Assembly: GCF_016862895.1 (NCBI RefSeq) | Contig: NZ_BONV01000025.1 | Location: 62,001 to 126,000, forward strand | DNA length: 64,000 nucleotides | From: Planotetraspora kaengkrachanensis | Lineage (GTDB): Bacteria > Actinomycetota > Actinomycetes > Streptosporangiales > Streptosporangiaceae | Direction: 5' to 3' | Shown: one piece after another, positions 1-64,000 of the stretch | Layout: every line of letters starts with the position of its first letter | Position numbering within the stretch: the first letter of the stretch is position 1 | Notes under the pieces: model-generated | What the model saw: the letters and a program-made list of their open reading frames with translations, nothing else | The model's database searches: none | Told to the model about the DNA's origin: nothing | Translations under genes and position numbers: made by a program

Positions 1-690
1 GTCGAGATCCTCGAGGGCTACCGCAAGCGGGACTCCGGAGAGGTGAGCGTGCTCGGCGCCGACCCCGGACGGCCCACCCGGCAATGGCGCTCCCGGATCG
101 GCATCGTCCTGCAGACGAACGAGGACGCCCCCGAACTGACCGTCCGCGAGATCATGCGGCTGTACGCGACGTACTATCCGTCGCCCCGCGACCCGGACGA
201 CGTCATCGAGATGGTGGGGCTCACAGAGAGCGCCCACAAGCGTGTCCGTCAACTCTCCGGCGGCCAGCGGCGACGGGTCGACGTGGCGCTCGGCGTCGTC
301 GGCAGACCTGAGTTGCTGTTCCTCGACGAGCCGACCACGGGTTTCGACCCCGAGTCCCGGCGGCGCTTCTGGGACCTGATCTCGGGCCTGGCGCACGACG
401 GCACCACGATCGTGCTGACCACCCACTACCTCGAGGAGGCCGAGACGCTGGCCGACCGCGTCGCGGTGATCGCCCAGGGGAAGATCGTCGCATTGGGCGA
501 TCCGGCGACCCTGGGCGGCCGGGCGACGGCCAAGGCCCGGGTGAGCTGGGCGGGCGGCTCGACAGAGACGGACACCCCGACGAAGACCGTGCTGGAGCTC
601 AGTGAGCGCTTCGAGGGCGAGATCCCCGAACTCGCCGTCGTACGCCCGTCGCTGGAGGACATCTACCTCCGCCTGATCGAGCCCTCCTGA
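1..690 (+). CDS. ABC transporter ATP-binding protein, DrrA/CcmA type (5' truncated by window edge)
   Basis: The reading frame is open from the first base of the window, so the N-terminus, including the Walker A loop, lies outside. Visible motifs are the ABC signature LSGGQRRR, the Walker B segment LLFLDEPTTG and the H-loop LTTHY, in the order expected for a nucleotide-binding domain. The C-terminal extension after the H-loop resembles that of exporters of the daunorubicin-resistance type. The stop at 688-690 is followed after 69 bp by an ABC-2 permease on the same strand, so the two probably form one efflux pump. It should energise export of a hydrophobic compound or lipid; the substrate cannot be read from sequence. 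Confidence 0.93.
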   Translation, partial: VEILEGYRKRDSGEVSVLGADPGRPTRQWRSRIGIVLQTNEDAPELTVREIMRLYATYYPSPRDPDDVIEMVGLTESAHKRVRQLSGGQRRRVDVALGVVGRPELLFLDEPTTGFDPESRRRFWDLISGLAHDGTTIVLTTHYLEEAETLADRVAVIAQGKIVALGDPATLGGRATAKARVSWAGGSTETDTPTKTVLELSERFEGEIPELAVVRPSLEDIYLRLIEPS

Positions 691-759
691 TCCGGCCCGT
701 CGACCGCCGGCACGGGCCGGCGAACGGACATCATCCCCACCACGCGATCGAGGCCCCCC

Positions 760-1614
760 ATGGCTGAAACAGTCGAAACCACTGGCACGCCCCCTGCAGC
801 CGTCGTCTCCGCACCGATGCCGTCTACCGTCAGGGTGGGCGTCGCCAGGGCGGTCGTGGAGACGAAGATGTTCTTCCGGGAGAAGGACGCGGTCGTGTTC
901 ACGTTCGCCTTCCCGATCGTCCTGCTCGTCCTGTTCGGCTCCATCTTCGCCGGAGATCTGGAAGGCACCGGCGTCACCGTCTCCCAGCTCTACACGGCGG
1001 GCCTGATCGGCGCGGGCGTCATGGGCGCCGGCTTCCAGAGCCTCGGGATCGGCATCGCGACCGAGCGTCAGGACGGCACGCTCAAGCGACTGGCGGGCAC
1101 GCCGATGCCGCCCAGCGCCTATTTCTTCGGCAAGGTCCTCGTCGTTCTGATCATCGCGCTCCTCGAAGTGGTCATCCTCCTGGCCATCGGCGTCACGATG
1201 TACGACCTCGACCTGCCCTCCGAGGTATCGAAGTGGGTGACGTTCACCTGGGTGTTCGTGCTGGGCGTCTCGGGCTCGGCGCTGCTCGGCATCGCGGCCA
1301 GCAGCCTGCCGAGGTCGGCCAAGAGCGCCGCCGCCGTGATCAGCATGCCCTTCGTGGTCCTGCAGTTCATCTCCGGGGTGTTCATCCCCTTCACGGCGAT
1401 GCCCCCGTGGCTGACGAACATCGCGTCGGTCTTCCCGCTCAAGTGGATGTGCCAGGGCTTCCGCTCGGTCTTCCTCGGTGACGGCGGAGCCGCCCTGGAA
1501 GCGGCCAAGTCCTACGAACTGGATCGTGTCGCCCTGGTCCTCACCGCCTGGCTGATCGGAGGCGTCGTGTTGTGCCTGACGACGTTCCGCTGGAAGAACC
1601 GCCGCGACGGTTGA
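760..1614 (+). CDS. ABC-2 type transporter permease, DrrB-like
   Basis: A 284-residue integral membrane protein with about six hydrophobic segments spread along its length (for example FTFAFPIVLLVLFGSIF near residue 45 and VVLIIALLEVVILLAIGV near residue 128), the normal size and layout for an ABC-2 permease. It follows the ATP-binding gene on the same strand and is presumably its membrane partner. The ATG at 760 has a GAGG-type ribosome site about 7 bases upstream. A TetR-family gene lies downstream on the same strand, a frequent arrangement in which the regulator controls the pump. Substrate unknown. Confidence 0.92.
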   Translation: MAETVETTGTPPAAVVSAPMPSTVRVGVARAVVETKMFFREKDAVVFTFAFPIVLLVLFGSIFAGDLEGTGVTVSQLYTAGLIGAGVMGAGFQSLGIGIATERQDGTLKRLAGTPMPPSAYFFGKVLVVLIIALLEVVILLAIGVTMYDLDLPSEVSKWVTFTWVFVLGVSGSALLGIAASSLPRSAKSAAAVISMPFVVLQFISGVFIPFTAMPPWLTNIASVFPLKWMCQGFRSVFLGDGGAALEAAKSYELDRVALVLTAWLIGGVVLCLTTFRWKNRRDG

Positions 1615-1682
1615 TCGCGAGCGCCGGGCCCACCTGACCCGCCCGATGAAGGCCACCACGATGTGTGGTCGGGGCGACGCGG

Positions 1683-1706
1683 ACCGGTCACGACAGAGTG
1701 ACCGGT
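1683..1706 (+). terminator. Perfect 9-bp hairpin after the exporter operon
   Basis: ACCGGTCAC and GTGACCGGT are perfect inverted arms separated by six bases and followed by TTTAT. The site is about 70 bp past the permease stop, so a rho-independent terminator is the simplest reading. Because a TetR gene starts 110 bp further on, it could alternatively be an operator. Confidence 0.55.
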
Positions 1707-1745
1707 TTATCCGGATGTCAAGCCTTCTGGCCTCCTCGGCATATA

Positions 1746-1774
1746 CGGAAAGTGCCCGTTTCATGGCACTTCCG
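1746..1774. promoter_or_regulatory. Inverted repeat upstream of the TetR gene, candidate operator
   Basis: CGGAAAGTGCC (1746-1756) and GGCACTTCCG (1765-1774) are complementary apart from one bulged A, with an 8-base centre. The site ends about 40 bp upstream of the TetR start codon. TetR repressors bind palindromes of this size, so autoregulation is plausible. This rests on position and symmetry only. Confidence 0.4.
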
Positions 1775-1815
1775 CATAAAGGATCTTGCCTTCATAATGG
1801 GGGATTCCGGGGGGT

Positions 1816-2442
1816 ATGACGGCGCGAGGTGGAACATTGACGGGACGTGACTACCGCGGCATGTCCGCCGCGGAGCGGCTCGCCGACCGTAGGGAACGGC
1901 TGATATCGGCGGCCTACACCCTCTTCGCCCACCCGGGGTTCCACGCCACGACCATCGAGAAGCTGTGCACCACCGCGCGCATCTCCAACCGGGCCTTCTA
2001 CGAGTGCTTCTCCAGCCGCGAAGATCTGATGCACGCGGTCTACTACCGCTGCGTGGAGGAGACACTCACCTCGGTCAACCAGGCCATCGACAAGGCCCCG
2101 CCGACGTTGGACGAGCGGATCGTCGCCGGCATCGCCGAGTACGTCAGATTCGTCACCAGGGACGTCCGGCGTGCCCGTGTCATGCACCTGGAGGTGCGCC
2201 GGGCCGGAAACGTCCTGACCGCCGCCCGCCAGCACACGGTGAAGGCGTTCTCGGAGATCATCGAAGGGGTGGTCCAGGACGTGCCGCGGCGCCACCCCCT
2301 CGACACGCACCTGCTGGCCCTCGGCCTGATCGGAGCGATCACGGAGTTGCTGATCGAGTGGGTGCTCGCCGACCCCGCCCCGCCCACCGACAAGGTGATC
2401 GACGCCGCCGTGCACATCTTCCGCTGCGCCTTTGCCGCGTGA
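1816..2442 (+). CDS. TetR/AcrR family transcriptional regulator
   Basis: A 208-residue protein with the N-terminal TetR helix-turn-helix: RERLISAAYTLFAHPGF leads into TTIEKLCTTARISNRAFYE and then SSREDLMHAVY. The C-terminal two thirds is a helical ligand-binding type domain of unspecified subfamily. It presumably represses the ABC exporter genes just upstream or its own gene, since a near-perfect palindrome lies immediately upstream. The ATG at 1816 has a G-rich stretch before it. A TTG at 1837 is preceded by GAGGTGG and the ATG at 1861 is also possible, so the exact N-terminus is uncertain. Confidence 0.9.
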   Translation: MTARGGTLTGRDYRGMSAAERLADRRERLISAAYTLFAHPGFHATTIEKLCTTARISNRAFYECFSSREDLMHAVYYRCVEETLTSVNQAIDKAPPTLDERIVAGIAEYVRFVTRDVRRARVMHLEVRRAGNVLTAARQHTVKAFSEIIEGVVQDVPRRHPLDTHLLALGLIGAITELLIEWVLADPAPPTDKVIDAAVHIFRCAFAA

Positions 2443-2477
2443 GCGATCCCGGCGTGGACCTGGTTACGCTGAACCAC

Positions 2478-3089
2478 ATGACGCGAGCCGATGACGACAA
2501 GCCGGTCGTGCTGTCGAAGATCTACACCCGGACGGGTGACGACGGGACGACCACTCTCGGCGACATGAGCCGGACCAGCAAGACCGACCCTCGCCTCGCC
2601 GCCTACGCCGACGTCGAGGAGGCCAACGCCGCCATCGGCGTCGCCATCTCCGTCGGCGCCGCCTTCCCCGGCGTCCGCGGCCTCCCGGACGACGTCGTCA
2701 TGGTCCTGACCCGGGTGCAGAACGAACTCTTCGACGTGGGGGCCGACCTCTGCACGCCGGTGACGGAGAACCCGGAGTTCCCCCCGCTGCGCGTGGAGGA
2801 GACCTACATCGCGTGGCTGGAGGAGCAGTGCGACCGGTTCAACGCGTCGCTGAAGCCGTTGCGCAGTTTCGTCCTGCCCGGAGGCGCCCCCGCCACCGCG
2901 TTCCTCCACGTCGCCCGCACGGTCGTACGGCGTGCGGAACGGACGACCTGGTCGGCGCTCGAGGCGCACGACGACGTCAACCCGCTGGCCGCCAAGTACC
3001 TGAACCGGCTCTCCGACCTGCTGTTCATCCTCTGCCGGTTCGTCGCGGCCGGCGACGAGATCCTCTGGAAGCCCGGGGGCAGCGTTTGA
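2478..3089 (+). CDS. PduO-type cob(I)alamin adenosyltransferase
   Basis: Transfers the adenosyl group of ATP to cob(I)alamin to make coenzyme B12. The 203-residue product carries the PduO-family N-terminal ATP-binding signature KIYTRTGDDGTTTLGD and the C-terminal block VVRRAER...LNRLSDLLF containing the conserved Arg/Glu and Asn positions of the family. The ATG at 2478 was chosen because the conserved KIYTRTGDDG block begins about 14 residues in, as in relatives. The open frame extends far upstream but overlaps the TetR gene. In actinobacteria this gene commonly lies near the ATP synthase operon. It converges on the minus-strand DUF2550 gene, and a palindromic element lies between them. Confidence 0.93.
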   Translation: MTRADDDKPVVLSKIYTRTGDDGTTTLGDMSRTSKTDPRLAAYADVEEANAAIGVAISVGAAFPGVRGLPDDVVMVLTRVQNELFDVGADLCTPVTENPEFPPLRVEETYIAWLEEQCDRFNASLKPLRSFVLPGGAPATAFLHVARTVVRRAERTTWSALEAHDDVNPLAAKYLNRLSDLLFILCRFVAAGDEILWKPGGSV

Positions 3090-3105
3090 TTACTGTGTTT
3101 GATTG

Positions 3106-3123
3106 CGCTCGCTCCGCTCGCGC
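3106..3123. repeat. Short C/G-rich repeat shared with 11037-11054
   Basis: CGCTCGCTCCGCTCGCGC recurs with one change at 11037-11054 in the atpB leader. It lies just outside the large nested inverted repeat at 3146-3517. Two copies in intergenic sequence suggest a small REP-like or hairpin-forming motif. No function is evident. Confidence 0.4.
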
Positions 3124-3145
3124 GTGCTCCGGGCGCCCTGCTTAC

Positions 3146-3517
3146 TTGCCTCGCCTCCGGCTCGGCGGGCTCGGGGCGCCCTAGAGGCGGCGTCTTCCCT
3201 CGTCGTTCGGGGTCGCTCGTTCCTCGCTCCCCGCTCACTCCTCAGTCCAGACACCGCCGCGCCCCTCGCGTGACGGTCGCGCACCGCAGGTCAGTCTCCG
3301 TTCACTCGTGACGTCCAGGGGCACGAGCAAGGACGCGGGAACCCATGTCGACCATGAGCAACATGGAACGCGAGGGACGCGGCCGGGATCTGGACTGAGG
3401 AACGCCCGCAGCGAGGAACGAGTGAGGACGTGACGAGGGTTGCGTTCATGGCGCGCCTCCGGCACGACCCAGCGGCCTAAAGGGCGCCCCGAGCCCGCCG
3501 AGCCGAAGGCGAGGCAA
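3146..3517. repeat. 372-bp nested inverted repeat (MITE-like or giant terminator) between convergent genes
   Basis: The outer arms 3146-3182 and 3481-3517 are inverted copies matching at 36 of 37 positions. Further in, CTCGTTCCTCGCT (3216-3228) pairs with 3410-3422, CCTCAGTCCAGA (3240-3251) pairs with 3389-3400, and CCGCGCCCCTCGCGT (3257-3271) pairs imperfectly with the region 3368-3382. Arms therefore pair in register towards an axis near 3320-3330. No coding sequence was recognised inside. It fills the gap between the adenosyltransferase and DUF2550 genes and would fold into a very long stem in RNA from either direction. Confidence 0.75.
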
Positions 3518-3533
3518 TCAAGCGCAGAGCCAT

Positions 3534-3932
3534 TTATACGGCGTCGAGGTGGGCGCTGGGTGGGGCCGACTCCAGCCAGGCGAGGAAGCCGGTCAGCGCG
3601 TCCTCACTCATGGCGAGCGAGAGCGGACCCCGTTCGGCTGAGCACACGACCGCCCAGTACCCGGCCGGGCCTTCGCCGGACGCCAGCCGCCTTCTGCTGG
3701 AAACAGTGAGGCCGCGCCTCGCAATCGCGTGGCGCGGCCTCAGTCGCAGTCCGATGAAGGGGATCCAGTGGAGTTCTCCCCCGACGTAGCGGGCTACTCC
3801 GATTTGCCAGGCCCGGTCCCCCAGGCGTACTCGACAGACGACACTGCCCCGGCTCCGAGCCAGGGCGATGCCGCGAAACAGCAGGAGTGCGGCCACAGCA
3901 CAGACGCTCACAAGAATCGTCAGCGCCGCCAT
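3534..3932 (-). CDS. DUF2550 family membrane-anchored protein
   Basis: A 132-residue protein with one N-terminal membrane helix (LTILVSVCAVAALLLF) followed by a basic region and a compact domain containing CRVRLGDRAWQIGVARY and GYWAVVCSAERG. Sequence style, size and position directly after atpC match the DUF2550 family, conserved in this location across actinobacteria; its function is unknown. The ATG at 3932 lies just before the membrane helix and is preceded by an AGGGGGG ribosome site. The longer open frame upstream overlaps atpC and reads as low-complexity sequence, so it was rejected. Only 19 bp separate it from atpC, so it is probably the last cistron of the ATP synthase operon. Confidence 0.85.
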   Translation of the reverse strand: MAALTILVSVCAVAALLLFRGIALARSRGSVVCRVRLGDRAWQIGVARYVGGELHWIPFIGLRLRPRHAIARRGLTVSSRRRLASGEGPAGYWAVVCSAERGPLSLAMSEDALTGFLAWLESAPPSAHLDAV

Positions 3933-3951
3933 CGCCGCCCCCCTTACAAGA

Positions 3952-4353
3952 TCAGACCTCTTCGCCGGCCGCACGCAGCCGGGCGGCGGCACGCTTGGCT
4001 TCCAGCCGTGCGTCCGCGTCTTCCTGATCGGCCTCGATCGACGCCTGAGCACGCTGCAGGGCGTCCTTGGCGGCCGCGACATCGACCTCCGAGCCCAGCT
4101 CGGCGGCCTCCGCCAGCACCGACACGTCGTTGTCCGCGACGGAGAGGAAGCCACCGTGCACGGCCGCGACGAGGTCGGACTCGCTGTCGCGCTTGACGCG
4201 GAGCACCCCGCCCTCGACGAGGACGCCGAGAACCGGAGCGTGTCCCGGCATAATACCGATCTCGCCGTCGACGGTCTTGGCAATCACCATGTCGGCTTCG
4301 CCCGACCAGATTTCACGTTCCGGCGATACGACGCCTACGCGAAGCTTTGCCAC
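3952..4353 (-). CDS. atpC: F1F0 ATP synthase epsilon subunit
   Basis: A 133-residue epsilon subunit of the F1 central stalk, which couples rotation and inhibits ATP hydrolysis. The N-terminal beta-sandwich begins MAKLRVGVVSPEREIWSGEA and contains GEIGIMPGHAPVLGVL. A short C-terminal helical region rich in Ala, Gln and Glu follows. The start is a GTG at 4353 with a purine-rich ribosome site AAGGAGGAG upstream. It lies downstream of atpD in the canonical order and is followed closely by the DUF2550 gene. Confidence 0.97.
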   Translation of the reverse strand: MAKLRVGVVSPEREIWSGEADMVIAKTVDGEIGIMPGHAPVLGVLVEGGVLRVKRDSESDLVAAVHGGFLSVADNDVSVLAEAAELGSEVDVAAAKDALQRAQASIEADQEDADARLEAKRAAARLRAAGEEV

Positions 4354-4421
4354 TTCTCAGCTCCTCCTTCCAAGGAGACACGAGACGCCGGTACGGCAGG
4401 CCGTACCGGCGTCCCGGGCGA

Positions 4422-6750
<2,329 letters not shown>

Positions 6751-6753
6751 ACG

Positions 6754-8403
<1,650 letters not shown>

Positions 8404-8427
8404 CTCTCTTTCGTCTCCCTATTCGCC

Positions 8428-9237
8428 TCAGCCGGCCAACCGGCGGCGGACTTCTTCGATACGTCCAGCGATGGTGGTGTCGATGAGGTCGTCTCCGATC
8501 TTGACGGAGAACCCTCCGAGCACCTCCGGGTCCACCTCGACGTTCAGGTGGACGTCGCGCCCGTACGTGGCTCGCAACGAGGCGGCGAGCCGCTGCTTTT
8601 GCGCCTCGGACAGCGGGACGGCACTGCGAACGACGCCGACCAGGCGCTCGCGCGTCCTGGCGACGATCCAGCCGAACTCCTCCAGGCCCGTCTCCAGGCT
8701 ACGTCCCCGCGGGTGCACGACCAGTTGCGTCACCAGACGGAGAGTGGAGGGCGCGACCTTGCCGCCGATGAGACCGGCGAGCAGCTCCTGCTTGCGCTCC
8801 CCCGGGATCGCGGCGTCGACCAGCGCGCGCCGCAGCTCGGGGTTGGCCGACAGGATCCGCCCGAAGCGGAACAGTTCGTCCTCGACGTCGTCGAGCTTGC
8901 CCGCCGACTCGGCCTCGGCCGCGGCGGCGGTGACACCGACACGCTCGACGGCGTCTGCCACGTCGCCGGACCGCGACCACTTGGCGCGGACCGCGGCGAC
9001 GGCGACCTCAAGAGCGGCCTCGACGACCTTCCCCTGGAGCAGGCCACGGACGGCCTGCTCCTTCTGCTCGGCGGGACGCGCCGGGTCGGAGAGGTTCCGC
9101 CGGAGCCCGTGCTCCCGATCGAGCAGATCGGCGACGGCGAACAGCTCCTCGGCCAGTCCGCCGAGGTCGGCGGACGCCGCGACGGCGTTGAACCGCTCCT
9201 CGACCTCCGCCAACGCGGTCCTGCTCAGACCCCTCAT
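8428..9237 (-). CDS. atpH: F1F0 ATP synthase delta subunit
   Basis: A 269-residue delta subunit linking F1 to the peripheral stalk. It is longer than the roughly 180-residue proteobacterial form, as is usual in actinobacteria, where an extra helical region precedes the conserved C-terminal part (VDPEVLGGFSVKIGDDLIDTT). The stretch of about 80 bp between the atpF stop and this ATG is unusual for a normally overlapping gene pair, and the ribosome site before the ATG is weak, so an alternative upstream start cannot be excluded. Confidence 0.95.
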   Translation of the reverse strand: MRGLSRTALAEVEERFNAVAASADLGGLAEELFAVADLLDREHGLRRNLSDPARPAEQKEQAVRGLLQGKVVEAALEVAVAAVRAKWSRSGDVADAVERVGVTAAAAEAESAGKLDDVEDELFRFGRILSANPELRRALVDAAIPGERKQELLAGLIGGKVAPSTLRLVTQLVVHPRGRSLETGLEEFGWIVARTRERLVGVVRSAVPLSEAQKQRLAASLRATYGRDVHLNVEVDPEVLGGFSVKIGDDLIDTTIAGRIEEVRRRLAG

Positions 9238-9319
9238 CTGTCACTCACCGCTTCTCGTCCGGCCACGCCGGAGACGCGCTCCGACGAGGCGAAGCACACC
9301 GAACCGGCTCGGCCCGACA

Positions 9320-9868
9320 TCAGCGGACCGCTTCCGGACGGGCCTCGAGCTCCTCGAGGAACCGGTCGATCGTGCGGCGCTGACGGGCCTCGTCCTCCAG
9401 CGACTCACCGACGATGCGGCCGGCGAGTTCGACCGACAACCGGCCGATCTCGGCACGCAGCTGGGCGACCGCGTGCTGGCGGTCGGCCTCGATCTGCGCG
9501 TGGGCGGCCTCGACAAGGCGGCGTGCCTCGGCCTGGGCCTCCTCACGGAGCTCGGCCTTGATCTGGGCGCCCTGCTCGCGCGCCTCTTCACGCAGCCGGG
9601 CCGCCTCCTGGCGGGCCTCCGCCAGCTGGGTCCGGTACTGCTCCAGGGTCTGCTGAGCTTCGGCCTGAAGGTCCTCCGCCTTCTTGATCCCGCCCTCGAT
9701 CACCTCGGTCCGCTCAGCCAGTGTCTTCTGGATGCGCGGGGTGAGGATCTTGCCGACGACGAGGAAGACGACGAGGAAGGCGAAGCTGCCGACGACCAGC
9801 TCGGCGGCATGCGGAAGCAGCGGGTTCTGCGCTTCCTCAGCCGCTAGGAGCGAAGCTGCCAAAGTCAT
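9320..9868 (-). CDS. atpF: F1F0 ATP synthase b subunit
   Basis: A 182-residue peripheral-stalk subunit. One N-terminal membrane segment (ELVVGSFAFLVVFLVVGKIL) is followed by a long charged helix rich in Glu, Ala, Arg and Gln, typical of the dimeric b-subunit coiled coil. The ATG at 9868 is preceded by GGAAGG. It follows atpE and precedes atpH. Confidence 0.97.
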   Translation of the reverse strand: MTLAASLLAAEEAQNPLLPHAAELVVGSFAFLVVFLVVGKILTPRIQKTLAERTEVIEGGIKKAEDLQAEAQQTLEQYRTQLAEARQEAARLREEAREQGAQIKAELREEAQAEARRLVEAAHAQIEADRQHAVAQLRAEIGRLSVELAGRIVGESLEDEARQRRTIDRFLEELEARPEAVR

Positions 9869-9896
9869 GGGTGCAGCCTTCCGTCAGAGTGTTACG

Positions 9897-10133
<237 letters not shown>

Positions 10134-10187
10134 TTACTGGTCGGCCGGTGAGTCCTTCACCGGTCTGGACTACGTCAGTGTGGGTTC

Positions 10188-10976
10188 TCAGTGATCCGAG
10201 TGCAGCGAGCCGCCGATGTACATCGCGGCGAGCAACGTGAACAGGAACGCCTGCAGGAACTGGATGAACATCTCGAAGCCGGTCATGGCGATGGTCATGA
10301 CCACGCCCAGGACGCCGAGCCCGGCGCCGAGGGGGGTGAGCTTCTCGAAGAGGAACCAGAATCCGACGGTGCTGAAGAAGGCCAGGATGAGGTGGCCGGC
10401 GAACATGTTCGCGAAGAGTCGGACGGCGTGCGTGAACGGCGCGATGATCAGGTTCGACATGAACTCGATCGGGGCCAGCAGCACGTAGATCGGCTTGGGC
10501 AGTCCCGGCGGGAACATCATGTTCTTGAAGTAGCCGCCCAGGCCCTGGTGCTTGATGCCGAGGTAGATCTTGATCACGTAGATCGTGGCGGCGAACACCG
10601 CGGGGAACGCGATGTGCGACGCGATCGGGATCTGGATCAGCGGGATGACGCCGAAGAAGTTCCACAGCAGGATGAGGAAGAACAGGCTGAGGAGCAGCGG
10701 CATCCAGCGCTCGGCGTCCTTGCCGAGGAACGGCCTGGCCACCTCGTCACGGACGAACTCGTAGCCCTTCTCGCCGATGTTCTGCATGCCCCGGGGCACG
10801 AGCTTCGGCTTGGCGAAGGCGCTCCAGGCGAAGGCGCACACCAGGAGGGCGCCGACGACGGCGAACACCGCCGGCTTGGTCAGCCAGTCGGGCGCTCCGG
10901 CGTACAGCGGGGGGAAGTCGAAGATCGACGGCCCCGGTGCCTGGAAGTCGTCGGCAAGGACAATTGAGGGGGTCAC
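10188..10976 (-). CDS. atpB: F1F0 ATP synthase a subunit
   Basis: A 262-residue membrane subunit forming the proton half-channels. The essential arginine is Arg186 in HAVRLFANMFAGH, and the C-terminal helix contains QFLQAFLFTLLAAMYIGG. The start is a GTG at 10976. It opens the structural part of the atp operon; an AtpI-type gene lies about 135 bp upstream with a small hairpin in between. Confidence 0.97.
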   Translation of the reverse strand: MTPSIVLADDFQAPGPSIFDFPPLYAGAPDWLTKPAVFAVVGALLVCAFAWSAFAKPKLVPRGMQNIGEKGYEFVRDEVARPFLGKDAERWMPLLLSLFFLILLWNFFGVIPLIQIPIASHIAFPAVFAATIYVIKIYLGIKHQGLGGYFKNMMFPPGLPKPIYVLLAPIEFMSNLIIAPFTHAVRLFANMFAGHLILAFFSTVGFWFLFEKLTPLGAGLGVLGVVMTIAMTGFEMFIQFLQAFLFTLLAAMYIGGSLHSDH

Positions 10977-10996
10977 GTGACCACCTCGATTACCTG

Positions 10997-11016
10997 CTCG
11001 GACTGATTCGTCCGAG
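10997..11016. promoter_or_regulatory. Small hairpin in the atpB leader
   Basis: CTCGGAC and GTCCGAG are perfect 7-bp arms around a 6-base loop, about 20 bp upstream of the atpB start. The same leader carries the repeat motif at 11037-11054. It may adjust the ratio of atpB to the upstream genes by attenuation or RNA processing. Structure is seen; role is inferred. Confidence 0.35.
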
Positions 11017-11111
11017 TCATGCCATGGTTGTTCGTCCGCTCGCTACGCTCGCGCACGGGCGTTCCCTTCAACGTGATTGATCAACAGAAGAGCGTGGGAA
11101 GCCGGCAGCTT

Positions 11112-11336
11112 TCAGCGGCCGTACTTCAGGTACACGAGGTAGACCCCGAGCACCGCGCCGAGAATGACACCTATGGGGATGAACGCGTGCACATCGGTCC
11201 ACCGGCTCAGCAACCAGCCGAGGCCGCCCCATACCAGGATCCCTGACAGCACGTAGCTGGGGATCGACCAGGCGGCGTCGGCGAAGTCGCGGCCGTCGCT
11301 CTCGGGCGTGCGCTCCTGTTCGCTCATCGCGCGCAC
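11112..11336 (-). CDS. AtpZ/AtpI family small membrane protein
   Basis: A 74-residue protein with a charged N-terminus and two hydrophobic segments (YVLSGILVWGGLGWLLS and IPIGVILGAVLGVYLVYL), the layout of the AtpZ/AtpI assembly-factor family. It sits between atpI and atpB. A GTG at 11336 gives MRAMSEQ; an ATG at 11327 gives MSEQ and is equally plausible. Proteins of this type assist assembly of the F0 ring or magnesium uptake; a direct role here is inferred from position. Confidence 0.8.
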   Translation of the reverse strand: MRAMSEQERTPESDGRDFADAAWSIPSYVLSGILVWGGLGWLLSRWTDVHAFIPIGVILGAVLGVYLVYLKYGR

Positions 11337-11390
11337 GACGATAGCAGGAGGCGGGGGGACTAGTCATATCGGGCTGACCCGCAAGCTTGA

Positions 11391-11837
11391 TCATCTCGGG
11401 CCCCGGCCGGGAACCTCGGCTCCGGGCTCGACGTACAGCAATTTCAGCTTCATGAATCCGCGCATCTCACCGATGGTCCACGTCAGCGTGCACGCGATGA
11501 CGCTGAGAGCGAACACCCGGGAGTTGAACGCGGTGGTTCCCTCGAAGGCCGTCAGCATCGCCATGATCGCAAGCACCTTGACCACGTATCCCACGACCGC
11601 CGCGGCCATCATGGCCATGGGTGAGACCCGGCCGGCCCAGGAGACCACGATCAGACCGACGGTGAAGAAGACCGCGACCAGAGCAAGCCCGATGCCGGCG
11701 CCCAGCGCCCCCTTGACTCCGGTCAGGATCGCCGCCAGAACGAGGGCGACGAGACCTACCACGAGGGTCGGCACGGCGGCGCCCTTGAGCACGCGCACGT
11801 CGTTGGCCTGCATCGGAACTCCATGGTCGATTGTCAA
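11391..11837 (-). CDS. atpI: ATP synthase subunit I-like protein
   Basis: A 148-residue protein with four hydrophobic segments (starting VPTLVVGLVALVLAAILTG, then LGAGIGLALVAVFFTVGLIV), matching the ATP synthase protein I type that precedes atpB in actinobacteria. The family is thought to help c-ring assembly. The first ATG is at 11837, but an internal ATG at 11813 (MQANDVRV) lies closer to the conserved region. A 7-bp inverted repeat at 11858-11879 lies just upstream, in what should be the operon promoter region. Confidence 0.85.
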   Translation of the reverse strand: MTIDHGVPMQANDVRVLKGAAVPTLVVGLVALVLAAILTGVKGALGAGIGLALVAVFFTVGLIVVSWAGRVSPMAMMAAAVVGYVVKVLAIMAMLTAFEGTTAFNSRVFALSVIACTLTWTIGEMRGFMKLKLLYVEPGAEVPGRGPR

Positions 11838-11857
11838 ACGAGCGATTGCTACCTATA

Positions 11858-11879
11858 AGGACGCGATAAGGTGCGTCCT
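11858..11879. promoter_or_regulatory. Inverted repeat upstream of the atp operon
   Basis: AGGACGC and GCGTCCT flank GATAAGGT between the wecA stop and the atpI start. The neighbouring minus-strand TATAGG could be a -10 element, but no convincing -35 is visible. Candidate regulatory site only. Confidence 0.3.
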
Positions 11880-11928
11880 GTTAGTGAAAGCTATCACAAG
11901 CTCCGCGCCGCTGCCTTTACCAGCCCTT

Positions 11929-13305
11929 TCAGGAGACTGTGCCAGTGGTCACGTTGGCCGGGCGGGCAGGCGGCTGAGCAGGTGACTGGTGCTGAGCCGG
12001 AGGCTGGTTCGGAATCCGGGGCCTGCCCGCGACCAGCACGTCCGCCGGAGGCGAGATCCGGGACTGGTTGGGGATCCGGCCCCCGGACTGCGGATAGGGA
12101 TGGGCCCGGACCGGCCCCGCCGGCTCGGCCGCGTCCGCGACGACGGGGACGAGCGGGACCACGATCTGCGTGGCCGCCTTCCGCTGGCGGAACTCCTCCC
12201 GCTGGCGCCGCCACCGGGGCAGCCCCATCAGCACGAGCACGCCGACCGCGAACAAGATCGTGAGCGGGAACACGATGAGCGGGACGCCGCCGATCGACAG
12301 GCCGACGATGGTGGAGGCGAACAGGAACGTCCACGCGTACATGATCAGAACGCTGCGGCGCTGCGAGTGCCCGATGTCGAGCAGCCGGTGGTGCAGGTGG
12401 CCGCGGTCGGGCGCGAAGGGCGACCGGCCGGCGGAGGTGCGGCGGACGACCGCGAGGATCAGGTCCGTCAGGGGCAGCACCATCACCGCGACCGGCAGGA
12501 TCAGCGGCAGCATGACGGGGAACTTGTTGATCCCGACCGCTTGCGGCTCGACCGACGAGGTGATGGTGATCAGCGACGTCGCCAGGAGCAGGCCGATCAG
12601 CATCGACCCGGTGTCACCCATGAATATCTTGGCCGGGTTGAAGTTGTGCGGCAGGAAGCCCAGGCACATCCCGATCAGGATGGCGGCGATCGCGGCCGTC
12701 ATGTTGATCCGGGAGCCGCCGCTCATCTGGGAGAGCGCGATGGAGTAGGCGAAGGTGGCCATGGCGGCGATGCCCACGATGCCGGCCGCCAGGCCGTCGA
12801 GGCCGTCGACGAAGTTCACGGCGTTGATGACGATGACCACGATCATGATCGTGATGACCGTGCGGAGCGTGGTGTCCAGGCCGGTGGATCCCCCGAGGAA
12901 CTGGGGAAGCGGAAGCCACGGGAGGTACATGCCGAAATACACGAGCAGGCCGCCGGCCCCGATCTGACCGCCGAGCTTGACCAGCGAGTCCATCCCCAGC
13001 CAGTCGTCCAGGAATCCGGTGACGACGATCAGTCCGCCTGCCGCGAGCAGGGCCGTGGTCGTCTGCCCGTTCAGGCCGTGGGCGAAGGCGTCGCCGACGT
13101 AGGGCAGATGGTTGGCCATCAGCAGCCCCGCGACCAGCCCGCCGAACATCGCCAGGCCGCCCAGCCGCGGTGTCGGCACCTTGTGCACGTCTCGTTCTCG
13201 CACTTCAGGGGCCGCGCCGATGCGCACGGCGAAGACTCTGACCGGGGGCACGAGCAGGAAGGTGACCGCTGCCGCCACGAGCGCCAAGAGGAGATATTCG
13301 CGCAC
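11929..13305 (-). CDS. wecA: Polyprenyl-phosphate N-acetylaminosugar-1-phosphate transferase, MraY/WecA family
   Basis: A 458-residue multi-pass membrane enzyme that transfers a UDP-amino-sugar 1-phosphate to decaprenyl or undecaprenyl phosphate, starting arabinogalactan, teichoic acid or other wall glycan synthesis. Family motifs are present in order: GFLDDWLGM, NFVDGLDGL, KIFMGDTGSM and the RGHLHHRLLD loop. About 70 C-terminal residues form a Pro/Gln-rich cytoplasmic tail beyond the membrane core. The GTG at 13305 precedes the first membrane helix. Its place between glyA and the atp operon is conserved in actinobacteria. Confidence 0.93.
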   Translation of the reverse strand: MREYLLLALVAAAVTFLLVPPVRVFAVRIGAAPEVRERDVHKVPTPRLGGLAMFGGLVAGLLMANHLPYVGDAFAHGLNGQTTTALLAAGGLIVVTGFLDDWLGMDSLVKLGGQIGAGGLLVYFGMYLPWLPLPQFLGGSTGLDTTLRTVITIMIVVIVINAVNFVDGLDGLAAGIVGIAAMATFAYSIALSQMSGGSRINMTAAIAAILIGMCLGFLPHNFNPAKIFMGDTGSMLIGLLLATSLITITSSVEPQAVGINKFPVMLPLILPVAVMVLPLTDLILAVVRRTSAGRSPFAPDRGHLHHRLLDIGHSQRRSVLIMYAWTFLFASTIVGLSIGGVPLIVFPLTILFAVGVLVLMGLPRWRRQREEFRQRKAATQIVVPLVPVVADAAEPAGPVRAHPYPQSGGRIPNQSRISPPADVLVAGRPRIPNQPPAQHQSPAQPPARPANVTTGTVS

Positions 13306-13362
13306 GGACCTAGTTTCCTGTATGGGCGAACCGTATGTGACGAGAAATCAGCACAGACCGCC

Positions 13363-14631
13363 TCATTCCTCACGGGGATATGTCGGATGTGTGGCGGTCA
13401 ACACCTTTACCCGTTGGAGCACCGACGTTACCGCACCGGAGTCGAGGACGGCGCGGGCGACGAGAGACGCGATCTCTTTCATTTCGCCTACGCCCATCCC
13501 CTGGGTGGTCACGCACGGCGTGCCGATCCTGATCCCCGAGGTCACGGTGGGCGGCTCGGGGTCGTAGGGGATCACGTTGCGGTTGAGCGTGATCCCGGCG
13601 AGCGCGCAGCGGCGCTCGGCCTCGGCACCGCTCACCCCCAGGTCACGCAGGTCGATGAGGGCGAGATGGGTGTCCGTGCCGCCGGACACCGGCCGCATCC
13701 CCTCGGCCGCGAGCCCCTCGGTCAGCGCGGCCGCGTTCTCGACGGTCCTGGCCGCGTAGCGCTTGAATTCCGGCCGCAGCGCCTCGCCGAAGGCCACCGC
13801 CTTGGCCGCGATCACGTGCATGAGCGGCCCGCCCTGCGTGAACGGGAACACCGCGCGGTCGATCCGCTCCGCCAGCTCCTCCGTGCAGAGCAGCCCGCCT
13901 CCGCGCGGCCCGCGAAGCGTCTTGTGGGTCGTGAAGGTCACGACGTCCGCGTACGGCACGGCGGACGGGACCGCCTCCCCCGCCATCAGGCCGATCGTGT
14001 GAGCGGCGTCGACGAACAGCCACGCGCCGATCTCGTCGGCGATCCCGCGGAACACCGAATAGTCGATCAGCCGGGGATACGACGTGGCGCCACAGATGAT
14101 CATCTTGGGGTTGTGCCGGATCGCAAGCTCGCGGACCTCGTCGTGGTCGATGAGCTCCGTGTCGCGGCGCACGCCGTAGGAGACGACATCGAACCACCGG
14201 CCGGAGAAGTTGACGTGGGAACCGTGCGTGAGGTGCCCGCCGTGCTGGAGTGCCATCGCCAGGACCGTGTCCCCCGGCTGGAGCAGCGCCGCGTACGCCG
14301 CGAGGTTCGCCGAGGCGCCGCTGTGTGGCTGGACGTTGGCGTGATCGGCCTTGAACAGCGCCTTCGCCCGGTCGACGGCCAGGGTCTCGGCCCGGTCGAC
14401 CACCTCGCACCCGCCGTAGTACCTGCGACCCGGATAGCCCTCGGCGTACTTGTCCGTGAGGGTCGACCCGAGCGCCGCCATCACCGCGCCGGAGGTGAGG
14501 TTCTCACTCGCGATCAGTTGGAGACCGCCGCGCAGTCTGTCCACCTCGTCCAGCAGGACCTGGGCGATCTCTGGATCCTCCCGCGCCAGCTGGGAGAAAT
14601 CCGGCCCGTAGAACGGCTCCGACTTGTCCAT
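13363..14631 (-). CDS. glyA: Serine hydroxymethyltransferase
   Basis: A PLP enzyme interconverting serine and glycine with tetrahydrofolate. The 422-residue product starts MDKSEPFYGPDFSQL; this ATG at 14631 was preferred to an upstream frame extension lacking family similarity. The PLP lysine is Lys237 in VTFTTHKTLRGPRGG, and SENLTSGAV and YAEGYPGRRYYGG form the substrate and cofactor region. Actinobacteria often keep two glyA-type genes, so this may be the wall-locus copy rather than the only one. Confidence 0.95.
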   Translation of the reverse strand: MDKSEPFYGPDFSQLAREDPEIAQVLLDEVDRLRGGLQLIASENLTSGAVMAALGSTLTDKYAEGYPGRRYYGGCEVVDRAETLAVDRAKALFKADHANVQPHSGASANLAAYAALLQPGDTVLAMALQHGGHLTHGSHVNFSGRWFDVVSYGVRRDTELIDHDEVRELAIRHNPKMIICGATSYPRLIDYSVFRGIADEIGAWLFVDAAHTIGLMAGEAVPSAVPYADVVTFTTHKTLRGPRGGGLLCTEELAERIDRAVFPFTQGGPLMHVIAAKAVAFGEALRPEFKRYAARTVENAAALTEGLAAEGMRPVSGGTDTHLALIDLRDLGVSGAEAERRCALAGITLNRNVIPYDPEPPTVTSGIRIGTPCVTTQGMGVGEMKEIASLVARAVLDSGAVTSVLQRVKVLTATHPTYPREE

Positions 14632-14737
14632 TGAAATCCGCCCGCATACCGGGGACGACACTCCTCTCAATGTAGACCCCGCGTCGCCGCCGGGCCCTCG
14701 ACGAGCGGTCCTTTGCCCAAGCTGTAGGCAAGGGAGA

Positions 14738-15139
14738 TCAGGAGAATGCGTGTGGAGCCCCCGCTCCGCCTGGGACCCAGCGGGGGGTGTCGGCGGCCTC
14801 GTCGCTGATCGCGATGAGCACCGCCTGGCGGTACATGCCCAATCGGCCGCGCCATTCGGCCAGGTCGCGGACGTAACGCTCCGCGACGGGCGCGTCCCAG
14901 ACGTCCCTGCTCCTGGCCTGCTCGTACGGCCGGTCCAGCGCGCCCGTCAGCCGGTCCATCAGCGGGACCACCTGCAGCCACAGGTCGACGAGTCGCTGGT
15001 ACTCCGGGTTGAAGACCCACGCGGTCGGCTGGCCGCCGGGGCTGAGCAGGTCGGTCCCCGACGGGGCAGGCGGCAGTTCGCCGGGCTGTAGCGGAACGGG
15101 TGCGGGCGGGTCGACATACGTCACGATCGCGCCTCCCAT
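14738..15139 (-). CDS. WXG100-like hypothetical protein
   Basis: A 133-residue protein with a Pro-rich N-terminus (about residues 8-45) and a helical C-terminal part. The segment RDVWDAPVAERYVRDLAEW resembles the Trp-x-x-Pro/Gly turn and following helix of WXG100/ESX secreted helical hairpins. The ATG at 15139 lies 22 bp after the stop of the preceding repeat protein, so the two are probably co-transcribed. No enzyme motif is visible. Assignment to a type VII secretion substrate family is inference from helical pattern only. Confidence 0.65.
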   Translation of the reverse strand: MGGAIVTYVDPPAPVPLQPGELPPAPSGTDLLSPGGQPTAWVFNPEYQRLVDLWLQVVPLMDRLTGALDRPYEQARSRDVWDAPVAERYVRDLAEWRGRLGMYRQAVLIAISDEAADTPRWVPGGAGAPHAFS

Positions 15140-15161
15140 GCGCTCTGGCCCACGGGCGCCT

Positions 15162-16640
15162 TCACAGCCTGCCGTCCCAGGGACGTCCCTGCCCGTCCGC
15201 CGGTCCAGGAGAGCGGTGGCGGCCGCCTCCGTAGGAGCCTCCCTGCCCCTCCTGCCCGTACGGCTCCGGCCGGGAGTGCCTTCCAGTCGGCTGGAGCGGG
15301 TCGCCGGGCTGCTCCGCCTGAGCTCCGGCGCATCCCTCCGGCAGGGGTCGGTCACCGTGGGACGCGGCCGTCCCCGGCGCCCACCGGCCGCCCTCCGGAG
15401 GCGTCGCTTCTGGCAAGGTCACGCCCGGGATCTGGAACGGCGCGGTCTCGCGGCGGCGGTCGACCACGACCCACAACGTGTCGTCACCCGACCGGCCGGT
15501 GGGATAGGAGACCACGTCGACGGGCTGGACCGCGGACGGAAGCGGGATGTCCTGCCAGATCCCGGCGGCGGCCGACATCCGGGGATCCGCTCCCGCCGGG
15601 GCCGGCCGGCCGAGGTCCCCCGGAACGTCCAGCGCGCCGTCGGGCACAGGTGAGCCCAGCACCAGGTACGGCTCACGCGTGGCGGCCGGAGGCCGTGCGG
15701 CGGCCGAGGGGTCGAACGCGGCGGCCGCTCCCAGGTCCGCCACCGCCGCCGCGTCCGCTGCGACCGCCCCGGACCGGGGATCGGCGGGATAGGGCGCGCC
15801 GGGCCCTCCGGGCGTTCCCGCCCGATCCGGCGAGACGGGCCTGTGGAAGCGAGGGTCGTGGGTCGCGTCACCGTGTGGGGACCTGCCCGGGCCTGTATGG
15901 GGCCTACGGCGGTGTTTCCCAGGATCTGAGACACGACCATGCGGGGTGCCGCTCAAGCCGCTCTGAGCGCCGTCGTGCTCGCCAGGCCGGGAATCCTGGG
16001 GCAGGCAGCCTCCGGGCTTCGCCTCCCCCGGCTTGGCGTCACCCGGCTTCAGGTCTCCCGGCTTCAGGTCTCCCGGCTTCAGGTCTCCCGGCTTGGCTTC
16101 GCCGGGCTTCAAATCTCCCGGCTTGGAATCGACCGGTTTCTGGTCTCCCGGCTTGGAGTCACCCGGCTTCGCATCCCCTGGCTGCGCACCGCCGCGGACG
16201 CCGTCACCTGGGGACCCCAGCCTCGTGGGGTCGCGCTTCGGCTTCGGCCTGGCCGGCTCCCGTCCGGCCGGAGGACGCGTGACATGCCCGGAGCCCGGGC
16301 CCCTGTCCTTCGCACTCTCCTTCTCACGGGGGCCGTCATCGGTGACGACCCGCCGCGGCGCGGGCGTGGAGACGACCGTCATCAGGGACTCGTGGCCGCC
16401 CTGCCGCCGCTGTCTCTCTTGCTTCTCGAGGAGCGCCAGACGGTCGGTGACGTCCTTCACCATCCCCCTGCACGCGTCGGCCACCTCCGACGGATGGTGC
16501 GTGGCCTGAACGGCGACACCGGCTCCGCGGGTCAGCTGCGCGATCCGCGCGTCGAGCGTGTCCAGCCGCTTCGCGGCCCGCTGGAGACCTGCCAGCATCT
16601 CGCGGACGAGCTTCGGATCCATCCCATCGAGCTTGGCCAT
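15162..16640 (-). CDS. Large hypothetical protein: N-terminal helical domain plus KPGD pentapeptide repeats
   Basis: A 492-residue protein. Residues 1-80 are a charged helical region (LVREMLAGLQRAAKRLD, then VKDVTDRLALLEKQ) of WXG100-like length. A Pro/Arg linker follows, then 11-12 pentapeptides of the form KPGD-x near residues 150-210, and a long low-complexity Pro/Gly/Ala/Asp-rich C-terminus. The ATG at 16640 has GGAGG seven bases upstream; the earlier ATG at 16646 would be too close to it. It is co-oriented with the smaller WXG100-like gene downstream. A scaffold or wall-spanning role is possible, but no known family was recognised. Confidence 0.7.
   Translation of the reverse strand: MAKLDGMDPKLVREMLAGLQRAAKRLDTLDARIAQLTRGAGVAVQATHHPSEVADACRGMVKDVTDRLALLEKQERQRRQGGHESLMTVVSTPAPRRVVTDDGPREKESAKDRGPGSGHVTRPPAGREPARPKPKRDPTRLGSPGDGVRGGAQPGDAKPGDSKPGDQKPVDSKPGDLKPGEAKPGDLKPGDLKPGDLKPGDAKPGEAKPGGCLPQDSRPGEHDGAQSGLSGTPHGRVSDPGKHRRRPHTGPGRSPHGDATHDPRFHRPVSPDRAGTPGGPGAPYPADPRSGAVAADAAAVADLGAAAAFDPSAAARPPAATREPYLVLGSPVPDGALDVPGDLGRPAPAGADPRMSAAAGIWQDIPLPSAVQPVDVVSYPTGRSGDDTLWVVVDRRRETAPFQIPGVTLPEATPPEGGRWAPGTAASHGDRPLPEGCAGAQAEQPGDPLQPTGRHSRPEPYGQEGQGGSYGGGRHRSPGPADGQGRPWDGRL
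16015..16184 (-). repeat. 15-bp tandem repeats encoding KPGD-x pentapeptides
   Basis: Eleven to twelve 15-bp units, of which CTTCAGGTCTCCCGG is repeated identically three times in a row, encode (K/Q)P(G/V)(D/E)-x on the minus strand. Near-identical central copies and diverged flanks are typical of an array that expands by slippage. It lies entirely in frame inside the 492-residue protein gene. Confidence 0.85.
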
Positions 16641-16817
16641 GGGCATGCCTCCGCAGAGATATCGGCAGAGATATCGGCGCACCTCACGGTAGCCCGGAAG
16701 GACCCCTCACCCCATGGTCGATAGCCAGACGGCATGATTCGCCCGCGGAACGGCTCCCTCGGGGAGCACGGCGTAAAGGCGGGGTGCCCCCCGCCTTCCG
16801 TCCCATGAACTGAACGC

Positions 16818-17465
16818 TCAGTCCTCTGTGGCGAGATATCCGACGACGCCGCGGAGCTTGTCCGCCGGGATCGCCCCCTTGCGGAGAATCCGGGGCACCG
16901 CGGTGGTGAGGTCGAGGATCGTCGACGGCACGTTGTCCGCACACGGTCCGCCGTCGAGATAGACGGAGACCGAGTCGCCGAGTTGCTCCTCGGCCTCGGC
17001 GGCGGTGGTCGCAGGCGGGGCGCCCGACCGGTTCGCGCTGGAGACCGCCATCGGCCCTGTCTCCTTCAGGAGGTCGAGGGCGACGGGGTGCAGCGGCATG
17101 CGGACGGCGACCGTCCCCTTGGTGTCGCCGAGGTCCCACGACAACGACCGGTTGGCCCGCAGGATGAGCGTCAACGGGCCGGGCCAGAAGGCGTCGGCGA
17201 GATCCTGACCGTAGGTGCCGAGGCTCTCCACCAGGGCGTTCGCCGCCCGGACGGTGCCGACGAGCACGGGAACGGGCATGTCCCTTCCGCGTCCCTTGGC
17301 CTCCAGGAGGGCGTTCACCGCGGAATGGGTGAAGGCGTCGGCGCCGATGCCGTAGACGGTGTCGGTGGGCATGACCACGAGCTCGCCCCGCCGTACGACC
17401 GAGGCGGCGTCGATCAGCCCCGAGACCCGTTCACCCTGATTGGCACAGTCATACCGTCGACTCAC
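16818..17465 (-). CDS. L-threonylcarbamoyladenylate synthase (Sua5/YrdC family)
   Basis: Makes threonylcarbamoyl-AMP from threonine, bicarbonate and ATP for the t6A modification at position 37 of ANN-decoding tRNAs. The 215-residue product contains the YrdC signature VVMPTDTVYGIGADAF and the C-terminal SSANRSGAPP. The GTG at 17465 gives VSRRYDCANQGER, the N-terminus typical of actinobacterial homologues; the longer upstream frame was rejected. It lies 65 bp downstream of prmC. Confidence 0.93.
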   Translation of the reverse strand: MSRRYDCANQGERVSGLIDAASVVRRGELVVMPTDTVYGIGADAFTHSAVNALLEAKGRGRDMPVPVLVGTVRAANALVESLGTYGQDLADAFWPGPLTLILRANRSLSWDLGDTKGTVAVRMPLHPVALDLLKETGPMAVSSANRSGAPPATTAAEAEEQLGDSVSVYLDGGPCADNVPSTILDLTTAVPRILRKGAIPADKLRGVVGYLATED

Positions 17466-17530
17466 ATGCCTATCCTGCCACGTGCCACGCCCCACTCCTT
17501 CCCCGGCGATCACATCCGGGGAGGATCGGG

Positions 17531-18385
17531 TCAGTCCTGGTTGAGGCGGGCGGTGACGAAGCGGTCGCGGCCGGTCAGGTCCTGGCGGAGCCGGACGTCG
17601 CGCCAGCCGTTGTCCTCGGAGAACAGCCAGTACACCGAGTTCCCCTGCTCGTCGGCGTGCTCGACCGCCACGAAGCCCCCCGGCCGCAGCAGCCGCCTGG
17701 CCGTCCGCTCGACTGCCCTGACCTCGTCGAGGCCGTCGTCTCCCGATCCGTACAGAGCACGGGACGGGTCGTAGTCGCGCACCTCGGGATCACGCGGGAC
17801 CGCGCCCGGCGGGATGTACGGCGGATTGGAGATCACCAGGTCGACCCGCCCGTCGAGCTCGGGCAGGCAGTCGGCGAGGTCCTCAGGGTGGAGCGAGGTC
17901 CTGCCCTGGCCGTGCTCGAGGATGTTCTTCTTGGCCCAGACGTACGCCACGGGGTCGATCTCGACGGCGTGCACCTGCGCGAGCGCGACCTCCTGGGCGA
18001 TCGACAGCGCGATCGCCCCCGATCCGGTGCCGAGATCGACGACGATCGGCGAGGTGACGTCCATCTCCCGCAGGCGGTCGATGGCCCAGCCCGCCACGAC
18101 CTCGGTCTCCGGCCGGGGCACGAAGACCCCCGGGCCGACCTCGAGCGACAGGTAACGGAAGTAGGCGCGGCCGGTGATGTGCTGGAGCGGCTCCCTGGCC
18201 TCCCTGCGGGCGATGCCCTCCCAGAAGAGCGCGTCGAAGTCCGCGTCCTTCACCATGTGCAGCTTCCCCCGCGACACACCGTGCACGAAAGCCGCGATCT
18301 CCTCGGCGTCAGTGCGCGGTGACGGAACGCCCGCCTCGGCGAGCCGGGCGGTGGCGTGGGCGATCTCGTCGAACAGGAAGGTCAT
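17531..18385 (-). CDS. prmC: Peptide chain release factor N5-glutamine methyltransferase
   Basis: Methylates the glutamine of the GGQ motif in release factors using S-adenosylmethionine. The 284-residue product has the SAM-binding glycine motif DLGTGSG at 117-123 and the catalytic NPPY at 187-190, with a helical N-terminal domain that docks the release factor. It lies 45 bp downstream of prfA, the gene for its substrate. Confidence 0.96.
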   Translation of the reverse strand: MTFLFDEIAHATARLAEAGVPSPRTDAEEIAAFVHGVSRGKLHMVKDADFDALFWEGIARREAREPLQHITGRAYFRYLSLEVGPGVFVPRPETEVVAGWAIDRLREMDVTSPIVVDLGTGSGAIALSIAQEVALAQVHAVEIDPVAYVWAKKNILEHGQGRTSLHPEDLADCLPELDGRVDLVISNPPYIPPGAVPRDPEVRDYDPSRALYGSGDDGLDEVRAVERTARRLLRPGGFVAVEHADEQGNSVYWLFSEDNGWRDVRLRQDLTGRDRFVTARLNQD

Positions 18386-18430
18386 GGTCTCTTACGGCGT
18401 GGGCTCACGGGCGGGTGGGAACGAGACGCC

Positions 18431-19480
18431 TTACGACGAATGAGCGGCGAGCTTCTCCGACAGTTCGGCGTCCAGCAATGCCTGTATCACCGCGTCGAGC
18501 TCGCCGTCCAGCACTTGGTCGAGGTTGTACGCCTTGAAGCCGACTCGATGATCGGAGATGCGGTTCTCCGGGAAGTTGTAGGTCCTGATGCGCTCGGACC
18601 GGTCGACCGTGCGCACCTGGGACTTGCGTTCCGCCATGGCGGCGGCCTCGGCCTCCTCCTGGGCCATGGCGAGCAGCCGGGCGCGCAGGATGCGCAGCGC
18701 CGACTCCTTGTTCTGGAGCTGGCTCTTCTCGTTCTGGCAGGAGACGACCACACCGGTCGGCAGGTGCGTGATCCGGACGGCGGAGTCGGTGGTGTTGACG
18801 CTCTGACCACCGGGTCCGCTGGACCTGAAGACGTCGATCCGCAGGTCGTTCGCGTCGATCTGGACGTCGACGTCCTCGGCCTCGGGGTAGACGAGCACCC
18901 CGGCGGCCGACGTGTGGATGCGGCCCTGCGACTCGGTCACCGGCACCCGCTGGACTCGATGGACGCCGCCCTCGAACTTGAGCCGGGACCAGACGCCCTC
19001 CCTGCCCTTGATCGCGACCGTGACGTCCTTGTAGCCCCCCAGATCGGAGTGCTGGGCGTCGATGACCTCGGTCTTGTATCCGGCCCGTTCCGCGTACCTC
19101 AGGTACATCCGCAGGAGGTCCCCGGCGAACAGCGCGGACTCCTGCCCGCCCTCACCCGCCTTGATCTCCATGATGATGTCCTTGTCGTCGTTCGGGTCGC
19201 GCGGGACGAGGAGGTGGGTCAGCTTCTCCTCCAGAACCGGGATGCGGCTCTCGAGCTCGGCGGCCTCCTCCGCGAAGGCCGGGTCCTCAGCCGCCAGCTC
19301 ACGGGCCGCGGTCAGGTCCTCCCGGACGCCCTCGAGCTCGCGGTAGGTCGCCACGATGGGAGTCAGGACCGCGTAGCGCTTCCCGTACGTCCTGGCCTTC
19401 GCCTGGTCGGCGTGCACGGCGGGATCGGCGAGCCGCTGCTCCAGGTCCGCGTACTCACTGATGATCTCATCGAGGTTCAC
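18431..19480 (-). CDS. prfA: Peptide chain release factor 1
   Basis: Reads UAA and UAG stop codons. The 349-residue product has the PVT stop-recognition tripeptide at about residues 180-182 and the peptidyl-hydrolysis GGQ at 224-226 in [14 protein letters not shown]. The PVT identifies RF1 rather than RF2. Two in-frame GTGs exist; the one at 19480 is preceded by AAGGAG with seven bases of spacing and gives the usual [10 protein letters not shown] start, so it was chosen over 19495. Confidence 0.97.
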
Positions 19481-19582
19481 CGCACACTCCTTCACTCAGA
19501 AAATCGCCCGTAATCGCCAAGGACGCCGGCTCCGGCGCACTCATGATCGACAGAGCGCGCCCGAACCGGCGTCCTGAAAGAG

Positions 19583-19801
19583 CTACTTGCTCTGAGCCTT
19601 CTTCCCGAACCGGGCCTCGAACCGCGCCACCCGGCCACCGGTGTCCAGGATCTTCTGCTTGCCCGTGTAGAACGGGTGGCAGGCCGAGCAGACGTCGGCG
19701 TGGATCACGCCGCTCTTCGCGGTGCTGCGCGTGGTGAAGGAGTTCCCGCAGGCGCACGTCACCTGGGTGAGCACGTACTCGGGGTGGATGTCGGGCTTCA
19801 T
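19583..19801 (-). CDS. rpmE: 50S ribosomal protein L31, zinc-binding form
   Basis: A 72-residue ribosomal protein beginning MKPDIHPEY. The cysteine pairs in CACGNSF and [13 protein letters not shown] mark the zinc-containing C+ form rather than the zinc-free paralogue induced in zinc starvation. It lies between rho and prfA, the conserved actinobacterial order. Confidence 0.97.
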
Positions 19802-19983
19802 GTCTGTTTCCTAACGCTCAGTGCGGTCGCCGGGTCGCTTCTGCCGTCGGACGGCTTGCGCGCATCGGCACACTCATGTGCGCGCGGCGGGAACCGGTAC
19901 CGCTGCGGTTCGGGTTCCAGTGTGCCAGATCCTGCAACCTTCCCAGGCCATCGGCTATTCCTCGCGCACTTGCCTGTCATGAC

Positions 19984-20015
19984 GACGCCCTGGGCGGCGG
20001 GCCGCCCAGGGCGTC
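19984..20015 (-). terminator. Strong hairpin just after rho
   Basis: GACGCCCTGGGCGGC and GCCGCCCAGGGCGTC form a perfect stem of 14-15 bp with a minimal loop, 14 bp past the rho stop codon. No U-tract follows, as is usual for actinobacterial hairpin terminators. It should separate the rho transcript from rpmE. Confidence 0.7.
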
Positions 20016-20028
20016 GATCATGTGAGAA

Positions 20029-22047
20029 CTAGTCGCGGTCGTTGCTGACCGTGGTCTTCTGGACCTGGAGCAGGAACTCGGCGTTCGACTTGGTCTCCTT
20101 CATCTTCTCGAGAAGGAGTTCCAGAGCCTGCTGCATGTCCAGGGCGTGCAGCACCCGCCGCAGCTTCCAGACGATCGACAGCTCGTCCTTGGCCATCAGG
20201 ATCTCCTCCTTGCGGGTGCCGGACGCGTCGACGTCCACCGCGGGGAAGATGCGCTTGTCGGCCAGGGACCGGTTGAGCTTGAGCTCCATGTTGCCGGTGC
20301 CCTTGAACTCCTCGAAGATGACCTCGTCCATCTTGGACCCGGTCTCGACGAGGGCGGTGGCGAGGATCGTCAGCGAGCCGCCGTTCTCGATGTTGCGGGC
20401 GGCGCCGAAGAACCGCTTCGGCGGGTAGAGCGCCGTGGAGTCGACACCACCGGACAGGATGCGGCCGCTCGCGGGAGCCGCGAGGTTGTAGGCGCGGCCC
20501 AGACGGGTGATCGAGTCGAGCAGGACGACCACGTCGTGGCCGAGCTCGACCAGGCGCTTGGCCCGCTCGATGGCGAGTTCGGCGACCGTGGTGTGGTCCT
20601 CGGCCGGGCGGTCGAAGGTCGAGTGGATGACCTCGCCCTTGACCGACCGCTGCATGTCGGTGACCTCTTCAGGACGCTCGTCGACGAGAACGACCATCAG
20701 GTGGCACTCGGGGTTGTTGCGGGTGATCGCGTTGGCGATCGACTGCAGCACCATCGTCTTACCGGCCTTCGGCGGCGAGACGATCAGACCACGCTGGCCC
20801 TTGCCGATCGGCGAGACGAGATCGATGATCCGGGTGGTCAGGACGTTCGGCTCGGTCTCCAGGCGCAGGCGCTCCTGCGGGTAGAGCGGCGTCAGCTTGT
20901 TGAAGTCGGGCCGCTGCCGTGCCTGCTCGGGGTCCATTCCGTTGACCGTGTCGAGCCGGACGAGCGCGTTGAACTTCTCGCGCCGCTCCCCGTCACGCGG
21001 CTGACGGACCGCGCCGGTGACGACGTCACCCTTGCGAAGGCCGTTGCGGCGGATCTGGGCGAGCGAGACGTAGACGTCGTTGGATCCCGGCAGGTAGCCG
21101 CTCGTCCGAACGAACGCGTAGTTGTCGAGGATGTCGAGGATTCCCGCGATCGGGATCAGGACGTCGTCCTCGCTGATCACAGGCTCGTTGCCGTCGAAAC
21201 GGTCGCGCCCGCGGCGGTTGCGCTCGCGGAAACGCCCACGGCGGCCACGGGGGTCGTCGCCCTGCTGGTCACCGCGGTCACCGCGGTCCCCACGGCTCTG
21301 GTCGCCGCGGTCCCCACGGGTCTGGTCGCCACGCTCTCCGCGGCCCTGCTGGTCACGACCGGGCTGGTCGCCACGACCCTGCTGGTCGCGGTCACGACCA
21401 CGGCCCTGGCCTTCACCGGCGTCCGCGGCGCGCTGGTCGCCACGCCCGTCGCGGCCGTCACGGCCGTCACGGTCGCCTCTGCGGTCGCCGCGCTCCCCGC
21501 GGTCCCGGTTGCGACGCTCACGGCGGTCGCCCCGCTCGCCACGACCCTCACGGACCTCGCCCTGGGCGGCGTCGGCCTGCGGGTCGGCGGCGGAGGCCGC
21601 GTTCAGAGTCTCGGCCGGAGCGATGGCGGCCGGAGCGCTGTCCACGCGCTCCGCCGGCACCCGGTCCTCACGCGCCACGACGGCGGGAGCGGCCCCGAGG
21701 TCACCGGCCGGAGCCGCGGCGGGCTCGGCGGCGGACGCGGTGGAGCGGGAACGTTCCCGGCGACCGCGAGTGGGACGCTCGGCCGTGGCGGCGGTCTCCG
21801 CCGGCGCCTTGGCCTCGGCGGCGGTCTCCCCCGAGCCGCCCTGCTTCTCCTGGATGGCTGCGATGAGCTGGCTCTTTCGCATCCTGCCCGTCCCGCTGAT
21901 GCCGAGACCGCTGGCCATGGCCTGCAGTTCGGGAAGCACCATGCCTGCCAGGCCGGTGCCGGAGCGACGACGCTGTCGGGCCGGGGCGGTGCTGGGGGTG
22001 TCGCCGGCGGCCTGGCCGTCGGAGAGGAGTTCGGTGGTGTCGCTCAA
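20029..22047 (-). CDS. rho: Transcription termination factor Rho
   Basis: A 672-residue hexameric RNA helicase. Order: an N-terminal SAP-like Rho_N helix bundle (about residues 30-70), a long Ala/Pro then Arg/Gly/Asp-rich insert (about 95-275) that is almost entirely disordered, the cold-shock RNA-binding domain starting [17 protein letters not shown], and the ATPase core with Walker A PPKAGKT near residue 425. The start codon is TTG at 22047, with GGGAAGGACC upstream. The insert is typical of actinobacterial Rho and broadens RNA binding. A 414-bp gap separates it from thrB. Confidence 0.96.
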
Positions 22048-22461
22048 CTAAAGGTCCTTCCCAGGGGTCGGGCGCCAGACTTTTGCGTCCATGCGTCCCG
22101 GTGGTGCGACCCGGCGGGACAGACCGGGTCGGAAATTCGCGAATCTCATGTGTCCATGACCCTCGGGACTCGCGAGCGGTAGGTGCCCGGGGATCAGCCC
22201 CCGGGTCGTAGCCACCGACCAGGTGTCTTGGTGGAACGAACTCGCATGTCTCCGAGAAGGCCGCCTCTGGTCACGCCACCCGAAGGTGTGCCGACTGGAG
22301 GAAACGGTTTCAGGGAAATCGCCCTGCCCGCGTCGAAGGACGCGAAGCGAAGTGCAGCGATGTGCGAATGACAAGCACGCACCCAACACGGGGGCACCTG
22401 GTGCGGCTATCAGCCGCACATCACCAGCGCGCACAGCTATTCCCTGAAGGTCGAAGAGGCA
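22048..22461 (-). other. 414-bp gap between thrB and rho: rho leader and thrB end
   Basis: No coding sequence was recognised. A perfect hairpin (GTGCGGCT, loop ATC, AGCCGCAC; 22401-22419), flanked by weaker CTGGTG/CACCAG pairing, lies about 45 bp past the thrB stop and may terminate that transcript. The rest, about 350 bp, would be the promoter and a long 5' leader of rho. Rho genes are commonly autoregulated through their leaders, but no named structure was identified here. Confidence 0.5.
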
Positions 22462-23421
22462 TCAGCGTGTCTCGGGAAACAGAACGCCCGCACCAACCGT
22501 GTCGACGTTCATTGGCTGGATTAGCCACTCCGTACCCACTTCTGACGCGATCAAATCCTGCGTATCCCGTGTCGCAAACACAAGGACTGTCGGGCCCGCT
22601 CCCGAGACCACGGCGGGCAGGCCCGCCGCTCGGAGCCGGCGCACCAGATCCGCGGTCCGCGGCATCGCGGGCGCCCGGTAATCCTGGTGCAGCCGATCCT
22701 CGGTGGCGGCCATGAGCAGGCCGGGCTCCGGCGTCTGTGTCAACGCCGCGACCAGCAGCGCCGCCCGTCCCGCGTTCGCCGCCGCGTCGGAGTGCGGGAC
22801 GTCCTTCGGAAGCAGCCCCCTGGCCTCCTCGGTGGACAGGCGGAAACCGGGGATCAGCGCCACGGGCCGCACATCCTCGTGCGGTTTCAGTTTGACCATA
22901 TGCGCAGGTCCGAGGTGATCCGACCAGGCGATCGTCAGACCGCCGGCCAGGCAGGGGGCCACGTTGTCCGGATGGCCTTCGAGCTCCGTTGCGAGTGCGA
23001 ACACGTCGGCGTCCGTCAGCTCGCCGGGCCCCGTCGCCCCCGCGTCTCGCGGGCCCGCCGTACCGGCGAGGGCCCGGGCCGCGAGGATTCCCGCGCAGAT
23101 CGCGGCCGAGGAGGACCCGAGGCCGCGGGCGTGCGGGATGCGGTTGAGACAGCGGAGCCGGATTCCCGCAGGCTGGACGGCGCCCATGCGGTCGAACGCG
23201 ACGCGCATCGCCCTGACGATGAGGTGACCCTCACCCAGGTCCAGTTCGTCTGCGCCCTCACCCTCGACCTGGACGTGCACGCCCGCGTCGGCGAGCAGCG
23301 TCGCCTCGACCGCGTCGTGCAGGTCGAGCGCGAGACCGAGGCTGTCGAAGCCGGGACCGAGATTGGCGCTGGTCGCCGGGACGCGAACGACGACGCCGGG
23401 GCGGTCGTTGTCAGTTGTCAT
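22462..23421 (-). CDS. thrB: Homoserine kinase
   Basis: Phosphorylates L-homoserine with ATP for threonine synthesis. The 319-residue GHMP kinase begins with VVRVPATSANLGPGFDSLGL and carries the GHMP ATP-binding loop ARGLGSSSAAICAG near residue 100. It follows thrC on the same strand after 130 bp that contain a degenerate TGCATGATCACG repeat. Confidence 0.96.
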   Translation of the reverse strand: MTTDNDRPGVVVRVPATSANLGPGFDSLGLALDLHDAVEATLLADAGVHVQVEGEGADELDLGEGHLIVRAMRVAFDRMGAVQPAGIRLRCLNRIPHARGLGSSSAAICAGILAARALAGTAGPRDAGATGPGELTDADVFALATELEGHPDNVAPCLAGGLTIAWSDHLGPAHMVKLKPHEDVRPVALIPGFRLSTEEARGLLPKDVPHSDAAANAGRAALLVAALTQTPEPGLLMAATEDRLHQDYRAPAMPRTADLVRRLRAAGLPAVVSGAGPTVLVFATRDTQDLIASEVGTEWLIQPMNVDTVGAGVLFPETR

Positions 23422-23440
23422 TCATCACCTGAACCCGCTG

Positions 23441-23505
23441 TGCATGATCACGAACAATATCCTGGCTGGCCGGACCGACATTTCGCGAATCCGCGCACGA
23501 TCACG
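23441..23505 (+). repeat. Degenerate copy of the 52-53-bp TGCATGATCACG repeat
   Basis: TGCATGATCACGAAC at 23441-23455 is followed 53 bp on by GCACGATCACG (23495-23505), with CGCGAATCC between them as in the better copies at 40757, 41642 and 50484. It lies in the thrB-thrC gap. Only two units are recognisable and the spacer is diverged. Confidence 0.6.
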
Positions 23506-23551
23506 CCCGATTCGCGCAGGGCGTACGGCGCGACCACTCTGATGACGGGCG

Positions 23552-24610
23552 TCAGGCCAGCTCGAGAGCGGAAGCGGCCGCGAAGGCGTCGACGGGGATC
23601 GTCACCGGCGCCGGCGCACCGGAGATCGCCCAGTCGGGGTCCTTGAGCCCGTTGCCGGTCACCGTGCACACCACGCGCTGCCCGGGAACGAGCATCCCCT
23701 GCTCGTTGGCCTGCAGCAGGCCCGCCACGCTCGCGGCCGAGGCGAGCTCCACGAACACGCCCTCCTCCTGGGCCAGAAGCTTGTAGGCGGCGGCGATCTG
23801 GCGGTCGGTGACGGACTGGATGGCCCCGCTCGACTCGTCGCGCGCGGCCTCGGCGAGCCGCCACGACGCCGGGTTGCCGATCCTGATGGCGGTGGCGATC
23901 GTGTGCGGATGCGTGACCGGGGCTCCGATGACCAGGGGCGCCGCGCCGCTGGCCTGGAATCCCAGCATTCTGGGCCGCTTGGTGGCGATGCCCTCTTCCG
24001 CGTACTCCTTGTAGCCCATCCAGTAGGCCGAGATGTTGCCCGCGTTGCCTACGGGGATGCAGTGCACGTCCGGCGCGTCGCCGAGTTCGTCCACGATCTC
24101 GAAGGCGGCGGTCTTCTGGCCTTGGAGCCGGTGCGGATTGACCGAGTTCACCAGGGCGATCGGATAGTTCTCCGCCAGCTTCCTGGTCATCTCCAGGCAG
24201 TCGTCGAACGAGCCCTCCACCTGGAGCAGCTTGGCGCCGTGCACCAGGGCCTGGGCCAGCTTGCCCATCGCGATCTTCCCGCGCGGAACCAGGACGGCGC
24301 AGGTCAGGCCGGCCCGTACGGCGTAGGCGGCGGCGGAGGCGCTGGTGTTGCCCGTCGAGGCGCAGATGACCGCCTTGGCGCCCTCCTCGAGCGCCTTGCT
24401 GATCGCCACGGTCATGCCGCGGTCCTTGAAGCTGCCCGTCGGGTTGAGACCCTCGACCTTGAGATGGACGTCGCATCCGGTCAGCTGGGAGACGCGCCGG
24501 GCCGGCACGAGAGGCGTTCCGCCCTCGAAGAGGGTGACCACCGGCGTCGTCTCCGACACCGGAAGCCGGTCACGGTACTCCTCGATGAGGCCACGCCAAG
24601 CCCTGGACAT
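23552..24610 (-). CDS. thrC: Threonine synthase
   Basis: PLP enzyme converting O-phosphohomoserine to threonine. With the ATG at 24610 the product is 352 residues and begins [17 protein letters not shown], preceded by AAGGGAG. Lys62 in [11 protein letters not shown] is the PLP Schiff-base lysine, and [15 protein letters not shown] is the phosphate/cofactor region. The upstream neighbour is not hom, as it usually is, but the end of a glycosyltransferase gene 466 bp away, so thrC must have its own promoter. Confidence 0.96.
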
Positions 24611-25076
24611 GATTACTCCCTTCACGCGCCGCATACGCGTGCAACCTGGGGTATTGGCCACCGAGTCTACGGGCTTCCGCTCGCCATGTGGGAAGAATTG
24701 TCCAAGTACTGGACAGGGCCGGAACCGCCCAGGTCTCTCCACCACACTCAGCGGGTGAGGCCCCAGGAGCGCCGCTCCATGAATCGACGGCCGCGCCCGC
24801 CACCGCCCCCGGGAGCGACATCGCCGTCATCAAGGGCCTTGCGCCGGGCACTCAGAGTCGATACATGGCCAAAGTCCCGTTGTGCGCCGCCTCGCCCGAA
24901 AAGGTGGGCTTTGCCGTTATTCGCCGCACATTCCTGGTTCCAGTTTGCCAGGCGAGGTCGAGATCAGGCCCCGGGCCCTCGTAGATCATTAGGGTGACCG
25001 CGCGATGAGGGGTCGCGCCATCGACGTACCGGCGGGAGCCGGCGGGGAAATCGGCCCGCCGGCTCCCGCCGCCGCC
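24611..25076. other. 466-bp gap upstream of thrC at the border of the glycan island
   Basis: No coding sequence was recognised. It contains a strong stem at 25031-25070 (listed separately) and TGTCC-AAGTACT-GGACA (24699-24715), a 17-bp symmetric site about 90 bp upstream of thrC that could be an operator. The remainder shows no clear structure. It should hold the thrC promoter. Confidence 0.4.
25031..25070 (-). terminator. 16-bp hairpin after the first glycosyltransferase operon
   Basis: GGCGGGAGCCGGCGGG and CCCGCCGGCTCCCGCC form a perfect 16-bp stem with an 8-base loop, immediately beyond the stop of the 580-residue glycosyltransferase. It should insulate thrC from the island operon. Confidence 0.7.
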
Positions 25077-26819
25077 CTACTCCTGTCCGTCACCCGCCTG
25101 CTTGCCGTGCGACTGGTCACGAAGCAGGCTCCGAATACGGCGGAGGCCGCTTCGCGTGATGCGAGTGAGGCCATGGCCCTGCTTGAGCGCGGTGACCTGC
25201 TTGCGCAGGGCACCGACCTCGCGGCGAAGCTGCACCGCCTGGGTCCGCCAGCGCTTCGCCTCTTCACGGGCCTCGGTGACCTTGCCCTTGAGCCCTTCGG
25301 CCTCCTTGGTCAGCCTGGCCAGTTCCTTGGTCAGCCTGGCCACCTCACCCTGCAGAACCGATCTTTCCTGCTGCTGGCGATAGGTGGTCCTGCGATCGTC
25401 CGGGACAGTCGCGTCGACCGCCGGTAGCAGTCCGTAGGACTCCGGGTCCACCCACATCGACCCGTAGATCTCGGTCACGACCCCGTCGAGATCCTCCCCG
25501 TCCTCCGCCAGCATCTCGGCACGGGCGAAGGCCGCCGTCCGCTCCATGCGGGCGGCGACGATCCCGTCCGGCTGCTCGGCCAGGAAAACGGACACCAGGC
25601 CGAGGCCGCGCTCCGTCATCAGATCGGTCAGCTGGGCCAGGCCGTCCTCACCGGGGACCCAGCCCGAGGGCAGGCGCAGCACGAAAGGCGCCAGGCCCGG
25701 GCGTCCGCCGAGTCGCACCCGGGGTTCGGCGGCGTAGTGGCGGCGAACCAGCGCGAGGTCGCCGGGCGGCGTACCGCGCTCGTCTTCCAGTTCGTCCCAC
25801 GGTCCCCTCAGGACGACCGACACGTCGGGGATCGTCCCCGCCAGGACAGCGTCGACCACCGTCCGGACGTCCTCGTAGGAGGCGCCGGTCACGTCCGTCT
25901 CCACCTCGACGTACGGCACGAGCCACTGCCGGTTCGGATGGGTCCGCAGCGAACGGTGGTGCGGGACGTGGTCGGGAACGGACTCCTGGCCGTCACGCCC
26001 GCCGGACGTCTCCTGCCGCCTCGTTGAGGACCCCAGGCGATAGGCCGTGGCGACGGGCTCGGGAACGAACACCGCTCCGGCCTCGGACAGCCGGTATCCC
26101 ATCGCGGTGTCCAGGCCCAGGACGAATCCTCCGTCCGCTGAGCCGACAGCCTTGAGCAACATGGCGTCGACCGACGTCGACTCCCCCGTATAGAGCCGGA
26201 AGGCGTCGTGCGCGGCCGAACGAAGACCGTCGGTGCGCTCGACCAGGTCCACCACCCACGCGTCCGGTTCCGCGGGCTCGAACAACTTCGCCCGGTCGCC
26301 CGCCATGGCCACCTCGGGCGGCGCGGGCGACGCCGCCGTGGAGCGCAGGTCACCTGTGACGGCGAGGTAGGGGGCGAGGTGGTGCCAGCGCATGTGCGCC
26401 TCGATCGCCACCCGGTCCAGCACCACGTCGGAGTCGAGCCAGTGGACGACGTCGCCCCTGGCGGCCCGCAGCCCCGCGTCGCGCGCGCCGGCCAGGCCCC
26501 GGGTCTCACAGACGATCAGCCGGGTGTTCACATGGCGGATCTCCGGCAGGCGCACCGGCGGCTCGCTGCCGTCGCCGACGACGACGACCTCGACCAGTTC
26601 GGCCGGATAGCTCTGATCGGCCAGACCCGCGAGCGTGAGGTCGAGCTTCTCCTGACCGTCGCAGGCGGGAACGACGACACTCACCCGCATGTCGGGCGTC
26701 CACGCACCGATCTCGGGCGGCGTGAGGACCGAGTAGTCGTTCCCACGGATCCGGGGAATCACAGGAGTCACTCGCGGCGGCACAGCGGGCGCACCGGGGA
26801 GTCTCGGGAGGCGGTTCAC
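25077..26819 (-). CDS. GT2 family glycosyltransferase with C-terminal coiled coil (paralogue 1)
   Basis: A 580-residue protein. A GT-A fold begins near residue 44 (MRVSVVVPACDGQ) with the metal-binding DSD at about 129-131 in HWLDSDVVLDR. A middle domain of unknown type follows, then a heptad-rich coiled coil from about 477 to 545 (LTKELARLTKEAEGLKGKV) and a basic tail. The GTG at 26819 overlaps the preceding TGA by four bases (GTGA) and has GGAGGG upstream, so it was preferred to the ATG at 26858. It is closely similar throughout to the gene at 30842-32572. It likely adds sugars to a surface polymer; donor and acceptor are unknown. Confidence 0.88.
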   Translation of the reverse strand: MNRLPRLPGAPAVPPRVTPVIPRIRGNDYSVLTPPEIGAWTPDMRVSVVVPACDGQEKLDLTLAGLADQSYPAELVEVVVVGDGSEPPVRLPEIRHVNTRLIVCETRGLAGARDAGLRAARGDVVHWLDSDVVLDRVAIEAHMRWHHLAPYLAVTGDLRSTAASPAPPEVAMAGDRAKLFEPAEPDAWVVDLVERTDGLRSAAHDAFRLYTGESTSVDAMLLKAVGSADGGFVLGLDTAMGYRLSEAGAVFVPEPVATAYRLGSSTRRQETSGGRDGQESVPDHVPHHRSLRTHPNRQWLVPYVEVETDVTGASYEDVRTVVDAVLAGTIPDVSVVLRGPWDELEDERGTPPGDLALVRRHYAAEPRVRLGGRPGLAPFVLRLPSGWVPGEDGLAQLTDLMTERGLGLVSVFLAEQPDGIVAARMERTAAFARAEMLAEDGEDLDGVVTEIYGSMWVDPESYGLLPAVDATVPDDRRTTYRQQQERSVLQGEVARLTKELARLTKEAEGLKGKVTEAREEAKRWRTQAVQLRREVGALRKQVTALKQGHGLTRITRSGLRRIRSLLRDQSHGKQAGDGQE

Positions 26820-27904
26820 GAACCCTCCAGGATCCGAGTCGGACGGAATCCGCGCCACTGATTGGCCGAGCCTCGGATGAACTCGGAGAGCGGTGGCTGC
26901 CAGGTGTGCTGTGCTGTCGCGGACCGCCGGACCAGAAGGCCCATCCCGTGGGTCCGGTAGATGGTGCCGCCTGCCGCCTCGACCGCCCGGAGCAACCGGG
27001 TGTCACCCCCTTGGGGCACCGGCTGGAAACCGCCGATCTCCTGGAATGTGGCACGCTCCAGCATCAGGGTCGCGCCCGACACGAGGTCGGCCATGATCTC
27101 CGTGCGCCAGCGGCCCCTGCGGACCGTGATGTCCAGCGGTTCGAGGTAGTAGTACTCGGTGGGCATGCCGACCACGTCGGCCCCCGAATACTCCTTGGCG
27201 AGCAGCAGGTCCGACAGATGGTCCGGGCTGTACCAGTCGTCGTCATCCCATTTCGCGATGTAGCGGCCACTGGCCCGCTCGACCGCGGCGTTGATCACAT
27301 CGCCGAACACGGTCTCTCTCCCGAGCTCCACGACCTGGATCGGGAAGGGGAAGTCCCGTGCCTCCTGCCGTACGACCTCTGCGGGAAAGCCGTGAGCGGC
27401 GTAGACGACTTCCATGTCGACATGCCGCTGGCGGGCCAGCTGCGCCAGCGTGAAGGCCGTCAGCGCCGGCCTTCTGCTCGCCGCGATGACGCTGACCAGG
27501 CCGCGTTCACTCGTGTTGATCGAGCGCAGGAGCCCGTGGCGGCGCAGCCGCAGGCTGTGCTCTTCTCGCCGGAGGTCGGCCAGCGACGCGCCGGTGCTGT
27601 CGATCTCAGGCTCGAGCCATCGGGTGTCGGTGACGAGGTCCCTCAGCTCCGGATCGATCCAGTCGGGCGCCGCGGCCGAGTGCACCGGCACTCCGGCCGC
27701 TGCGAGCTGGTGAATGACGTCCAAGGAGGCGATGGAATGGGGCCATTCAATTCGAACTCCCCGAAGATCACGCAAACCGGCCACGTTCTCCTCGGTGAGC
27801 CCATCGGGGACGGGCGTTCCGGCGATGACCCACCGGCTCCCGTCCCAGCGGGCCTCCGCCATGTCCGCGCTCGGGGCGCGGACGAAGCCCTTAGGGCTGA
27901 TCAT
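26816..27904 (-). CDS. GT2 family glycosyltransferase with extra N-terminal domain
   Basis: A 362-residue protein. About 110 N-terminal residues have no recognised domain. A GT-A catalytic domain follows (LVSVIAASRRPALTAFTL) with the metal motif WDDDDWYS near residue 218 and a later GGFQPVPQGGDTRLLRA acceptor-side motif. The ATG at 27904 was chosen because GGAGG lies five bases upstream; a longer frame exists but is non-conserved. Its 3' end overlaps the next gene by GTGA, implying coupled translation. A collapsed copy of this gene occupies the same position before the second paralogue (32569-32712). Confidence 0.87.
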   Translation of the reverse strand: MISPKGFVRAPSADMAEARWDGSRWVIAGTPVPDGLTEENVAGLRDLRGVRIEWPHSIASLDVIHQLAAAGVPVHSAAAPDWIDPELRDLVTDTRWLEPEIDSTGASLADLRREEHSLRLRRHGLLRSINTSERGLVSVIAASRRPALTAFTLAQLARQRHVDMEVVYAAHGFPAEVVRQEARDFPFPIQVVELGRETVFGDVINAAVERASGRYIAKWDDDDWYSPDHLSDLLLAKEYSGADVVGMPTEYYYLEPLDITVRRGRWRTEIMADLVSGATLMLERATFQEIGGFQPVPQGGDTRLLRAVEAAGGTIYRTHGMGLLVRRSATAQHTWQPPLSEFIRGSANQWRGFRPTRILEGS

Positions 27905-28272
27905 GAAACCTCCACCGTCCATCACCTGCATGGCGCTCAATAAGAACCGCATTCTGGCATAGCGGGTCCAACCACACCCCGCCGACAACATGCACGAAAC
28001 AGCGCGAACTCGTAGGGGTCGCGGGGCGGCCACGCAAGCCTGAAGGGTTGGGCGCTGCCGCTCGACCCTCCAGAGGGCCGCCGCCGCAGCGGAGGAGGTG
28101 CCGGTGTCGCTCATGGCGACACAGATGTCCACGCCGCCAGGCGATTTACCGATTTCCCCTAGCTTCTCCCGCTCGTCTCCGCAGGCACTACCATTCCGGG
28201 GCATCCGGACACAGCAAGATCCGCCCCGGGAAGCACCGGGGGCGGCGAGGCCTCGGGGGGACGGAGAGACAG
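27905..28272. other. 368-bp divergent promoter region in the glycan island
   Basis: It separates the minus-strand glycosyltransferase pair from the plus-strand deacetylase. It contains the 17-bp box at 27943-27959 (listed separately). No further repeat or coding sequence was recognised; the minus-strand open frame across part of it lacks similarity to the duplicate locus and was not accepted. Confidence 0.4.
27943..27959 (-). promoter_or_regulatory. Conserved 17-bp box upstream of the glycosyltransferase pair
   Basis: AGAACCGCATTCTGGCA on the plus strand is identical at 32753-32769, and in both places lies 39-41 bp upstream of the first start codon of a glycosyltransferase unit. The flanking sequence has diverged, so the box may have been kept for promoter or regulator binding, although shared ancestry alone could also explain it. 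Confidence 0.5.
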
Positions 28273-29151
28273 ATGCTCGGGAAGATCCGATCAAGCCGGC
28301 TCAGAGCGCTGCTGGGAGTGGGCGGCCTGCTGGGAGCGAGCGGGATCGGCTGGGCCGCGCACGGAATGACGAGTCCCCCGCCGTCACCGGTCCCCCAGAT
28401 CACGGCACACACCCCGGCGAAGCCCGTCACAGTCGTCACACTGGGATTCGACGACGCGTATGCCGATCAGATGCAGGCGCTGCCGCTCCTGCGTGAGAAG
28501 CGGTTGTCCGCCACCTTCTACGTCATCAGCGGCGTGATCGGCCGAAAGGGGGTCATGACGTGGAAGCAGGTCGCCCAGGTGGCCGCGGCCGGCCACGAGA
28601 TCGGCGGGCACACCGTCGACCACCACCGGCTGAAGGGCCTGAGCGTGGCGCGACTCCGCCATGAGATCTGCGACGACCGCGTCACCCTCTTCAAGAAGGG
28701 CTACAAGCCGGTCTCGTTCGCCTACCCGCTGGGATCGTACGACGACAACGCCGCGGCGACCGTCCTCAAGTGCGGGTACAACAACGGGCGACTGACCAGC
28801 GGTCTCTACGGCAAGGGACCGTTCAGCGAGACCCTCCCGCCGGCGAACCCCTCCTTGATCAGGACGCGCAGCGCCGGCACCGCACCCGAGGACGTGGTCG
28901 CGAACATCGAGGCCGGCATCAAGGATGCGCAGGCGCACGGCGGCGGCTGGTACAACATCGTCCTTCACCACATCTGCGACACCTGCCGCACGGACTCGAT
29001 CTCGCGTGCCGACTTCATCAAGCTGCTGGCGTGGTTGCGCCAGAGCGTCGACGACGGCTCGATCATGATGCGGACGGCGGGGCAGGTCGTGGGCGGCCCG
29101 GTGCGCCCGCCGATCAGCGCGGCTGCGCTGACGGCGCAGAGCGCGCACTAG
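28273..29151 (+). CDS. Secreted polysaccharide deacetylase (NodB homology domain, CE4)
   Basis: A 292-residue protein with a basic N-terminus and hydrophobic stretch ALLGVGGLLGASGIGWAA (residues 12-29), a signal peptide or membrane anchor. The NodB domain shows catalytic Asp60-Asp61 in TLGFDDAYADQ, the metal-binding HTVDH at 113-117, FAYPLGSY at 149-156 and the histidine motif IVLHHIC at 229-235. It should remove N-acetyl groups from a cell-wall or surface glycan, fitting its glycosyltransferase neighbours. The ATG at 28273 was chosen because GGAGAG precedes it and the signal peptide begins there. Confidence 0.9.
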   Translation: MLGKIRSSRLRALLGVGGLLGASGIGWAAHGMTSPPPSPVPQITAHTPAKPVTVVTLGFDDAYADQMQALPLLREKRLSATFYVISGVIGRKGVMTWKQVAQVAAAGHEIGGHTVDHHRLKGLSVARLRHEICDDRVTLFKKGYKPVSFAYPLGSYDDNAAATVLKCGYNNGRLTSGLYGKGPFSETLPPANPSLIRTRSAGTAPEDVVANIEAGIKDAQAHGGGWYNIVLHHICDTCRTDSISRADFIKLLAWLRQSVDDGSIMMRTAGQVVGGPVRPPISAAALTAQSAH

Positions 29152-29420
29152 CGGACGGCGGGGCACGTCGCGCCGAACCGCCCGCGCACGTCCGGCACGC
29201 CGACGGGCACGGCCGGCCGGCCTCTGACGGCAGGCACGTTCCCCACGTCATCGAAGATCGGAAATCGACGCCAAGACGGCCTGATCATCGACTCGACGAG
29301 GAGAATTCGCGGACGCTAAGGTTGCCGTACCATTCGCCCGTTTTCGGCGTAATGGAGGACTTATACGTCGAGATTTCGCCGTCTGGCGCGTTTCGACCTC
29401 GCCACTTCAGGGGCCATAAA

Positions 29421-30746
29421 ATGCAGATCGACGCAGTGTCGCGGGAGAGTGCTCTAACGATCTCCATAACTCCCGACGCCGAGGATCCGATCGCGGTCGA
29501 CGGCAAACCCAAGCTGAGCCGCCGGTCGATGACCGCCCAGCTCCCCGAGGGTTGGTCGCTCGACTCGATCCACCCGGATCTGCTGGCCCTGGTCGCCCTG
29601 CTCACCGTCCGGCCGTGGATCCACAGCCGCCTCCAGCTGACCTGGGCGGTCAGCGCGCATTTCGCCGACACCCTCCGGCGAACGATGAAGATCGAAGTGG
29701 GCCCGGTGTCGGCCGAAGTGCAACCTCGCAACCACCCTCTGCGCGGCGTGCCCGGCCTGGCGTTCAGCGGAGGGGTCGACTCGATGGCCGCCGCGGCGGT
29801 CATGCCGTCCAACACGATCTTCTACTTCAACGAGCGGACCAACCCGCCGGGAAGCGGCCCGTCGCTCTACAACATGCGTCCCGCCCTGCACGCGTGCGCG
29901 GGCATGGCCGCGATGGGCCGCACGGTCCGCCGCGTGCCCTGCAACGTGGAACACGTGCGCAACCCGCTCGGCGTCCCCGTCGATCTCGCCAACTCCATCC
30001 CGGCCATCCTCATGGCCGACGTCGACAACCTCGACGCCATCGGCTGGGGGACGATCGCGGAGTCCTCGTACCGGACCGGCTCCCACGGCTGGATCGACTA
30101 CGCCAAGCGGGACATCTTCACGAACTGGTGCGCGGTCTTCGATGCGGCGGGCCTGTACTTCTTCAACGCCGTCGCCGGGGTGAGCGAGGTCGGGACGAGC
30201 ACGATCGTGCGATCGTCTCCCGGCGGGGAACTGGCACAGTCGTGCATCCGCGGCGAGATCGGCCTGCCGTGCACCAAATGCTGGAAGTGCGTCAGGAAGA
30301 CGCTGGTGGACTCCGCGATCATCGGTGCGTGGCCTTCGGAAAGGTGGCTTCTTGAGTCGCTGCCCTCCCCCGAGCCCATGCGGTTCCTGACCAAGATCCC
30401 GATCAAGCATGAGTGCGTCCTGACGTTCGCCCTCGGCCGCTACAAGGGCTCCGCGCCGCAGTTGCGCGCCCTGAAGTCGCGTGTACGCGCCGACAAGCTG
30501 GACGTGGAGTGGCTCAGCAGGCACTACATCCCCGCCCTGGACCTGGTCCCCCATCACTACCGGATCGGTGTGCGCGCCTCAATCGAGAAGTACCTGCCGC
30601 CCATGACCGCTGCGGACGAGGCCGCGTTCCGCGGCTGGACGATGGACGAGGTCGAGAACTCGCCGTCCTTCGTGGAGCTGGCCGCCAATTTCGAGAACCT
30701 CACGAAGTCGGCCGCCGAAGCGCACAAGAAGAAGGCGAAGGCCTGA
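29421..30746 (+). CDS. PP-loop ATPase-like protein with QueC-like cysteine cluster (possibly DUF6395)
   Basis: A 441-residue protein. The central PP-loop GLAFSGGVDSMAA (SGGVDS at 116-121) is the pyrophosphate-binding motif of N-type ATP pyrophosphatases, which adenylate a carboxyl or carbonyl group. Four cysteines, Cys275 and Cys284-x2-Cys287-x2-Cys290 (LPCTKCWKC), are arranged like the zinc site of QueC. Residues 1-100 and the Lys-rich C-terminus are unrelated to QueC. No other queuosine gene is nearby and the context is glycan synthesis, so amidation or amide-bond formation on a sugar acid is conceivable but unproven. The ATG at 29421 has AGGGG upstream; an ATG at 29352 is an alternative. 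Confidence 0.78.
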   Translation: MQIDAVSRESALTISITPDAEDPIAVDGKPKLSRRSMTAQLPEGWSLDSIHPDLLALVALLTVRPWIHSRLQLTWAVSAHFADTLRRTMKIEVGPVSAEVQPRNHPLRGVPGLAFSGGVDSMAAAAVMPSNTIFYFNERTNPPGSGPSLYNMRPALHACAGMAAMGRTVRRVPCNVEHVRNPLGVPVDLANSIPAILMADVDNLDAIGWGTIAESSYRTGSHGWIDYAKRDIFTNWCAVFDAAGLYFFNAVAGVSEVGTSTIVRSSPGGELAQSCIRGEIGLPCTKCWKCVRKTLVDSAIIGAWPSERWLLESLPSPEPMRFLTKIPIKHECVLTFALGRYKGSAPQLRALKSRVRADKLDVEWLSRHYIPALDLVPHHYRIGVRASIEKYLPPMTAADEAAFRGWTMDEVENSPSFVELAANFENLTKSAAEAHKKKAKA

Positions 30747-30778
30747 GCAACCGGGAGGAGCGCTTCCCGGGAAAGAGA

Positions 30779-30810
30779 ACGGGTGACACCCCGCTGGGGG
30801 TGTCACCCGT
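30779..30810. terminator. Bidirectional 14-bp hairpin between convergent island genes
   Basis: ACGGGTGACACCCC and GGGGTGTCACCCGT form a perfect 14-bp stem with a four-base loop, followed on the plus strand by TTTACTT. It lies between the plus-strand PP-loop gene and the minus-strand glycosyltransferase and should stop both. Confidence 0.85.
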
Positions 30811-30841
30811 TTACTTAGGGCCGGTCACTTCCTTGAGCCGG

Positions 30842-32572
30842 TCACTGACGTGGCGGCTGCGGCTCACGAAGGAGGCCGTGGAGGCGGCGCGTGAGACGCC
30901 CGATGCCACGGGCGCGCTTGAGCGCGTTCACCTGCTTCTTGAGGCTACCGATCTCGCGGCGGAACTCGACCGCGGTGGAACGCCACCGCTTCGACTCGTC
31001 CCGCCACTCTGCGACCTTGCTCTTGAGCAGCTCGTTTTCCTTGATGAGGCGCTGCGCCTCCGCGTTGGAGGGATTGGACACCTCGCCCCGTGCGCGGTAG
31101 GCGGTCCGGCGTTCGACCGGGCGCTTCGCCTCGGCGGTCGGCAGGAATTCGAAGGTCTCCCTGAACACCTGCATCGACCCGAAGACGTCGCCCACGATCG
31201 CGTCGAGGTCCTCGCCCTCCCTCGCCATCATCCGGGCGCGGGCGAAGGCGGCGGTGCGCTCGAGGCGGGCCATGACGCCCCCCTCCAGCAACCCGGACAG
31301 CAGCACCGACAGCAGGCCGAGCGGGCGCTCCACCATCAAGTGGAGCAGCTCGGCCAGGGTGTCCTCGCCGGGGACCCAGCCCGCGGGCAGGCGAAGGACA
31401 TACGGCGCCCGGCCGGAGCGTCCGCCGATCTGCACCCTCGAGTCGTAGGCGTAGTGGCCACGGATGAGCATCAGGTCGAGGCGGGGATCCTTGAGCGGCG
31501 AACGGCGCTCGGGTTCACGATCGAGCTCCTCCCACGGGCCCAGCAGGACCACCGACACGTCCGGAACCGTGCTCCCGAGGATGCCGTCGACGGAGGCGCG
31601 GACGTCCTCGTAGGAGGCGTCGGTCGCGTCGATCTCCACCTCGACGTACGGCACGTCCCACTGCCGGTTCGGATGGGTTCGCAACCACCGGTAGTGCGGG
31701 ACACGGTCGACGATGAACGCCTGACTGACCCGGCTGATCGAGGTGCCCTCGCGCATCCGCATCGTCGGCCCCAGGTGGTAGCCGATGGACCGGGGCTCGG
31801 GGATGAAGACCGCTCCGGCCTCGAAGAGGCGGTAGCCCATCTCGGTGTCCTGGCCGAGGATCAGCCCCTCGTCCATGGGACCGGCCGCCTTGATCAACCT
31901 GGCGTTGACCGACGTGGAGCCCCCGACGTGCAGCCGGAACGCGCCGTGGTCGGAGGACCGGAGTTTGTCGGTGCTGTCGACGAGTTTCACGATCCACGCG
32001 TGCGGCTCGGTGGGCTCGAACAACTTCGCCCGGTCGTCGATCGCGATCACGTCCGCCGGGACCGGCAGCTCCACCGTCGTGAACCGCAGGTAGCTGGTGA
32101 CCGACAGGTACGGCGCGAGGTGGTGCCAGCGCATGTGCGCCTCGATCGCCACCCGGTCCAGCACCACGTCGGAGTCGAGCCAGTGGATGACGTCGCCCGT
32201 GGCGGCCCGCAGACCCGCGTTGCGCGCGTTGGCCCTGCCCGGGGTCGCACAGACGATCAACCGGGTGTTCGGATGGCGGATCTCCGGCAGGCGAAGCGGC
32301 GGCTCGCTGCCGTTGTCGACGACGATGACCTCGATCAGGTGCGCCGGGTAGCTCTGGTCGGCCAGGCCCGCCAGCGTCAGGTCGAGCTTCTCGTGACCGT
32401 TGTAGGCGGGAACGATCACGCTCACCCGCATGCTGGGCGTCCACTCACCGATCTCGGGCGGCGTGAGGGCCGAGTAGTCGTTCCAGCGGACCCTGGGAAT
32501 CGCAGGAGTCGCATTCGACGCCGCAGCCGGGCTCATGGCCGGCTCGCCGGGAGGTAGCGGGGGGCGATTCAC
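30842..32572 (-). CDS. GT2 family glycosyltransferase with C-terminal coiled coil (paralogue 2)
   Basis: A 576-residue protein closely resembling the 25077-26819 gene from end to end: the GT-A domain starts MRVSVIVPAYNGHEKLDL, keeps HWLDSDVVLDRVAIEAHMRW, and ends in a coiled coil (RLIKENELLKSKVAEWRDE) and basic tail. The GTG at 32572 overlaps the stop of the short remnant gene by GTGA and has GGAGGG upstream, exactly as in paralogue 1, so it was preferred to the longer frame. The N-terminal GT part is most conserved; the middle domain has drifted, suggesting changed acceptor specificity. It converges on the PP-loop gene. Confidence 0.88.
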   Translation of the reverse strand: MNRPPLPPGEPAMSPAAASNATPAIPRVRWNDYSALTPPEIGEWTPSMRVSVIVPAYNGHEKLDLTLAGLADQSYPAHLIEVIVVDNGSEPPLRLPEIRHPNTRLIVCATPGRANARNAGLRAATGDVIHWLDSDVVLDRVAIEAHMRWHHLAPYLSVTSYLRFTTVELPVPADVIAIDDRAKLFEPTEPHAWIVKLVDSTDKLRSSDHGAFRLHVGGSTSVNARLIKAAGPMDEGLILGQDTEMGYRLFEAGAVFIPEPRSIGYHLGPTMRMREGTSISRVSQAFIVDRVPHYRWLRTHPNRQWDVPYVEVEIDATDASYEDVRASVDGILGSTVPDVSVVLLGPWEELDREPERRSPLKDPRLDLMLIRGHYAYDSRVQIGGRSGRAPYVLRLPAGWVPGEDTLAELLHLMVERPLGLLSVLLSGLLEGGVMARLERTAAFARARMMAREGEDLDAIVGDVFGSMQVFRETFEFLPTAEAKRPVERRTAYRARGEVSNPSNAEAQRLIKENELLKSKVAEWRDESKRWRSTAVEFRREIGSLKKQVNALKRARGIGRLTRRLHGLLREPQPPRQ

Positions 32573-32712
32573 GAACCCTCCAGGATTCGAGTCGGGCGGA
32601 TACCGCGTAGCCGATCGGCCGAGCACCGGTCCCGGGCGGCCTGTGCGACCCCGGCTTCCGCGACCGCCGTCTCCGCGCTCCACGCGCGGAGGAAGCCCAT
32701 GGGGCCGGTCAT
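32569..32712 (-). pseudogene. Collapsed glycosyltransferase: internally deleted 47-residue remnant, possibly kept as a coupling leader
   Basis: The first residues (MTGPMGFLRAWSAETAVAEA) align with the start of the 362-residue glycosyltransferase (MISPKGFVRAPSADMAEA), and the last ten (IRPTRILEGS) align with its end (FRPTRILEGS). Everything between, about 945 bp including the catalytic domain, is missing. Ribosome site, upstream 17-bp box and the GTGA overlap with the next gene are all preserved. It is either decay in progress or a short ORF retained because it feeds ribosomes to paralogue 2. Confidence 0.8.
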
Positions 32713-32752
32713 GCCACCTCCACTGTGCACCACTGTCGAAATGCGGCTAACG

Positions 32753-32769
32753 AGAACCGCATTCTGGCA
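32753..32769 (-). promoter_or_regulatory. Second copy of the 17-bp upstream box
   Basis: Identical to 27943-27959 and placed 41 bp upstream of the remnant gene start. It presumably drives or regulates the remnant plus paralogue 2 unit. Confidence 0.5.
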
Positions 32770-32814
32770 CAGCACAGACAGAAAGCGCTCTTCGCCCCAT
32801 TTGTCAGCGAATTG

Positions 32815-34122
32815 CTACGGAGTGTCGTCTCCCTCGACGCGCATGACGCTGGCCACCGCGCGCACGATGTCGAGATCCTGGAGGTCTTCGATCGTCGCCG
32901 ACAGGGCGGCGTCATTGGCCCGATGGGTCACCAGGACGAGTTGGGCGTCGTCGCCCCTGCCCTCCTGCCGCACCGTCTGGATCGAGACGTCGTGGGTCGA
33001 GAAGACCTCGGCGACCTGGGCGAGCACACCGGGCTTGTCCGCCACGTCCAGGGAGACGTGGTAGCGCGTGATGGTGTCTCCCATCGGATGGACCTTCAGG
33101 TCGGCGTACGTCGACTCCTCGGGCCCGCGGGTCCCCGCGATGCGGTTGCGCGCGACCGCCACGATGTCACCGAGGACCGCGGAGGCCGTGGGAGCCCCGC
33201 CGGCGCCCGCGCCGTAGAACATCAGCCTGCCCGCGGACTGGGCCTCCACGAACACCGCGTTGTACGCCTCCCGGACGCCCGCGAGGGGATGCGTCCTCGG
33301 GATCATCGCGGGGTGCACCCGGACGCCGATCGAGCCGCCGTCGTCGGAGCGCGCGCAGATGGCCAGGAGCTTGATGACGTATCCCATGCCCTTGGCCGAG
33401 GCCACGTCGGCGGCGGTGATCTCCGTGATGCCCTCACGGTGCACGTCCGCGGCCGTCACGCGGCTGTGGAAGCCGATGCCCGCGAGGATGGCGGCCTTGG
33501 CCGCGGCGTCGAAGCCCTCCACGTCGGCGGTCGGGTCCGCCTCCGCGTACCCGAGCGCCTGGGCCTCCTCGAGGGCGTCGGTGAACGAGGCCCCCGTGGA
33601 GTCCATCTTGTCGAGGATGTAGTTGGTCGTGCCGTTCACGATGCCGAGCACACGGTGGACGTGGTCGCCGGCCATCGACTCGCGCAGCGGGCGCAGCAGC
33701 GGGATCGCCCCCGCGACGCTCGCCTCGAAGTACAGGTCGGCGCCGTTCTCCCTGGCCGCGGCGTGGATGGTCGCGCCGTCCTCGGCCAGCAGGGCCTTGT
33801 TGGCGGTCACCACGGACTTGCCGTGGGACATCGCGGCGAGGATCAGCGATCTGGCCGGCTCGATCCCGCCGATCACCTCGACGACGATGTCGACGTCGTC
33901 GCGGGTCACCAGCGCTTCGGCGTCGGTCGTGAGCAGCGCGGGGTCGATCTCCGTGTCCCGCCTGCGGCCCAGCCGCCGCACGGCGACGCCCGCCAGTTCC
34001 AGGGGGGCGCCGATCCGCGCGGCCAGGTCGTCGGCCTGCTCGCCCAGCAGCCGCACGACCTGCGATCCGACGACACCACAACCCAGCAGCGCCACCCTCA
34101 GCGCCGGTTTGCCGTCAGTCAC
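32815..34122 (-). CDS. hom: Homoserine dehydrogenase with ACT domain
   Basis: Reduces aspartate semialdehyde to homoserine, the branch point to threonine and methionine. The 435-residue product has the nucleotide-binding loop VALLGCGVVGSQVV at the N-terminus, the catalytic region GIVNGTTNYIL, and a C-terminal ACT domain (SLDVADKPGVLAQVAEVF) that confers threonine feedback control. The start is a GTG at 34122 with GAGGAGG upstream. It lies 45 bp downstream of lysA. Its usual partner thrC is 8.2 kb away behind the glycan island. Confidence 0.96.
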   Translation of the reverse strand: MTDGKPALRVALLGCGVVGSQVVRLLGEQADDLAARIGAPLELAGVAVRRLGRRRDTEIDPALLTTDAEALVTRDDVDIVVEVIGGIEPARSLILAAMSHGKSVVTANKALLAEDGATIHAAARENGADLYFEASVAGAIPLLRPLRESMAGDHVHRVLGIVNGTTNYILDKMDSTGASFTDALEEAQALGYAEADPTADVEGFDAAAKAAILAGIGFHSRVTAADVHREGITEITAADVASAKGMGYVIKLLAICARSDDGGSIGVRVHPAMIPRTHPLAGVREAYNAVFVEAQSAGRLMFYGAGAGGAPTASAVLGDIVAVARNRIAGTRGPEESTYADLKVHPMGDTITRYHVSLDVADKPGVLAQVAEVFSTHDVSIQTVRQEGRGDDAQLVLVTHRANDAALSATIEDLQDLDIVRAVASVMRVEGDDTP

Positions 34123-34167
34123 GAGCCCTCCTCGTCTCGCCGCCGCGTGGTCCCGCGCCGATTCCGG

Positions 34168-35550
34168 TCACAGCTGCCCCCGCAACAGATCTTCCTCGGT
34201 CTCCCCGCGCACGATCACACGGGACCGGCCCCCCGACACCGCGACCACCGCGGGCTTCGGTAGGTAGTTGTAGTTGTTCGCGAGCGAGCGGCAGTAGGCG
34301 CCGGTGGCCGCCACCGCGACCAGGTCGCCCGGCGCGATGTCCTGAGGCATCCACAGGTCACGGACGATCATGTCGCCGCTCTCGCAGTGCTTGCCGACCA
34401 GGCGGGACAACATCGGCCCGGCCGCGGTGCCGCGCGAGGCGAGGACGGCCGTGTAGTCCGCGCCGTAGAGCGCCGTCCTGATGTTGTCGCTCATTCCGCC
34501 GTCGACGCTGACGTAGGTGCGCAGCCCCTCGACGTCCTTGACCGTGCCGACCTCGTAGAGCGTCACACCGGCGAGGCCGGCGATCGCGCGGCCAGGCTCG
34601 ACCGTCAACCTGGGCACGGGCAGCCCCGCCGCCTGGCAGGTCTTGCTGACGATCTCCTGCAGGCTGTCGGCGATGACCTTGATGTCCGGCGCCTCGTCGC
34701 CCTCGACGTAGGGGATGCCGTAGCCGCCGCCCAGGTCGAGCTCCGGCAGGATCACTCCGTGCTCGTCCCTGATGTCGACGAGCAAGGCGGCCAGGCGCCG
34801 GGCCGCGACCTCGAAACCCGCGGTGTCGGTGATCTGCGATCCGATGTGCGAGTGCAGGCCGACGAGCTCGAGCTGCGGCAGGGCGAGGATGCGCCGGACG
34901 GCCTCCGCGGCCGCCCCGCTGCTCAGCGACAGGCCGAACTTCTGGTCGTCGTGTGCGGTCGCGATGAACTCGTGGGTGTGCGCCTCCACGCCCACCGTCA
35001 CCCGGATCATGGCCTTGGGCCGCCGGCCGTGCCGTTCCGCGAGGTAGCCGAGCCGGGCGATCTCCTCGAAGGAGTCGACCACGATGTGGCCCACGCCCAC
35101 CTCGACGGCGCGATCGAGCTCGGCGAGCGACTTGTTGTTGCCGTGCATCGTGATGCGCTCGGGCGGGAACCCGACGCTGAGCGCGACCGCGAGCTCGCCG
35201 GCGCTGCACACGTCGAGGCCCAGGCCCTCCTGGTCGATCCAGCGCGCGACCTCGCGGCACAGGAACGCCTTGCCCGCGTAGTGGACGTCGCCGTCGTGGA
35301 AGGCGGCCCTGTGGTCGCGGCAACGGGAGCGGAAATCCTCTTCGTCGATCACGTAGAGAGGCGTGCCGTACTCTTTCGCCAGGTCCCGGACGTCCACACC
35401 GCCGATCGTGATCACACCGCCGGTGCGGCCGGACGTTCGCGGCCAGATCGCGGGGTCGAGGGCGTTGAGGTCGGCCGGCGCGTGCGGAGGACGCTCCTCA
35501 GGCAGCACCTCGGCATGCCTGTCACCGGCGGGATGGGCGAATCGACTCAC
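34168..35550 (-). CDS. lysA: Diaminopimelate decarboxylase
   Basis: PLP enzyme making L-lysine from meso-diaminopimelate. The product of 460 residues (GTG at 35550, [12 protein letters not shown]) has the PLP lysine Lys94 in [14 protein letters not shown], the histidine/glycine region [12 protein letters not shown] and the second-substrate motif [15 protein letters not shown]. The further open frame upstream of the GTG has no family similarity. It is followed by hom and preceded by the NrtL-type gene, so all three may be one transcript. Confidence 0.96.
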
Positions 35551-35637
35551 CCGAACGAGGCTATCCGACCCCGCCGCCCCTATGAGACGGGCGCCCATGT
35601 GGCGAGACAGACTCACGGGACGCTCCAGGAGCATCCA

Positions 35638-36321
35638 TCACAATTTGCTCGGCAGCTCACCGTAAAGATCCCGCAGGACGGCCTGGACGGCTCTCGCCAG
35701 CCAGAACCGGGCGGTGTGCACCTCTTCCGCGGGGCGGTCGCCGGCCGGGACGGCGGGAGCGTGTTCGTGCGCGTCGTGATAGGTCAGGGCCAGCCGCTCA
35801 CCATAGGCCTCCCACGCCGGCTCGCGGCCAGCCGTACGGCTGGGCAGTTCGGCGAGGACGCGCAGCACGGCCCGGTCCCGGGGATCGTCCAGCGCCTCGG
35901 GGCGGAAGCTCTCCCCGGGGACGCCCAGGTCACGGGCCCACCTCAGTACGGCGGCCGCGCGCGCGTGCGCGAACCGGACGACGAAGCCCGGGTTCTCCCA
36001 CGTCCTGGGGAGGTCCGGCAGACCGGGAAGGGGGATGCGCGGGATTCCCGGGGATCCGGCCGTCACGATCTCGCGGGCGATCTCACCGGGGACGGCCAGC
36101 ACGATCTCCAGGAAGGCGTTGGGCCGGATCCGCACACCGGCGACGCCGGCCTGCCCGCACAGCCGCTCGGCGATCTCCTCGGCGGCGTCCCGCGGCGGGC
36201 GTCCCCGGGCGGCCTTGAGCGCGGCCGCGGAGACGACGACGGCCTCGTGGTCCCACGACCCCTGAGGCACGGGCGGCGCCCCCAGAAGCGGGCCGAGCCG
36301 GGCGGGTGTCACGCCGCTCAC
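35638..36321 (-). CDS. nrtL: Stand-alone DALR anticodon-binding domain protein (ArgS-related, NrtL-like)
   Basis: A 227-residue protein with no HIGH or KMSKS synthetase motif. The C-terminal half (GFVVRFAHARAAAVLRWARDLG ... ARFWLARAVQAVLRDLYG) matches the DALR anticodon-binding helical bundle of arginyl-tRNA synthetase, and the N-terminal half resembles the small Arg-tRNA N-terminal domain. It is an ArgS without the catalytic core, in the position (upstream of lysA) where argS lies in other actinobacteria. The GTG at 36321 fits the conserved start VTPARL. Function unknown; tRNA binding or signalling is possible. Confidence 0.75.
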   Translation of the reverse strand: MSGVTPARLGPLLGAPPVPQGSWDHEAVVVSAAALKAARGRPPRDAAEEIAERLCGQAGVAGVRIRPNAFLEIVLAVPGEIAREIVTAGSPGIPRIPLPGLPDLPRTWENPGFVVRFAHARAAAVLRWARDLGVPGESFRPEALDDPRDRAVLRVLAELPSRTAGREPAWEAYGERLALTYHDAHEHAPAVPAGDRPAEEVHTARFWLARAVQAVLRDLYGELPSKL

Positions 36322-36417
36322 CCTAGGCCTCGTGAGTCGCCGCGGCACATTCCCGCGATCGCACCCGGTGATCATTCGAAAGCAGGTAAAAAGTTCCCCT
36401 TACCAGGAAGTAAGCAA

Positions 36418-36447
36418 TTACGGTCAGACGTTAAGCAGTGGTAGGTT
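36418..36447 (+). promoter_or_regulatory. Candidate treS promoter
   Basis: TTACGG (36418-36423), an 18-base spacer and TAGGTT (36442-36447) lie about 90 bp upstream of treS in an AT-rich stretch unusual for this genome. The fit to a housekeeping promoter is only moderate. Confidence 0.3.
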
Positions 36448-36539
36448 TGAGTCAAATAAGGCCAAACAAGACGGCGTGAGCTTCAAGGCTCGGGCGTGAT
36501 CTGGCCGCACGCCCCATTCTTTTCCTCAAGTGAGACCAG

Positions 36540-38321
<1,782 letters not shown>

Positions 38322-38389
38322 GCCGGTCGTCCCGAGGTTCCGGCGGTCCGTGCGGTTTCGGCGGGCCGCACGTTTTTCAGCGGTGCTGT

Positions 38390-38458
38390 GCGTTTTCGGC
38401 GGGCCGAGCGTTTTCGGCGGGCCGAGCGTTTTCGGCGGGCCGAGCGTTTTCAGCGGGC
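38390..38458. repeat. 18-bp tandem repeat array overlapping a stop codon
   Basis: GCGTTTTCGGCGGGCCGA occurs three times without change (38390-38407, 38408-38425, 38426-38443), followed by a partial fourth copy that runs into the stop codon of the minus-strand ABC permease at 38450. More degenerate units extend back to about 38350. It lies between convergent treS and the permease. Confidence 0.85.
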
Positions 38459-40711
38459 GGTGACGGGCACCTGTGCCCGCGCCGCCCGCCGCGCGGGGAT
38501 CAGGGCGACCAGCAGCGTCGCCCCGATCGCGACGAGCAGGGCCCCGGCGAGCATCCCCGGCGTGGGAGCCCGGCCGATTCCCGCCCCCACCCCGCTCCCG
38601 CGGCCCTCCAGGTCGATCAGGCCCTTCGACAGGAACGCGCCCGCGGCTCCGCCGAGCACCACACCGGCCATCGCGACGAGCCCGGTGCCCGTCACCAGGG
38701 TGGCCATGACCTGCCGCGGGGTCAGGCCCATCGCCTTCAGCACGGCCAGGTCGAGCAGGTGATCGCGCAGGCCGAGAGCGCTCGCCGTCAACAGGTTCGC
38801 CAGTCCGATCAGAGCCAGGACGGCGACCAGCGCCACGATGATGACGCGGATGACCGACAGCCGGTCGGCCGGGTTGACCGCCTGGTCCACTTCGAGTGCC
38901 TGCGACTGCAACCGCGCGCGCACCTCGGCGGCGTCGGCGCCCGGTCGCAGAACCAGGCTGTAGAACTGCGGCGGCCTGGCGTCCTTGGCCGCCAGGCTGT
39001 CGACGCCGAACGAGAGCACCTCGCCGTCCTGTTCCGGCTCGATCACCCTGCCGACGATCTTGACGATGAGCGGCGTGCCCCCGATGGTCATGCGGACCCG
39101 GTCGCCGATGCGCAGCCCGAGCAGGTCGAGCAGGCCCTGCCCGGCCACGGCCTCGCCGCGGTCCCGGAACATCCTGCCCTCCACCACCGGGAACGGGTAC
39201 GGGTCGGAGGACAGGCCGAGCGCGCGGGTGCGCACCGTCCTCGTCTGCCAGGGTACGAGGGCGTCCAGCTCCACCCCCGGATAGGCGGTCACGACGTCGG
39301 GGTCGGCCATCACGCGGACGAGCGCCTCGCTCGCCGTCAGGTCGCCCGGCCGTACGGACAGGGCTGCGGCCTGGCCCACCTGCTCCGGATGGCGGCTGAA
39401 CCCGTCGAGAGTGGCCCAGCAGCCCAGCCCGATCGTGATCATCATCATGGGGATGGCCACGCCGGTCAGCGTGAGGACGGCGGAAGCGGGACGGGTGAAG
39501 GCGTCCCTCGCCCCGAGGACCAGGGCGGGCGGGAGCCGTACGAGGAGGGCGACCCTGGCCAGCCGCGACAGGCGGCCGTGCGGAGGCGCCGCGGGGGCCG
39601 CGGGGATGGGCGGCGTCGCACCGCCCCGCCAGGCGGGCAGCCAGACCGCGACCAGCACCACCAGCGCCGTGCCCGCCGCGATCGCGACGAACGGGCCGGA
39701 CGACAGCGGCACGACCACGGTGTCGGAGAGCGCGTAGGCCGTGATGACGCGTCCGGCGACGAGTCCGAGCGCGATGCCGAGCAACCCCAGCGTGCCGTGC
39801 TCGGCGACGAGCATGCGGGTCACCTGTTCCCGGGTGAACCCGAGCGACTTCAGCGTGGCGATGTCGCGGAGCTGGGTGAGCACCCGGCCGCCGGTGGCGT
39901 TGGCGACGGCGAGGGCGGCGGCGACCAGCCCGGCCAGGCCGAACAGGGCGAGCAGCAGGCCGAGCAGCCGGTTGTCGAGCTCCATGGAGGCCCGGACCTC
40001 ACGCCAGGTGGAGACCCGCTGGACCTGGTTGCGCAGCGTGATGACGGCCTGCTGCACGACGATGTCGGTGTAGCCGGCGTCGGCCAGCCGAAGGCCCGTC
40101 ACGGTCTCGGTGCGGCCGGGCGCGGGTTCGACCATGGTGAGTGTCGAGGAGAGGGTCCAGGCGAGCCCCGGAGTCCACTCGGGATAGAAGCCCTGGTCGC
40201 CGCTCTCGGCCAGGCCCGCCACGGTCAGCGTGTGCGTGGCGCCGTTCAGTCCGGTGACGGGGAACGGGCTGCCGGGGTGGAGCCCCAGCGCTTTGGCGAA
40301 CGACTGCTCGACCACGACGCCGTCGGGGTGAAGCGCGTCGAGCCAGCGCCCTTCCCGCAGGAGCGGCCGGGCGACGGAGGGGAGGGCCGCCGTCGTCTCC
40401 TGGAGGGCGATCGGGACCTTCCTGCCGTGGTCCGCGAGCGTGGCCGGAGCGCTGCGGTAGGGCCCGGCGACGTCGGTGACCCCGCCCAGCGCCCGGAGCG
40501 CAGGGACGTTGGGTGCGCCCTTGGTGTGGATCCAGACGTGGGCGCCCCGGCCTCGCTCGAACAGCCCCCGCCACGGGTTGGTGCCGTCCTCGAGCAGGGT
40601 GGCCGCCGTGATGAGGGCGGTGACGATCCCCGCGACCGCGATGACGGTGAGCAGAGCCTGCCCCCGGCGCGCCCGGAGGTCGGCCCGCACCCACCTGACC
40701 TCAGCCCGCAC
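38450..40711 (-). CDS. ABC transporter permease, FtsX/MacB type
   Basis: A 753-residue membrane protein with two FtsX-like permease halves. An N-terminal helix (ALLTVIAVAGIVTALITAATL) leads to an extracytoplasmic domain; a three-helix block near residues 260-360 is followed by a second helix, extracytoplasmic domain and C-terminal three-helix block. This is the usual layout for exporters of antimicrobial peptides or lipids. The GTG at 40711 gives VRAEVRWVRADLRARRG; the longer frame upstream merely translates an 18-bp tandem repeat. It works with the ATPase at 40880-41638, probably under the PadR gene. Confidence 0.9.
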   Translation of the reverse strand: MRAEVRWVRADLRARRGQALLTVIAVAGIVTALITAATLLEDGTNPWRGLFERGRGAHVWIHTKGAPNVPALRALGGVTDVAGPYRSAPATLADHGRKVPIALQETTAALPSVARPLLREGRWLDALHPDGVVVEQSFAKALGLHPGSPFPVTGLNGATHTLTVAGLAESGDQGFYPEWTPGLAWTLSSTLTMVEPAPGRTETVTGLRLADAGYTDIVVQQAVITLRNQVQRVSTWREVRASMELDNRLLGLLLALFGLAGLVAAALAVANATGGRVLTQLRDIATLKSLGFTREQVTRMLVAEHGTLGLLGIALGLVAGRVITAYALSDTVVVPLSSGPFVAIAAGTALVVLVAVWLPAWRGGATPPIPAAPAAPPHGRLSRLARVALLVRLPPALVLGARDAFTRPASAVLTLTGVAIPMMMITIGLGCWATLDGFSRHPEQVGQAAALSVRPGDLTASEALVRVMADPDVVTAYPGVELDALVPWQTRTVRTRALGLSSDPYPFPVVEGRMFRDRGEAVAGQGLLDLLGLRIGDRVRMTIGGTPLIVKIVGRVIEPEQDGEVLSFGVDSLAAKDARPPQFYSLVLRPGADAAEVRARLQSQALEVDQAVNPADRLSVIRVIIVALVAVLALIGLANLLTASALGLRDHLLDLAVLKAMGLTPRQVMATLVTGTGLVAMAGVVLGGAAGAFLSKGLIDLEGRGSGVGAGIGRAPTPGMLAGALLVAIGATLLVALIPARRAARAQVPVTAR

Positions 40712-40756
40712 GCCCACCCCCGTGATCACGCCCACCCCCGTGACCACGCCCACTCC

Positions 40757-40873
40757 CGTGATCATGCACGGATTCGCGGAGCGCGGCCTGACCTGCGCCG
40801 ACCCATGCCGTGATCATGCACGGGCTCGTGATCATGCCGTCCGAGCTGCGGCGTCGCTGTTCGTGATCATGCA
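40757..40873 (-). repeat. TGCATGATCACG repeat element, inverted copy downstream of the ABC ATPase
   Basis: On the minus strand three TGCATGATCACG cores (40862-40873, 40809-40820, 40757-40768) are spaced 52-53 bp, with a near-core at 40827-40837. By hand alignment the reverse complement matches 41642-41758 at roughly 88% of positions. It starts seven bases from the ATPase stop codon. Short 18-bp repeats of related sequence continue to the permease start. Confidence 0.88.
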
Positions 40874-40879
40874 CGTTGC

Positions 40880-41638
40880 TCATCCATGCAGCTCGACGAT
40901 GTCGCCCGCCGTACCGCCTGGACGGCGCTGGAGCCTGGCGATGGGCGCGTCGTCGACGATCTGGCCGTCGAGGAGGCTGACGACGCGGTCCGCCATGCTC
41001 GCGACCCTGGCGTCATGGGTGACGAGCACGATCGTCTGCCCCTGCCGATGGACCTTGCCCAGCAGCTTGAGGACGTCGCGGGTGTTGCGGCTGTCGAGAT
41101 TGCCGGTCGGTTCGTCGGCGAGGAGCAGGCGCGGCTGGTTGGCGAGCGCCCGGGCGAGCGCGACGCGTTGCTGCTCGCCGCCGGAGAGCTGGCCGGGCGC
41201 GGCGCCCGCCCGTTCCTCGAGGCCGAGTTCCGCCAGCAGGTATTCACGCCGCTCCCTAGCGTGCTTCGGCGACGCCCCGCCGAGAAGGGCGGGCAACTCC
41301 ACGTTGTCGGCCACGGTCATGTTGGTGACCAGATTGAAGAACTGGAAGACGAATCCGACCTTCTGCCGCCTGAGCACCGCCCAGCCGCTCTCCGAGAGCG
41401 TGTCGGCCCGCTTGCCGTCCAGCCAGATCTCGCCGCTGGTCCGGGTCTCCAGCCCGCCGAGCATGTGGACGAAGGTGGATTTTCCCGACCCGGACGGGCC
41501 CATGATCGCGACGAACTCCCCCGGTTCGACGACGAGATCGACCCCGCGTACGGCCGGCACCGGCAGGCCGCCGGTCTGGTAGATCTTCACGAGGCCGGTC
41601 GCCCTGATCACGGGGGTGCTGGTCACCGCGGGCCACAT
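40880..41638 (-). CDS. ABC transporter ATP-binding protein, LolD/MacB type
   Basis: A 252-residue nucleotide-binding protein with Walker A GPSGSGKST near residue 48, the Q-loop VFQFFNLV, the signature LSGGEQQR, Walker B LLLADEPTGNLD and the H-loop LVTHD. The NLD after Walker B is typical of the LolD/MacB/FtsE group that pairs with FtsX-type permeases, here the next gene downstream. The ATG at 41638 lacks a clear ribosome site; a GTG at 41626 is an alternative. The gene is bracketed within a few bases on each side by inverted copies of a 120-bp repeat. Confidence 0.93.
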   Translation of the reverse strand: MWPAVTSTPVIRATGLVKIYQTGGLPVPAVRGVDLVVEPGEFVAIMGPSGSGKSTFVHMLGGLETRTSGEIWLDGKRADTLSESGWAVLRRQKVGFVFQFFNLVTNMTVADNVELPALLGGASPKHARERREYLLAELGLEERAGAAPGQLSGGEQQRVALARALANQPRLLLADEPTGNLDSRNTRDVLKLLGKVHRQGQTIVLVTHDARVASMADRVVSLLDGQIVDDAPIARLQRRPGGTAGDIVELHG

Positions 41639-41641
41639 CCC

Positions 41642-41758
41642 TGCATGATCACGAACGGCGTCGCCGCAGGTCGTACGGAATGATCGCGAATCTGTGCATG
41701 ATCACGGCATGAGTCGGCGCAGGTCAGGCGGCGATCCGCGAATCCGTGCATGATCACG
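41642..41758 (+). repeat. TGCATGATCACG repeat element upstream of the ABC ATPase
   Basis: Cores at 41642-41653, 41695-41706 and 41747-41758 (spacing 53 and 52 bp) with a diverged ATGATCGCG half-copy at about 41680. The unit is the inverted partner of 40757-40873. It begins three bases from the ATPase start codon, so any ribosome site of that gene would lie inside the repeat. Confidence 0.88.
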
Positions 41759-41801
41759 GCAGGAGCGCGGGGCGGGGCGGGGAGTGGGGGGTGGGGGCGC
41801 A

Positions 41802-42308
41802 TCAGGTCAGGTCCTCCTGGCAACGTTCGAGCCAGTCCAGGTCGGCTTGGAGGTGGAGCATGGCGCCCTCGATGAGCAGGCGGGCGACGCGGTTCCCCGG
41901 GTCCGTGCGCTCGGCCAGTTCGCCGAGGTCTCGCATCAACGACAAATAATGCCTGCGCTGCCGGTTGACCAGCGCCATCCGGTCGGCGATGCCGGTCAGC
42001 GGGGCCAGCACCAGCTTCATGAAGAACTCGTCCCGCACGCGCGGGCCTTCGGTGGGTTCGTCGACCCAGGCCTCCAGCGCCTCGCGGCCGGCGGCGGTGA
42101 GGTAGTAGACCTTCTTGTTGGGCCGGTTCGACTGCTCGACGTCGACGGCCCGGACGAACCCGTCCTTCTCCAGACGCCCCAGCGTCACGTAGATCTGGCC
42201 GATGTTGGGTGAGGGATATGCGCTGCCGAACGTCACCTCGAGCGCCTGTTTGAGCTCGTACCCGTGGGCAGGTTCCTTTGCCAGGAGTGCCAGCAACGGC
42301 AGCCGCAC
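41802..42308 (-). CDS. PadR family transcriptional regulator
   Basis: A 168-residue protein. The N-terminal winged helix (LPLLALLAKEPAHGYELKQAL ... GQIYVTLGRLEKDGFV) is the PadR signature, and the C-terminal helical part is the dimerisation domain of the subfamily 2 (Vir-like) type. The GTG at 42308 has GGAGGTGG upstream. PadR genes are very often co-transcribed with an ABC exporter they repress, and the ATPase and permease follow on the same strand. Confidence 0.92.
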   Translation of the reverse strand: MRLPLLALLAKEPAHGYELKQALEVTFGSAYPSPNIGQIYVTLGRLEKDGFVRAVDVEQSNRPNKKVYYLTAAGREALEAWVDEPTEGPRVRDEFFMKLVLAPLTGIADRMALVNRQRRHYLSLMRDLGELAERTDPGNRVARLLIEGAMLHLQADLDWLERCQEDLT

Positions 42309-42322
42309 GCGCCCACCTCCAC

Positions 42323-42372
42323 GCCAGTCGAGATGCCAAGTCGAGATGCCAAGTCGAGATGCCAGTCGAGAT
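42323..42372. repeat. Four tandem 12/13-bp repeats in the PadR leader
   Basis: GCCA(A)GTCGAGAT is repeated four times head to tail with unit lengths 12, 13, 13 and 12, starting 15 bp upstream of the PadR start codon. It may be a regulator-binding array or slippage product. Confidence 0.75.
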
Positions 42373-42453
42373 GTCGCCGCGAAGCCCCCGGGCGACCGCC
42401 GAAGCAGTTACCGGAGCGTTACGGATCCAGCCGTTGACTCCCACATTATCGCT

Positions 42454-42468
42454 ATGCATAACATGCAT
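42454..42468. promoter_or_regulatory. Candidate PadR operator ATGCAT-AAC-ATGCAT
   Basis: Two palindromic ATGCAT half-sites separated by three bases lie in the AT-rich part of the 206-bp gap between the divergent PadR and sugar-binding protein genes. PadR proteins favour ATG(T/C)-type palindromes, so autoregulation is plausible. Control of the divergent sugar importer cannot be excluded. Confidence 0.45.
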
Positions 42469-42514
42469 GCATCTACCTAACACGTATGTAACTACGACTT
42501 AATCCGGAGGTCAC

Positions 42515-43777
42515 GTGGTCCGCCGAGCCGCCGCACTCCTGACCGCCGTACTGGTGGCCGGATGCGCAGGGCTGGGCGACTCCGCGGGCCGGACGTCGGA
42601 GGGCACGAGCGGGACGGGTCCGATCACCTTCGCCACGGGCCGCGACACCACCGCCTATCTTCGCCCGCTGCTCGACCGCTGGAACCAGACCCATCCGTCC
42701 GAGCCGGTGACGCTGCTGGAGCTCCCCGAGGCGGCCGACGAGCAGCGCGCTCAGATGGTGGCCAATCTCCAGGCCCACAGCGACGTCTACGACGTGCTCG
42801 GGCTCGACGTGGTGTGGACGGCGGAGTTCGCCGACGCCGGGTGGATCGTGCCGCTCGACCGGAGCGTGGTCCCGCTGGACAAGATGCTCAAGGGGGTCGC
42901 GGACACCGCGATCTACCGCGACAAGCTCTGGGCCGCGCCGTACACGAGCAACGCCGGGCTGCTCTATTACCGCTCCGACCTGCTCAAGAAGGAGCACCTC
43001 AAGCCGCCCACGACATGGGCCGAGCTGCGCGACGAGGCCTCCCGCCTGAGCGCCAAGTACCACATAGGTGGATATGCCGGACAGCTCCTTCCGTACGAGG
43101 GGCTGACCGTCAACTTCACGGAAGCCGTCCAGTCCGCCGGCGGCCAGATCCTCAGCCCCGACGCGCGCCGGGTGACGATGGACCTCGGCGCCGCGCGCAC
43201 CGCGCTCGACTTCCTGGTCGGCGGCGTCGAAGAGGGCTGGATCCCGCAGGAGGCGCTCACCTACAAGGAAGAGGAGTCCCGGCTCGCGTTCCAGGAGGGC
43301 AGGCTGGTCTTCGCCCGCAACTGGCCACACGCGTACGGCCCGGCGACCCATTCCGCCCTCGCGGGCAAGTTCTCGGTGACCAGGCTGCCCGGGCTGACCG
43401 GTCCGGGGTCCAGCTCACTGGGTGGGCTCAACCTCGCGATCAGCGCCTATTCCAAGCGGCAGAAGACGGCTCTCGACTTCATCCGCTACTTCACGGGCCC
43501 GGAGATCCAGCGCCTGGTCCTGACCGAGGGCTCCTTCCCTCCGGTCTGGGCCGAGCTCTACGACGATCCCGCCCTGATCAAGCGCTTCCCCTACCTGCCC
43601 GTGCTGAAGGAGGCGATCCTCACCGCCCGCCCCCGGCCGGTTACCCCCAACTACAACCAGGTCAGCCTGGTGATCTCCAGCGCCGTGTCCGGCGCGCTCA
43701 ACCTCAGCAAACCCGTCGACGAAACCGTCGCCGATCTCAAGCAGCAGCTCGGCGAGGTCGTCCAGCCCGGAGGATAG
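42515..43777 (+). CDS. Sugar ABC transporter substrate-binding lipoprotein 1
   Basis: A 420-residue family 1 extracellular solute-binding protein. The signal peptide ends in the lipobox LVAGC at about residue 19, so it should be lipid-anchored outside the membrane. YDVLGLDVVWTAEFADAGW and GLNLAISAYSKRQKTALDF are typical of carbohydrate-binding members. The GTG start has GGAGG six to seven bases upstream. The stop is three bases from a second binding-protein gene. An oligosaccharide ligand such as an alpha-glucoside is inferred from the neighbouring trehalose genes. Confidence 0.9.
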   Translation: MVRRAAALLTAVLVAGCAGLGDSAGRTSEGTSGTGPITFATGRDTTAYLRPLLDRWNQTHPSEPVTLLELPEAADEQRAQMVANLQAHSDVYDVLGLDVVWTAEFADAGWIVPLDRSVVPLDKMLKGVADTAIYRDKLWAAPYTSNAGLLYYRSDLLKKEHLKPPTTWAELRDEASRLSAKYHIGGYAGQLLPYEGLTVNFTEAVQSAGGQILSPDARRVTMDLGAARTALDFLVGGVEEGWIPQEALTYKEEESRLAFQEGRLVFARNWPHAYGPATHSALAGKFSVTRLPGLTGPGSSSLGGLNLAISAYSKRQKTALDFIRYFTGPEIQRLVLTEGSFPPVWAELYDDPALIKRFPYLPVLKEAILTARPRPVTPNYNQVSLVISSAVSGALNLSKPVDETVADLKQQLGEVVQPGG

Positions 43778-43780
43778 ATC

Positions 43781-45091
43781 ATGCGCAAACTCCCCCTGAC
43801 GGTGGCGGTGCTCGCCCTCGCGGCGGCCGCGTGTGGCGGCAACACCACCCCAGAACCCGCGCAGAGCAGCGGTGCCCCCGCCGCCAAGCCGCTCGCAGGC
43901 GTCAAGATCGAGGTCGCCGCCAAGTGGACCGGCGACGAGCAGGCCAACTTCGAGAAGGTCCTCAAGGCGTTCCAGGACAAGACGGGCGCCACCGTCACCT
44001 ACGCCTCGACGGGCGAGGACACCGGCGCCTACCTGGGCCCGCGCATCCAGGGCGGCAACCCGCCGGACGTCGCGATCCTGCCCCAGCCGGGCCTCGTTCA
44101 GCAGTACGCCGACCAGAACGCGCTCAAGCCGCTGGCCCCCGAGGTGCAGGCGCAGATCGACCAGAACTACACGCCGTACTGGAAGGAGCTCGGCTCGGCC
44201 AGCGGCCAGGTCTACGGCGTGCTCGTCAAGGCGGCGCACAAGTCGCTCATCTGGTACCGCCAGACCGCCTTCGACGACGCCGGCGCCCAGCCGGCGGAGA
44301 CGTGGGACGACCTGATCGGCAAGACCGCGCAGACGCTGGCGGACTCGGGCACCCCGCCGTTCGCGATGTGCGCCGCCTCCGGCTGGACGCTGACCGACCT
44401 GTTCGAGAACGTCTACCTGTCCTCGGCCGGTCCGGAGAACTACGACAAGCTCGCCAAGCACGAGATCCCGTGGACCGACCCCTCGGTCACCACCGCGCTG
44501 GAGAAGATGGCGCAGATCTTCGGCAAGCAGGAGTTCATGCTCGGCGGCTCGTCCGGCGCGCTGCAGACCGACTTCCCGACCTGCGTGACCCAGACGTACG
44601 CCCAGAAGAAGGCCGCCATGGTCATCGAGGCCGACTTCGTGGCCGCGTCGCTGGGCCAGACCGGCGCCCAGGTCGGCCAGGAGGCGAAGATCATGCCGTT
44701 CCCGAAGGCCGGTGACACCGCTCCCGTCGTCCTCGGCGGCGACGTCGCGGTGGTGATGAAGGACTCCAAGGGCGCGCAGGCGCTGGTGGAGTACCTGGCG
44801 TCCAAGGAGGGCGGCGAGGTCTGGGCCAAGCAGCCCGGTTACCTTTCGCCCAACCGCAACGTCTCCCCCGACAACTACCCGGACGACCTCACCAAGCAGC
44901 TGGCGCAGACGATCATCTCCGCCGGTGAGTCGGTCCGGTACGACATGTCGGACCTCGCGCCCAGCGCGTTCGGCGGCACGGACGGCAAGGGCGAGTGGAA
45001 GGACCTGCAGGACTTCCTGCGCAACCCCTCCGACGTCAAGGGCGCCCAGGCCAAGCTCGAGGCGGACGCCGCCAAGGCGTTCACGGAGTAG
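43781..45091 (+). CDS. Sugar ABC transporter substrate-binding lipoprotein 2
   Basis: A 436-residue family 1 solute-binding protein with signal peptide and lipobox LAAAAC near residue 19. NPPDVAILPQPGLVQQYAD and the C-terminal GGDVAVVMKDSKGAQALVEY fit the alpha-glucoside/maltose group. It is not a close copy of the adjacent binding protein. It uses the ribosome site GGAGGATAG overlapping the previous stop. The permease genes follow 12 bp later, so this is probably the cognate binding protein. Confidence 0.92.
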   Translation: MRKLPLTVAVLALAAAACGGNTTPEPAQSSGAPAAKPLAGVKIEVAAKWTGDEQANFEKVLKAFQDKTGATVTYASTGEDTGAYLGPRIQGGNPPDVAILPQPGLVQQYADQNALKPLAPEVQAQIDQNYTPYWKELGSASGQVYGVLVKAAHKSLIWYRQTAFDDAGAQPAETWDDLIGKTAQTLADSGTPPFAMCAASGWTLTDLFENVYLSSAGPENYDKLAKHEIPWTDPSVTTALEKMAQIFGKQEFMLGGSSGALQTDFPTCVTQTYAQKKAAMVIEADFVAASLGQTGAQVGQEAKIMPFPKAGDTAPVVLGGDVAVVMKDSKGAQALVEYLASKEGGEVWAKQPGYLSPNRNVSPDNYPDDLTKQLAQTIISAGESVRYDMSDLAPSAFGGTDGKGEWKDLQDFLRNPSDVKGAQAKLEADAAKAFTE

Positions 45092-45103
45092 GGAGACGCG
45101 GCC

Positions 45104-46510
45104 GTGACCGAACGGTTGGACGGCCCGCAGGCCCCCGGCGGCGACATCCCTGCCGCCGGGGCCACCTCCGGCCCGATAGAGACCCGATCCGCGCCGGCTG
45201 CGGCCGCGCGCGTGGACAGCAGCACCCCCCGTCGGCTCGGACCCTCCCCCAGGATGGCGGCGCTCTTCCTGCTGCCCGCCGTCCTGCTCCTCGCCGCGTG
45301 GGTGGTCTACCCGATCATCTACTCGATCTTCAGGAGCCTGTACGACTCCGCCGGGAACCGCTTCGTCGGCCTGGGGAACTACGGCTCGATCTTCACGGAC
45401 TCCGCCACGCTGACCACGATCAGGAACAACGTGATCTGGGTCGTGGTGGCGCCGCTGATCGTCACCGTGCTCGGCCTCATGTTCGCGGTGCTGACCGAGC
45501 GCATCCGCTGGGCGACGGCGTTCAAGCTCATCCTGTTCATGCCGATGGCCGTCTCCCTCCTCGCGGCCGGAGTGATCTTCCGTCTCGTCTACGAGCAGGA
45601 CCCCGACAAGGGCGTGGCCAACGCGGTGATCACCGTCGTGCACGACACGTTCTCCTCCAGCGCCGGGTATCCGGGCGCGCGGCCGCGTGAGAACGACCAG
45701 GCGCCCGCGGCCGTACAGAACGGCGCCGTGGTGACCAAGCAGCAGGTCCAGGACGGCCAGCCGGTGCTCCTCCCGCTGGTCGGTCTTCCTCCCGACGTCG
45801 TCAAGGACGCCGCTCCCGCGAAGGCGGCTCCGGCCGGAGGTCTGAGCGGCACGGTCTGGCTCGACGTCGTCCGGGGCGGCGGCGGCACGCTCAACCAGAT
45901 CGACCCGCAGGAGAAGGGCCTGGCCGGGATCACGGTCGAGGCGGTCTCCGGCGGTGTGGTCAAGGGCACCACCGAGACGACCGCCGACGGCGGCTTCCAC
46001 TTCACCGGTCTGCCCGCGGGCTCCTATCTCGTACGGCTCCCGCAGTCGAACTTCCAGGCGCCCTTCAACGGGATCACCTGGCTCGGCCCCGGCCTGATCA
46101 CGCCCGCGATCATCGGCGCGTACATCTGGGTGTGGGCCGGCTTCGCCATGGTGCTGATCGCGGCCGGGCTGTCGGCGATCCCCCGCGACGCCCTCGAGGC
46201 GGCCCGGATCGACGGCGCGACCGAGTGGCAGGTGTTCCGGCGGATCACCGTGCCCCTGCTCTCCCCGGTCCTGCTCGTCGTCTTCGTCACGATGGTCATC
46301 AACGTGCTGAAGGTGTTCGACCTGGTGTTCATCATCGCGCCGGGGTCGGTGCAACCACAGGCCAACGTGATCGCGCTCGAGATGTGGCGGGTCTCGTTCG
46401 GCGGCGGCGGCAACCAGGGCATGGGCAGCGCCCTCGCCATCTTCCTGCTGGTGCTGGTCCTCCCGTTCATGATCTTCAACATCCGCCGGTTCAGGAGGGA
46501 CGAGCGATGA
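45104..46510 (+). CDS. Sugar ABC transporter permease (MalF-like) with an inserted Cna-B/SdrD-like domain
   Basis: A 468-residue permease. Membrane helices lie at about 52-75, 108-130 and 140-162, then an extracytoplasmic insert at about 185-325, then the remaining helices and the ATPase-docking EAA loop at 365-385 (EAARIDGATEWQVFRR). Residues 247-312 (SGTVWLDVV ... GLAGITVEAV ... GGFHFTGLPAGSYLVRL) look like the beta-sandwich of SdrD B-repeat or Cna-B proteins. Typical permeases of this class are about 300 residues. GTG start with GGGAG upstream. The stop overlaps the second permease by ATGA. Confidence 0.92.
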   Translation: MTERLDGPQAPGGDIPAAGATSGPIETRSAPAAAARVDSSTPRRLGPSPRMAALFLLPAVLLLAAWVVYPIIYSIFRSLYDSAGNRFVGLGNYGSIFTDSATLTTIRNNVIWVVVAPLIVTVLGLMFAVLTERIRWATAFKLILFMPMAVSLLAAGVIFRLVYEQDPDKGVANAVITVVHDTFSSSAGYPGARPRENDQAPAAVQNGAVVTKQQVQDGQPVLLPLVGLPPDVVKDAAPAKAAPAGGLSGTVWLDVVRGGGGTLNQIDPQEKGLAGITVEAVSGGVVKGTTETTADGGFHFTGLPAGSYLVRLPQSNFQAPFNGITWLGPGLITPAIIGAYIWVWAGFAMVLIAAGLSAIPRDALEAARIDGATEWQVFRRITVPLLSPVLLVVFVTMVINVLKVFDLVFIIAPGSVQPQANVIALEMWRVSFGGGGNQGMGSALAIFLLVLVLPFMIFNIRRFRRDER

Positions 46511-47394
46511 CAACCCTGACCGAACCGGGGTCCGCCCAGCGGATCGAGCGCGGTCTCCTCGGGCGCGTGGCCGACCGCGTCGGCGGCGGCGTGGTGCAGG
46601 TCGTCCTCGTCCTGGTGGCGGTGTTCTGGCTCGTGCCGACGCTGGGCCTGCTCGTGGTGTCGCTGCGCGGCGAGGCCCAGAACAACGCCTCCGGCTGGTG
46701 GACCCTGTTCACCAAACCCGCCGAGATCACCTTCCAGAACTACTCGAGCCTGCTGGCGGCCGGCTTCAGCTCGTCGTTCTGGAACACCGTGCTCATCACG
46801 GTCCCCGCGACGGTGCTGGTCATCGGCATCGCGGCGATGGCGGCCTACGCCTTCGCCTGGATCGAGTTCCCCGGCAGGGACGCGGTGTTCCTCGTCGTCA
46901 TCGCCCTGCTGGTGGTGCCGGTCCAGATCGCGCTCATCCCGATCGCCAAGCTGTACGGATTTCTCGGGATATTCGGCTCGATTACAGGAGTCGTGCTGTT
47001 CCACGTGGCGTTCGGCCTGCCGTTCGCCATCTTCCTGCTGCGCAACTTCTTCGTGGGCATCCCCCGGGAGCTGCTTGAGGCGGCCAGGATGGACGGCGCG
47101 CAGGAGTGGCGGATCTTCGCGACCGTGGTGTTCCCGCTGGCCAAGCCCGCGATCGCGTCGCTCGGCATCTTCCAGTTCCTCTGGGTCTGGAACGACCTGC
47201 TCGTCGCCCTGGTCTTCGCCGACACCGAGAACCAGCCGATGACCAAGGCACTGCAATCTCAGATGCGACAGTTCGGGACCAACGTGGACATCCTCGCGCC
47301 AGGTGCGTTCCTGTCGCTCATCATCCCGCTCGTCCTGTTCTTCGGCTTCCAGCGGTATTTCGTCCAAGGGCTGCTCGCGGGCTCCGTGAAATAG
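46507..47394 (+). CDS. Sugar ABC transporter permease (MalG-like)
   Basis: A 295-residue permease of normal length with about six membrane helices and the EAA loop EAARMDGAQEWRIFATVVFP. The ATG at 46507 overlaps the stop of the first permease by four bases, so the two are translationally coupled. The open frame upstream of that ATG lies inside the first permease and was rejected. No ATPase gene follows; in actinobacteria a shared MsiK-type ATPase usually serves such importers. Confidence 0.94.
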   Translation: MTTLTEPGSAQRIERGLLGRVADRVGGGVVQVVLVLVAVFWLVPTLGLLVVSLRGEAQNNASGWWTLFTKPAEITFQNYSSLLAAGFSSSFWNTVLITVPATVLVIGIAAMAAYAFAWIEFPGRDAVFLVVIALLVVPVQIALIPIAKLYGFLGIFGSITGVVLFHVAFGLPFAIFLLRNFFVGIPRELLEAARMDGAQEWRIFATVVFPLAKPAIASLGIFQFLWVWNDLLVALVFADTENQPMTKALQSQMRQFGTNVDILAPGAFLSLIIPLVLFFGFQRYFVQGLLAGSVK

Positions 47395-47421
47395 CCCCTC
47401 ATCATGACCGCACGGAAAGGG

Positions 47422-47462
47422 CCCGGATGCGCGCTTCACGGGGGGAAAAGCGCGCATCCGGG
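47422..47462 (+). terminator. Perfect 15-bp hairpin after the sugar importer
   Basis: CCCGGATGCGCGCTT and AAGCGCGCATCCGGG flank an 11-base loop beginning CACGGGGGG, 27 bp past the permease stop. Terminator of the importer operon. Its stem and loop resemble the hairpin at 47607-47645. Confidence 0.8.
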
Positions 47463-47606
47463 CTAGGCCCCATTCTGTACGGCTAGAGCCGCTGATGTCA
47501 CCGCATTGACAAGTTTGTCCTCGATCTCATGCCAACTCCTGATATTTCGCCGAGTTCCTGCCATGTCGTAGTGGTGATGCGTACAGGGGCCGGCATGACC
47601 CCGGAC

Positions 47607-47645
47607 ATCGGATGCCCGCTTCACGGGGGTAAGCGGGCATCCGAT
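47607..47645 (+). terminator. Second perfect 15-bp hairpin before ung
   Basis: ATCGGATGCCCGCTT and AAGCGGGCATCCGAT flank a 9-base loop CACGGGGGT and are followed by CTTTTGT, a good intrinsic terminator. It lies 52 bp before the ung start and shares stem and loop sequence with 47422-47462. The roughly 140 bp between the two hairpins holds no recognised gene. Confidence 0.75.
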
Positions 47646-47697
47646 CTTTTGTCTCCGGCGGCATCGGCACCCGCGAAAGCCGATAGAGTTCGCGACC

Positions 47698-48375
47698 ATG
47701 GCAGGGCGTCCGTTGCACGAAGTAGTGGAAGCCGGATGGGCCACGGCCCTCGAACCCGTCGCCGAGCGGATCTCCGCAATGGGCGACTTCCTCCGGCAGG
47801 AGATAGCGGAAGGTCGGCAGTACCTTCCAGCGGGGGCGAACGTCCTCCGCGCGTTCCAGCAGCCTCTCGGCGAGGTCCGCGTGCTGATCGTGGGGCAGGA
47901 TCCCTATCCCACGCCCGGCCACCCGGTCGGCCTGAGCTTCTCGGTGGCGCCCGATGTCCGGCCGATCCCCGCGAGCCTGGTCAACATCTACAAGGAGTAC
48001 ATGGCCGACCTCGGCTATCCCCCGCCGACCAACGGCGACCTCACTCCGTGGACCGAGCAGGGCGTGTTCCTGCTCAACAGAGTCCTGACGGTGATGCCGG
48101 GCAAGCCCGCCTCCCATCGGGGCAAGGGCTGGGAGGAGGTCACCGAGCAGGCCATCAAGACGCTCGCCGCCCGCGGCGGCCCGCTCGTGGCGATCCTGTG
48201 GGGCCGTGACGCCCGTAATCTCCGGCCGATGCTCGGTCAGGTGCCGTGCATCGAGTCGGCCCACCCGAGTCCCCTGTCCGCGCGCAGCGGCTTCTTCGGC
48301 TCCCGGCCGTTCAGCAGGGCGAACGAGTTGCTCGCCGAACAGGGCGCCCCGCCCGTCGAGTGGAAACTGCCCTGA
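47698..48375 (+). CDS. ung: Uracil-DNA glycosylase, family 1
   Basis: Excises uracil from DNA to start base-excision repair. The 225-residue product has the water-activating motif [17 protein letters not shown], with the catalytic Asp in QDPY, and the C-terminal leucine-loop motif [18 protein letters not shown]. Length is normal for the family. It is followed after 24 bp by a small acidic protein gene. Confidence 0.96.
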
Positions 48376-48399
48376 CCGGCTGCCGATAGGATCCCGACC

Positions 48400-48750
48400 A
48401 TGAGCGATACAACGGACACGGGACGCTACCTGCGTCTCACCGTCGACCTCGTCGTCGAGGTCATGGACGTGGGCGCCCTGCAGGCGGCGGCTCTCGCGGA
48501 GATCCGCGACCCCGAGACGGAACTTGAGCAGGACGAGCGTCAAGAGCAGATCGATCTGGTCAACACCGATGACACCGGCGCGGCGGCCCTTCAGTGGCTG
48601 ATCGAGCCGGATCATGTTCTTGGTCTGGTCGAGCACCTCAGCGACATCGAGCCGCGAGAGGCCATGCTCGGTGTCGAGCCGTCGGACGGCGTCCTCGAGG
48701 ACGAGGGCGACGAGGACGACCACCACGACCACGACGGTCACCAGCACTGA
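48400..48750 (+). CDS. Small acidic protein with Asp/His-rich tail
   Basis: A 116-residue protein of unknown function. The body is acidic (LTVDLVVEVMDVGALQAAAL) and predicted mixed alpha/beta. The last 20 residues are almost entirely Glu, Asp and His (DEDDHHDHDGHQH), suggesting divalent metal binding. No signal peptide. It lies 24 bp after ung on the same strand and converges on the MOSC gene. Confidence 0.7.
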   Translation: MSDTTDTGRYLRLTVDLVVEVMDVGALQAAALAEIRDPETELEQDERQEQIDLVNTDDTGAAALQWLIEPDHVLGLVEHLSDIEPREAMLGVEPSDGVLEDEGDEDDHHDHDGHQH

Positions 48751-48765
48751 CCCGCCCGCCAGGGC

Positions 48766-49314
48766 TCACACAGGTTCGAGGCGGTGGAGGGGTCCGGCCG
48801 GGAGCTCGACGACGATCGGGTCTCCGGGCCGCACCTCACCGCCATCGACGACGATCCCCATGATCCCGGCCTTCCTGACCAGGCCTCCGTCCTCGTCCCG
48901 GTCCAGAACCGCCTTCAACAGCCCGTTCTGGAAGCCGTCGAGCTGCAGGCAGGGATTGCGCAGGCCGGTGATCTCCACCACAGCCGTTTCACCCAGATGA
49001 AGCCGCGCGCCCACGGGCAGCCCGAGAAGGTCGAGCCCGCGCGTCGTGACGTTCTCCCCCATGTCCCCCGCCCGTACGGCGAAGCCCGCCGCGCGCAGTT
49101 CGTCGTGCAGCTCCTCGTGGATCAGATGCACCTGCCGCAGATTGGGCTGACCGGGGTCGCGGGCCACCCGTGATCGGTGTTTGACCGTGACCCCCATGTG
49201 GGCGTCGCCCTCCACCCCGAGGCCGGCCAGCAGCCGGATGACGTCCTGGTCGGGTTTGCTGAAGGTGTGAGTCCCACTGAGGCTCACCGCCGCCACCACC
49301 GCACTGCGTGCCAT
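48766..49314 (-). CDS. MOSC domain-containing protein
   Basis: A 182-residue protein consisting of a single MOSC beta-domain. GLGVEGDAHMGVTVKHRSR and LRQVHLIHEELHDEL are the conserved opening, and RNPCLQLDGFQNGLLKAV holds the invariant cysteine that in MOSC proteins binds a molybdenum cofactor sulfur ligand. Stand-alone MOSC proteins are linked to sulfur transfer or reduction of N-hydroxylated compounds; the exact substrate is unknown. The ATG at 49314 has GAGGAG upstream. Confidence 0.92.
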   Translation of the reverse strand: MARSAVVAAVSLSGTHTFSKPDQDVIRLLAGLGVEGDAHMGVTVKHRSRVARDPGQPNLRQVHLIHEELHDELRAAGFAVRAGDMGENVTTRGLDLLGLPVGARLHLGETAVVEITGLRNPCLQLDGFQNGLLKAVLDRDEDGGLVRKAGIMGIVVDGGEVRPGDPIVVELPAGPLHRLEPV

Positions 49315-49455
49315 CCGCTCCTCCTCGTTGCGAGACGAGCATCATCTCCCTCACGGCCCCGGGCTCGCGAACGGCTCACATCCACGGGACGTACGGCACG
49401 GCGGGAAAGTGCCGCACGCTCGCATCTCCGGCCGTCCGTGGCTTCACCACGGGCG

Positions 49456-50337
49456 TCATGCGACGCGGAGCGCGGGCGTACGGCTCAGCCATTCGCTCAC
49501 GGTCCCCTCGAAGCCCTCCGGAGGGCCCACCCTCAGGCACGACCTGTCGGCCGCGTCGCGCGTCAGCCGTACGTGGAACGGCTCGCGCCCGAGTTCCGGA
49601 GAGCCGGAGAAGACGGCGAAGTCGGTGCCGTCCAGCCGCAGGTGATCACCGATCGTGCGGCACCGGGAGCCGGGGTCACCGCCGAGCCAGGAGAGATGAC
49701 CGGCGAGCAGCCGGTGCGCGACGGTGCGGAGCACGTTGACCGTGCACAGGCGGTGGGCGCAGGCCGCGCCGTCCAGCATGACCTCCGGGAGCCCGAACCG
49801 CGCGAGGCCACGCGTCGTCACCCGCAGGCACGTGCAGACATCGGTGCCGTCCGGATCCCACGGCGGGCACGAGCGGTCGTCGTCGAGGTCGACGGTCCAG
49901 CCGAGCCAGTCGTCACCCAGGCGGAAGTCCTGACGTTCGCCCGGGCAGGCGGCGCAGTGGTAGACGGCGGAACCGGTCAGCCTGTCCACGATCACCCCGC
50001 GGTAGGCCTCCGCCACACCGCGCGCCGCGGCGCGGGCGACCTGGGCGGCCTCCGGCTGCGCCTCGACCGGCGCGGTGCTGGAGACCACGACATGATGGCG
50101 GGCTCTGGAGACCCGTCTCAGGTCGTCGTCCTTGATGCCCGTTCGCCGCCAGAGTGAGCGGTCGGCCCTAACGGCCTCCAGTTCCAGCCGCGGCGTGCCG
50201 AGCACTTCCATCGCTTTGCGCCGGTGCGGCTTCCCCATGCGCCACGGGACGATCGACGACAGCTCCACAGGCGCACGGTCCACGGTCACGACGAACACCG
50301 ACGTCGTCTCCGCCGGAACGGAATAGGTGATCTGCAT
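49456..50337 (-). CDS. Hypothetical cysteine-rich protein
   Basis: A 293-residue protein, family not recognised. It has no signal peptide or membrane helix. Cysteines cluster in YHCAACPGER, DVCTCLRV, AACAHRLCTV and SRCRTIGDH (about residues 135-235), enough for one or two metal sites. The N-terminal 110 residues are a basic, Val-rich region containing SSIVPWRMGKPHRRKA. The ATG at 50337 has a strong AGGAGG site. It is monocistronic between the MOSC gene and a repeat region. Confidence 0.7.
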   Translation of the reverse strand: MQITYSVPAETTSVFVVTVDRAPVELSSIVPWRMGKPHRRKAMEVLGTPRLELEAVRADRSLWRRTGIKDDDLRRVSRARHHVVVSSTAPVEAQPEAAQVARAAARGVAEAYRGVIVDRLTGSAVYHCAACPGERQDFRLGDDWLGWTVDLDDDRSCPPWDPDGTDVCTCLRVTTRGLARFGLPEVMLDGAACAHRLCTVNVLRTVAHRLLAGHLSWLGGDPGSRCRTIGDHLRLDGTDFAVFSGSPELGREPFHVRLTRDAADRSCLRVGPPEGFEGTVSEWLSRTPALRVA

Positions 50338-50483
50338 GGGTCCTCCTGGGGAATCTCGGAAGCCCCAAGATGGACGACCCGCCGGGTCCGCCTCCCGCCA
50401 GAAATCGGTTCTGTGGAAAACACCGGTTGTCCACAGGCGACCACGCCCGTGGGTGGCTCCGCGACAACGCCGGCCACCTCCCG

Positions 50484-50653
50484 TGCATGATCACGAACAG
50501 GATGACGCCAGGTCGAGCGGCATGATCGCGAATGTGCGCATGATCACAACATGGGAAAGCGCAGGTCAGGCGGTGCTTCGCCGAACCTGTGCATGATCAC
50601 GCCGGGGGTGGGGCAGGTCAGGCGGTGCTTCGCCGAACCTGTGCATGATCACG
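50484..50653 (+). repeat. TGCATGATCACG repeat element, four units
   Basis: Cores at 50484-50495, about 50537-50548 (diverged), 50590-50601 and 50642-50653, spaced 53, 53 and 52 bp. The last two units are nearly identical (shared GGGCAGGTCAGGCGGTGCTT and CGCCGAACC). The final unit supplies the stop codon (TCA on plus, 50649-50651) of the acetyltransferase gene. Confidence 0.88.
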
Positions 50654-51176
50654 CCGGGAGGTGGGTGAAGGGGGCGGCGTAGACGAAACGGCCGCGGATC
50701 GACGGGTGGTAGGCGGAGAGCGGGCGGACCTGGAAGTGCGGGGCCCACTCGGCGACCGGCGGGACGATCCCGTAGTCCTCCGCGAGCCCGAAGCCGAACC
50801 GCGGGTAGTAGGCGGGATGGCCGAGCAGCACCACCATGGGCTCCCCGAGCGCGTCGGCCGCTCCGAGCACGGCGTGCATGAGGGCGTGGCCCACTCCCTG
50901 GCGTTGGACGCGCGGGAGCACGCCCAGGGGCCCGAGACCCAGGACGGGCGTTCCGTCGACGTGGGCCCGCGAGCACACCACGTGCCCCACGACGTCGCCC
51001 TCCTGCCCGGCGGCGACGAACGACAGAGCGGGCAGCCACGCGTCGCAGGCGCGCAACGCGTCCACCAGGTCCGCCTCGACGACCGGGTCGCCGGGAGCCG
51101 TCATCGGGGCGAACGCCGCGGTGTGCACCGCGCGAACGGACTCGGCGTCGGCCGCCGTCTCACGTCTGATCAGCAC
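50649..51176 (-). CDS. GNAT family N-acetyltransferase
   Basis: A 175-residue GNAT protein. The acetyl-CoA pyrophosphate loop is [15 protein letters not shown] (Q/RxxGxG/A), followed by [16 protein letters not shown], the typical beta4-beta5 segment of the YhbS-like group. Start GTG at 51176. It follows treZ by 50 bp on the same strand and could be the last gene of that operon. Its stop codon lies inside a dispersed repeat unit, so the C-terminus may have been trimmed or extended by the repeat. Substrate unknown. Confidence 0.9.
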
Positions 51177-51226
51177 CGGTTCAGACTGCTCGGGCCGGCC
51201 CGGCCCGTCAATCGATTAAACGGGGG

Positions 51227-52930
51227 TCACGTCTGCACGATGGCCAGCGACTGGGCGGGGAGGTAGACGTCGCCCTCCATCAACCGGATGGCCTCGTCGG
51301 ACGCGAGCAGGATCCGCTTGGCGCCGGGCGAGAGCCGTACGGGCACGGGGAGGCCGCCGAAGTTGGCCAGGACGCGCAGCGAGCCACGTTCCATGACCAG
51401 GAAGTGCCGGTCCTCGTCGTGGCGGATCTTCACCCGGTCGAGCCGGGGATCGGCGAGCTCGGGGTAGGTCTTGCGCAGCGCGACCAGGTCGCGGTACCAG
51501 CCGAGCAGCGAGACGGCACCGTCCTCGGAGAGTTCGTCCCAGTCCAGTTTCGAACGCAGGAAGGTCGACTCCTCCTGGGGGTCGGGGGCCTTCCAGTCGT
51601 AGCCGAACTTCTCGAACTCGATCCGGCGTCGCTCTCCCTCGTTCGCGGCCAGCGAGGGCTCGAAGTGGTCGGTGAAGAAGTAGAAGGGCGTCCTCGCCCC
51701 CCACTCCTCGCCCATGAAGAGCATCGGCGTGAACGGCGAGGCCAGCAGCAGCCCGGAGGCGAGCCAGAGCTGCTCGGGCTCCATCCGGTCCCCCAGGGGC
51801 CGGTTGCCGATCTGGTCGTGGTTCTGGACGCAGCACACGAACCGGTAGCCCGGGACTCCCGCCGCCGACCGGCCGTGGCTGCGGCCGCGGAAGCTCGAGT
51901 AGGTGCCGTCGTGGAAGTATCCGCGGGTGAGCACCTTGGCCAGCGCCGACAACGGGCCGAAGTCCGCGTAGTAGGCCTGGGTCTCCCCCGTGACGGCGGA
52001 GTGCAGCGCATGGTGGACGTCGTCGTTCCAGGTCGCGTTGAGGCCGAAGCCGCCGGACTCGCGGGGCGCCACCAGGCGGGGGTCGTTCAGGTCCGACTCG
52101 GCGATCAGCGTCAGCGGCCGGCCCAGGCTGGTCGACAACGCCTCCACCTCGGCGGACAGCTCCTCCAGGAAGTGGGTCGCGCGTGAGTCGTGCAGCGCGT
52201 GCACGGCGTCGAGGCGCAACCCGTCGATGTGGTAGTCGCCGAGCCACTGCAGGGCGTTCTCGATGAAGTAGCGCCGTACCTCGTCCGAGCCCGACCCGTC
52301 GAGGTTGACCGCGTCGCCCCAGTAGGAGCCCTTGAAGTCGTGGAAGTACGGCCCGAACTTGGCGAGGTAGTTCCCCGAAGGCCCCAAATGGTTGTAGACG
52401 ACGTCGAGGATCACGCCGAGCCCCGCGCGGTGGCACGCGTCGACCAGCATCTTGAGCCCGTCGGGCCCGCCGTACTCCTCGTTCACGGCGTAGAGGTCGA
52501 CCCCGTCGTACCCCCAGTTGCGGCGGCCGGGCACGGGCGCGACCGGCATGATCTCGATGAAGTCGACGCCCAGGTCCACGAGATGGCGGAGCCTGTCGAT
52601 CACACCGCGGAAGGTGCCCTCGGGGGTGAACGTGCCGACGTGCAGTTCGTAGATGACCGACCCCCGCAGGTCGCGGCCGCGCCAGTCCTGGTCGCCCCAG
52701 GTGAACCTCGCGTGGTCGCAGACCCGGCTCGGCCCCTCGACGCCGTACGGCTGCCGCCGGGTCCTCGGGTCGGGGTAGGGCCCGCCGCCGTCGACGTGGA
52801 AGGCGTAGTCGGTGCCGTGCTCGTCTCCGGAAGCGGTCCACCATCCACCGTCTCCCGGCGACATCTCGTGCCTGGTCCCCCCGAACTCGACCTCGACGCG
52901 TGCCGCTTGGGGCGCCCAGACCTCGTACAT
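51227..52930 (-). CDS. treZ: Malto-oligosyltrehalose trehalohydrolase
   Basis: A 567-residue GH13 enzyme that releases trehalose from maltooligosyl-trehalose made by TreY. An N-terminal carbohydrate-binding-type domain starts MYEVWAPQAARVEVEFGG; the barrel contains [18 protein letters not shown], the nucleophile motif GLRLDAVHAL, the acid/base region LIAESDLNDPR and MLFMGEEWG. The ATG at 52930, with GGAGGGG close upstream, matches family N-termini; a GTG at 52996 overlapping the treY stop by GTGA would add 22 residues and cannot be excluded. Last enzyme of the treX-treY-treZ set. Confidence 0.95.
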   Translation of the reverse strand: MYEVWAPQAARVEVEFGGTRHEMSPGDGGWWTASGDEHGTDYAFHVDGGGPYPDPRTRRQPYGVEGPSRVCDHARFTWGDQDWRGRDLRGSVIYELHVGTFTPEGTFRGVIDRLRHLVDLGVDFIEIMPVAPVPGRRNWGYDGVDLYAVNEEYGGPDGLKMLVDACHRAGLGVILDVVYNHLGPSGNYLAKFGPYFHDFKGSYWGDAVNLDGSGSDEVRRYFIENALQWLGDYHIDGLRLDAVHALHDSRATHFLEELSAEVEALSTSLGRPLTLIAESDLNDPRLVAPRESGGFGLNATWNDDVHHALHSAVTGETQAYYADFGPLSALAKVLTRGYFHDGTYSSFRGRSHGRSAAGVPGYRFVCCVQNHDQIGNRPLGDRMEPEQLWLASGLLLASPFTPMLFMGEEWGARTPFYFFTDHFEPSLAANEGERRRIEFEKFGYDWKAPDPQEESTFLRSKLDWDELSEDGAVSLLGWYRDLVALRKTYPELADPRLDRVKIRHDEDRHFLVMERGSLRVLANFGGLPVPVRLSPGAKRILLASDEAIRLMEGDVYLPAQSLAIVQT

Positions 52931-52992
52931 GCCCCTCCAGGTGTCGGGGCGGCCGCGAGGCCGCCGTCCAGCAAGAGTCTCCCGGCCGGGAT

Positions 52993-55173
52993 TCACCGTT
53001 CCAGGATCGCGACCGGGTATCGGGACAGCAGGTGCCCCAGGGGGATCCGGCCGGTGTGCAGACGCCCTGTGAGCAGATCACGCCAGTCGCCCGGCGGCAA
53101 CATGAGGGTGTCGGACCCCCAGCCGCCCCGCCGTTCGAGCCCGGCGGGCAGCCGGGTCGCCACGGCCACCGCCCGGTCTCCGCGGGCGAAGGCCACCGCG
53201 TGCTCCCCCGCCTCGACCGGTTCGTACGGCAGAGCCGGGTCGAGCCGCCTCCTCAGGTTCAGCGCGGTGGTGGTGACCAGCATCTTCTGGCCGTCCCAGC
53301 TGTCGTCGGGCCGGCGCAGGAGCGCACGCCGCCTCTCGAAGTCGACCGGCCGCCGGTTGTCCGGGTCGACCAGCGAGAAGTCGGTGATCTCCGTGCCCTG
53401 GTAGACGTCCGGGATGCCCGGCATCATCAGCTGAACGAGCTTCTGCCCGAGCGAGTTGATCCTGGCGTACCGGTCCACCACGGCGGTGAAGGCCGCGACG
53501 GAGGCGCCGCAGACCTCGACGGCCCGCTCCGCGAACTCCCTGATCCCCGCCTCGTACGCCGGGTCGCGGTTCTGCCACGAGATGGCGGTCTTGGCCTCGC
53601 GGGCGGCCTTGAGCAGGTAGCCGGTGAACCGCTCGGTGGTGATGGGCCACGACGCCATGAGCGTCTGCCAGGCGAGGTAGTCGAGCCGTGGGTCGAACGC
53701 CACGGACGAGGCCCACGAGTCGACGGCGCGGGACCATTCGCCCGGCATCTCCGACAACACGGCCAGTCTGGCCCGGACGTCCTCCGACCGCTTGGTGTCG
53801 TGGGTCGACAGCGTGGTCATCGTCGCGGGGGGCAGGCTCGCGCAGAACGCGTGGAACTCCCCGGAAGAAACGCCGAACCTGTCGGGTTCGCCGCCCACCT
53901 CGTTGAGCGCGGCGAGGGGATACCAGCGGTAGAGCGCGGTGTCCTCGACGCCCTTGGCCATGACGGGGCCGCAGGTCTGCTGGAACCTGGTCACCGCCTC
54001 CGCCGGGCCGTACAGGACGAGGTTGGCCGTCTTCTCGACGGCGTCGGGGTCGGCGTGCGCGGCCGCGCGCGCCGCCGCCGACTGGACGATCGCGACCGAC
54101 TCGGCGGGCGGCTGCTCGCCGGGGTCCACGTACGCCCGGTAGACGGGCATCGCGGCCAGCAACTCGACGGCGGCGTCGCGCAGGCCGGGATCGCCGAGCG
54201 CCGTCACCAGCCGGTCGACCTCGCCCCGGAAGAACAGATCGATGACGTGCTTCTTCGCCTCGTGGCGGACCGACTCATAGGACGCGGACACACCGGTGTG
54301 CCGGGTGAAGGTCCGCACCAGCGTGTCCCGGCCTGCGGGGTCGACGAACAGCCGCGTGACCATGTTGAGCGCGTCATAGCCCGTGGTGCCGTCGCACGGC
54401 CAGTCGCCTGGCAGCCGCTCGTCGTCGATGAGGATCTTCTCCACCCACAGCGGGCCCGGCACACGCGGGCGGAGCCGCTCCAGATAGCCGCGCGGATCGG
54501 CCAGGCCGTCGGGGTGGTCGACCCGCAGTCCCTCGATGACGCCCTCGTCGACGAGCGACGACATCAGGGCGTGGGTGGCCTCGAAGACCTCGGGGTCCTC
54601 CACTCTCAGGCCGATCAGCGAGGAGACGTCGAAGAACCGCCGGTACCCGGGGCTCTCCCGCCAGTTCACGAGCCGGTAGTGCTGGGCCTCCAGCAACTCG
54701 GGCAGCGGGAGGTGCTCGGTGCCCGGCCGGATCGGGAACTCGTGCTCGTGGTAGCGCAGCACGGAGCCGTCGGCCACCAGTCCGCCCGGCTCGTCGCCGA
54801 GGACGGGGAGGTCGACGGGCCACAGGACGTCGAACCACCGTGCGTACGGAGAGTCCGGGCCGTCCCGCAGGGCCGCCCAGAGCGGGGCGTTGCCGGACTC
54901 GGGCTGCGGCACGGTCATGTGGTTGGGCACGATGTCGGCGATCAGCGGCAGGCCCGACGCGGCGAGGTCGCGCAGGGCGCCCATTCCCCCGAACTCGGCG
55001 CGGACGCTGCCGTGGTCCACGACGTCGTAACCGTGCTGGGAAGCGGGAACCGCCTGCAGGATGGGCGACAGATAGAGCCGGCCCACTCCCAGCTCCGTGA
55101 GATACCCCGTCAGCCGGGCCACCTCCCGGAAACCGAGATCAGGTGTGAGCTGCACACGGTAGGTCGAAGTCAC
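52993..55173 (-). CDS. treY: Malto-oligosyltrehalose synthase
   Basis: A 726-residue GH13 enzyme that converts the reducing-end alpha-1,4 bond of maltooligosaccharides to alpha,alpha-1,1. It begins VTSTYRVQLTPDLGFREV, contains DIVPNHMTVP, the nucleophile motif GLRVDHPDGLADPRGYL, VEKILIDDERLPGDW and ALSTHDTKRSED-type TLSTHDTKRSEDVRARL. The GTG at 55173 has GGAAGGG upstream. It lies 72 bp after treX and directly before treZ. Confidence 0.96.
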   Translation of the reverse strand: MTSTYRVQLTPDLGFREVARLTGYLTELGVGRLYLSPILQAVPASQHGYDVVDHGSVRAEFGGMGALRDLAASGLPLIADIVPNHMTVPQPESGNAPLWAALRDGPDSPYARWFDVLWPVDLPVLGDEPGGLVADGSVLRYHEHEFPIRPGTEHLPLPELLEAQHYRLVNWRESPGYRRFFDVSSLIGLRVEDPEVFEATHALMSSLVDEGVIEGLRVDHPDGLADPRGYLERLRPRVPGPLWVEKILIDDERLPGDWPCDGTTGYDALNMVTRLFVDPAGRDTLVRTFTRHTGVSASYESVRHEAKKHVIDLFFRGEVDRLVTALGDPGLRDAAVELLAAMPVYRAYVDPGEQPPAESVAIVQSAAARAAAHADPDAVEKTANLVLYGPAEAVTRFQQTCGPVMAKGVEDTALYRWYPLAALNEVGGEPDRFGVSSGEFHAFCASLPPATMTTLSTHDTKRSEDVRARLAVLSEMPGEWSRAVDSWASSVAFDPRLDYLAWQTLMASWPITTERFTGYLLKAAREAKTAISWQNRDPAYEAGIREFAERAVEVCGASVAAFTAVVDRYARINSLGQKLVQLMMPGIPDVYQGTEITDFSLVDPDNRRPVDFERRRALLRRPDDSWDGQKMLVTTTALNLRRRLDPALPYEPVEAGEHAVAFARGDRAVAVATRLPAGLERRGGWGSDTLMLPPGDWRDLLTGRLHTGRIPLGHLLSRYPVAILER

Positions 55174-55245
55174 GGCACCGCCCTTCCATGAGTCCCGGGG
55201 CATGTCCCATAGTGCCCGCCGCCGGGACGCCCCGCCACAAACGCG

Positions 55246-57390
<2,145 letters not shown>

Positions 57391-57520
57391 GCGGCCTCCT
57401 CGCCGTTCGTTCACAACACATCGTGCCTGCCCGCAGGAGGCTCTGACAGTCTCTCCGCGTTAACGTCGCGTATGGGGACGGGTGAAAGTACCTCTGTCGG
57501 TGGGCGTGTCAGTGGGCCCG

Positions 57521-58834
57521 TCAGTGGGCCCGGCCGCGGCGCAGCAGGCGCCGGGGACGTGACTCGGCGGGCCTGCTCTCGGTCCGGAGCCACAGGTTCA
57601 CGCACACGCCGCCGAGGGCCGAGGGCTCGATCCTGACGTTGCCCCCGGTCGACTCGGCGAGGCGGCGGACGATGTCGAGGCCCAGGCCGGTCGAGCCTGC
57701 GCCGCTCTGGCCACGCCGCAGGGCGCCCTGCGGGTCGGCGATCCCGGGGCCCGCGTCGGCGACCAGGATGCCGGCGATGCCGCTGCCCTGGTGGAGGGTG
57801 ACGCGGAACCCCGTCCCCTGCGGCGTGTGCCTGAAGACGTTGCCGAGGAGCGCGTCGACCGCCGCGCCGAGGTCCGCCGCGGCCACCGGCACCCTGCTCG
57901 GCACGTCCGCCCCGACCAGTTCCCAGCGGCGCTCCTGGTCCTCGGCCAGGGCCGACCAGAAGGCGAGCCGCTCCCTGAGCACCTCGGCCGCGTCGCACCC
58001 GCTCTGGATCGGCCGGGTCGGCCGGCGCGCGGCCTCGATGATCTCGTCGACGGCTCGTTCCAGCCGGTCGACGGCGAGCCTGCTCTGCTCCGCCTCCTGG
58101 CCGACGCCCCCGACGTTGAGCCGCAGCGCCGTCAGGGGTGTGCGCAGCCGATGGGACAGGTCGGCCGCCATCTCCCGCTCCGCCGACAGGAGCCCGGCCA
58201 CCTGGTCGGCCATCGTGTTGAACGCCCTGCCGAGCGCGACCAGTTCGGGCGGCCCGTCCGGCGTGACGCGCACGGACAGGTCACCGGAGCCGAAGGACGC
58301 CGCCGCATCGCCCAGCCGGCGCGCCGACCGCACCACCCGGGCTCCGAGCCGGTCGCCGACCGCCACAGAACCCGCGACCAGGGCGACGGCGACGCCGGTC
58401 AACGCGGTCCACGACGTCGCCACTCCCCGCGTCACGTCCTGCTCCGGCGCGTAGACCTCGATGACCACCCGGCGTCCGCCTGCGAGGGCGACGGGCTTGA
58501 GCAGCGCGTATCCACCGGCCACCGGGACCGTCCTCGCCCGCTCGCCCGCCCTGGCGACCTCGGCCGCGGCGACCCGCGAGAAGCCGACGGTCCTGCCGGG
58601 CAGGTGCACGGCGAGCCGCTCCGCCCCCGCCGGCGTGCTGGCCAGCGCCCTCTGCAGCGCCCCCGCGTCGTCGGTGACCGCCAGCACGGGGACGATCGTG
58701 GTGGCCTGCCGTTCGGCCTCGGCGATCGCGCGGGTCTCCGCGATCTCCTTGACCGCCATGGCGAGCGGGATGAGGAACGCCAACGCGACCATCGCGGTCA
58801 CGGCGACGGCGACGAGGGCGATGCTCCGCCTCAC
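57521..58834 (-). CDS. Sensor histidine kinase, HAMP type
   Basis: A 437-residue membrane kinase. Two membrane helices (about residues 5-27 and 140-160) flank a roughly 110-residue extracytoplasmic sensor. A HAMP segment (RRLGDAAASFGSGDLSVRV), the H-box DLSHRLRTPLTALRL, a weak N-box LLGNVFRHTPQ and the G-boxes DAGPGIAD and STGLGLDIV follow. The GTG start lies 10 bp after the response regulator stop. Ligand unknown. Confidence 0.93.
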   Translation of the reverse strand: MRRSIALVAVAVTAMVALAFLIPLAMAVKEIAETRAIAEAERQATTIVPVLAVTDDAGALQRALASTPAGAERLAVHLPGRTVGFSRVAAAEVARAGERARTVPVAGGYALLKPVALAGGRRVVIEVYAPEQDVTRGVATSWTALTGVAVALVAGSVAVGDRLGARVVRSARRLGDAAASFGSGDLSVRVTPDGPPELVALGRAFNTMADQVAGLLSAEREMAADLSHRLRTPLTALRLNVGGVGQEAEQSRLAVDRLERAVDEIIEAARRPTRPIQSGCDAAEVLRERLAFWSALAEDQERRWELVGADVPSRVPVAAADLGAAVDALLGNVFRHTPQGTGFRVTLHQGSGIAGILVADAGPGIADPQGALRRGQSGAGSTGLGLDIVRRLAESTGGNVRIEPSALGGVCVNLWLRTESRPAESRPRRLLRRGRAH

Positions 58835-58844
58835 CTCGGGCCCC

Positions 58845-59534
58845 TCACTCGGGACCCGCGGGCGGCGGGCTGAGCCGCACCCCGACCCCGCGGACCGTGT
58901 GAAGGTAACGCGGCTGTGAAGCGCTCTCGCCGAGTTTGCGCCGCAACCAGGACAGGTGGACGTCGATCGTCTGGTCGTCGCCGTAGGACTGCCGCCACAC
59001 CTCGGCGAGCAACTCCTTCCTCGACACCACGCTGCCGGGCCGGGCGCACAGGTAGGCCAGCAGGTCGAACTCCCGGCGGGTGAGATCGAGGGGAACGCCG
59101 TCCAGGCCGGCCTCCCGCCGGTCGGAGTCGACGGTCAGGCCTCCCACGCGCAGCACGGCCGTCGCGGATCCCGGCCTGGCCCGCCGCAACACCGCCTCGA
59201 GCCGCGCGTTGAGGTGGTCGCCGGAGAAGGGCTTGACCAGGTAGTCGTCGGCCCCGTCCCGGAGCAGCCGCACGATCTCGGCCTCGTCGTCGCGGGCCGT
59301 CGCCACGATGACGGGCACGTCGGAGATGGCCCGCAACATCTTGAGCGCCTCGGCGCCGTCGAGATCGGGCAGCCCCAGGTCGAGGATCACCACGTCGGGC
59401 GCGAAGTGGGCGATCTCCCGCAGGGCGTCCAGCGCGCGGCCCGCGCTGCGGACCGCGTGGCTGCGACCGGTCAGGTCGCGAATGATCGCGGAACGGACGA
59501 ACTCATCGTCCTCCACCAGCAGAACGGTCGCCAT
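58845..59534 (-). CDS. OmpR/PhoB-type response regulator
   Basis: A 229-residue protein: receiver domain with acidic pocket VEDD at 7-10, phospho-acceptor Asp52 in VILDLGLPDLDG and the conserved lysine in DDYLVKPF near residue 102, followed by a winged-helix domain (LTRREFDLLAYLCARPG ... VDVHLSWLRRKLGE, ending HTVRGVGVRL). It forms a two-component pair with the kinase gene 10 bp downstream. Its target could be the treX operon that follows or its own promoter. Confidence 0.95.
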   Translation of the reverse strand: MATVLLVEDDEFVRSAIIRDLTGRSHAVRSAGRALDALREIAHFAPDVVILDLGLPDLDGAEALKMLRAISDVPVIVATARDDEAEIVRLLRDGADDYLVKPFSGDHLNARLEAVLRRARPGSATAVLRVGGLTVDSDRREAGLDGVPLDLTRREFDLLAYLCARPGSVVSRKELLAEVWRQSYGDDQTIDVHLSWLRRKLGESASQPRYLHTVRGVGVRLSPPPAGPE

Positions 59535-59681
59535 GGGCCAGAAACGTACACGTACGCGAGGTAATCACGTCCGTGTTCGCCTATCCGATATCTGTTTTGT
59601 CCTGTTATTTCGTTTGTAAGACTCGGATGAAGGTGAATATCCCCCACTCGGAATGGCGAGGGCCGCTAGAGTGAGCGCCCG

Positions 59682-60209
59682 ATGAAACGGGCCCTCGGTT
59701 ACCTGCTCGCCTGGTGCGGGGCGACCGTGCTCGCCGTCGGGATCTCCTGGCTCGGCGTGCGCGACGTCCTGCGCAACACGCTCATGGATGAGCCGCCGCT
59801 CGCTCCGGTGGCGGCCGGGGAGGTGGGCGGCACCTCGCGCCCCATGCCCTCCGCCGTGCGCCCTGCCCATTCCGATCGGCCCGCCACGCCGCGCCCCACC
59901 CCCTCCGCCGTACGGCGTCCGCCCTCGCCGTCCCCGCGCGTCACCTCTACACCCGGCCCCAACTCGAGCCCGAAGAGCCGGCCGGAGGAGACCCTGCGGA
60001 CGTTCACGCTCAAGGGCGGCCGTGCGACCATCGCTGTCACCGCCCACGACTGCCGGATGGTGACAGCGACGCCCAACGACGGCTACCGGCTCGGGGTGTG
60101 GGAGACCTCGACCTGGATCCGGGTCGCCTTCCTCCAGGAGCCCCACGAGTCGTCGGCGTTCTGCACCTGGAACGGCACGCCGCCCCGGCTCGAGACGTAC
60201 GAGAACTGA
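59682..60209 (+). CDS. Membrane-anchored hypothetical protein with Pro/Ser-rich linker
   Basis: A 175-residue protein. One N-terminal membrane segment (GYLLAWCGATVLAVGISWLG), a Pro/Arg/Ser-rich linker (about residues 45-105) and a small C-terminal extracytoplasmic domain (RTFTLKGGRATIAVTAHDC ... GVWETSTWIRVAFLQ) with two cysteines that could form a disulfide. No known family recognised. It is divergent from the response regulator and may be a wall-associated accessory of that two-component system. Confidence 0.72.
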   Translation: MKRALGYLLAWCGATVLAVGISWLGVRDVLRNTLMDEPPLAPVAAGEVGGTSRPMPSAVRPAHSDRPATPRPTPSAVRRPPSPSPRVTSTPGPNSSPKSRPEETLRTFTLKGGRATIAVTAHDCRMVTATPNDGYRLGVWETSTWIRVAFLQEPHESSAFCTWNGTPPRLETYEN

Positions 60210-60353
60210 CCCCGGCCCTCGGGGGCGCCACGGCTGACCTGCGGTGCCGGCCGCGACGACTGTCCCTCCGGACATGCACCCCCATCGAGCCGTAACCGGG
60301 ATCTTGCCGTCCAGGTTGCACACTGTTGACCAAACCGGATAGGTCATACCCCC

Positions 60354-60797
60354 ATGACCGGATTCAAGAAATTCCTCGTGCGCGGCAACCTGGTCGAGCT
60401 CGCCGTCGCGGTCGTCATCGGCGCCGCGTTCAGCGGCCTGGTCGAGGCCCTGGTCGCGGACATCATCACCCCGCTCATCGGCGCGGTGACGGGCGGGCAC
60501 CAGCCCAACTTCGCCGACTACACCTTCACCGTCAACGGCGCCAAGTTCCAGTACGGCGACTTCGTCAACCACGCCCTGTCGTTCCTCATCGTGGCCGCCG
60601 TCATCTACTGGCTTGTCGTGCTGCCCATGACCCGCCTGCTCGGCCTCCTCACCCGGGACAAAGCCGTCACCGAGAAGCAGTGCCCCGAGTGCCTGAGCGA
60701 CATCCCCGTCGCCGCGCGTCGCTGCGCGTTCTGCACCGCGGTGCTCGTCGGCCCCGCCGGCTCCCCCGCCCCCGCCCACGGCAGGCACTCCGCCTGA
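60354..60797 (+). CDS. mscL: Large-conductance mechanosensitive channel with C-terminal zinc-ribbon-like tail
   Basis: A 147-residue channel that opens on membrane tension to release solutes in hypo-osmotic shock. The N-terminal FKKFLVRGNLVELAVAVVIG is the MscL signature, with a second membrane helix at about 63-84 (LSFLIVAAVIYWLVVLPMTR). The cytoplasmic end departs from classic MscL by carrying CPEC-x10-CAFC (about residues 103-120), a zinc-ribbon-like motif, then a Pro/Ala tail. No clear GGAGG precedes the ATG. Confidence 0.94.
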   Translation: MTGFKKFLVRGNLVELAVAVVIGAAFSGLVEALVADIITPLIGAVTGGHQPNFADYTFTVNGAKFQYGDFVNHALSFLIVAAVIYWLVVLPMTRLLGLLTRDKAVTEKQCPECLSDIPVAARRCAFCTAVLVGPAGSPAPAHGRHSA

Positions 60798-60855
60798 TCC
60801 GCACATACGGCCGCCGCGCCATCGCGAGCAGGCGAGCCGAGCACCCCCTTGTGCG

Positions 60856-61449
60856 CTATTTGCGCATGGCCCGCCGCGCCCACACGGTGGGTGCGGACGT
60901 CCATTCACGTTCCCCGTGCTCGGCTCGCCTGACCACGTCGACGATCGCGAGCGAGGCCCGGTCAGGGTGCCGCATCACTCGCACGTCACTCGCGAGCCAG
61001 CATGAGGCGGCGATGAGGTCGCGGGCCCTCTCCAGATCGCCCGGGCTCGTCCCCGCGCGGCACCAGATCCACAACCGCTCCCCGAACGGCTCGGGCTTCG
61101 TGTGCACGATGATCGGCAGCTTGCCCTTACGTGTGACGATCAGCGCCTCAGCGCACGCCCTGCGCACCCGATGCGGTGTCACCACGCACCAGAACCGCGC
61201 CTCGACCTCCCGGCGCGCCTGCGGAAGCACGACGGCCACCAGGCAGATCACCGCCGTCCCGGCGATCGTCGGCGCCATGCCGATCGCCCGCCAGAGCACG
61301 GCCACCAGCGCGGGGACTCCGATCAGCAGGGCCGCCTCATACCGCCACCTCCAGAGGACTGTGAACGGCCCCGGACGGGCGACGGGGACCACCGCGCTCT
61401 CCACGAACCGCGCGACCAGCCGGTTGTGACGCCGGAGTCCGTGCCTCAC
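60856..61449 (-). CDS. Two-TM hypothetical protein resembling actinomycete conjugative-element genes
   Basis: A 197-residue protein with a basic N-terminus, two membrane helices (ALLIGVPALVAVLW and IAGTAVICLVAVVLP, about residues 38-80) and a cytoplasmic domain with FGERLWIWCRAGTSPGDLERA. This layout resembles proteins encoded beside FtsK/TraB-like translocases in actinomycete integrative elements, but no translocase is in the window. The GTG at 61449 overlaps the upstream stop by GTGA. Family identity is tentative. Confidence 0.65.
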   Translation of the reverse strand: MRHGLRRHNRLVARFVESAVVPVARPGPFTVLWRWRYEAALLIGVPALVAVLWRAIGMAPTIAGTAVICLVAVVLPQARREVEARFWCVVTPHRVRRACAEALIVTRKGKLPIIVHTKPEPFGERLWIWCRAGTSPGDLERARDLIAASCWLASDVRVMRHPDRASLAIVDVVRRAEHGEREWTSAPTVWARRAMRK

Positions 61450-61763
61450 CGCCGCCCCCCTTGGCGAGGTTGTTCACCCCGCAGGTCGAGCAGGTTGAGA
61501 CGTCCCTCGCCGGCGCAGGTGCGGCAGGGTCCCTGGCGTCTTTCCCCTCGCCCGCCGCACGCGGTGCAGGGGACCAGAACGTCGAATCTGCGGTCCCGAT
61601 ATACGCGTTTGCACCAGCACCGGTGTGTTTCCCAGTCCTGAGTGAACGCGAAGCAGTCGACCTCAGCGAACAAGGCGTCGCCGAACGCATAGGCGGCAGT
61701 GATCACGTGGATCCACAACCGCCTCCATGGTGGATGCCGAACACCTATCTGAGTGGATTTCAT
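61446..61763 (-). CDS. Small cysteine-rich protein with DnaJ-like zinc motifs
   Basis: A 105-residue protein. The C-terminal half has PCTACGGRGERRQGPCRTCAGEGR, listed here as two CxxCxGxG-like DnaJ zinc motifs, preceded by DCFAFTQDWETHRCWCKR with three more cysteines. It ends in an Arg/Gln-rich tail and overlaps the next gene by four bases, so the two are translationally coupled. Probably mobile-element cargo; function unknown. The ATG at 61763 lies in AT-richer sequence. Confidence 0.65.
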   Translation of the reverse strand: MKSTQIGVRHPPWRRLWIHVITAAYAFGDALFAEVDCFAFTQDWETHRCWCKRVYRDRRFDVLVPCTACGGRGERRQGPCRTCAGEGRLNLLDLRGEQPRQGGRR

Positions 61764-62204
61764 TTGTCACCCCTCGACGTGGACCACTCCCCTTGTACTC
61801 GTTGGTACCCCTTGATGAGCTTGACGACAACCGCCAATGGCAATTGCCAGAGGAATGTACCTACATCGCCACCCGCAGCCACGGGACCTCAGGCCGGGAA
61901 TCGCGTGAGTGGCGACTCGTCCAGCCCGCGGCGGTGGGACATGGCCCCGGCGGAGTCACATGTGCAGCACTGTCACAAGCAGCCCCGTGCACATCCCACG
62001 TTTAGGTCACGAGTTGGCTAGATACCCGTACCTAGCGCTGCAATTCGGGCACGATCCATACCGGCAAAGTGTTGTTGCAAACACCGATGGCAAATACCGA
62101 AGGGGGTTGCCATCGGAGCACTCGTATGATGACCTGACCGCAGCTACGCTCCGTGATCAGATGCGCGCAGGTGGTCACCGACACTTCTGAAGGGAGTGGG
62201 TCTC
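61764..62204. other. 441-bp AT-richer gap upstream of the XRE regulator
   Basis: No coding sequence was accepted. It contains the palindrome TGGCAATTGCCA (61838-61849), GCTAG/CTAGC symmetry around 62018-62037, and an inverted repeat with a -10-like box just upstream of the XRE gene (listed separately). The base composition is visibly more A/T-rich than the rest of the window, consistent with transferred DNA. Confidence 0.5.
62084..62130 (+). promoter_or_regulatory. Candidate promoter and operator of the XRE gene
   Basis: CCGATGGCAA (62084-62093) and TTGCCATCGG (62107-62116) are perfect 10-bp inverted arms. A good -10 box TATGAT lies at 62125-62130, so the right arm occupies the -35/-10 spacer, the classic position of an operator. 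The half-site TTGCCA recurs at 61838-61849 and at 63390-63395 before the second DUF397 gene. Confidence 0.6.
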
Positions 62205-63077
62205 GTGGCAGACACCAACCCGACACTGCGCCGTCGTCAGCTTGCGACCCAGTTGCGCGAAATGCGCCTGGGCGCCGGGATGACGATCGACGAGGTCGCC
62301 CAGCAGTTGATGGTCTCCACAGCCAAGATCAGCAGACTGGAGACCGGCCAGCGCGGTGCCAGCCTTCGAGACGTACGTGATCTCTGCAATCTTTACGGCA
62401 CGACCGACCCGACCGAGGTGGAGACGTTACTGACGGCCGCACGCGAGGCCCGGCAGCCCGGACTGCGCGCGGAGTTCGCCGACCTCGGACAGGACGCTGT
62501 TTATCTGTACTTCGCGCTGGAGTCGGAAGTCACATCCATCGTCGATTTCCAGACCAGCCACGTCCCCGGCCTGCTTCAAACAGACGACTACGCGCGCGCA
62601 CTGATTCGCGGAGTTCTCCCGCATATCACTCACGACGTCCTCGACAATCGGGTCGAAGTTCGCATGAAGCGCCAGCAGCGACTCGTCGGAGAGAATCCGC
62701 CGCGCTATTGGGCCGTGATCGACGAAGCGCTTCTCCACCGCAGAGTCGGCGGCGTCGACGTCATGAGAAGGCAACTGGACCATCTCATCGAGATGGCAGA
62801 GCTGCCACACGTGACAATACAGATGATCCCCTTTGATGTCGGTCCATACATGGGGCTCAACAGCGCATTCGTGCTTTTACAGAACTCCGACCTGAAGATC
62901 GTCTTTCTCGAAGGCCTGACCTCGGTGGACTACATCGAGAAACAGACAGAGCTCCAGATCTACCAGGAAGCCGTAGAGCACCTGCGGGCGGTGGCCCTGG
63001 ACCCACAAGCTTCGATCACCCGTATCGCCGAATTAAGAGACAAGTACGGGATCGAGGGCTCAGACAAGAAGCGCTAA
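62205..63077 (+). CDS. XRE-family regulator with DUF5753 domain
   Basis: A 290-residue protein. The N-terminal helix-turn-helix LREMRLGAGMTIDEVAQQL ... TAKISRLETGQRGA is followed by a DUF5753 domain containing FQTSHVPGLLQTDDYARAL and VTIQMIPFDVGPY. This is the WhiJ-like type found in many copies in actinomycetes, usually next to a DUF397 gene that modulates it. The GTG at 62205, nine bases after GGGAG, gives the usual MADTNPTLRRRQL-like start; a GTG at 62196 is possible. It should bind the palindrome just upstream. Confidence 0.93.
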   Translation: MADTNPTLRRRQLATQLREMRLGAGMTIDEVAQQLMVSTAKISRLETGQRGASLRDVRDLCNLYGTTDPTEVETLLTAAREARQPGLRAEFADLGQDAVYLYFALESEVTSIVDFQTSHVPGLLQTDDYARALIRGVLPHITHDVLDNRVEVRMKRQQRLVGENPPRYWAVIDEALLHRRVGGVDVMRRQLDHLIEMAELPHVTIQMIPFDVGPYMGLNSAFVLLQNSDLKIVFLEGLTSVDYIEKQTELQIYQEAVEHLRAVALDPQASITRIAELRDKYGIEGSDKKR

Positions 63078-63092
63078 CACCAAGAGGGGACA

Positions 63093-63302
63093 ATGTCGTC
63101 ATCAACTCTCGGACCGGACTGGACGACCGCCAGTCGATGCGGTTCTAGTAACTGCGTGGAGGTCGCCGCCTTCGCACAGGGAACGATATCGATGCGAGAC
63201 AACAAGCAGAAGAACAGCCCCGTTCTCGAGTTTTCCCGAGAGGAATGGAGAGCATTCATCGCCGCCGTGAAGACGGGTGATTTCGAACGCGGCCAATCAT
63301 AG
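63093..63302 (+). CDS. DUF397 family small protein 1
   Basis: A 69-residue protein with the DUF397 pattern: W-x-x-ASRCGSSNCVEVA, a central IxMRD strand and FSREEWRAFIAAVKTGDF at the end. It starts 15 bp after the XRE stop with GAGGGG as ribosome site, forming the standard regulator/DUF397 pair. The family is thought to counteract or tune the adjacent XRE protein. Confidence 0.93.
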   Translation: MSSSTLGPDWTTASRCGSSNCVEVAAFAQGTISMRDNKQKNSPVLEFSREEWRAFIAAVKTGDFERGQS

Positions 63303-63311
63303 ATCATGATT

Positions 63312-63345
63312 TCAGGGGACGGATGTGACCGCATCCGTCCCCTGA
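63312..63345 (+). terminator. Perfect 14-bp hairpin after DUF397 protein 1
   Basis: TCAGGGGACGGATG and CATCCGTCCCCTGA flank a six-base loop and begin 10 bp past the stop codon. It ends the XRE-DUF397 transcript and isolates the second DUF397 gene. Confidence 0.88.
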
Positions 63346-63473
63346 GCCATTTGTCACCAACCGACGCTCCGATCCCAGAAGTGTCAGTATTGCCAACAAT
63401 GGCGCCTTCGTTACCAATCGGTTAGAATCGTGCTGGTGCGGAGCTCTCAAGCTGACCGATGGGGAGGGCGCGC

Positions 63474-63683
63474 ATGACGGCGCGACCTGTGTTCCAGAAC
63501 GTGACCTGGCACTCAAGTTGTGGATCTGGGAACTGTGTTGAAGTGGCCCGAGACAACGACTGGATCGGCGTTCGCGACAGCAAATCCGGTACCGATGGCC
63601 CCGTGCTCGTCTTCACCGTCGAAGAATGGCAGGCGTTTCTCAACGCGGCAGAGGCAGGACAGTTTCGTCTGGACGCGCTCTGA
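63474..63683 (+). CDS. DUF397 family small protein 2
   Basis: A 69-residue protein (MTARPVFQNVTWHSS) with WHSSCGSGNCVEVARDND, IGVRDSKSG and FTVEEWQAFLNAAEAGQF, a clear DUF397 member but divergent from the first. The ATG at 63474 has GGGGAGGG at good spacing; the ATG at 63459 lies upstream of that site. It has its own promoter region between two hairpins and no second XRE gene, so it may act on the same regulator or one elsewhere. Confidence 0.9.
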   Translation: MTARPVFQNVTWHSSCGSGNCVEVARDNDWIGVRDSKSGTDGPVLVFTVEEWQAFLNAAEAGQFRLDAL

Positions 63684-63748
63684 CCTCCCCGACCGCGCCT
63701 GTGCGGCGGGAGTCCCCAGCCCCGCGTGGGCGGCTCTTGGCAAATGGA

Positions 63749-63780
63749 TACGGGAGGCGGGCTGTGGCCCGCCTCCCGTA
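63749..63780. terminator. Perfect 14-bp hairpin between convergent genes
   Basis: TACGGGAGGCGGGC and GCCCGCCTCCCGTA around a TGTG loop, between the second DUF397 gene and the truncated minus-strand gene at the window edge. Likely bidirectional terminator. Confidence 0.85.
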
Positions 63781-63859
63781 GCTGATAACGGTGTCCGAGG
63801 ACATGTCTCCGACCTGGAGAAGCGTTCCCGGGAGACCACCGCCGGTCGCGTCTAGGCGG

Positions 63860-64000
63860 TCATGACCAGGGGGACGGCGCCGGCGGGGCGACGACCGGCG
63901 GGCGGTCGTCGCAGGTGATGGTGTTCGGCAGCTCCCACGGGGCGAACCACGGGCCGGTGGTGCCGCCGCCGTCGTTGCCGCCGAGGTCCACCAGGGAGAA
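63860..64000 (-). CDS. C-terminal fragment of an unidentified protein (cut by window edge)
   Basis: An open frame of 46 codons enters from the right edge and stops at 63860-63862. It reads FSLVDLGGNDGGGTTGPWF followed by APWELPNTITCDDRPP and a Pro-rich end. Codon use fits a real gene of this GC content. The Gly/Pro-rich style suggests a secreted or membrane protein tail; no family recognised. Confidence 0.55.
   Translation of the reverse strand, partial: FSLVDLGGNDGGGTTGPWFAPWELPNTITCDDRPPVVAPPAPSPWS

What the first reader, a model, noticed from the sequence alone, without database searches (positions are those of the whole stretch)
23441..50653. New dispersed repeat family with a TGCATGATCACG core and 52-53-bp period
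Four loci (23441-23505, 40757-40873, 41642-41758, 50484-50653) share the 12-bp core repeated every 52-53 bp, with related spacers containing GCGCAGGTCAGG and CGCGAA. Orientation varies. The near-five-turn helical period would put the cores on the same DNA face, suggesting a protein-binding array.
Basis: seen in the sequence. Interest (0 to 1): 0.75.

Follow-up and report, generated by a model that had tools for sequence, protein, structure and literature searches.

The report
Gene-end repeat arrays in actinomycetes
A soil actinomycete carries about a thousand copies of a 12-letter DNA site, mostly strung about five DNA turns apart just after the ends of genes and pointing along the gene, where they may stand in for the usual hairpin stop signals of transcription.

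Summary
The repeat is real and far larger than reported. The genome (Planotetraspora, by its named kin) has 612 exact copies of TGCATGATCACG and 1,036 with up to one mismatch; the reversed pattern gives 0 and 7. Of 665 neighbouring copies 45-61 bp apart in the Planotetraspora DNA held, 608 are exactly 53 apart although the spacers are nearly unrelated. Between species the core is 93% identical and the spacers 64%, so core and spacing look selected. Gene ends with arrays have fewer strong hairpins (12 of 151 versus 141 of 561), though rank tests on smaller sets are weaker. At two loci an array stands where many relatives have a hairpin. The same core in the same layout occurs in other actinomycete families. 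Best reading: a polar, protein-bound transcription-termination element without hairpin. Termination and the binding protein are inferred, not shown. Arrays inside apparent operons count against it.

The parts
23441..23505 (+). short array (1 exact core and 1 core with 2 mismatches, 53 bp apart) between a thrC-like gene (minus strand, stop at 23552) and a thrB-like gene (minus strand, start 23421)
   Evidence: gene names inferred from Pfam families and the order with rho
40757..40873 (-). array of 3 exact cores (spacing 52, 53) plus one 1-mismatch core at 40827, between an ABC ATPase gene (stop at 40880) and an FtsX-like permease gene; orientation opposite to the rule for the gene that ends there
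41642..41758 (+). array of 3 exact cores (53, 52), 43 bp beyond the stop of a padR gene (41802-42308, minus) and 3 bp from the called start of the ABC ATPase gene
50484..50653 (+). array of 3 exact cores and one in-register 2-mismatch core; the gene-proximal core (50642-50653) overlaps by 5 bp the end of a GNAT acetyltransferase gene called at 50649-51176 (minus), so the stop codon lies inside the core
23552..24610 (-). thrC-like gene (PALP family) that ends 46 bp from the 23441 array
41802..42308 (-). padR-like regulator gene that ends 43 bp from the 41642 array
50649..51176 (-). GNAT acetyltransferase gene that ends inside the last core of the 50484 array

Best explanation
The arrays are polar 3'-end elements. 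A sequence-specific DNA-binding protein occupies the repeated core (gene sense CGTGATCATGCA) directly after the stop codon, in Planotetraspora every 53 bp (about five helical turns). It acts as a directional roadblock that ends transcription of the gene running into it, doing the job that hairpin terminators do at other gene ends; RNA polymerase may then be removed by a factor such as Rho. Two back-to-back arrays serve two convergent genes. Shown by sequence: copy number, fixed spacing, selective conservation of the core, position at gene 3' ends, fewer hairpins there, array in place of a hairpin at two orthologous loci, and recurrence in other families. Inferred: that a protein binds, that it stops polymerase, and that it does so in one direction. 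The protein is unknown; a Gbn-like GATC(A/T)T-binding protein is one candidate, by motif only.
For: 1) Position (runs of at least 2 cores): the outer end faces a gene 3' end in 45 of 60 runs of this genome and 122 of 178 runs of other Planotetraspora DNA held, at a median of 16 and 15.5 bp, within 30 bp in 33 of 45 and 90 of 122. Where the outer gene starts there instead, only 3 of 15 and 4 of 56 lie that near. The end of the gene falls exactly at the TGA inside the terminal core in 7 of 45 and 25 of 122. Convergent gaps hold 29 of 68 runs but are 130 of 753 gaps; divergent gaps hold 6 of 68 but are 132 of 753 (about half of these pieces were fetched because they hold arrays). 2) Hairpins: strong hairpins (6 kcal/mol below shuffles, first 100 nt) at 12 of 151 array ends, 141 of 561 ends without cores (p 1e-6) and 13 of 39 ends whose nearest core is in the opposite orientation; T-tailed terminators at 3 of 151, 62 of 561 and 3 of 39. 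This genome alone: 5 of 44, 69 of 262, 5 of 11. Six further genomes: 1 of 36 against 36 of 141. 3) Locus swaps: at proS, 13 of 17 genomes without an array there (of 18 read out of 30 loci) have a hairpin of -25 kcal/mol or better after the stop (15 of 17 at -20), among them G068 of G186's own genus; G037 (-12.1) and G186 (energy not computed) have an array. At trpD/Lrp this genome has an array on the Lrp side (-13.6) and a hairpin on the trpD side (-30.8); of 15 genomes counted as array-less with the Lrp gene found, 8 have an Lrp-side hairpin of -25 or better and 12 of -20. 4) Selection: core 93% identical between species, spacer 64%, flank 84%; 660 of 665 spacings of 45-61 bp are 52-54 while the free columns of adjacent units agree only 41% (random pairs 33%); no covariation.
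Against: No transcript data. Some arrays sit inside likely operons: thrC-thrB and padR-ATPase-permease in the window, and potD-[array]-potB (L144, named by eye from translations). 15 of 60 and 56 of 178 runs do not face a 3' end by my simple gene caller. In tandem gaps one-direction arrays obey the polarity rule in only 27 of 40 (12 of 17 here, 15 of 23 elsewhere). In G329, 17 of 27 runs face a 3' end and 10 do not (my count). Rank tests of hairpin energy minus shuffles, array against no array, give p 0.07 (this genome), 0.14 (P. mira contig) and 0.0002 (named loci); array against wrong orientation gives 0.09, 0.37 and 0.12. The hairpin shortage is partly what one expects if arrays simply fill the space after the stop, and in the six other genomes 0 of 11 'wrong' ends had strong hairpins. 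A fold of -20 is ordinary at gene ends here: medians of array-less ends are -18 to -23. G003 has both an array and a -22.7 hairpin at the Lrp end. Pooled counts include orthologous ends of several species. Spacing in G329 is not helically phased.
Confidence: 0.47

Rival explanations
1. Nucleoid or boundary element: the cores are phased sites for a nucleoid-associated protein (Gbn-like) that insulates neighbouring transcription units or organises the chromosome, with no direct role in ending transcription.
For: Gbn of Streptomyces binds GATC(A/T)T (PMC9239103: abstract, outline, passages, sections 5 and 8 seen); the core reads CGTGATC(A/T)TG on the gene strand in Planotetraspora and genus g65. 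Fixed 53-bp spacing suits a phased protein array. Some arrays lie inside apparent operons.
Against: Does not by itself explain the position directly at stop codons, the orientation, or arrays in place of hairpins. The parts of the paper that I read describe sites in promoters and gene clusters, often more than one per region, but no regular arrays. Presence of Gbn in this genome was not tested.
Confidence: 0.21
2. Rho-dependent terminators: the unstructured, C-rich transcript of the array is the Rho loading site; the core is incidental or a pause site.
For: Gene-sense array ends are C 0.363, G 0.281 against 0.343, 0.349 at ends without cores, and are weakly structured. A rho gene is present beside thrB in the window.
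Against: The C over G excess is modest. Rho sites as known (recalled) need no invariant 12-mer and no fixed 53-bp spacing; here core identity is 93% and spacing is fixed.
Confidence: 0.13
3. Selfish or neutral repeat of the REP type that accumulates where it does least harm, at gene 3' ends.
For: High copy number; patchy distribution (14 of 297 genomes of the family have at least 40 pairs of GATCACG 40-55 bp apart); array in one species and hairpin in another of one genus at proS; unit numbers change between orthologous arrays.
Against: No Y1 transposase match in the genome. In the P. mira contig fetched by place, 10 of 10 mapped arrays are kept. Core and spacing are conserved while spacers are not; few half-decayed cores occur in register (143, 57, 6, 2, 3 with 0-4 mismatches). 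Orientation tends to follow the gene.
Confidence: 0.1
4. RNA element: the transcribed repeat in the 3' UTR is bound by an RNA-binding protein or processed, protecting the mRNA end, as REP does at malE-malF of E. coli (recalled).
For: Mostly beside gene ends; an array at potD-potB resembles the malE-malF case.
Against: No hairpin and no covariation in 608 units; a fixed 53-nt spacing without structure is hard to explain on RNA.
Confidence: 0.07

Closest known systems
REP / BIME elements of enterobacteria and pseudomonads (RAYT-associated; recalled)
   Same: hundreds of dispersed intergenic copies, mostly at gene 3' ends and between convergent genes; some inside operons
   Different: REPs are palindromes spread by a Y1 transposase (recalled); this unit shows no hairpin covariation, is a polar tandem array with a fixed period, and the genome has no Y1_Tnp match
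Intrinsic (hairpin) terminators
   Same: same place just after stop codons; at two loci arrays stand where many relatives have hairpins
   Different: few strong hairpins and almost no T-tail
Repeated roadblock terminators of eukaryotic rRNA genes (Sal box/TTF-I, Reb1; recalled)
   Same: short, directional protein sites repeated downstream of a transcription unit
   Different: here inferred only; after many genes of a bacterium; protein unknown
Gbn binding sites of Streptomyces (PMC9239103)
   Same: contain GATC(A/T)T; thousands of sites
   Different: the core here has about 12 fixed positions, lies in regularly spaced arrays at 3' ends; the parts of the paper read describe a 6-bp motif and no regular arrays; homologue not tested
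ARG boxes of Streptomyces ArgR (PMC5839063, passages read)
   Same: partial likeness, e.g. CTTTGCATGGTCATGCGTAA holds TGCATG-TCA
   Different: ARG boxes are imperfect palindromes of up to 20 nt, singly or in contiguous pairs; the core here is asymmetric (TGCA-N-GATCACG)
MIRU 53-bp repeats of Mycobacterium tuberculosis (recalled)
   Same: 53-bp unit, intergenic tandem arrays
   Different: no sequence comparison was made; MIRUs carry overlapping start/stop codons within operons (recalled); here only the core, two short boxes and the spacing are fixed

Membership tests
REP/BIME | palindromic unit able to form a hairpin | tested here: not met
   no covariation and no excess pairing of the complementary boxes in 608 units; array ends are weakly structured
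REP/BIME | Y1 (RAYT) transposase in the genome | tested here: not met
   PF01797: 0 matches in the window's genome; 5 of 14 control genomes match
Intrinsic terminator | GC-rich hairpin followed by T-run | tested here: not met
   T-tailed hairpin at 3 of 151 array ends; strong hairpin of any kind at 12 of 151
Rho-dependent terminator (rut) | C-rich, G-poor, unstructured RNA after the stop | tested here: inconclusive
   C 0.363, G 0.281 at array ends; weak structure
Rho-dependent terminator (rut) | termination needs Rho | not testable with these tools
   needs bicyclomycin or rho depletion
Roadblock terminator | directional sites directly downstream of genes | tested here: met
   45 of 60 and 122 of 178 runs; but tandem one-direction arrays obey the rule in only 27 of 40, so the polarity is a tendency
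Roadblock terminator | bound protein stops RNA polymerase | not testable with these tools
   needs binding and transcription assays
Gbn sites | GATC(A/T)T motif | tested here: met
   core on the gene strand is CGTGATC(A/T)TG; motif from PMC9239103
Gbn sites | Gbn protein present and bound | not tested
   no seed sequence of Gbn at hand; no binding data
Known structured RNA (Rfam) | match to an Rfam family | tested here: not met
   0 matches in the window at gathering score
DNA uptake sequences (DUS/USS) | many copies in genes as well as between them (recalled) | tested here: not met
   8 of 243 cores (this genome's pieces) and 17 of 763 (other Planotetraspora DNA) lie well inside called genes

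The most novel reading that the evidence does not exclude
Several actinomycete lineages use a third kind of transcription terminator besides hairpin and plain Rho sites: tandem arrays of one conserved, directional 12-bp site (gene sense CGTGATCATGCA) placed at the stop codon and bound by a dedicated protein that blocks RNA polymerase from one side. Lineages switch sets of gene ends between hairpins and arrays.
Probability: 0.36. Interest if true: 0.88.

Novelty: categorically new. Interest (0 to 1): 0.73.

Why it matters
Bacterial transcription is taught as ending at hairpins or through Rho. Here hundreds of copies of one directional site sit at gene ends in one genus, and more in unrelated families, at places where many relatives have a hairpin. 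If it terminates transcription it is a new terminator class with an unknown factor, it would explain otherwise unannotated 3' regions in high-GC actinomycetes, and it would offer compact insulating terminators for heterologous expression. If it does not terminate, a phased protein array fixed to gene ends is still an unusual form of bacterial chromosome marking.

Tried and rejected
RNA hairpin from the complementary boxes CAGGTTCG and CGACCTG: no covariation. REP/RAYT origin: no Y1 transposase match. Known RNA family: none in the window. Viral origin: 0 stretches in viral contigs with two exact cores 32-57 bp apart; plasmids: no match to one 141-bp array. ArgR boxes: only partial likeness. Idea that single cores in array-less genomes mark one ancestral site: of 20 such places read, 15 lie in called genes, four of them the same coding stretch (FTPARVIMQDFTGVP); one (G135) is an intergenic inverted pair near a stop. 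Universal helical phasing: fails in G329. Finding the binding protein by neighbourhood, by Gbn homology or by comparing whole proteomes was not tried to an end: I had no Gbn sequence and no whole genomes on hand. A first reading of the proS loci took minus-strand loci the wrong way round and is discarded; one search replaces it for 18 of the 30 loci. The script crashed part-way; the loci it had not reached were read.

Literature: eight searches for the core as text, for Planotetraspora repeats, and for repeats, convergent ends, roadblocks and terminators in actinomycetes showed no paper on this repeat among those listed. Some lists were cut (15 of 46, 25 of 105, 10 of 464). Only listings were seen, except PMC9239103 (abstract, outline, passages, sections 5 and 8), PMC11272600 and PMC5839063 (passages). 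One search was the search that found the Gbn papers. The library lacks most subscription journals.
Full report
Observation. The window holds ten exact copies of TGCATGATCACG in the four places named, plus two in-register copies with two mismatches; in-register spacing is 52 or 53. With up to two mismatches there are 20 matches against 4.8 expected, and 0 of 100 shuffles reached that. In the whole genome there are 612 exact copies (299 + 313) and 1,036 with one mismatch allowed; the pattern read backwards gives 0 and 7. All 5 genomes of the genus that are held have it (242 to 940 exact copies).

Anatomy. Over 151 units of this genome the 53-bp unit has three fixed parts: the core TGCATGATCACG at 0-11, a CAGGTC-like box at 25-30 and CGAA at 45-48, followed by a preferred YYG at 50-52; most of the rest is free. 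In the Planotetraspora DNA that I hold there are 696 distinct spacings up to 75 bp; 665 are 45-61 bp, and of these 608 are exactly 53 and 660 are 52-54. Adjacent units agree in only 41% of free columns, against 33% for random pairs (26 of 363 adjacent pairs agree in more than 70%), so most are not recent duplicates and the length itself seems to be held. Neighbours in register have 0, 1, 2, 3 or 4 mismatches in 143, 57, 6, 2 and 3 cases; I counted only up to 4.

Conservation. Of 43 arrays in the fetched pieces of this genome, 14 had an orthologous place in other Planotetraspora DNA held. Ten of these lie in the P. mira contig that was fetched by place, and all ten have cores there; the other four lie in loci that had been fetched because they hold cores, so they say nothing about loss. 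Unit numbers often changed (for example 3 against 5). In alignments of the 14, core positions are 93% identical (n = 995), spacers 64% (2,788), flanks 84% (3,985). The cores were chosen in one species, but neutral positions chosen in the same way should look like the spacers. At least three of the 14 alignments are poor.

Where they are. I called genes with a simple codon-usage script. Cores avoid genes: 8 of 243 (this genome's pieces) and 17 of 763 (other Planotetraspora DNA) lie well inside one. The outer end of a run faces a gene 3' end in 45 of 60 and 122 of 178 runs, at a median of 16 and 15.5 bp. Where it faces a gene start instead (15 and 56 runs), it is seldom near (3 and 4 within 30 bp). 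In 7 and 25 runs the called gene ends exactly at the TGA inside the terminal core. So on the gene strand the usual order is: coding sequence, stop, CGTGATCATGCA, 41 bp, CGTGATCATGCA, and so on. Convergent genes often have two such arrays back to back, which explains much of the 'varied orientation' of the finding. Exceptions exist: in tandem gaps one-direction arrays follow the rule in 27 of 40 cases. In the window the array 40757-40873 points the other way, between an ABC ATPase gene and a permease gene.

Arrays instead of hairpins. For gene ends with at least 80 bp of free space, strong hairpins (6 kcal/mol below shuffles in the first 100 nt) occur at 12 of 151 array ends, 141 of 561 ends without cores and 13 of 39 ends whose nearest core is in the other orientation. 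T-tailed terminators occur at 3 of 151, 62 of 561 and 3 of 39. In this genome alone the strong hairpins are 5 of 44, 69 of 262 and 5 of 11. Rank tests on the same energies are weaker: array against none p 0.07, 0.14 and 0.0002 in the three sets, array against wrong orientation 0.09, 0.37 and 0.12. The pooled sets contain orthologues and a small overlap of P. mira loci. In six further genomes (three of this family, three of others) the counts are 1 of 36, 36 of 141 and 0 of 11. Part of this must come from arrays filling the space. Two orthologous loci speak more directly. proS: I read 18 of 30 loci; of the 17 without an array, 13 have a hairpin of -25 kcal/mol or better after the stop (15 at -20), G068 among them, whereas G037 (-12.1) and G186, which is of G068's genus, have an array. 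trpD/Lrp: the Lrp gene was found in 17 of 30 loci. This genome has an array on the Lrp side only, with -13.6 there and a -30.8 hairpin on the trpD side. Of 15 genomes counted as array-less (three of them with one loose core match), 8 have an Lrp-side hairpin of -25 or better and 12 of -20. G003 has an array and also -22.7 there. For scale, medians for array-less ends in these genomes are -18 to -23, so only the stronger values are telling.

Spread. In a sample of 297 genomes of the family, 14 have at least 40 pairs of GATCACG 40-55 bp apart: the 5 of this genus, G062, G086, G037, G186, G120, G193, G215, G054 and G028; most others have about 5 to 30, many of them coding. G053, G092, G091 and G028 hold the core often as close inverted pairs in the places listed or read. 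In genus g65 the gene-proximal unit is a distinct form, TGCGACAAACTACAAGATCACG, seen repeatedly in the places listed. G086 and G186 have a 52-54-bp period and G054 a 41-bp period. In a sample of 394 genomes of the class, other families also carry the same exact core in arrays: G329, G388, G327, and in small numbers G535, G447, G370; most sampled genomes do not. Their arrays again sit beside stop codons: in G329 17 of 27 runs face a 3' end by my count, for example at 7, 16 and -5 bp; in G388 four arrays lie 11-13 bp after a stop, though others do not; in G327 all 4 clusters face one, three of them at 19-37 bp. Spacing is 22 bp in G327, mainly 34 and then 44 or 53-55 in G388, and mainly 37-39 in G329; only the last lacks a 10.5-bp phase in these small samples.

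How it may work. Shown by sequence: polar tandem sites at gene ends, a selected core and, in Planotetraspora, a selected spacing, and fewer hairpins there. Inferred: a protein binds the core, forms a directional roadblock and ends transcription. A fixed spacing without RNA structure argues for DNA rather than RNA. Gbn of Streptomyces binds GATC(A/T)T (PMC9239103) and the core contains it, but the parts read describe no regular arrays and I could not test for the protein here. Arrays inside likely operons (thrC-thrB, padR-ATPase-permease, potD-potB) either mean partial termination, own promoters downstream, or that termination is not the function.

Novelty. The tested features of known kinds fail: no palindrome and no Y1 transposase (REP), few hairpins and almost no T-run (intrinsic terminator), no Rfam match in the window. 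Text searches in the open library listed no paper on it (some lists cut). I rate it categorically new as an object; the terminator function is a little under even odds.

Noticed in passing
window 40700-40770: A short tandem repeat of about 18 bp (about CCCACTCCCGTGATCACG, three imperfect copies) containing part of the core lies at the called start of the permease gene beside the array.
   Followed up: no
L388 9861-10269: G327 (another actinomycete family) has a run of 19 cores exactly 22 bp apart, 19 bp after a gene; a striking local expansion.
   Followed up: partly
L144 6013-6394: A two-sided array splits what looks like a polyamine-type ABC transporter operon between the binding-protein gene and the permease genes (named by eye), as REP does in malE-malF (recalled).
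   Followed up: no
L177, L180, L196 (G092, G028): In some genera the core forms the ends of close inverted pairs with long stems (e.g. CGTGATCATGCAGTTGTTCGC ... GCGAACAACTGCATGATCACG), possibly a hairpin or MITE-like version of the same element.
   Followed up: partly
G120/G193/G186 arrays (e.g. G120:C60:434058, G193:C33:288376, G186:C1:647396): The gene-proximal unit in genus g65 is often a fixed variant (TGCGACAAACTACAAGATCACG), unlike the inner units, as if the first site had its own role.
   Followed up: no
G127:C38:58, C93:157479, C95:136209: An identical 54-bp stretch flanked by GATCACG occurs on three contigs of one genome; it looks like a separate repeat.
   Followed up: no
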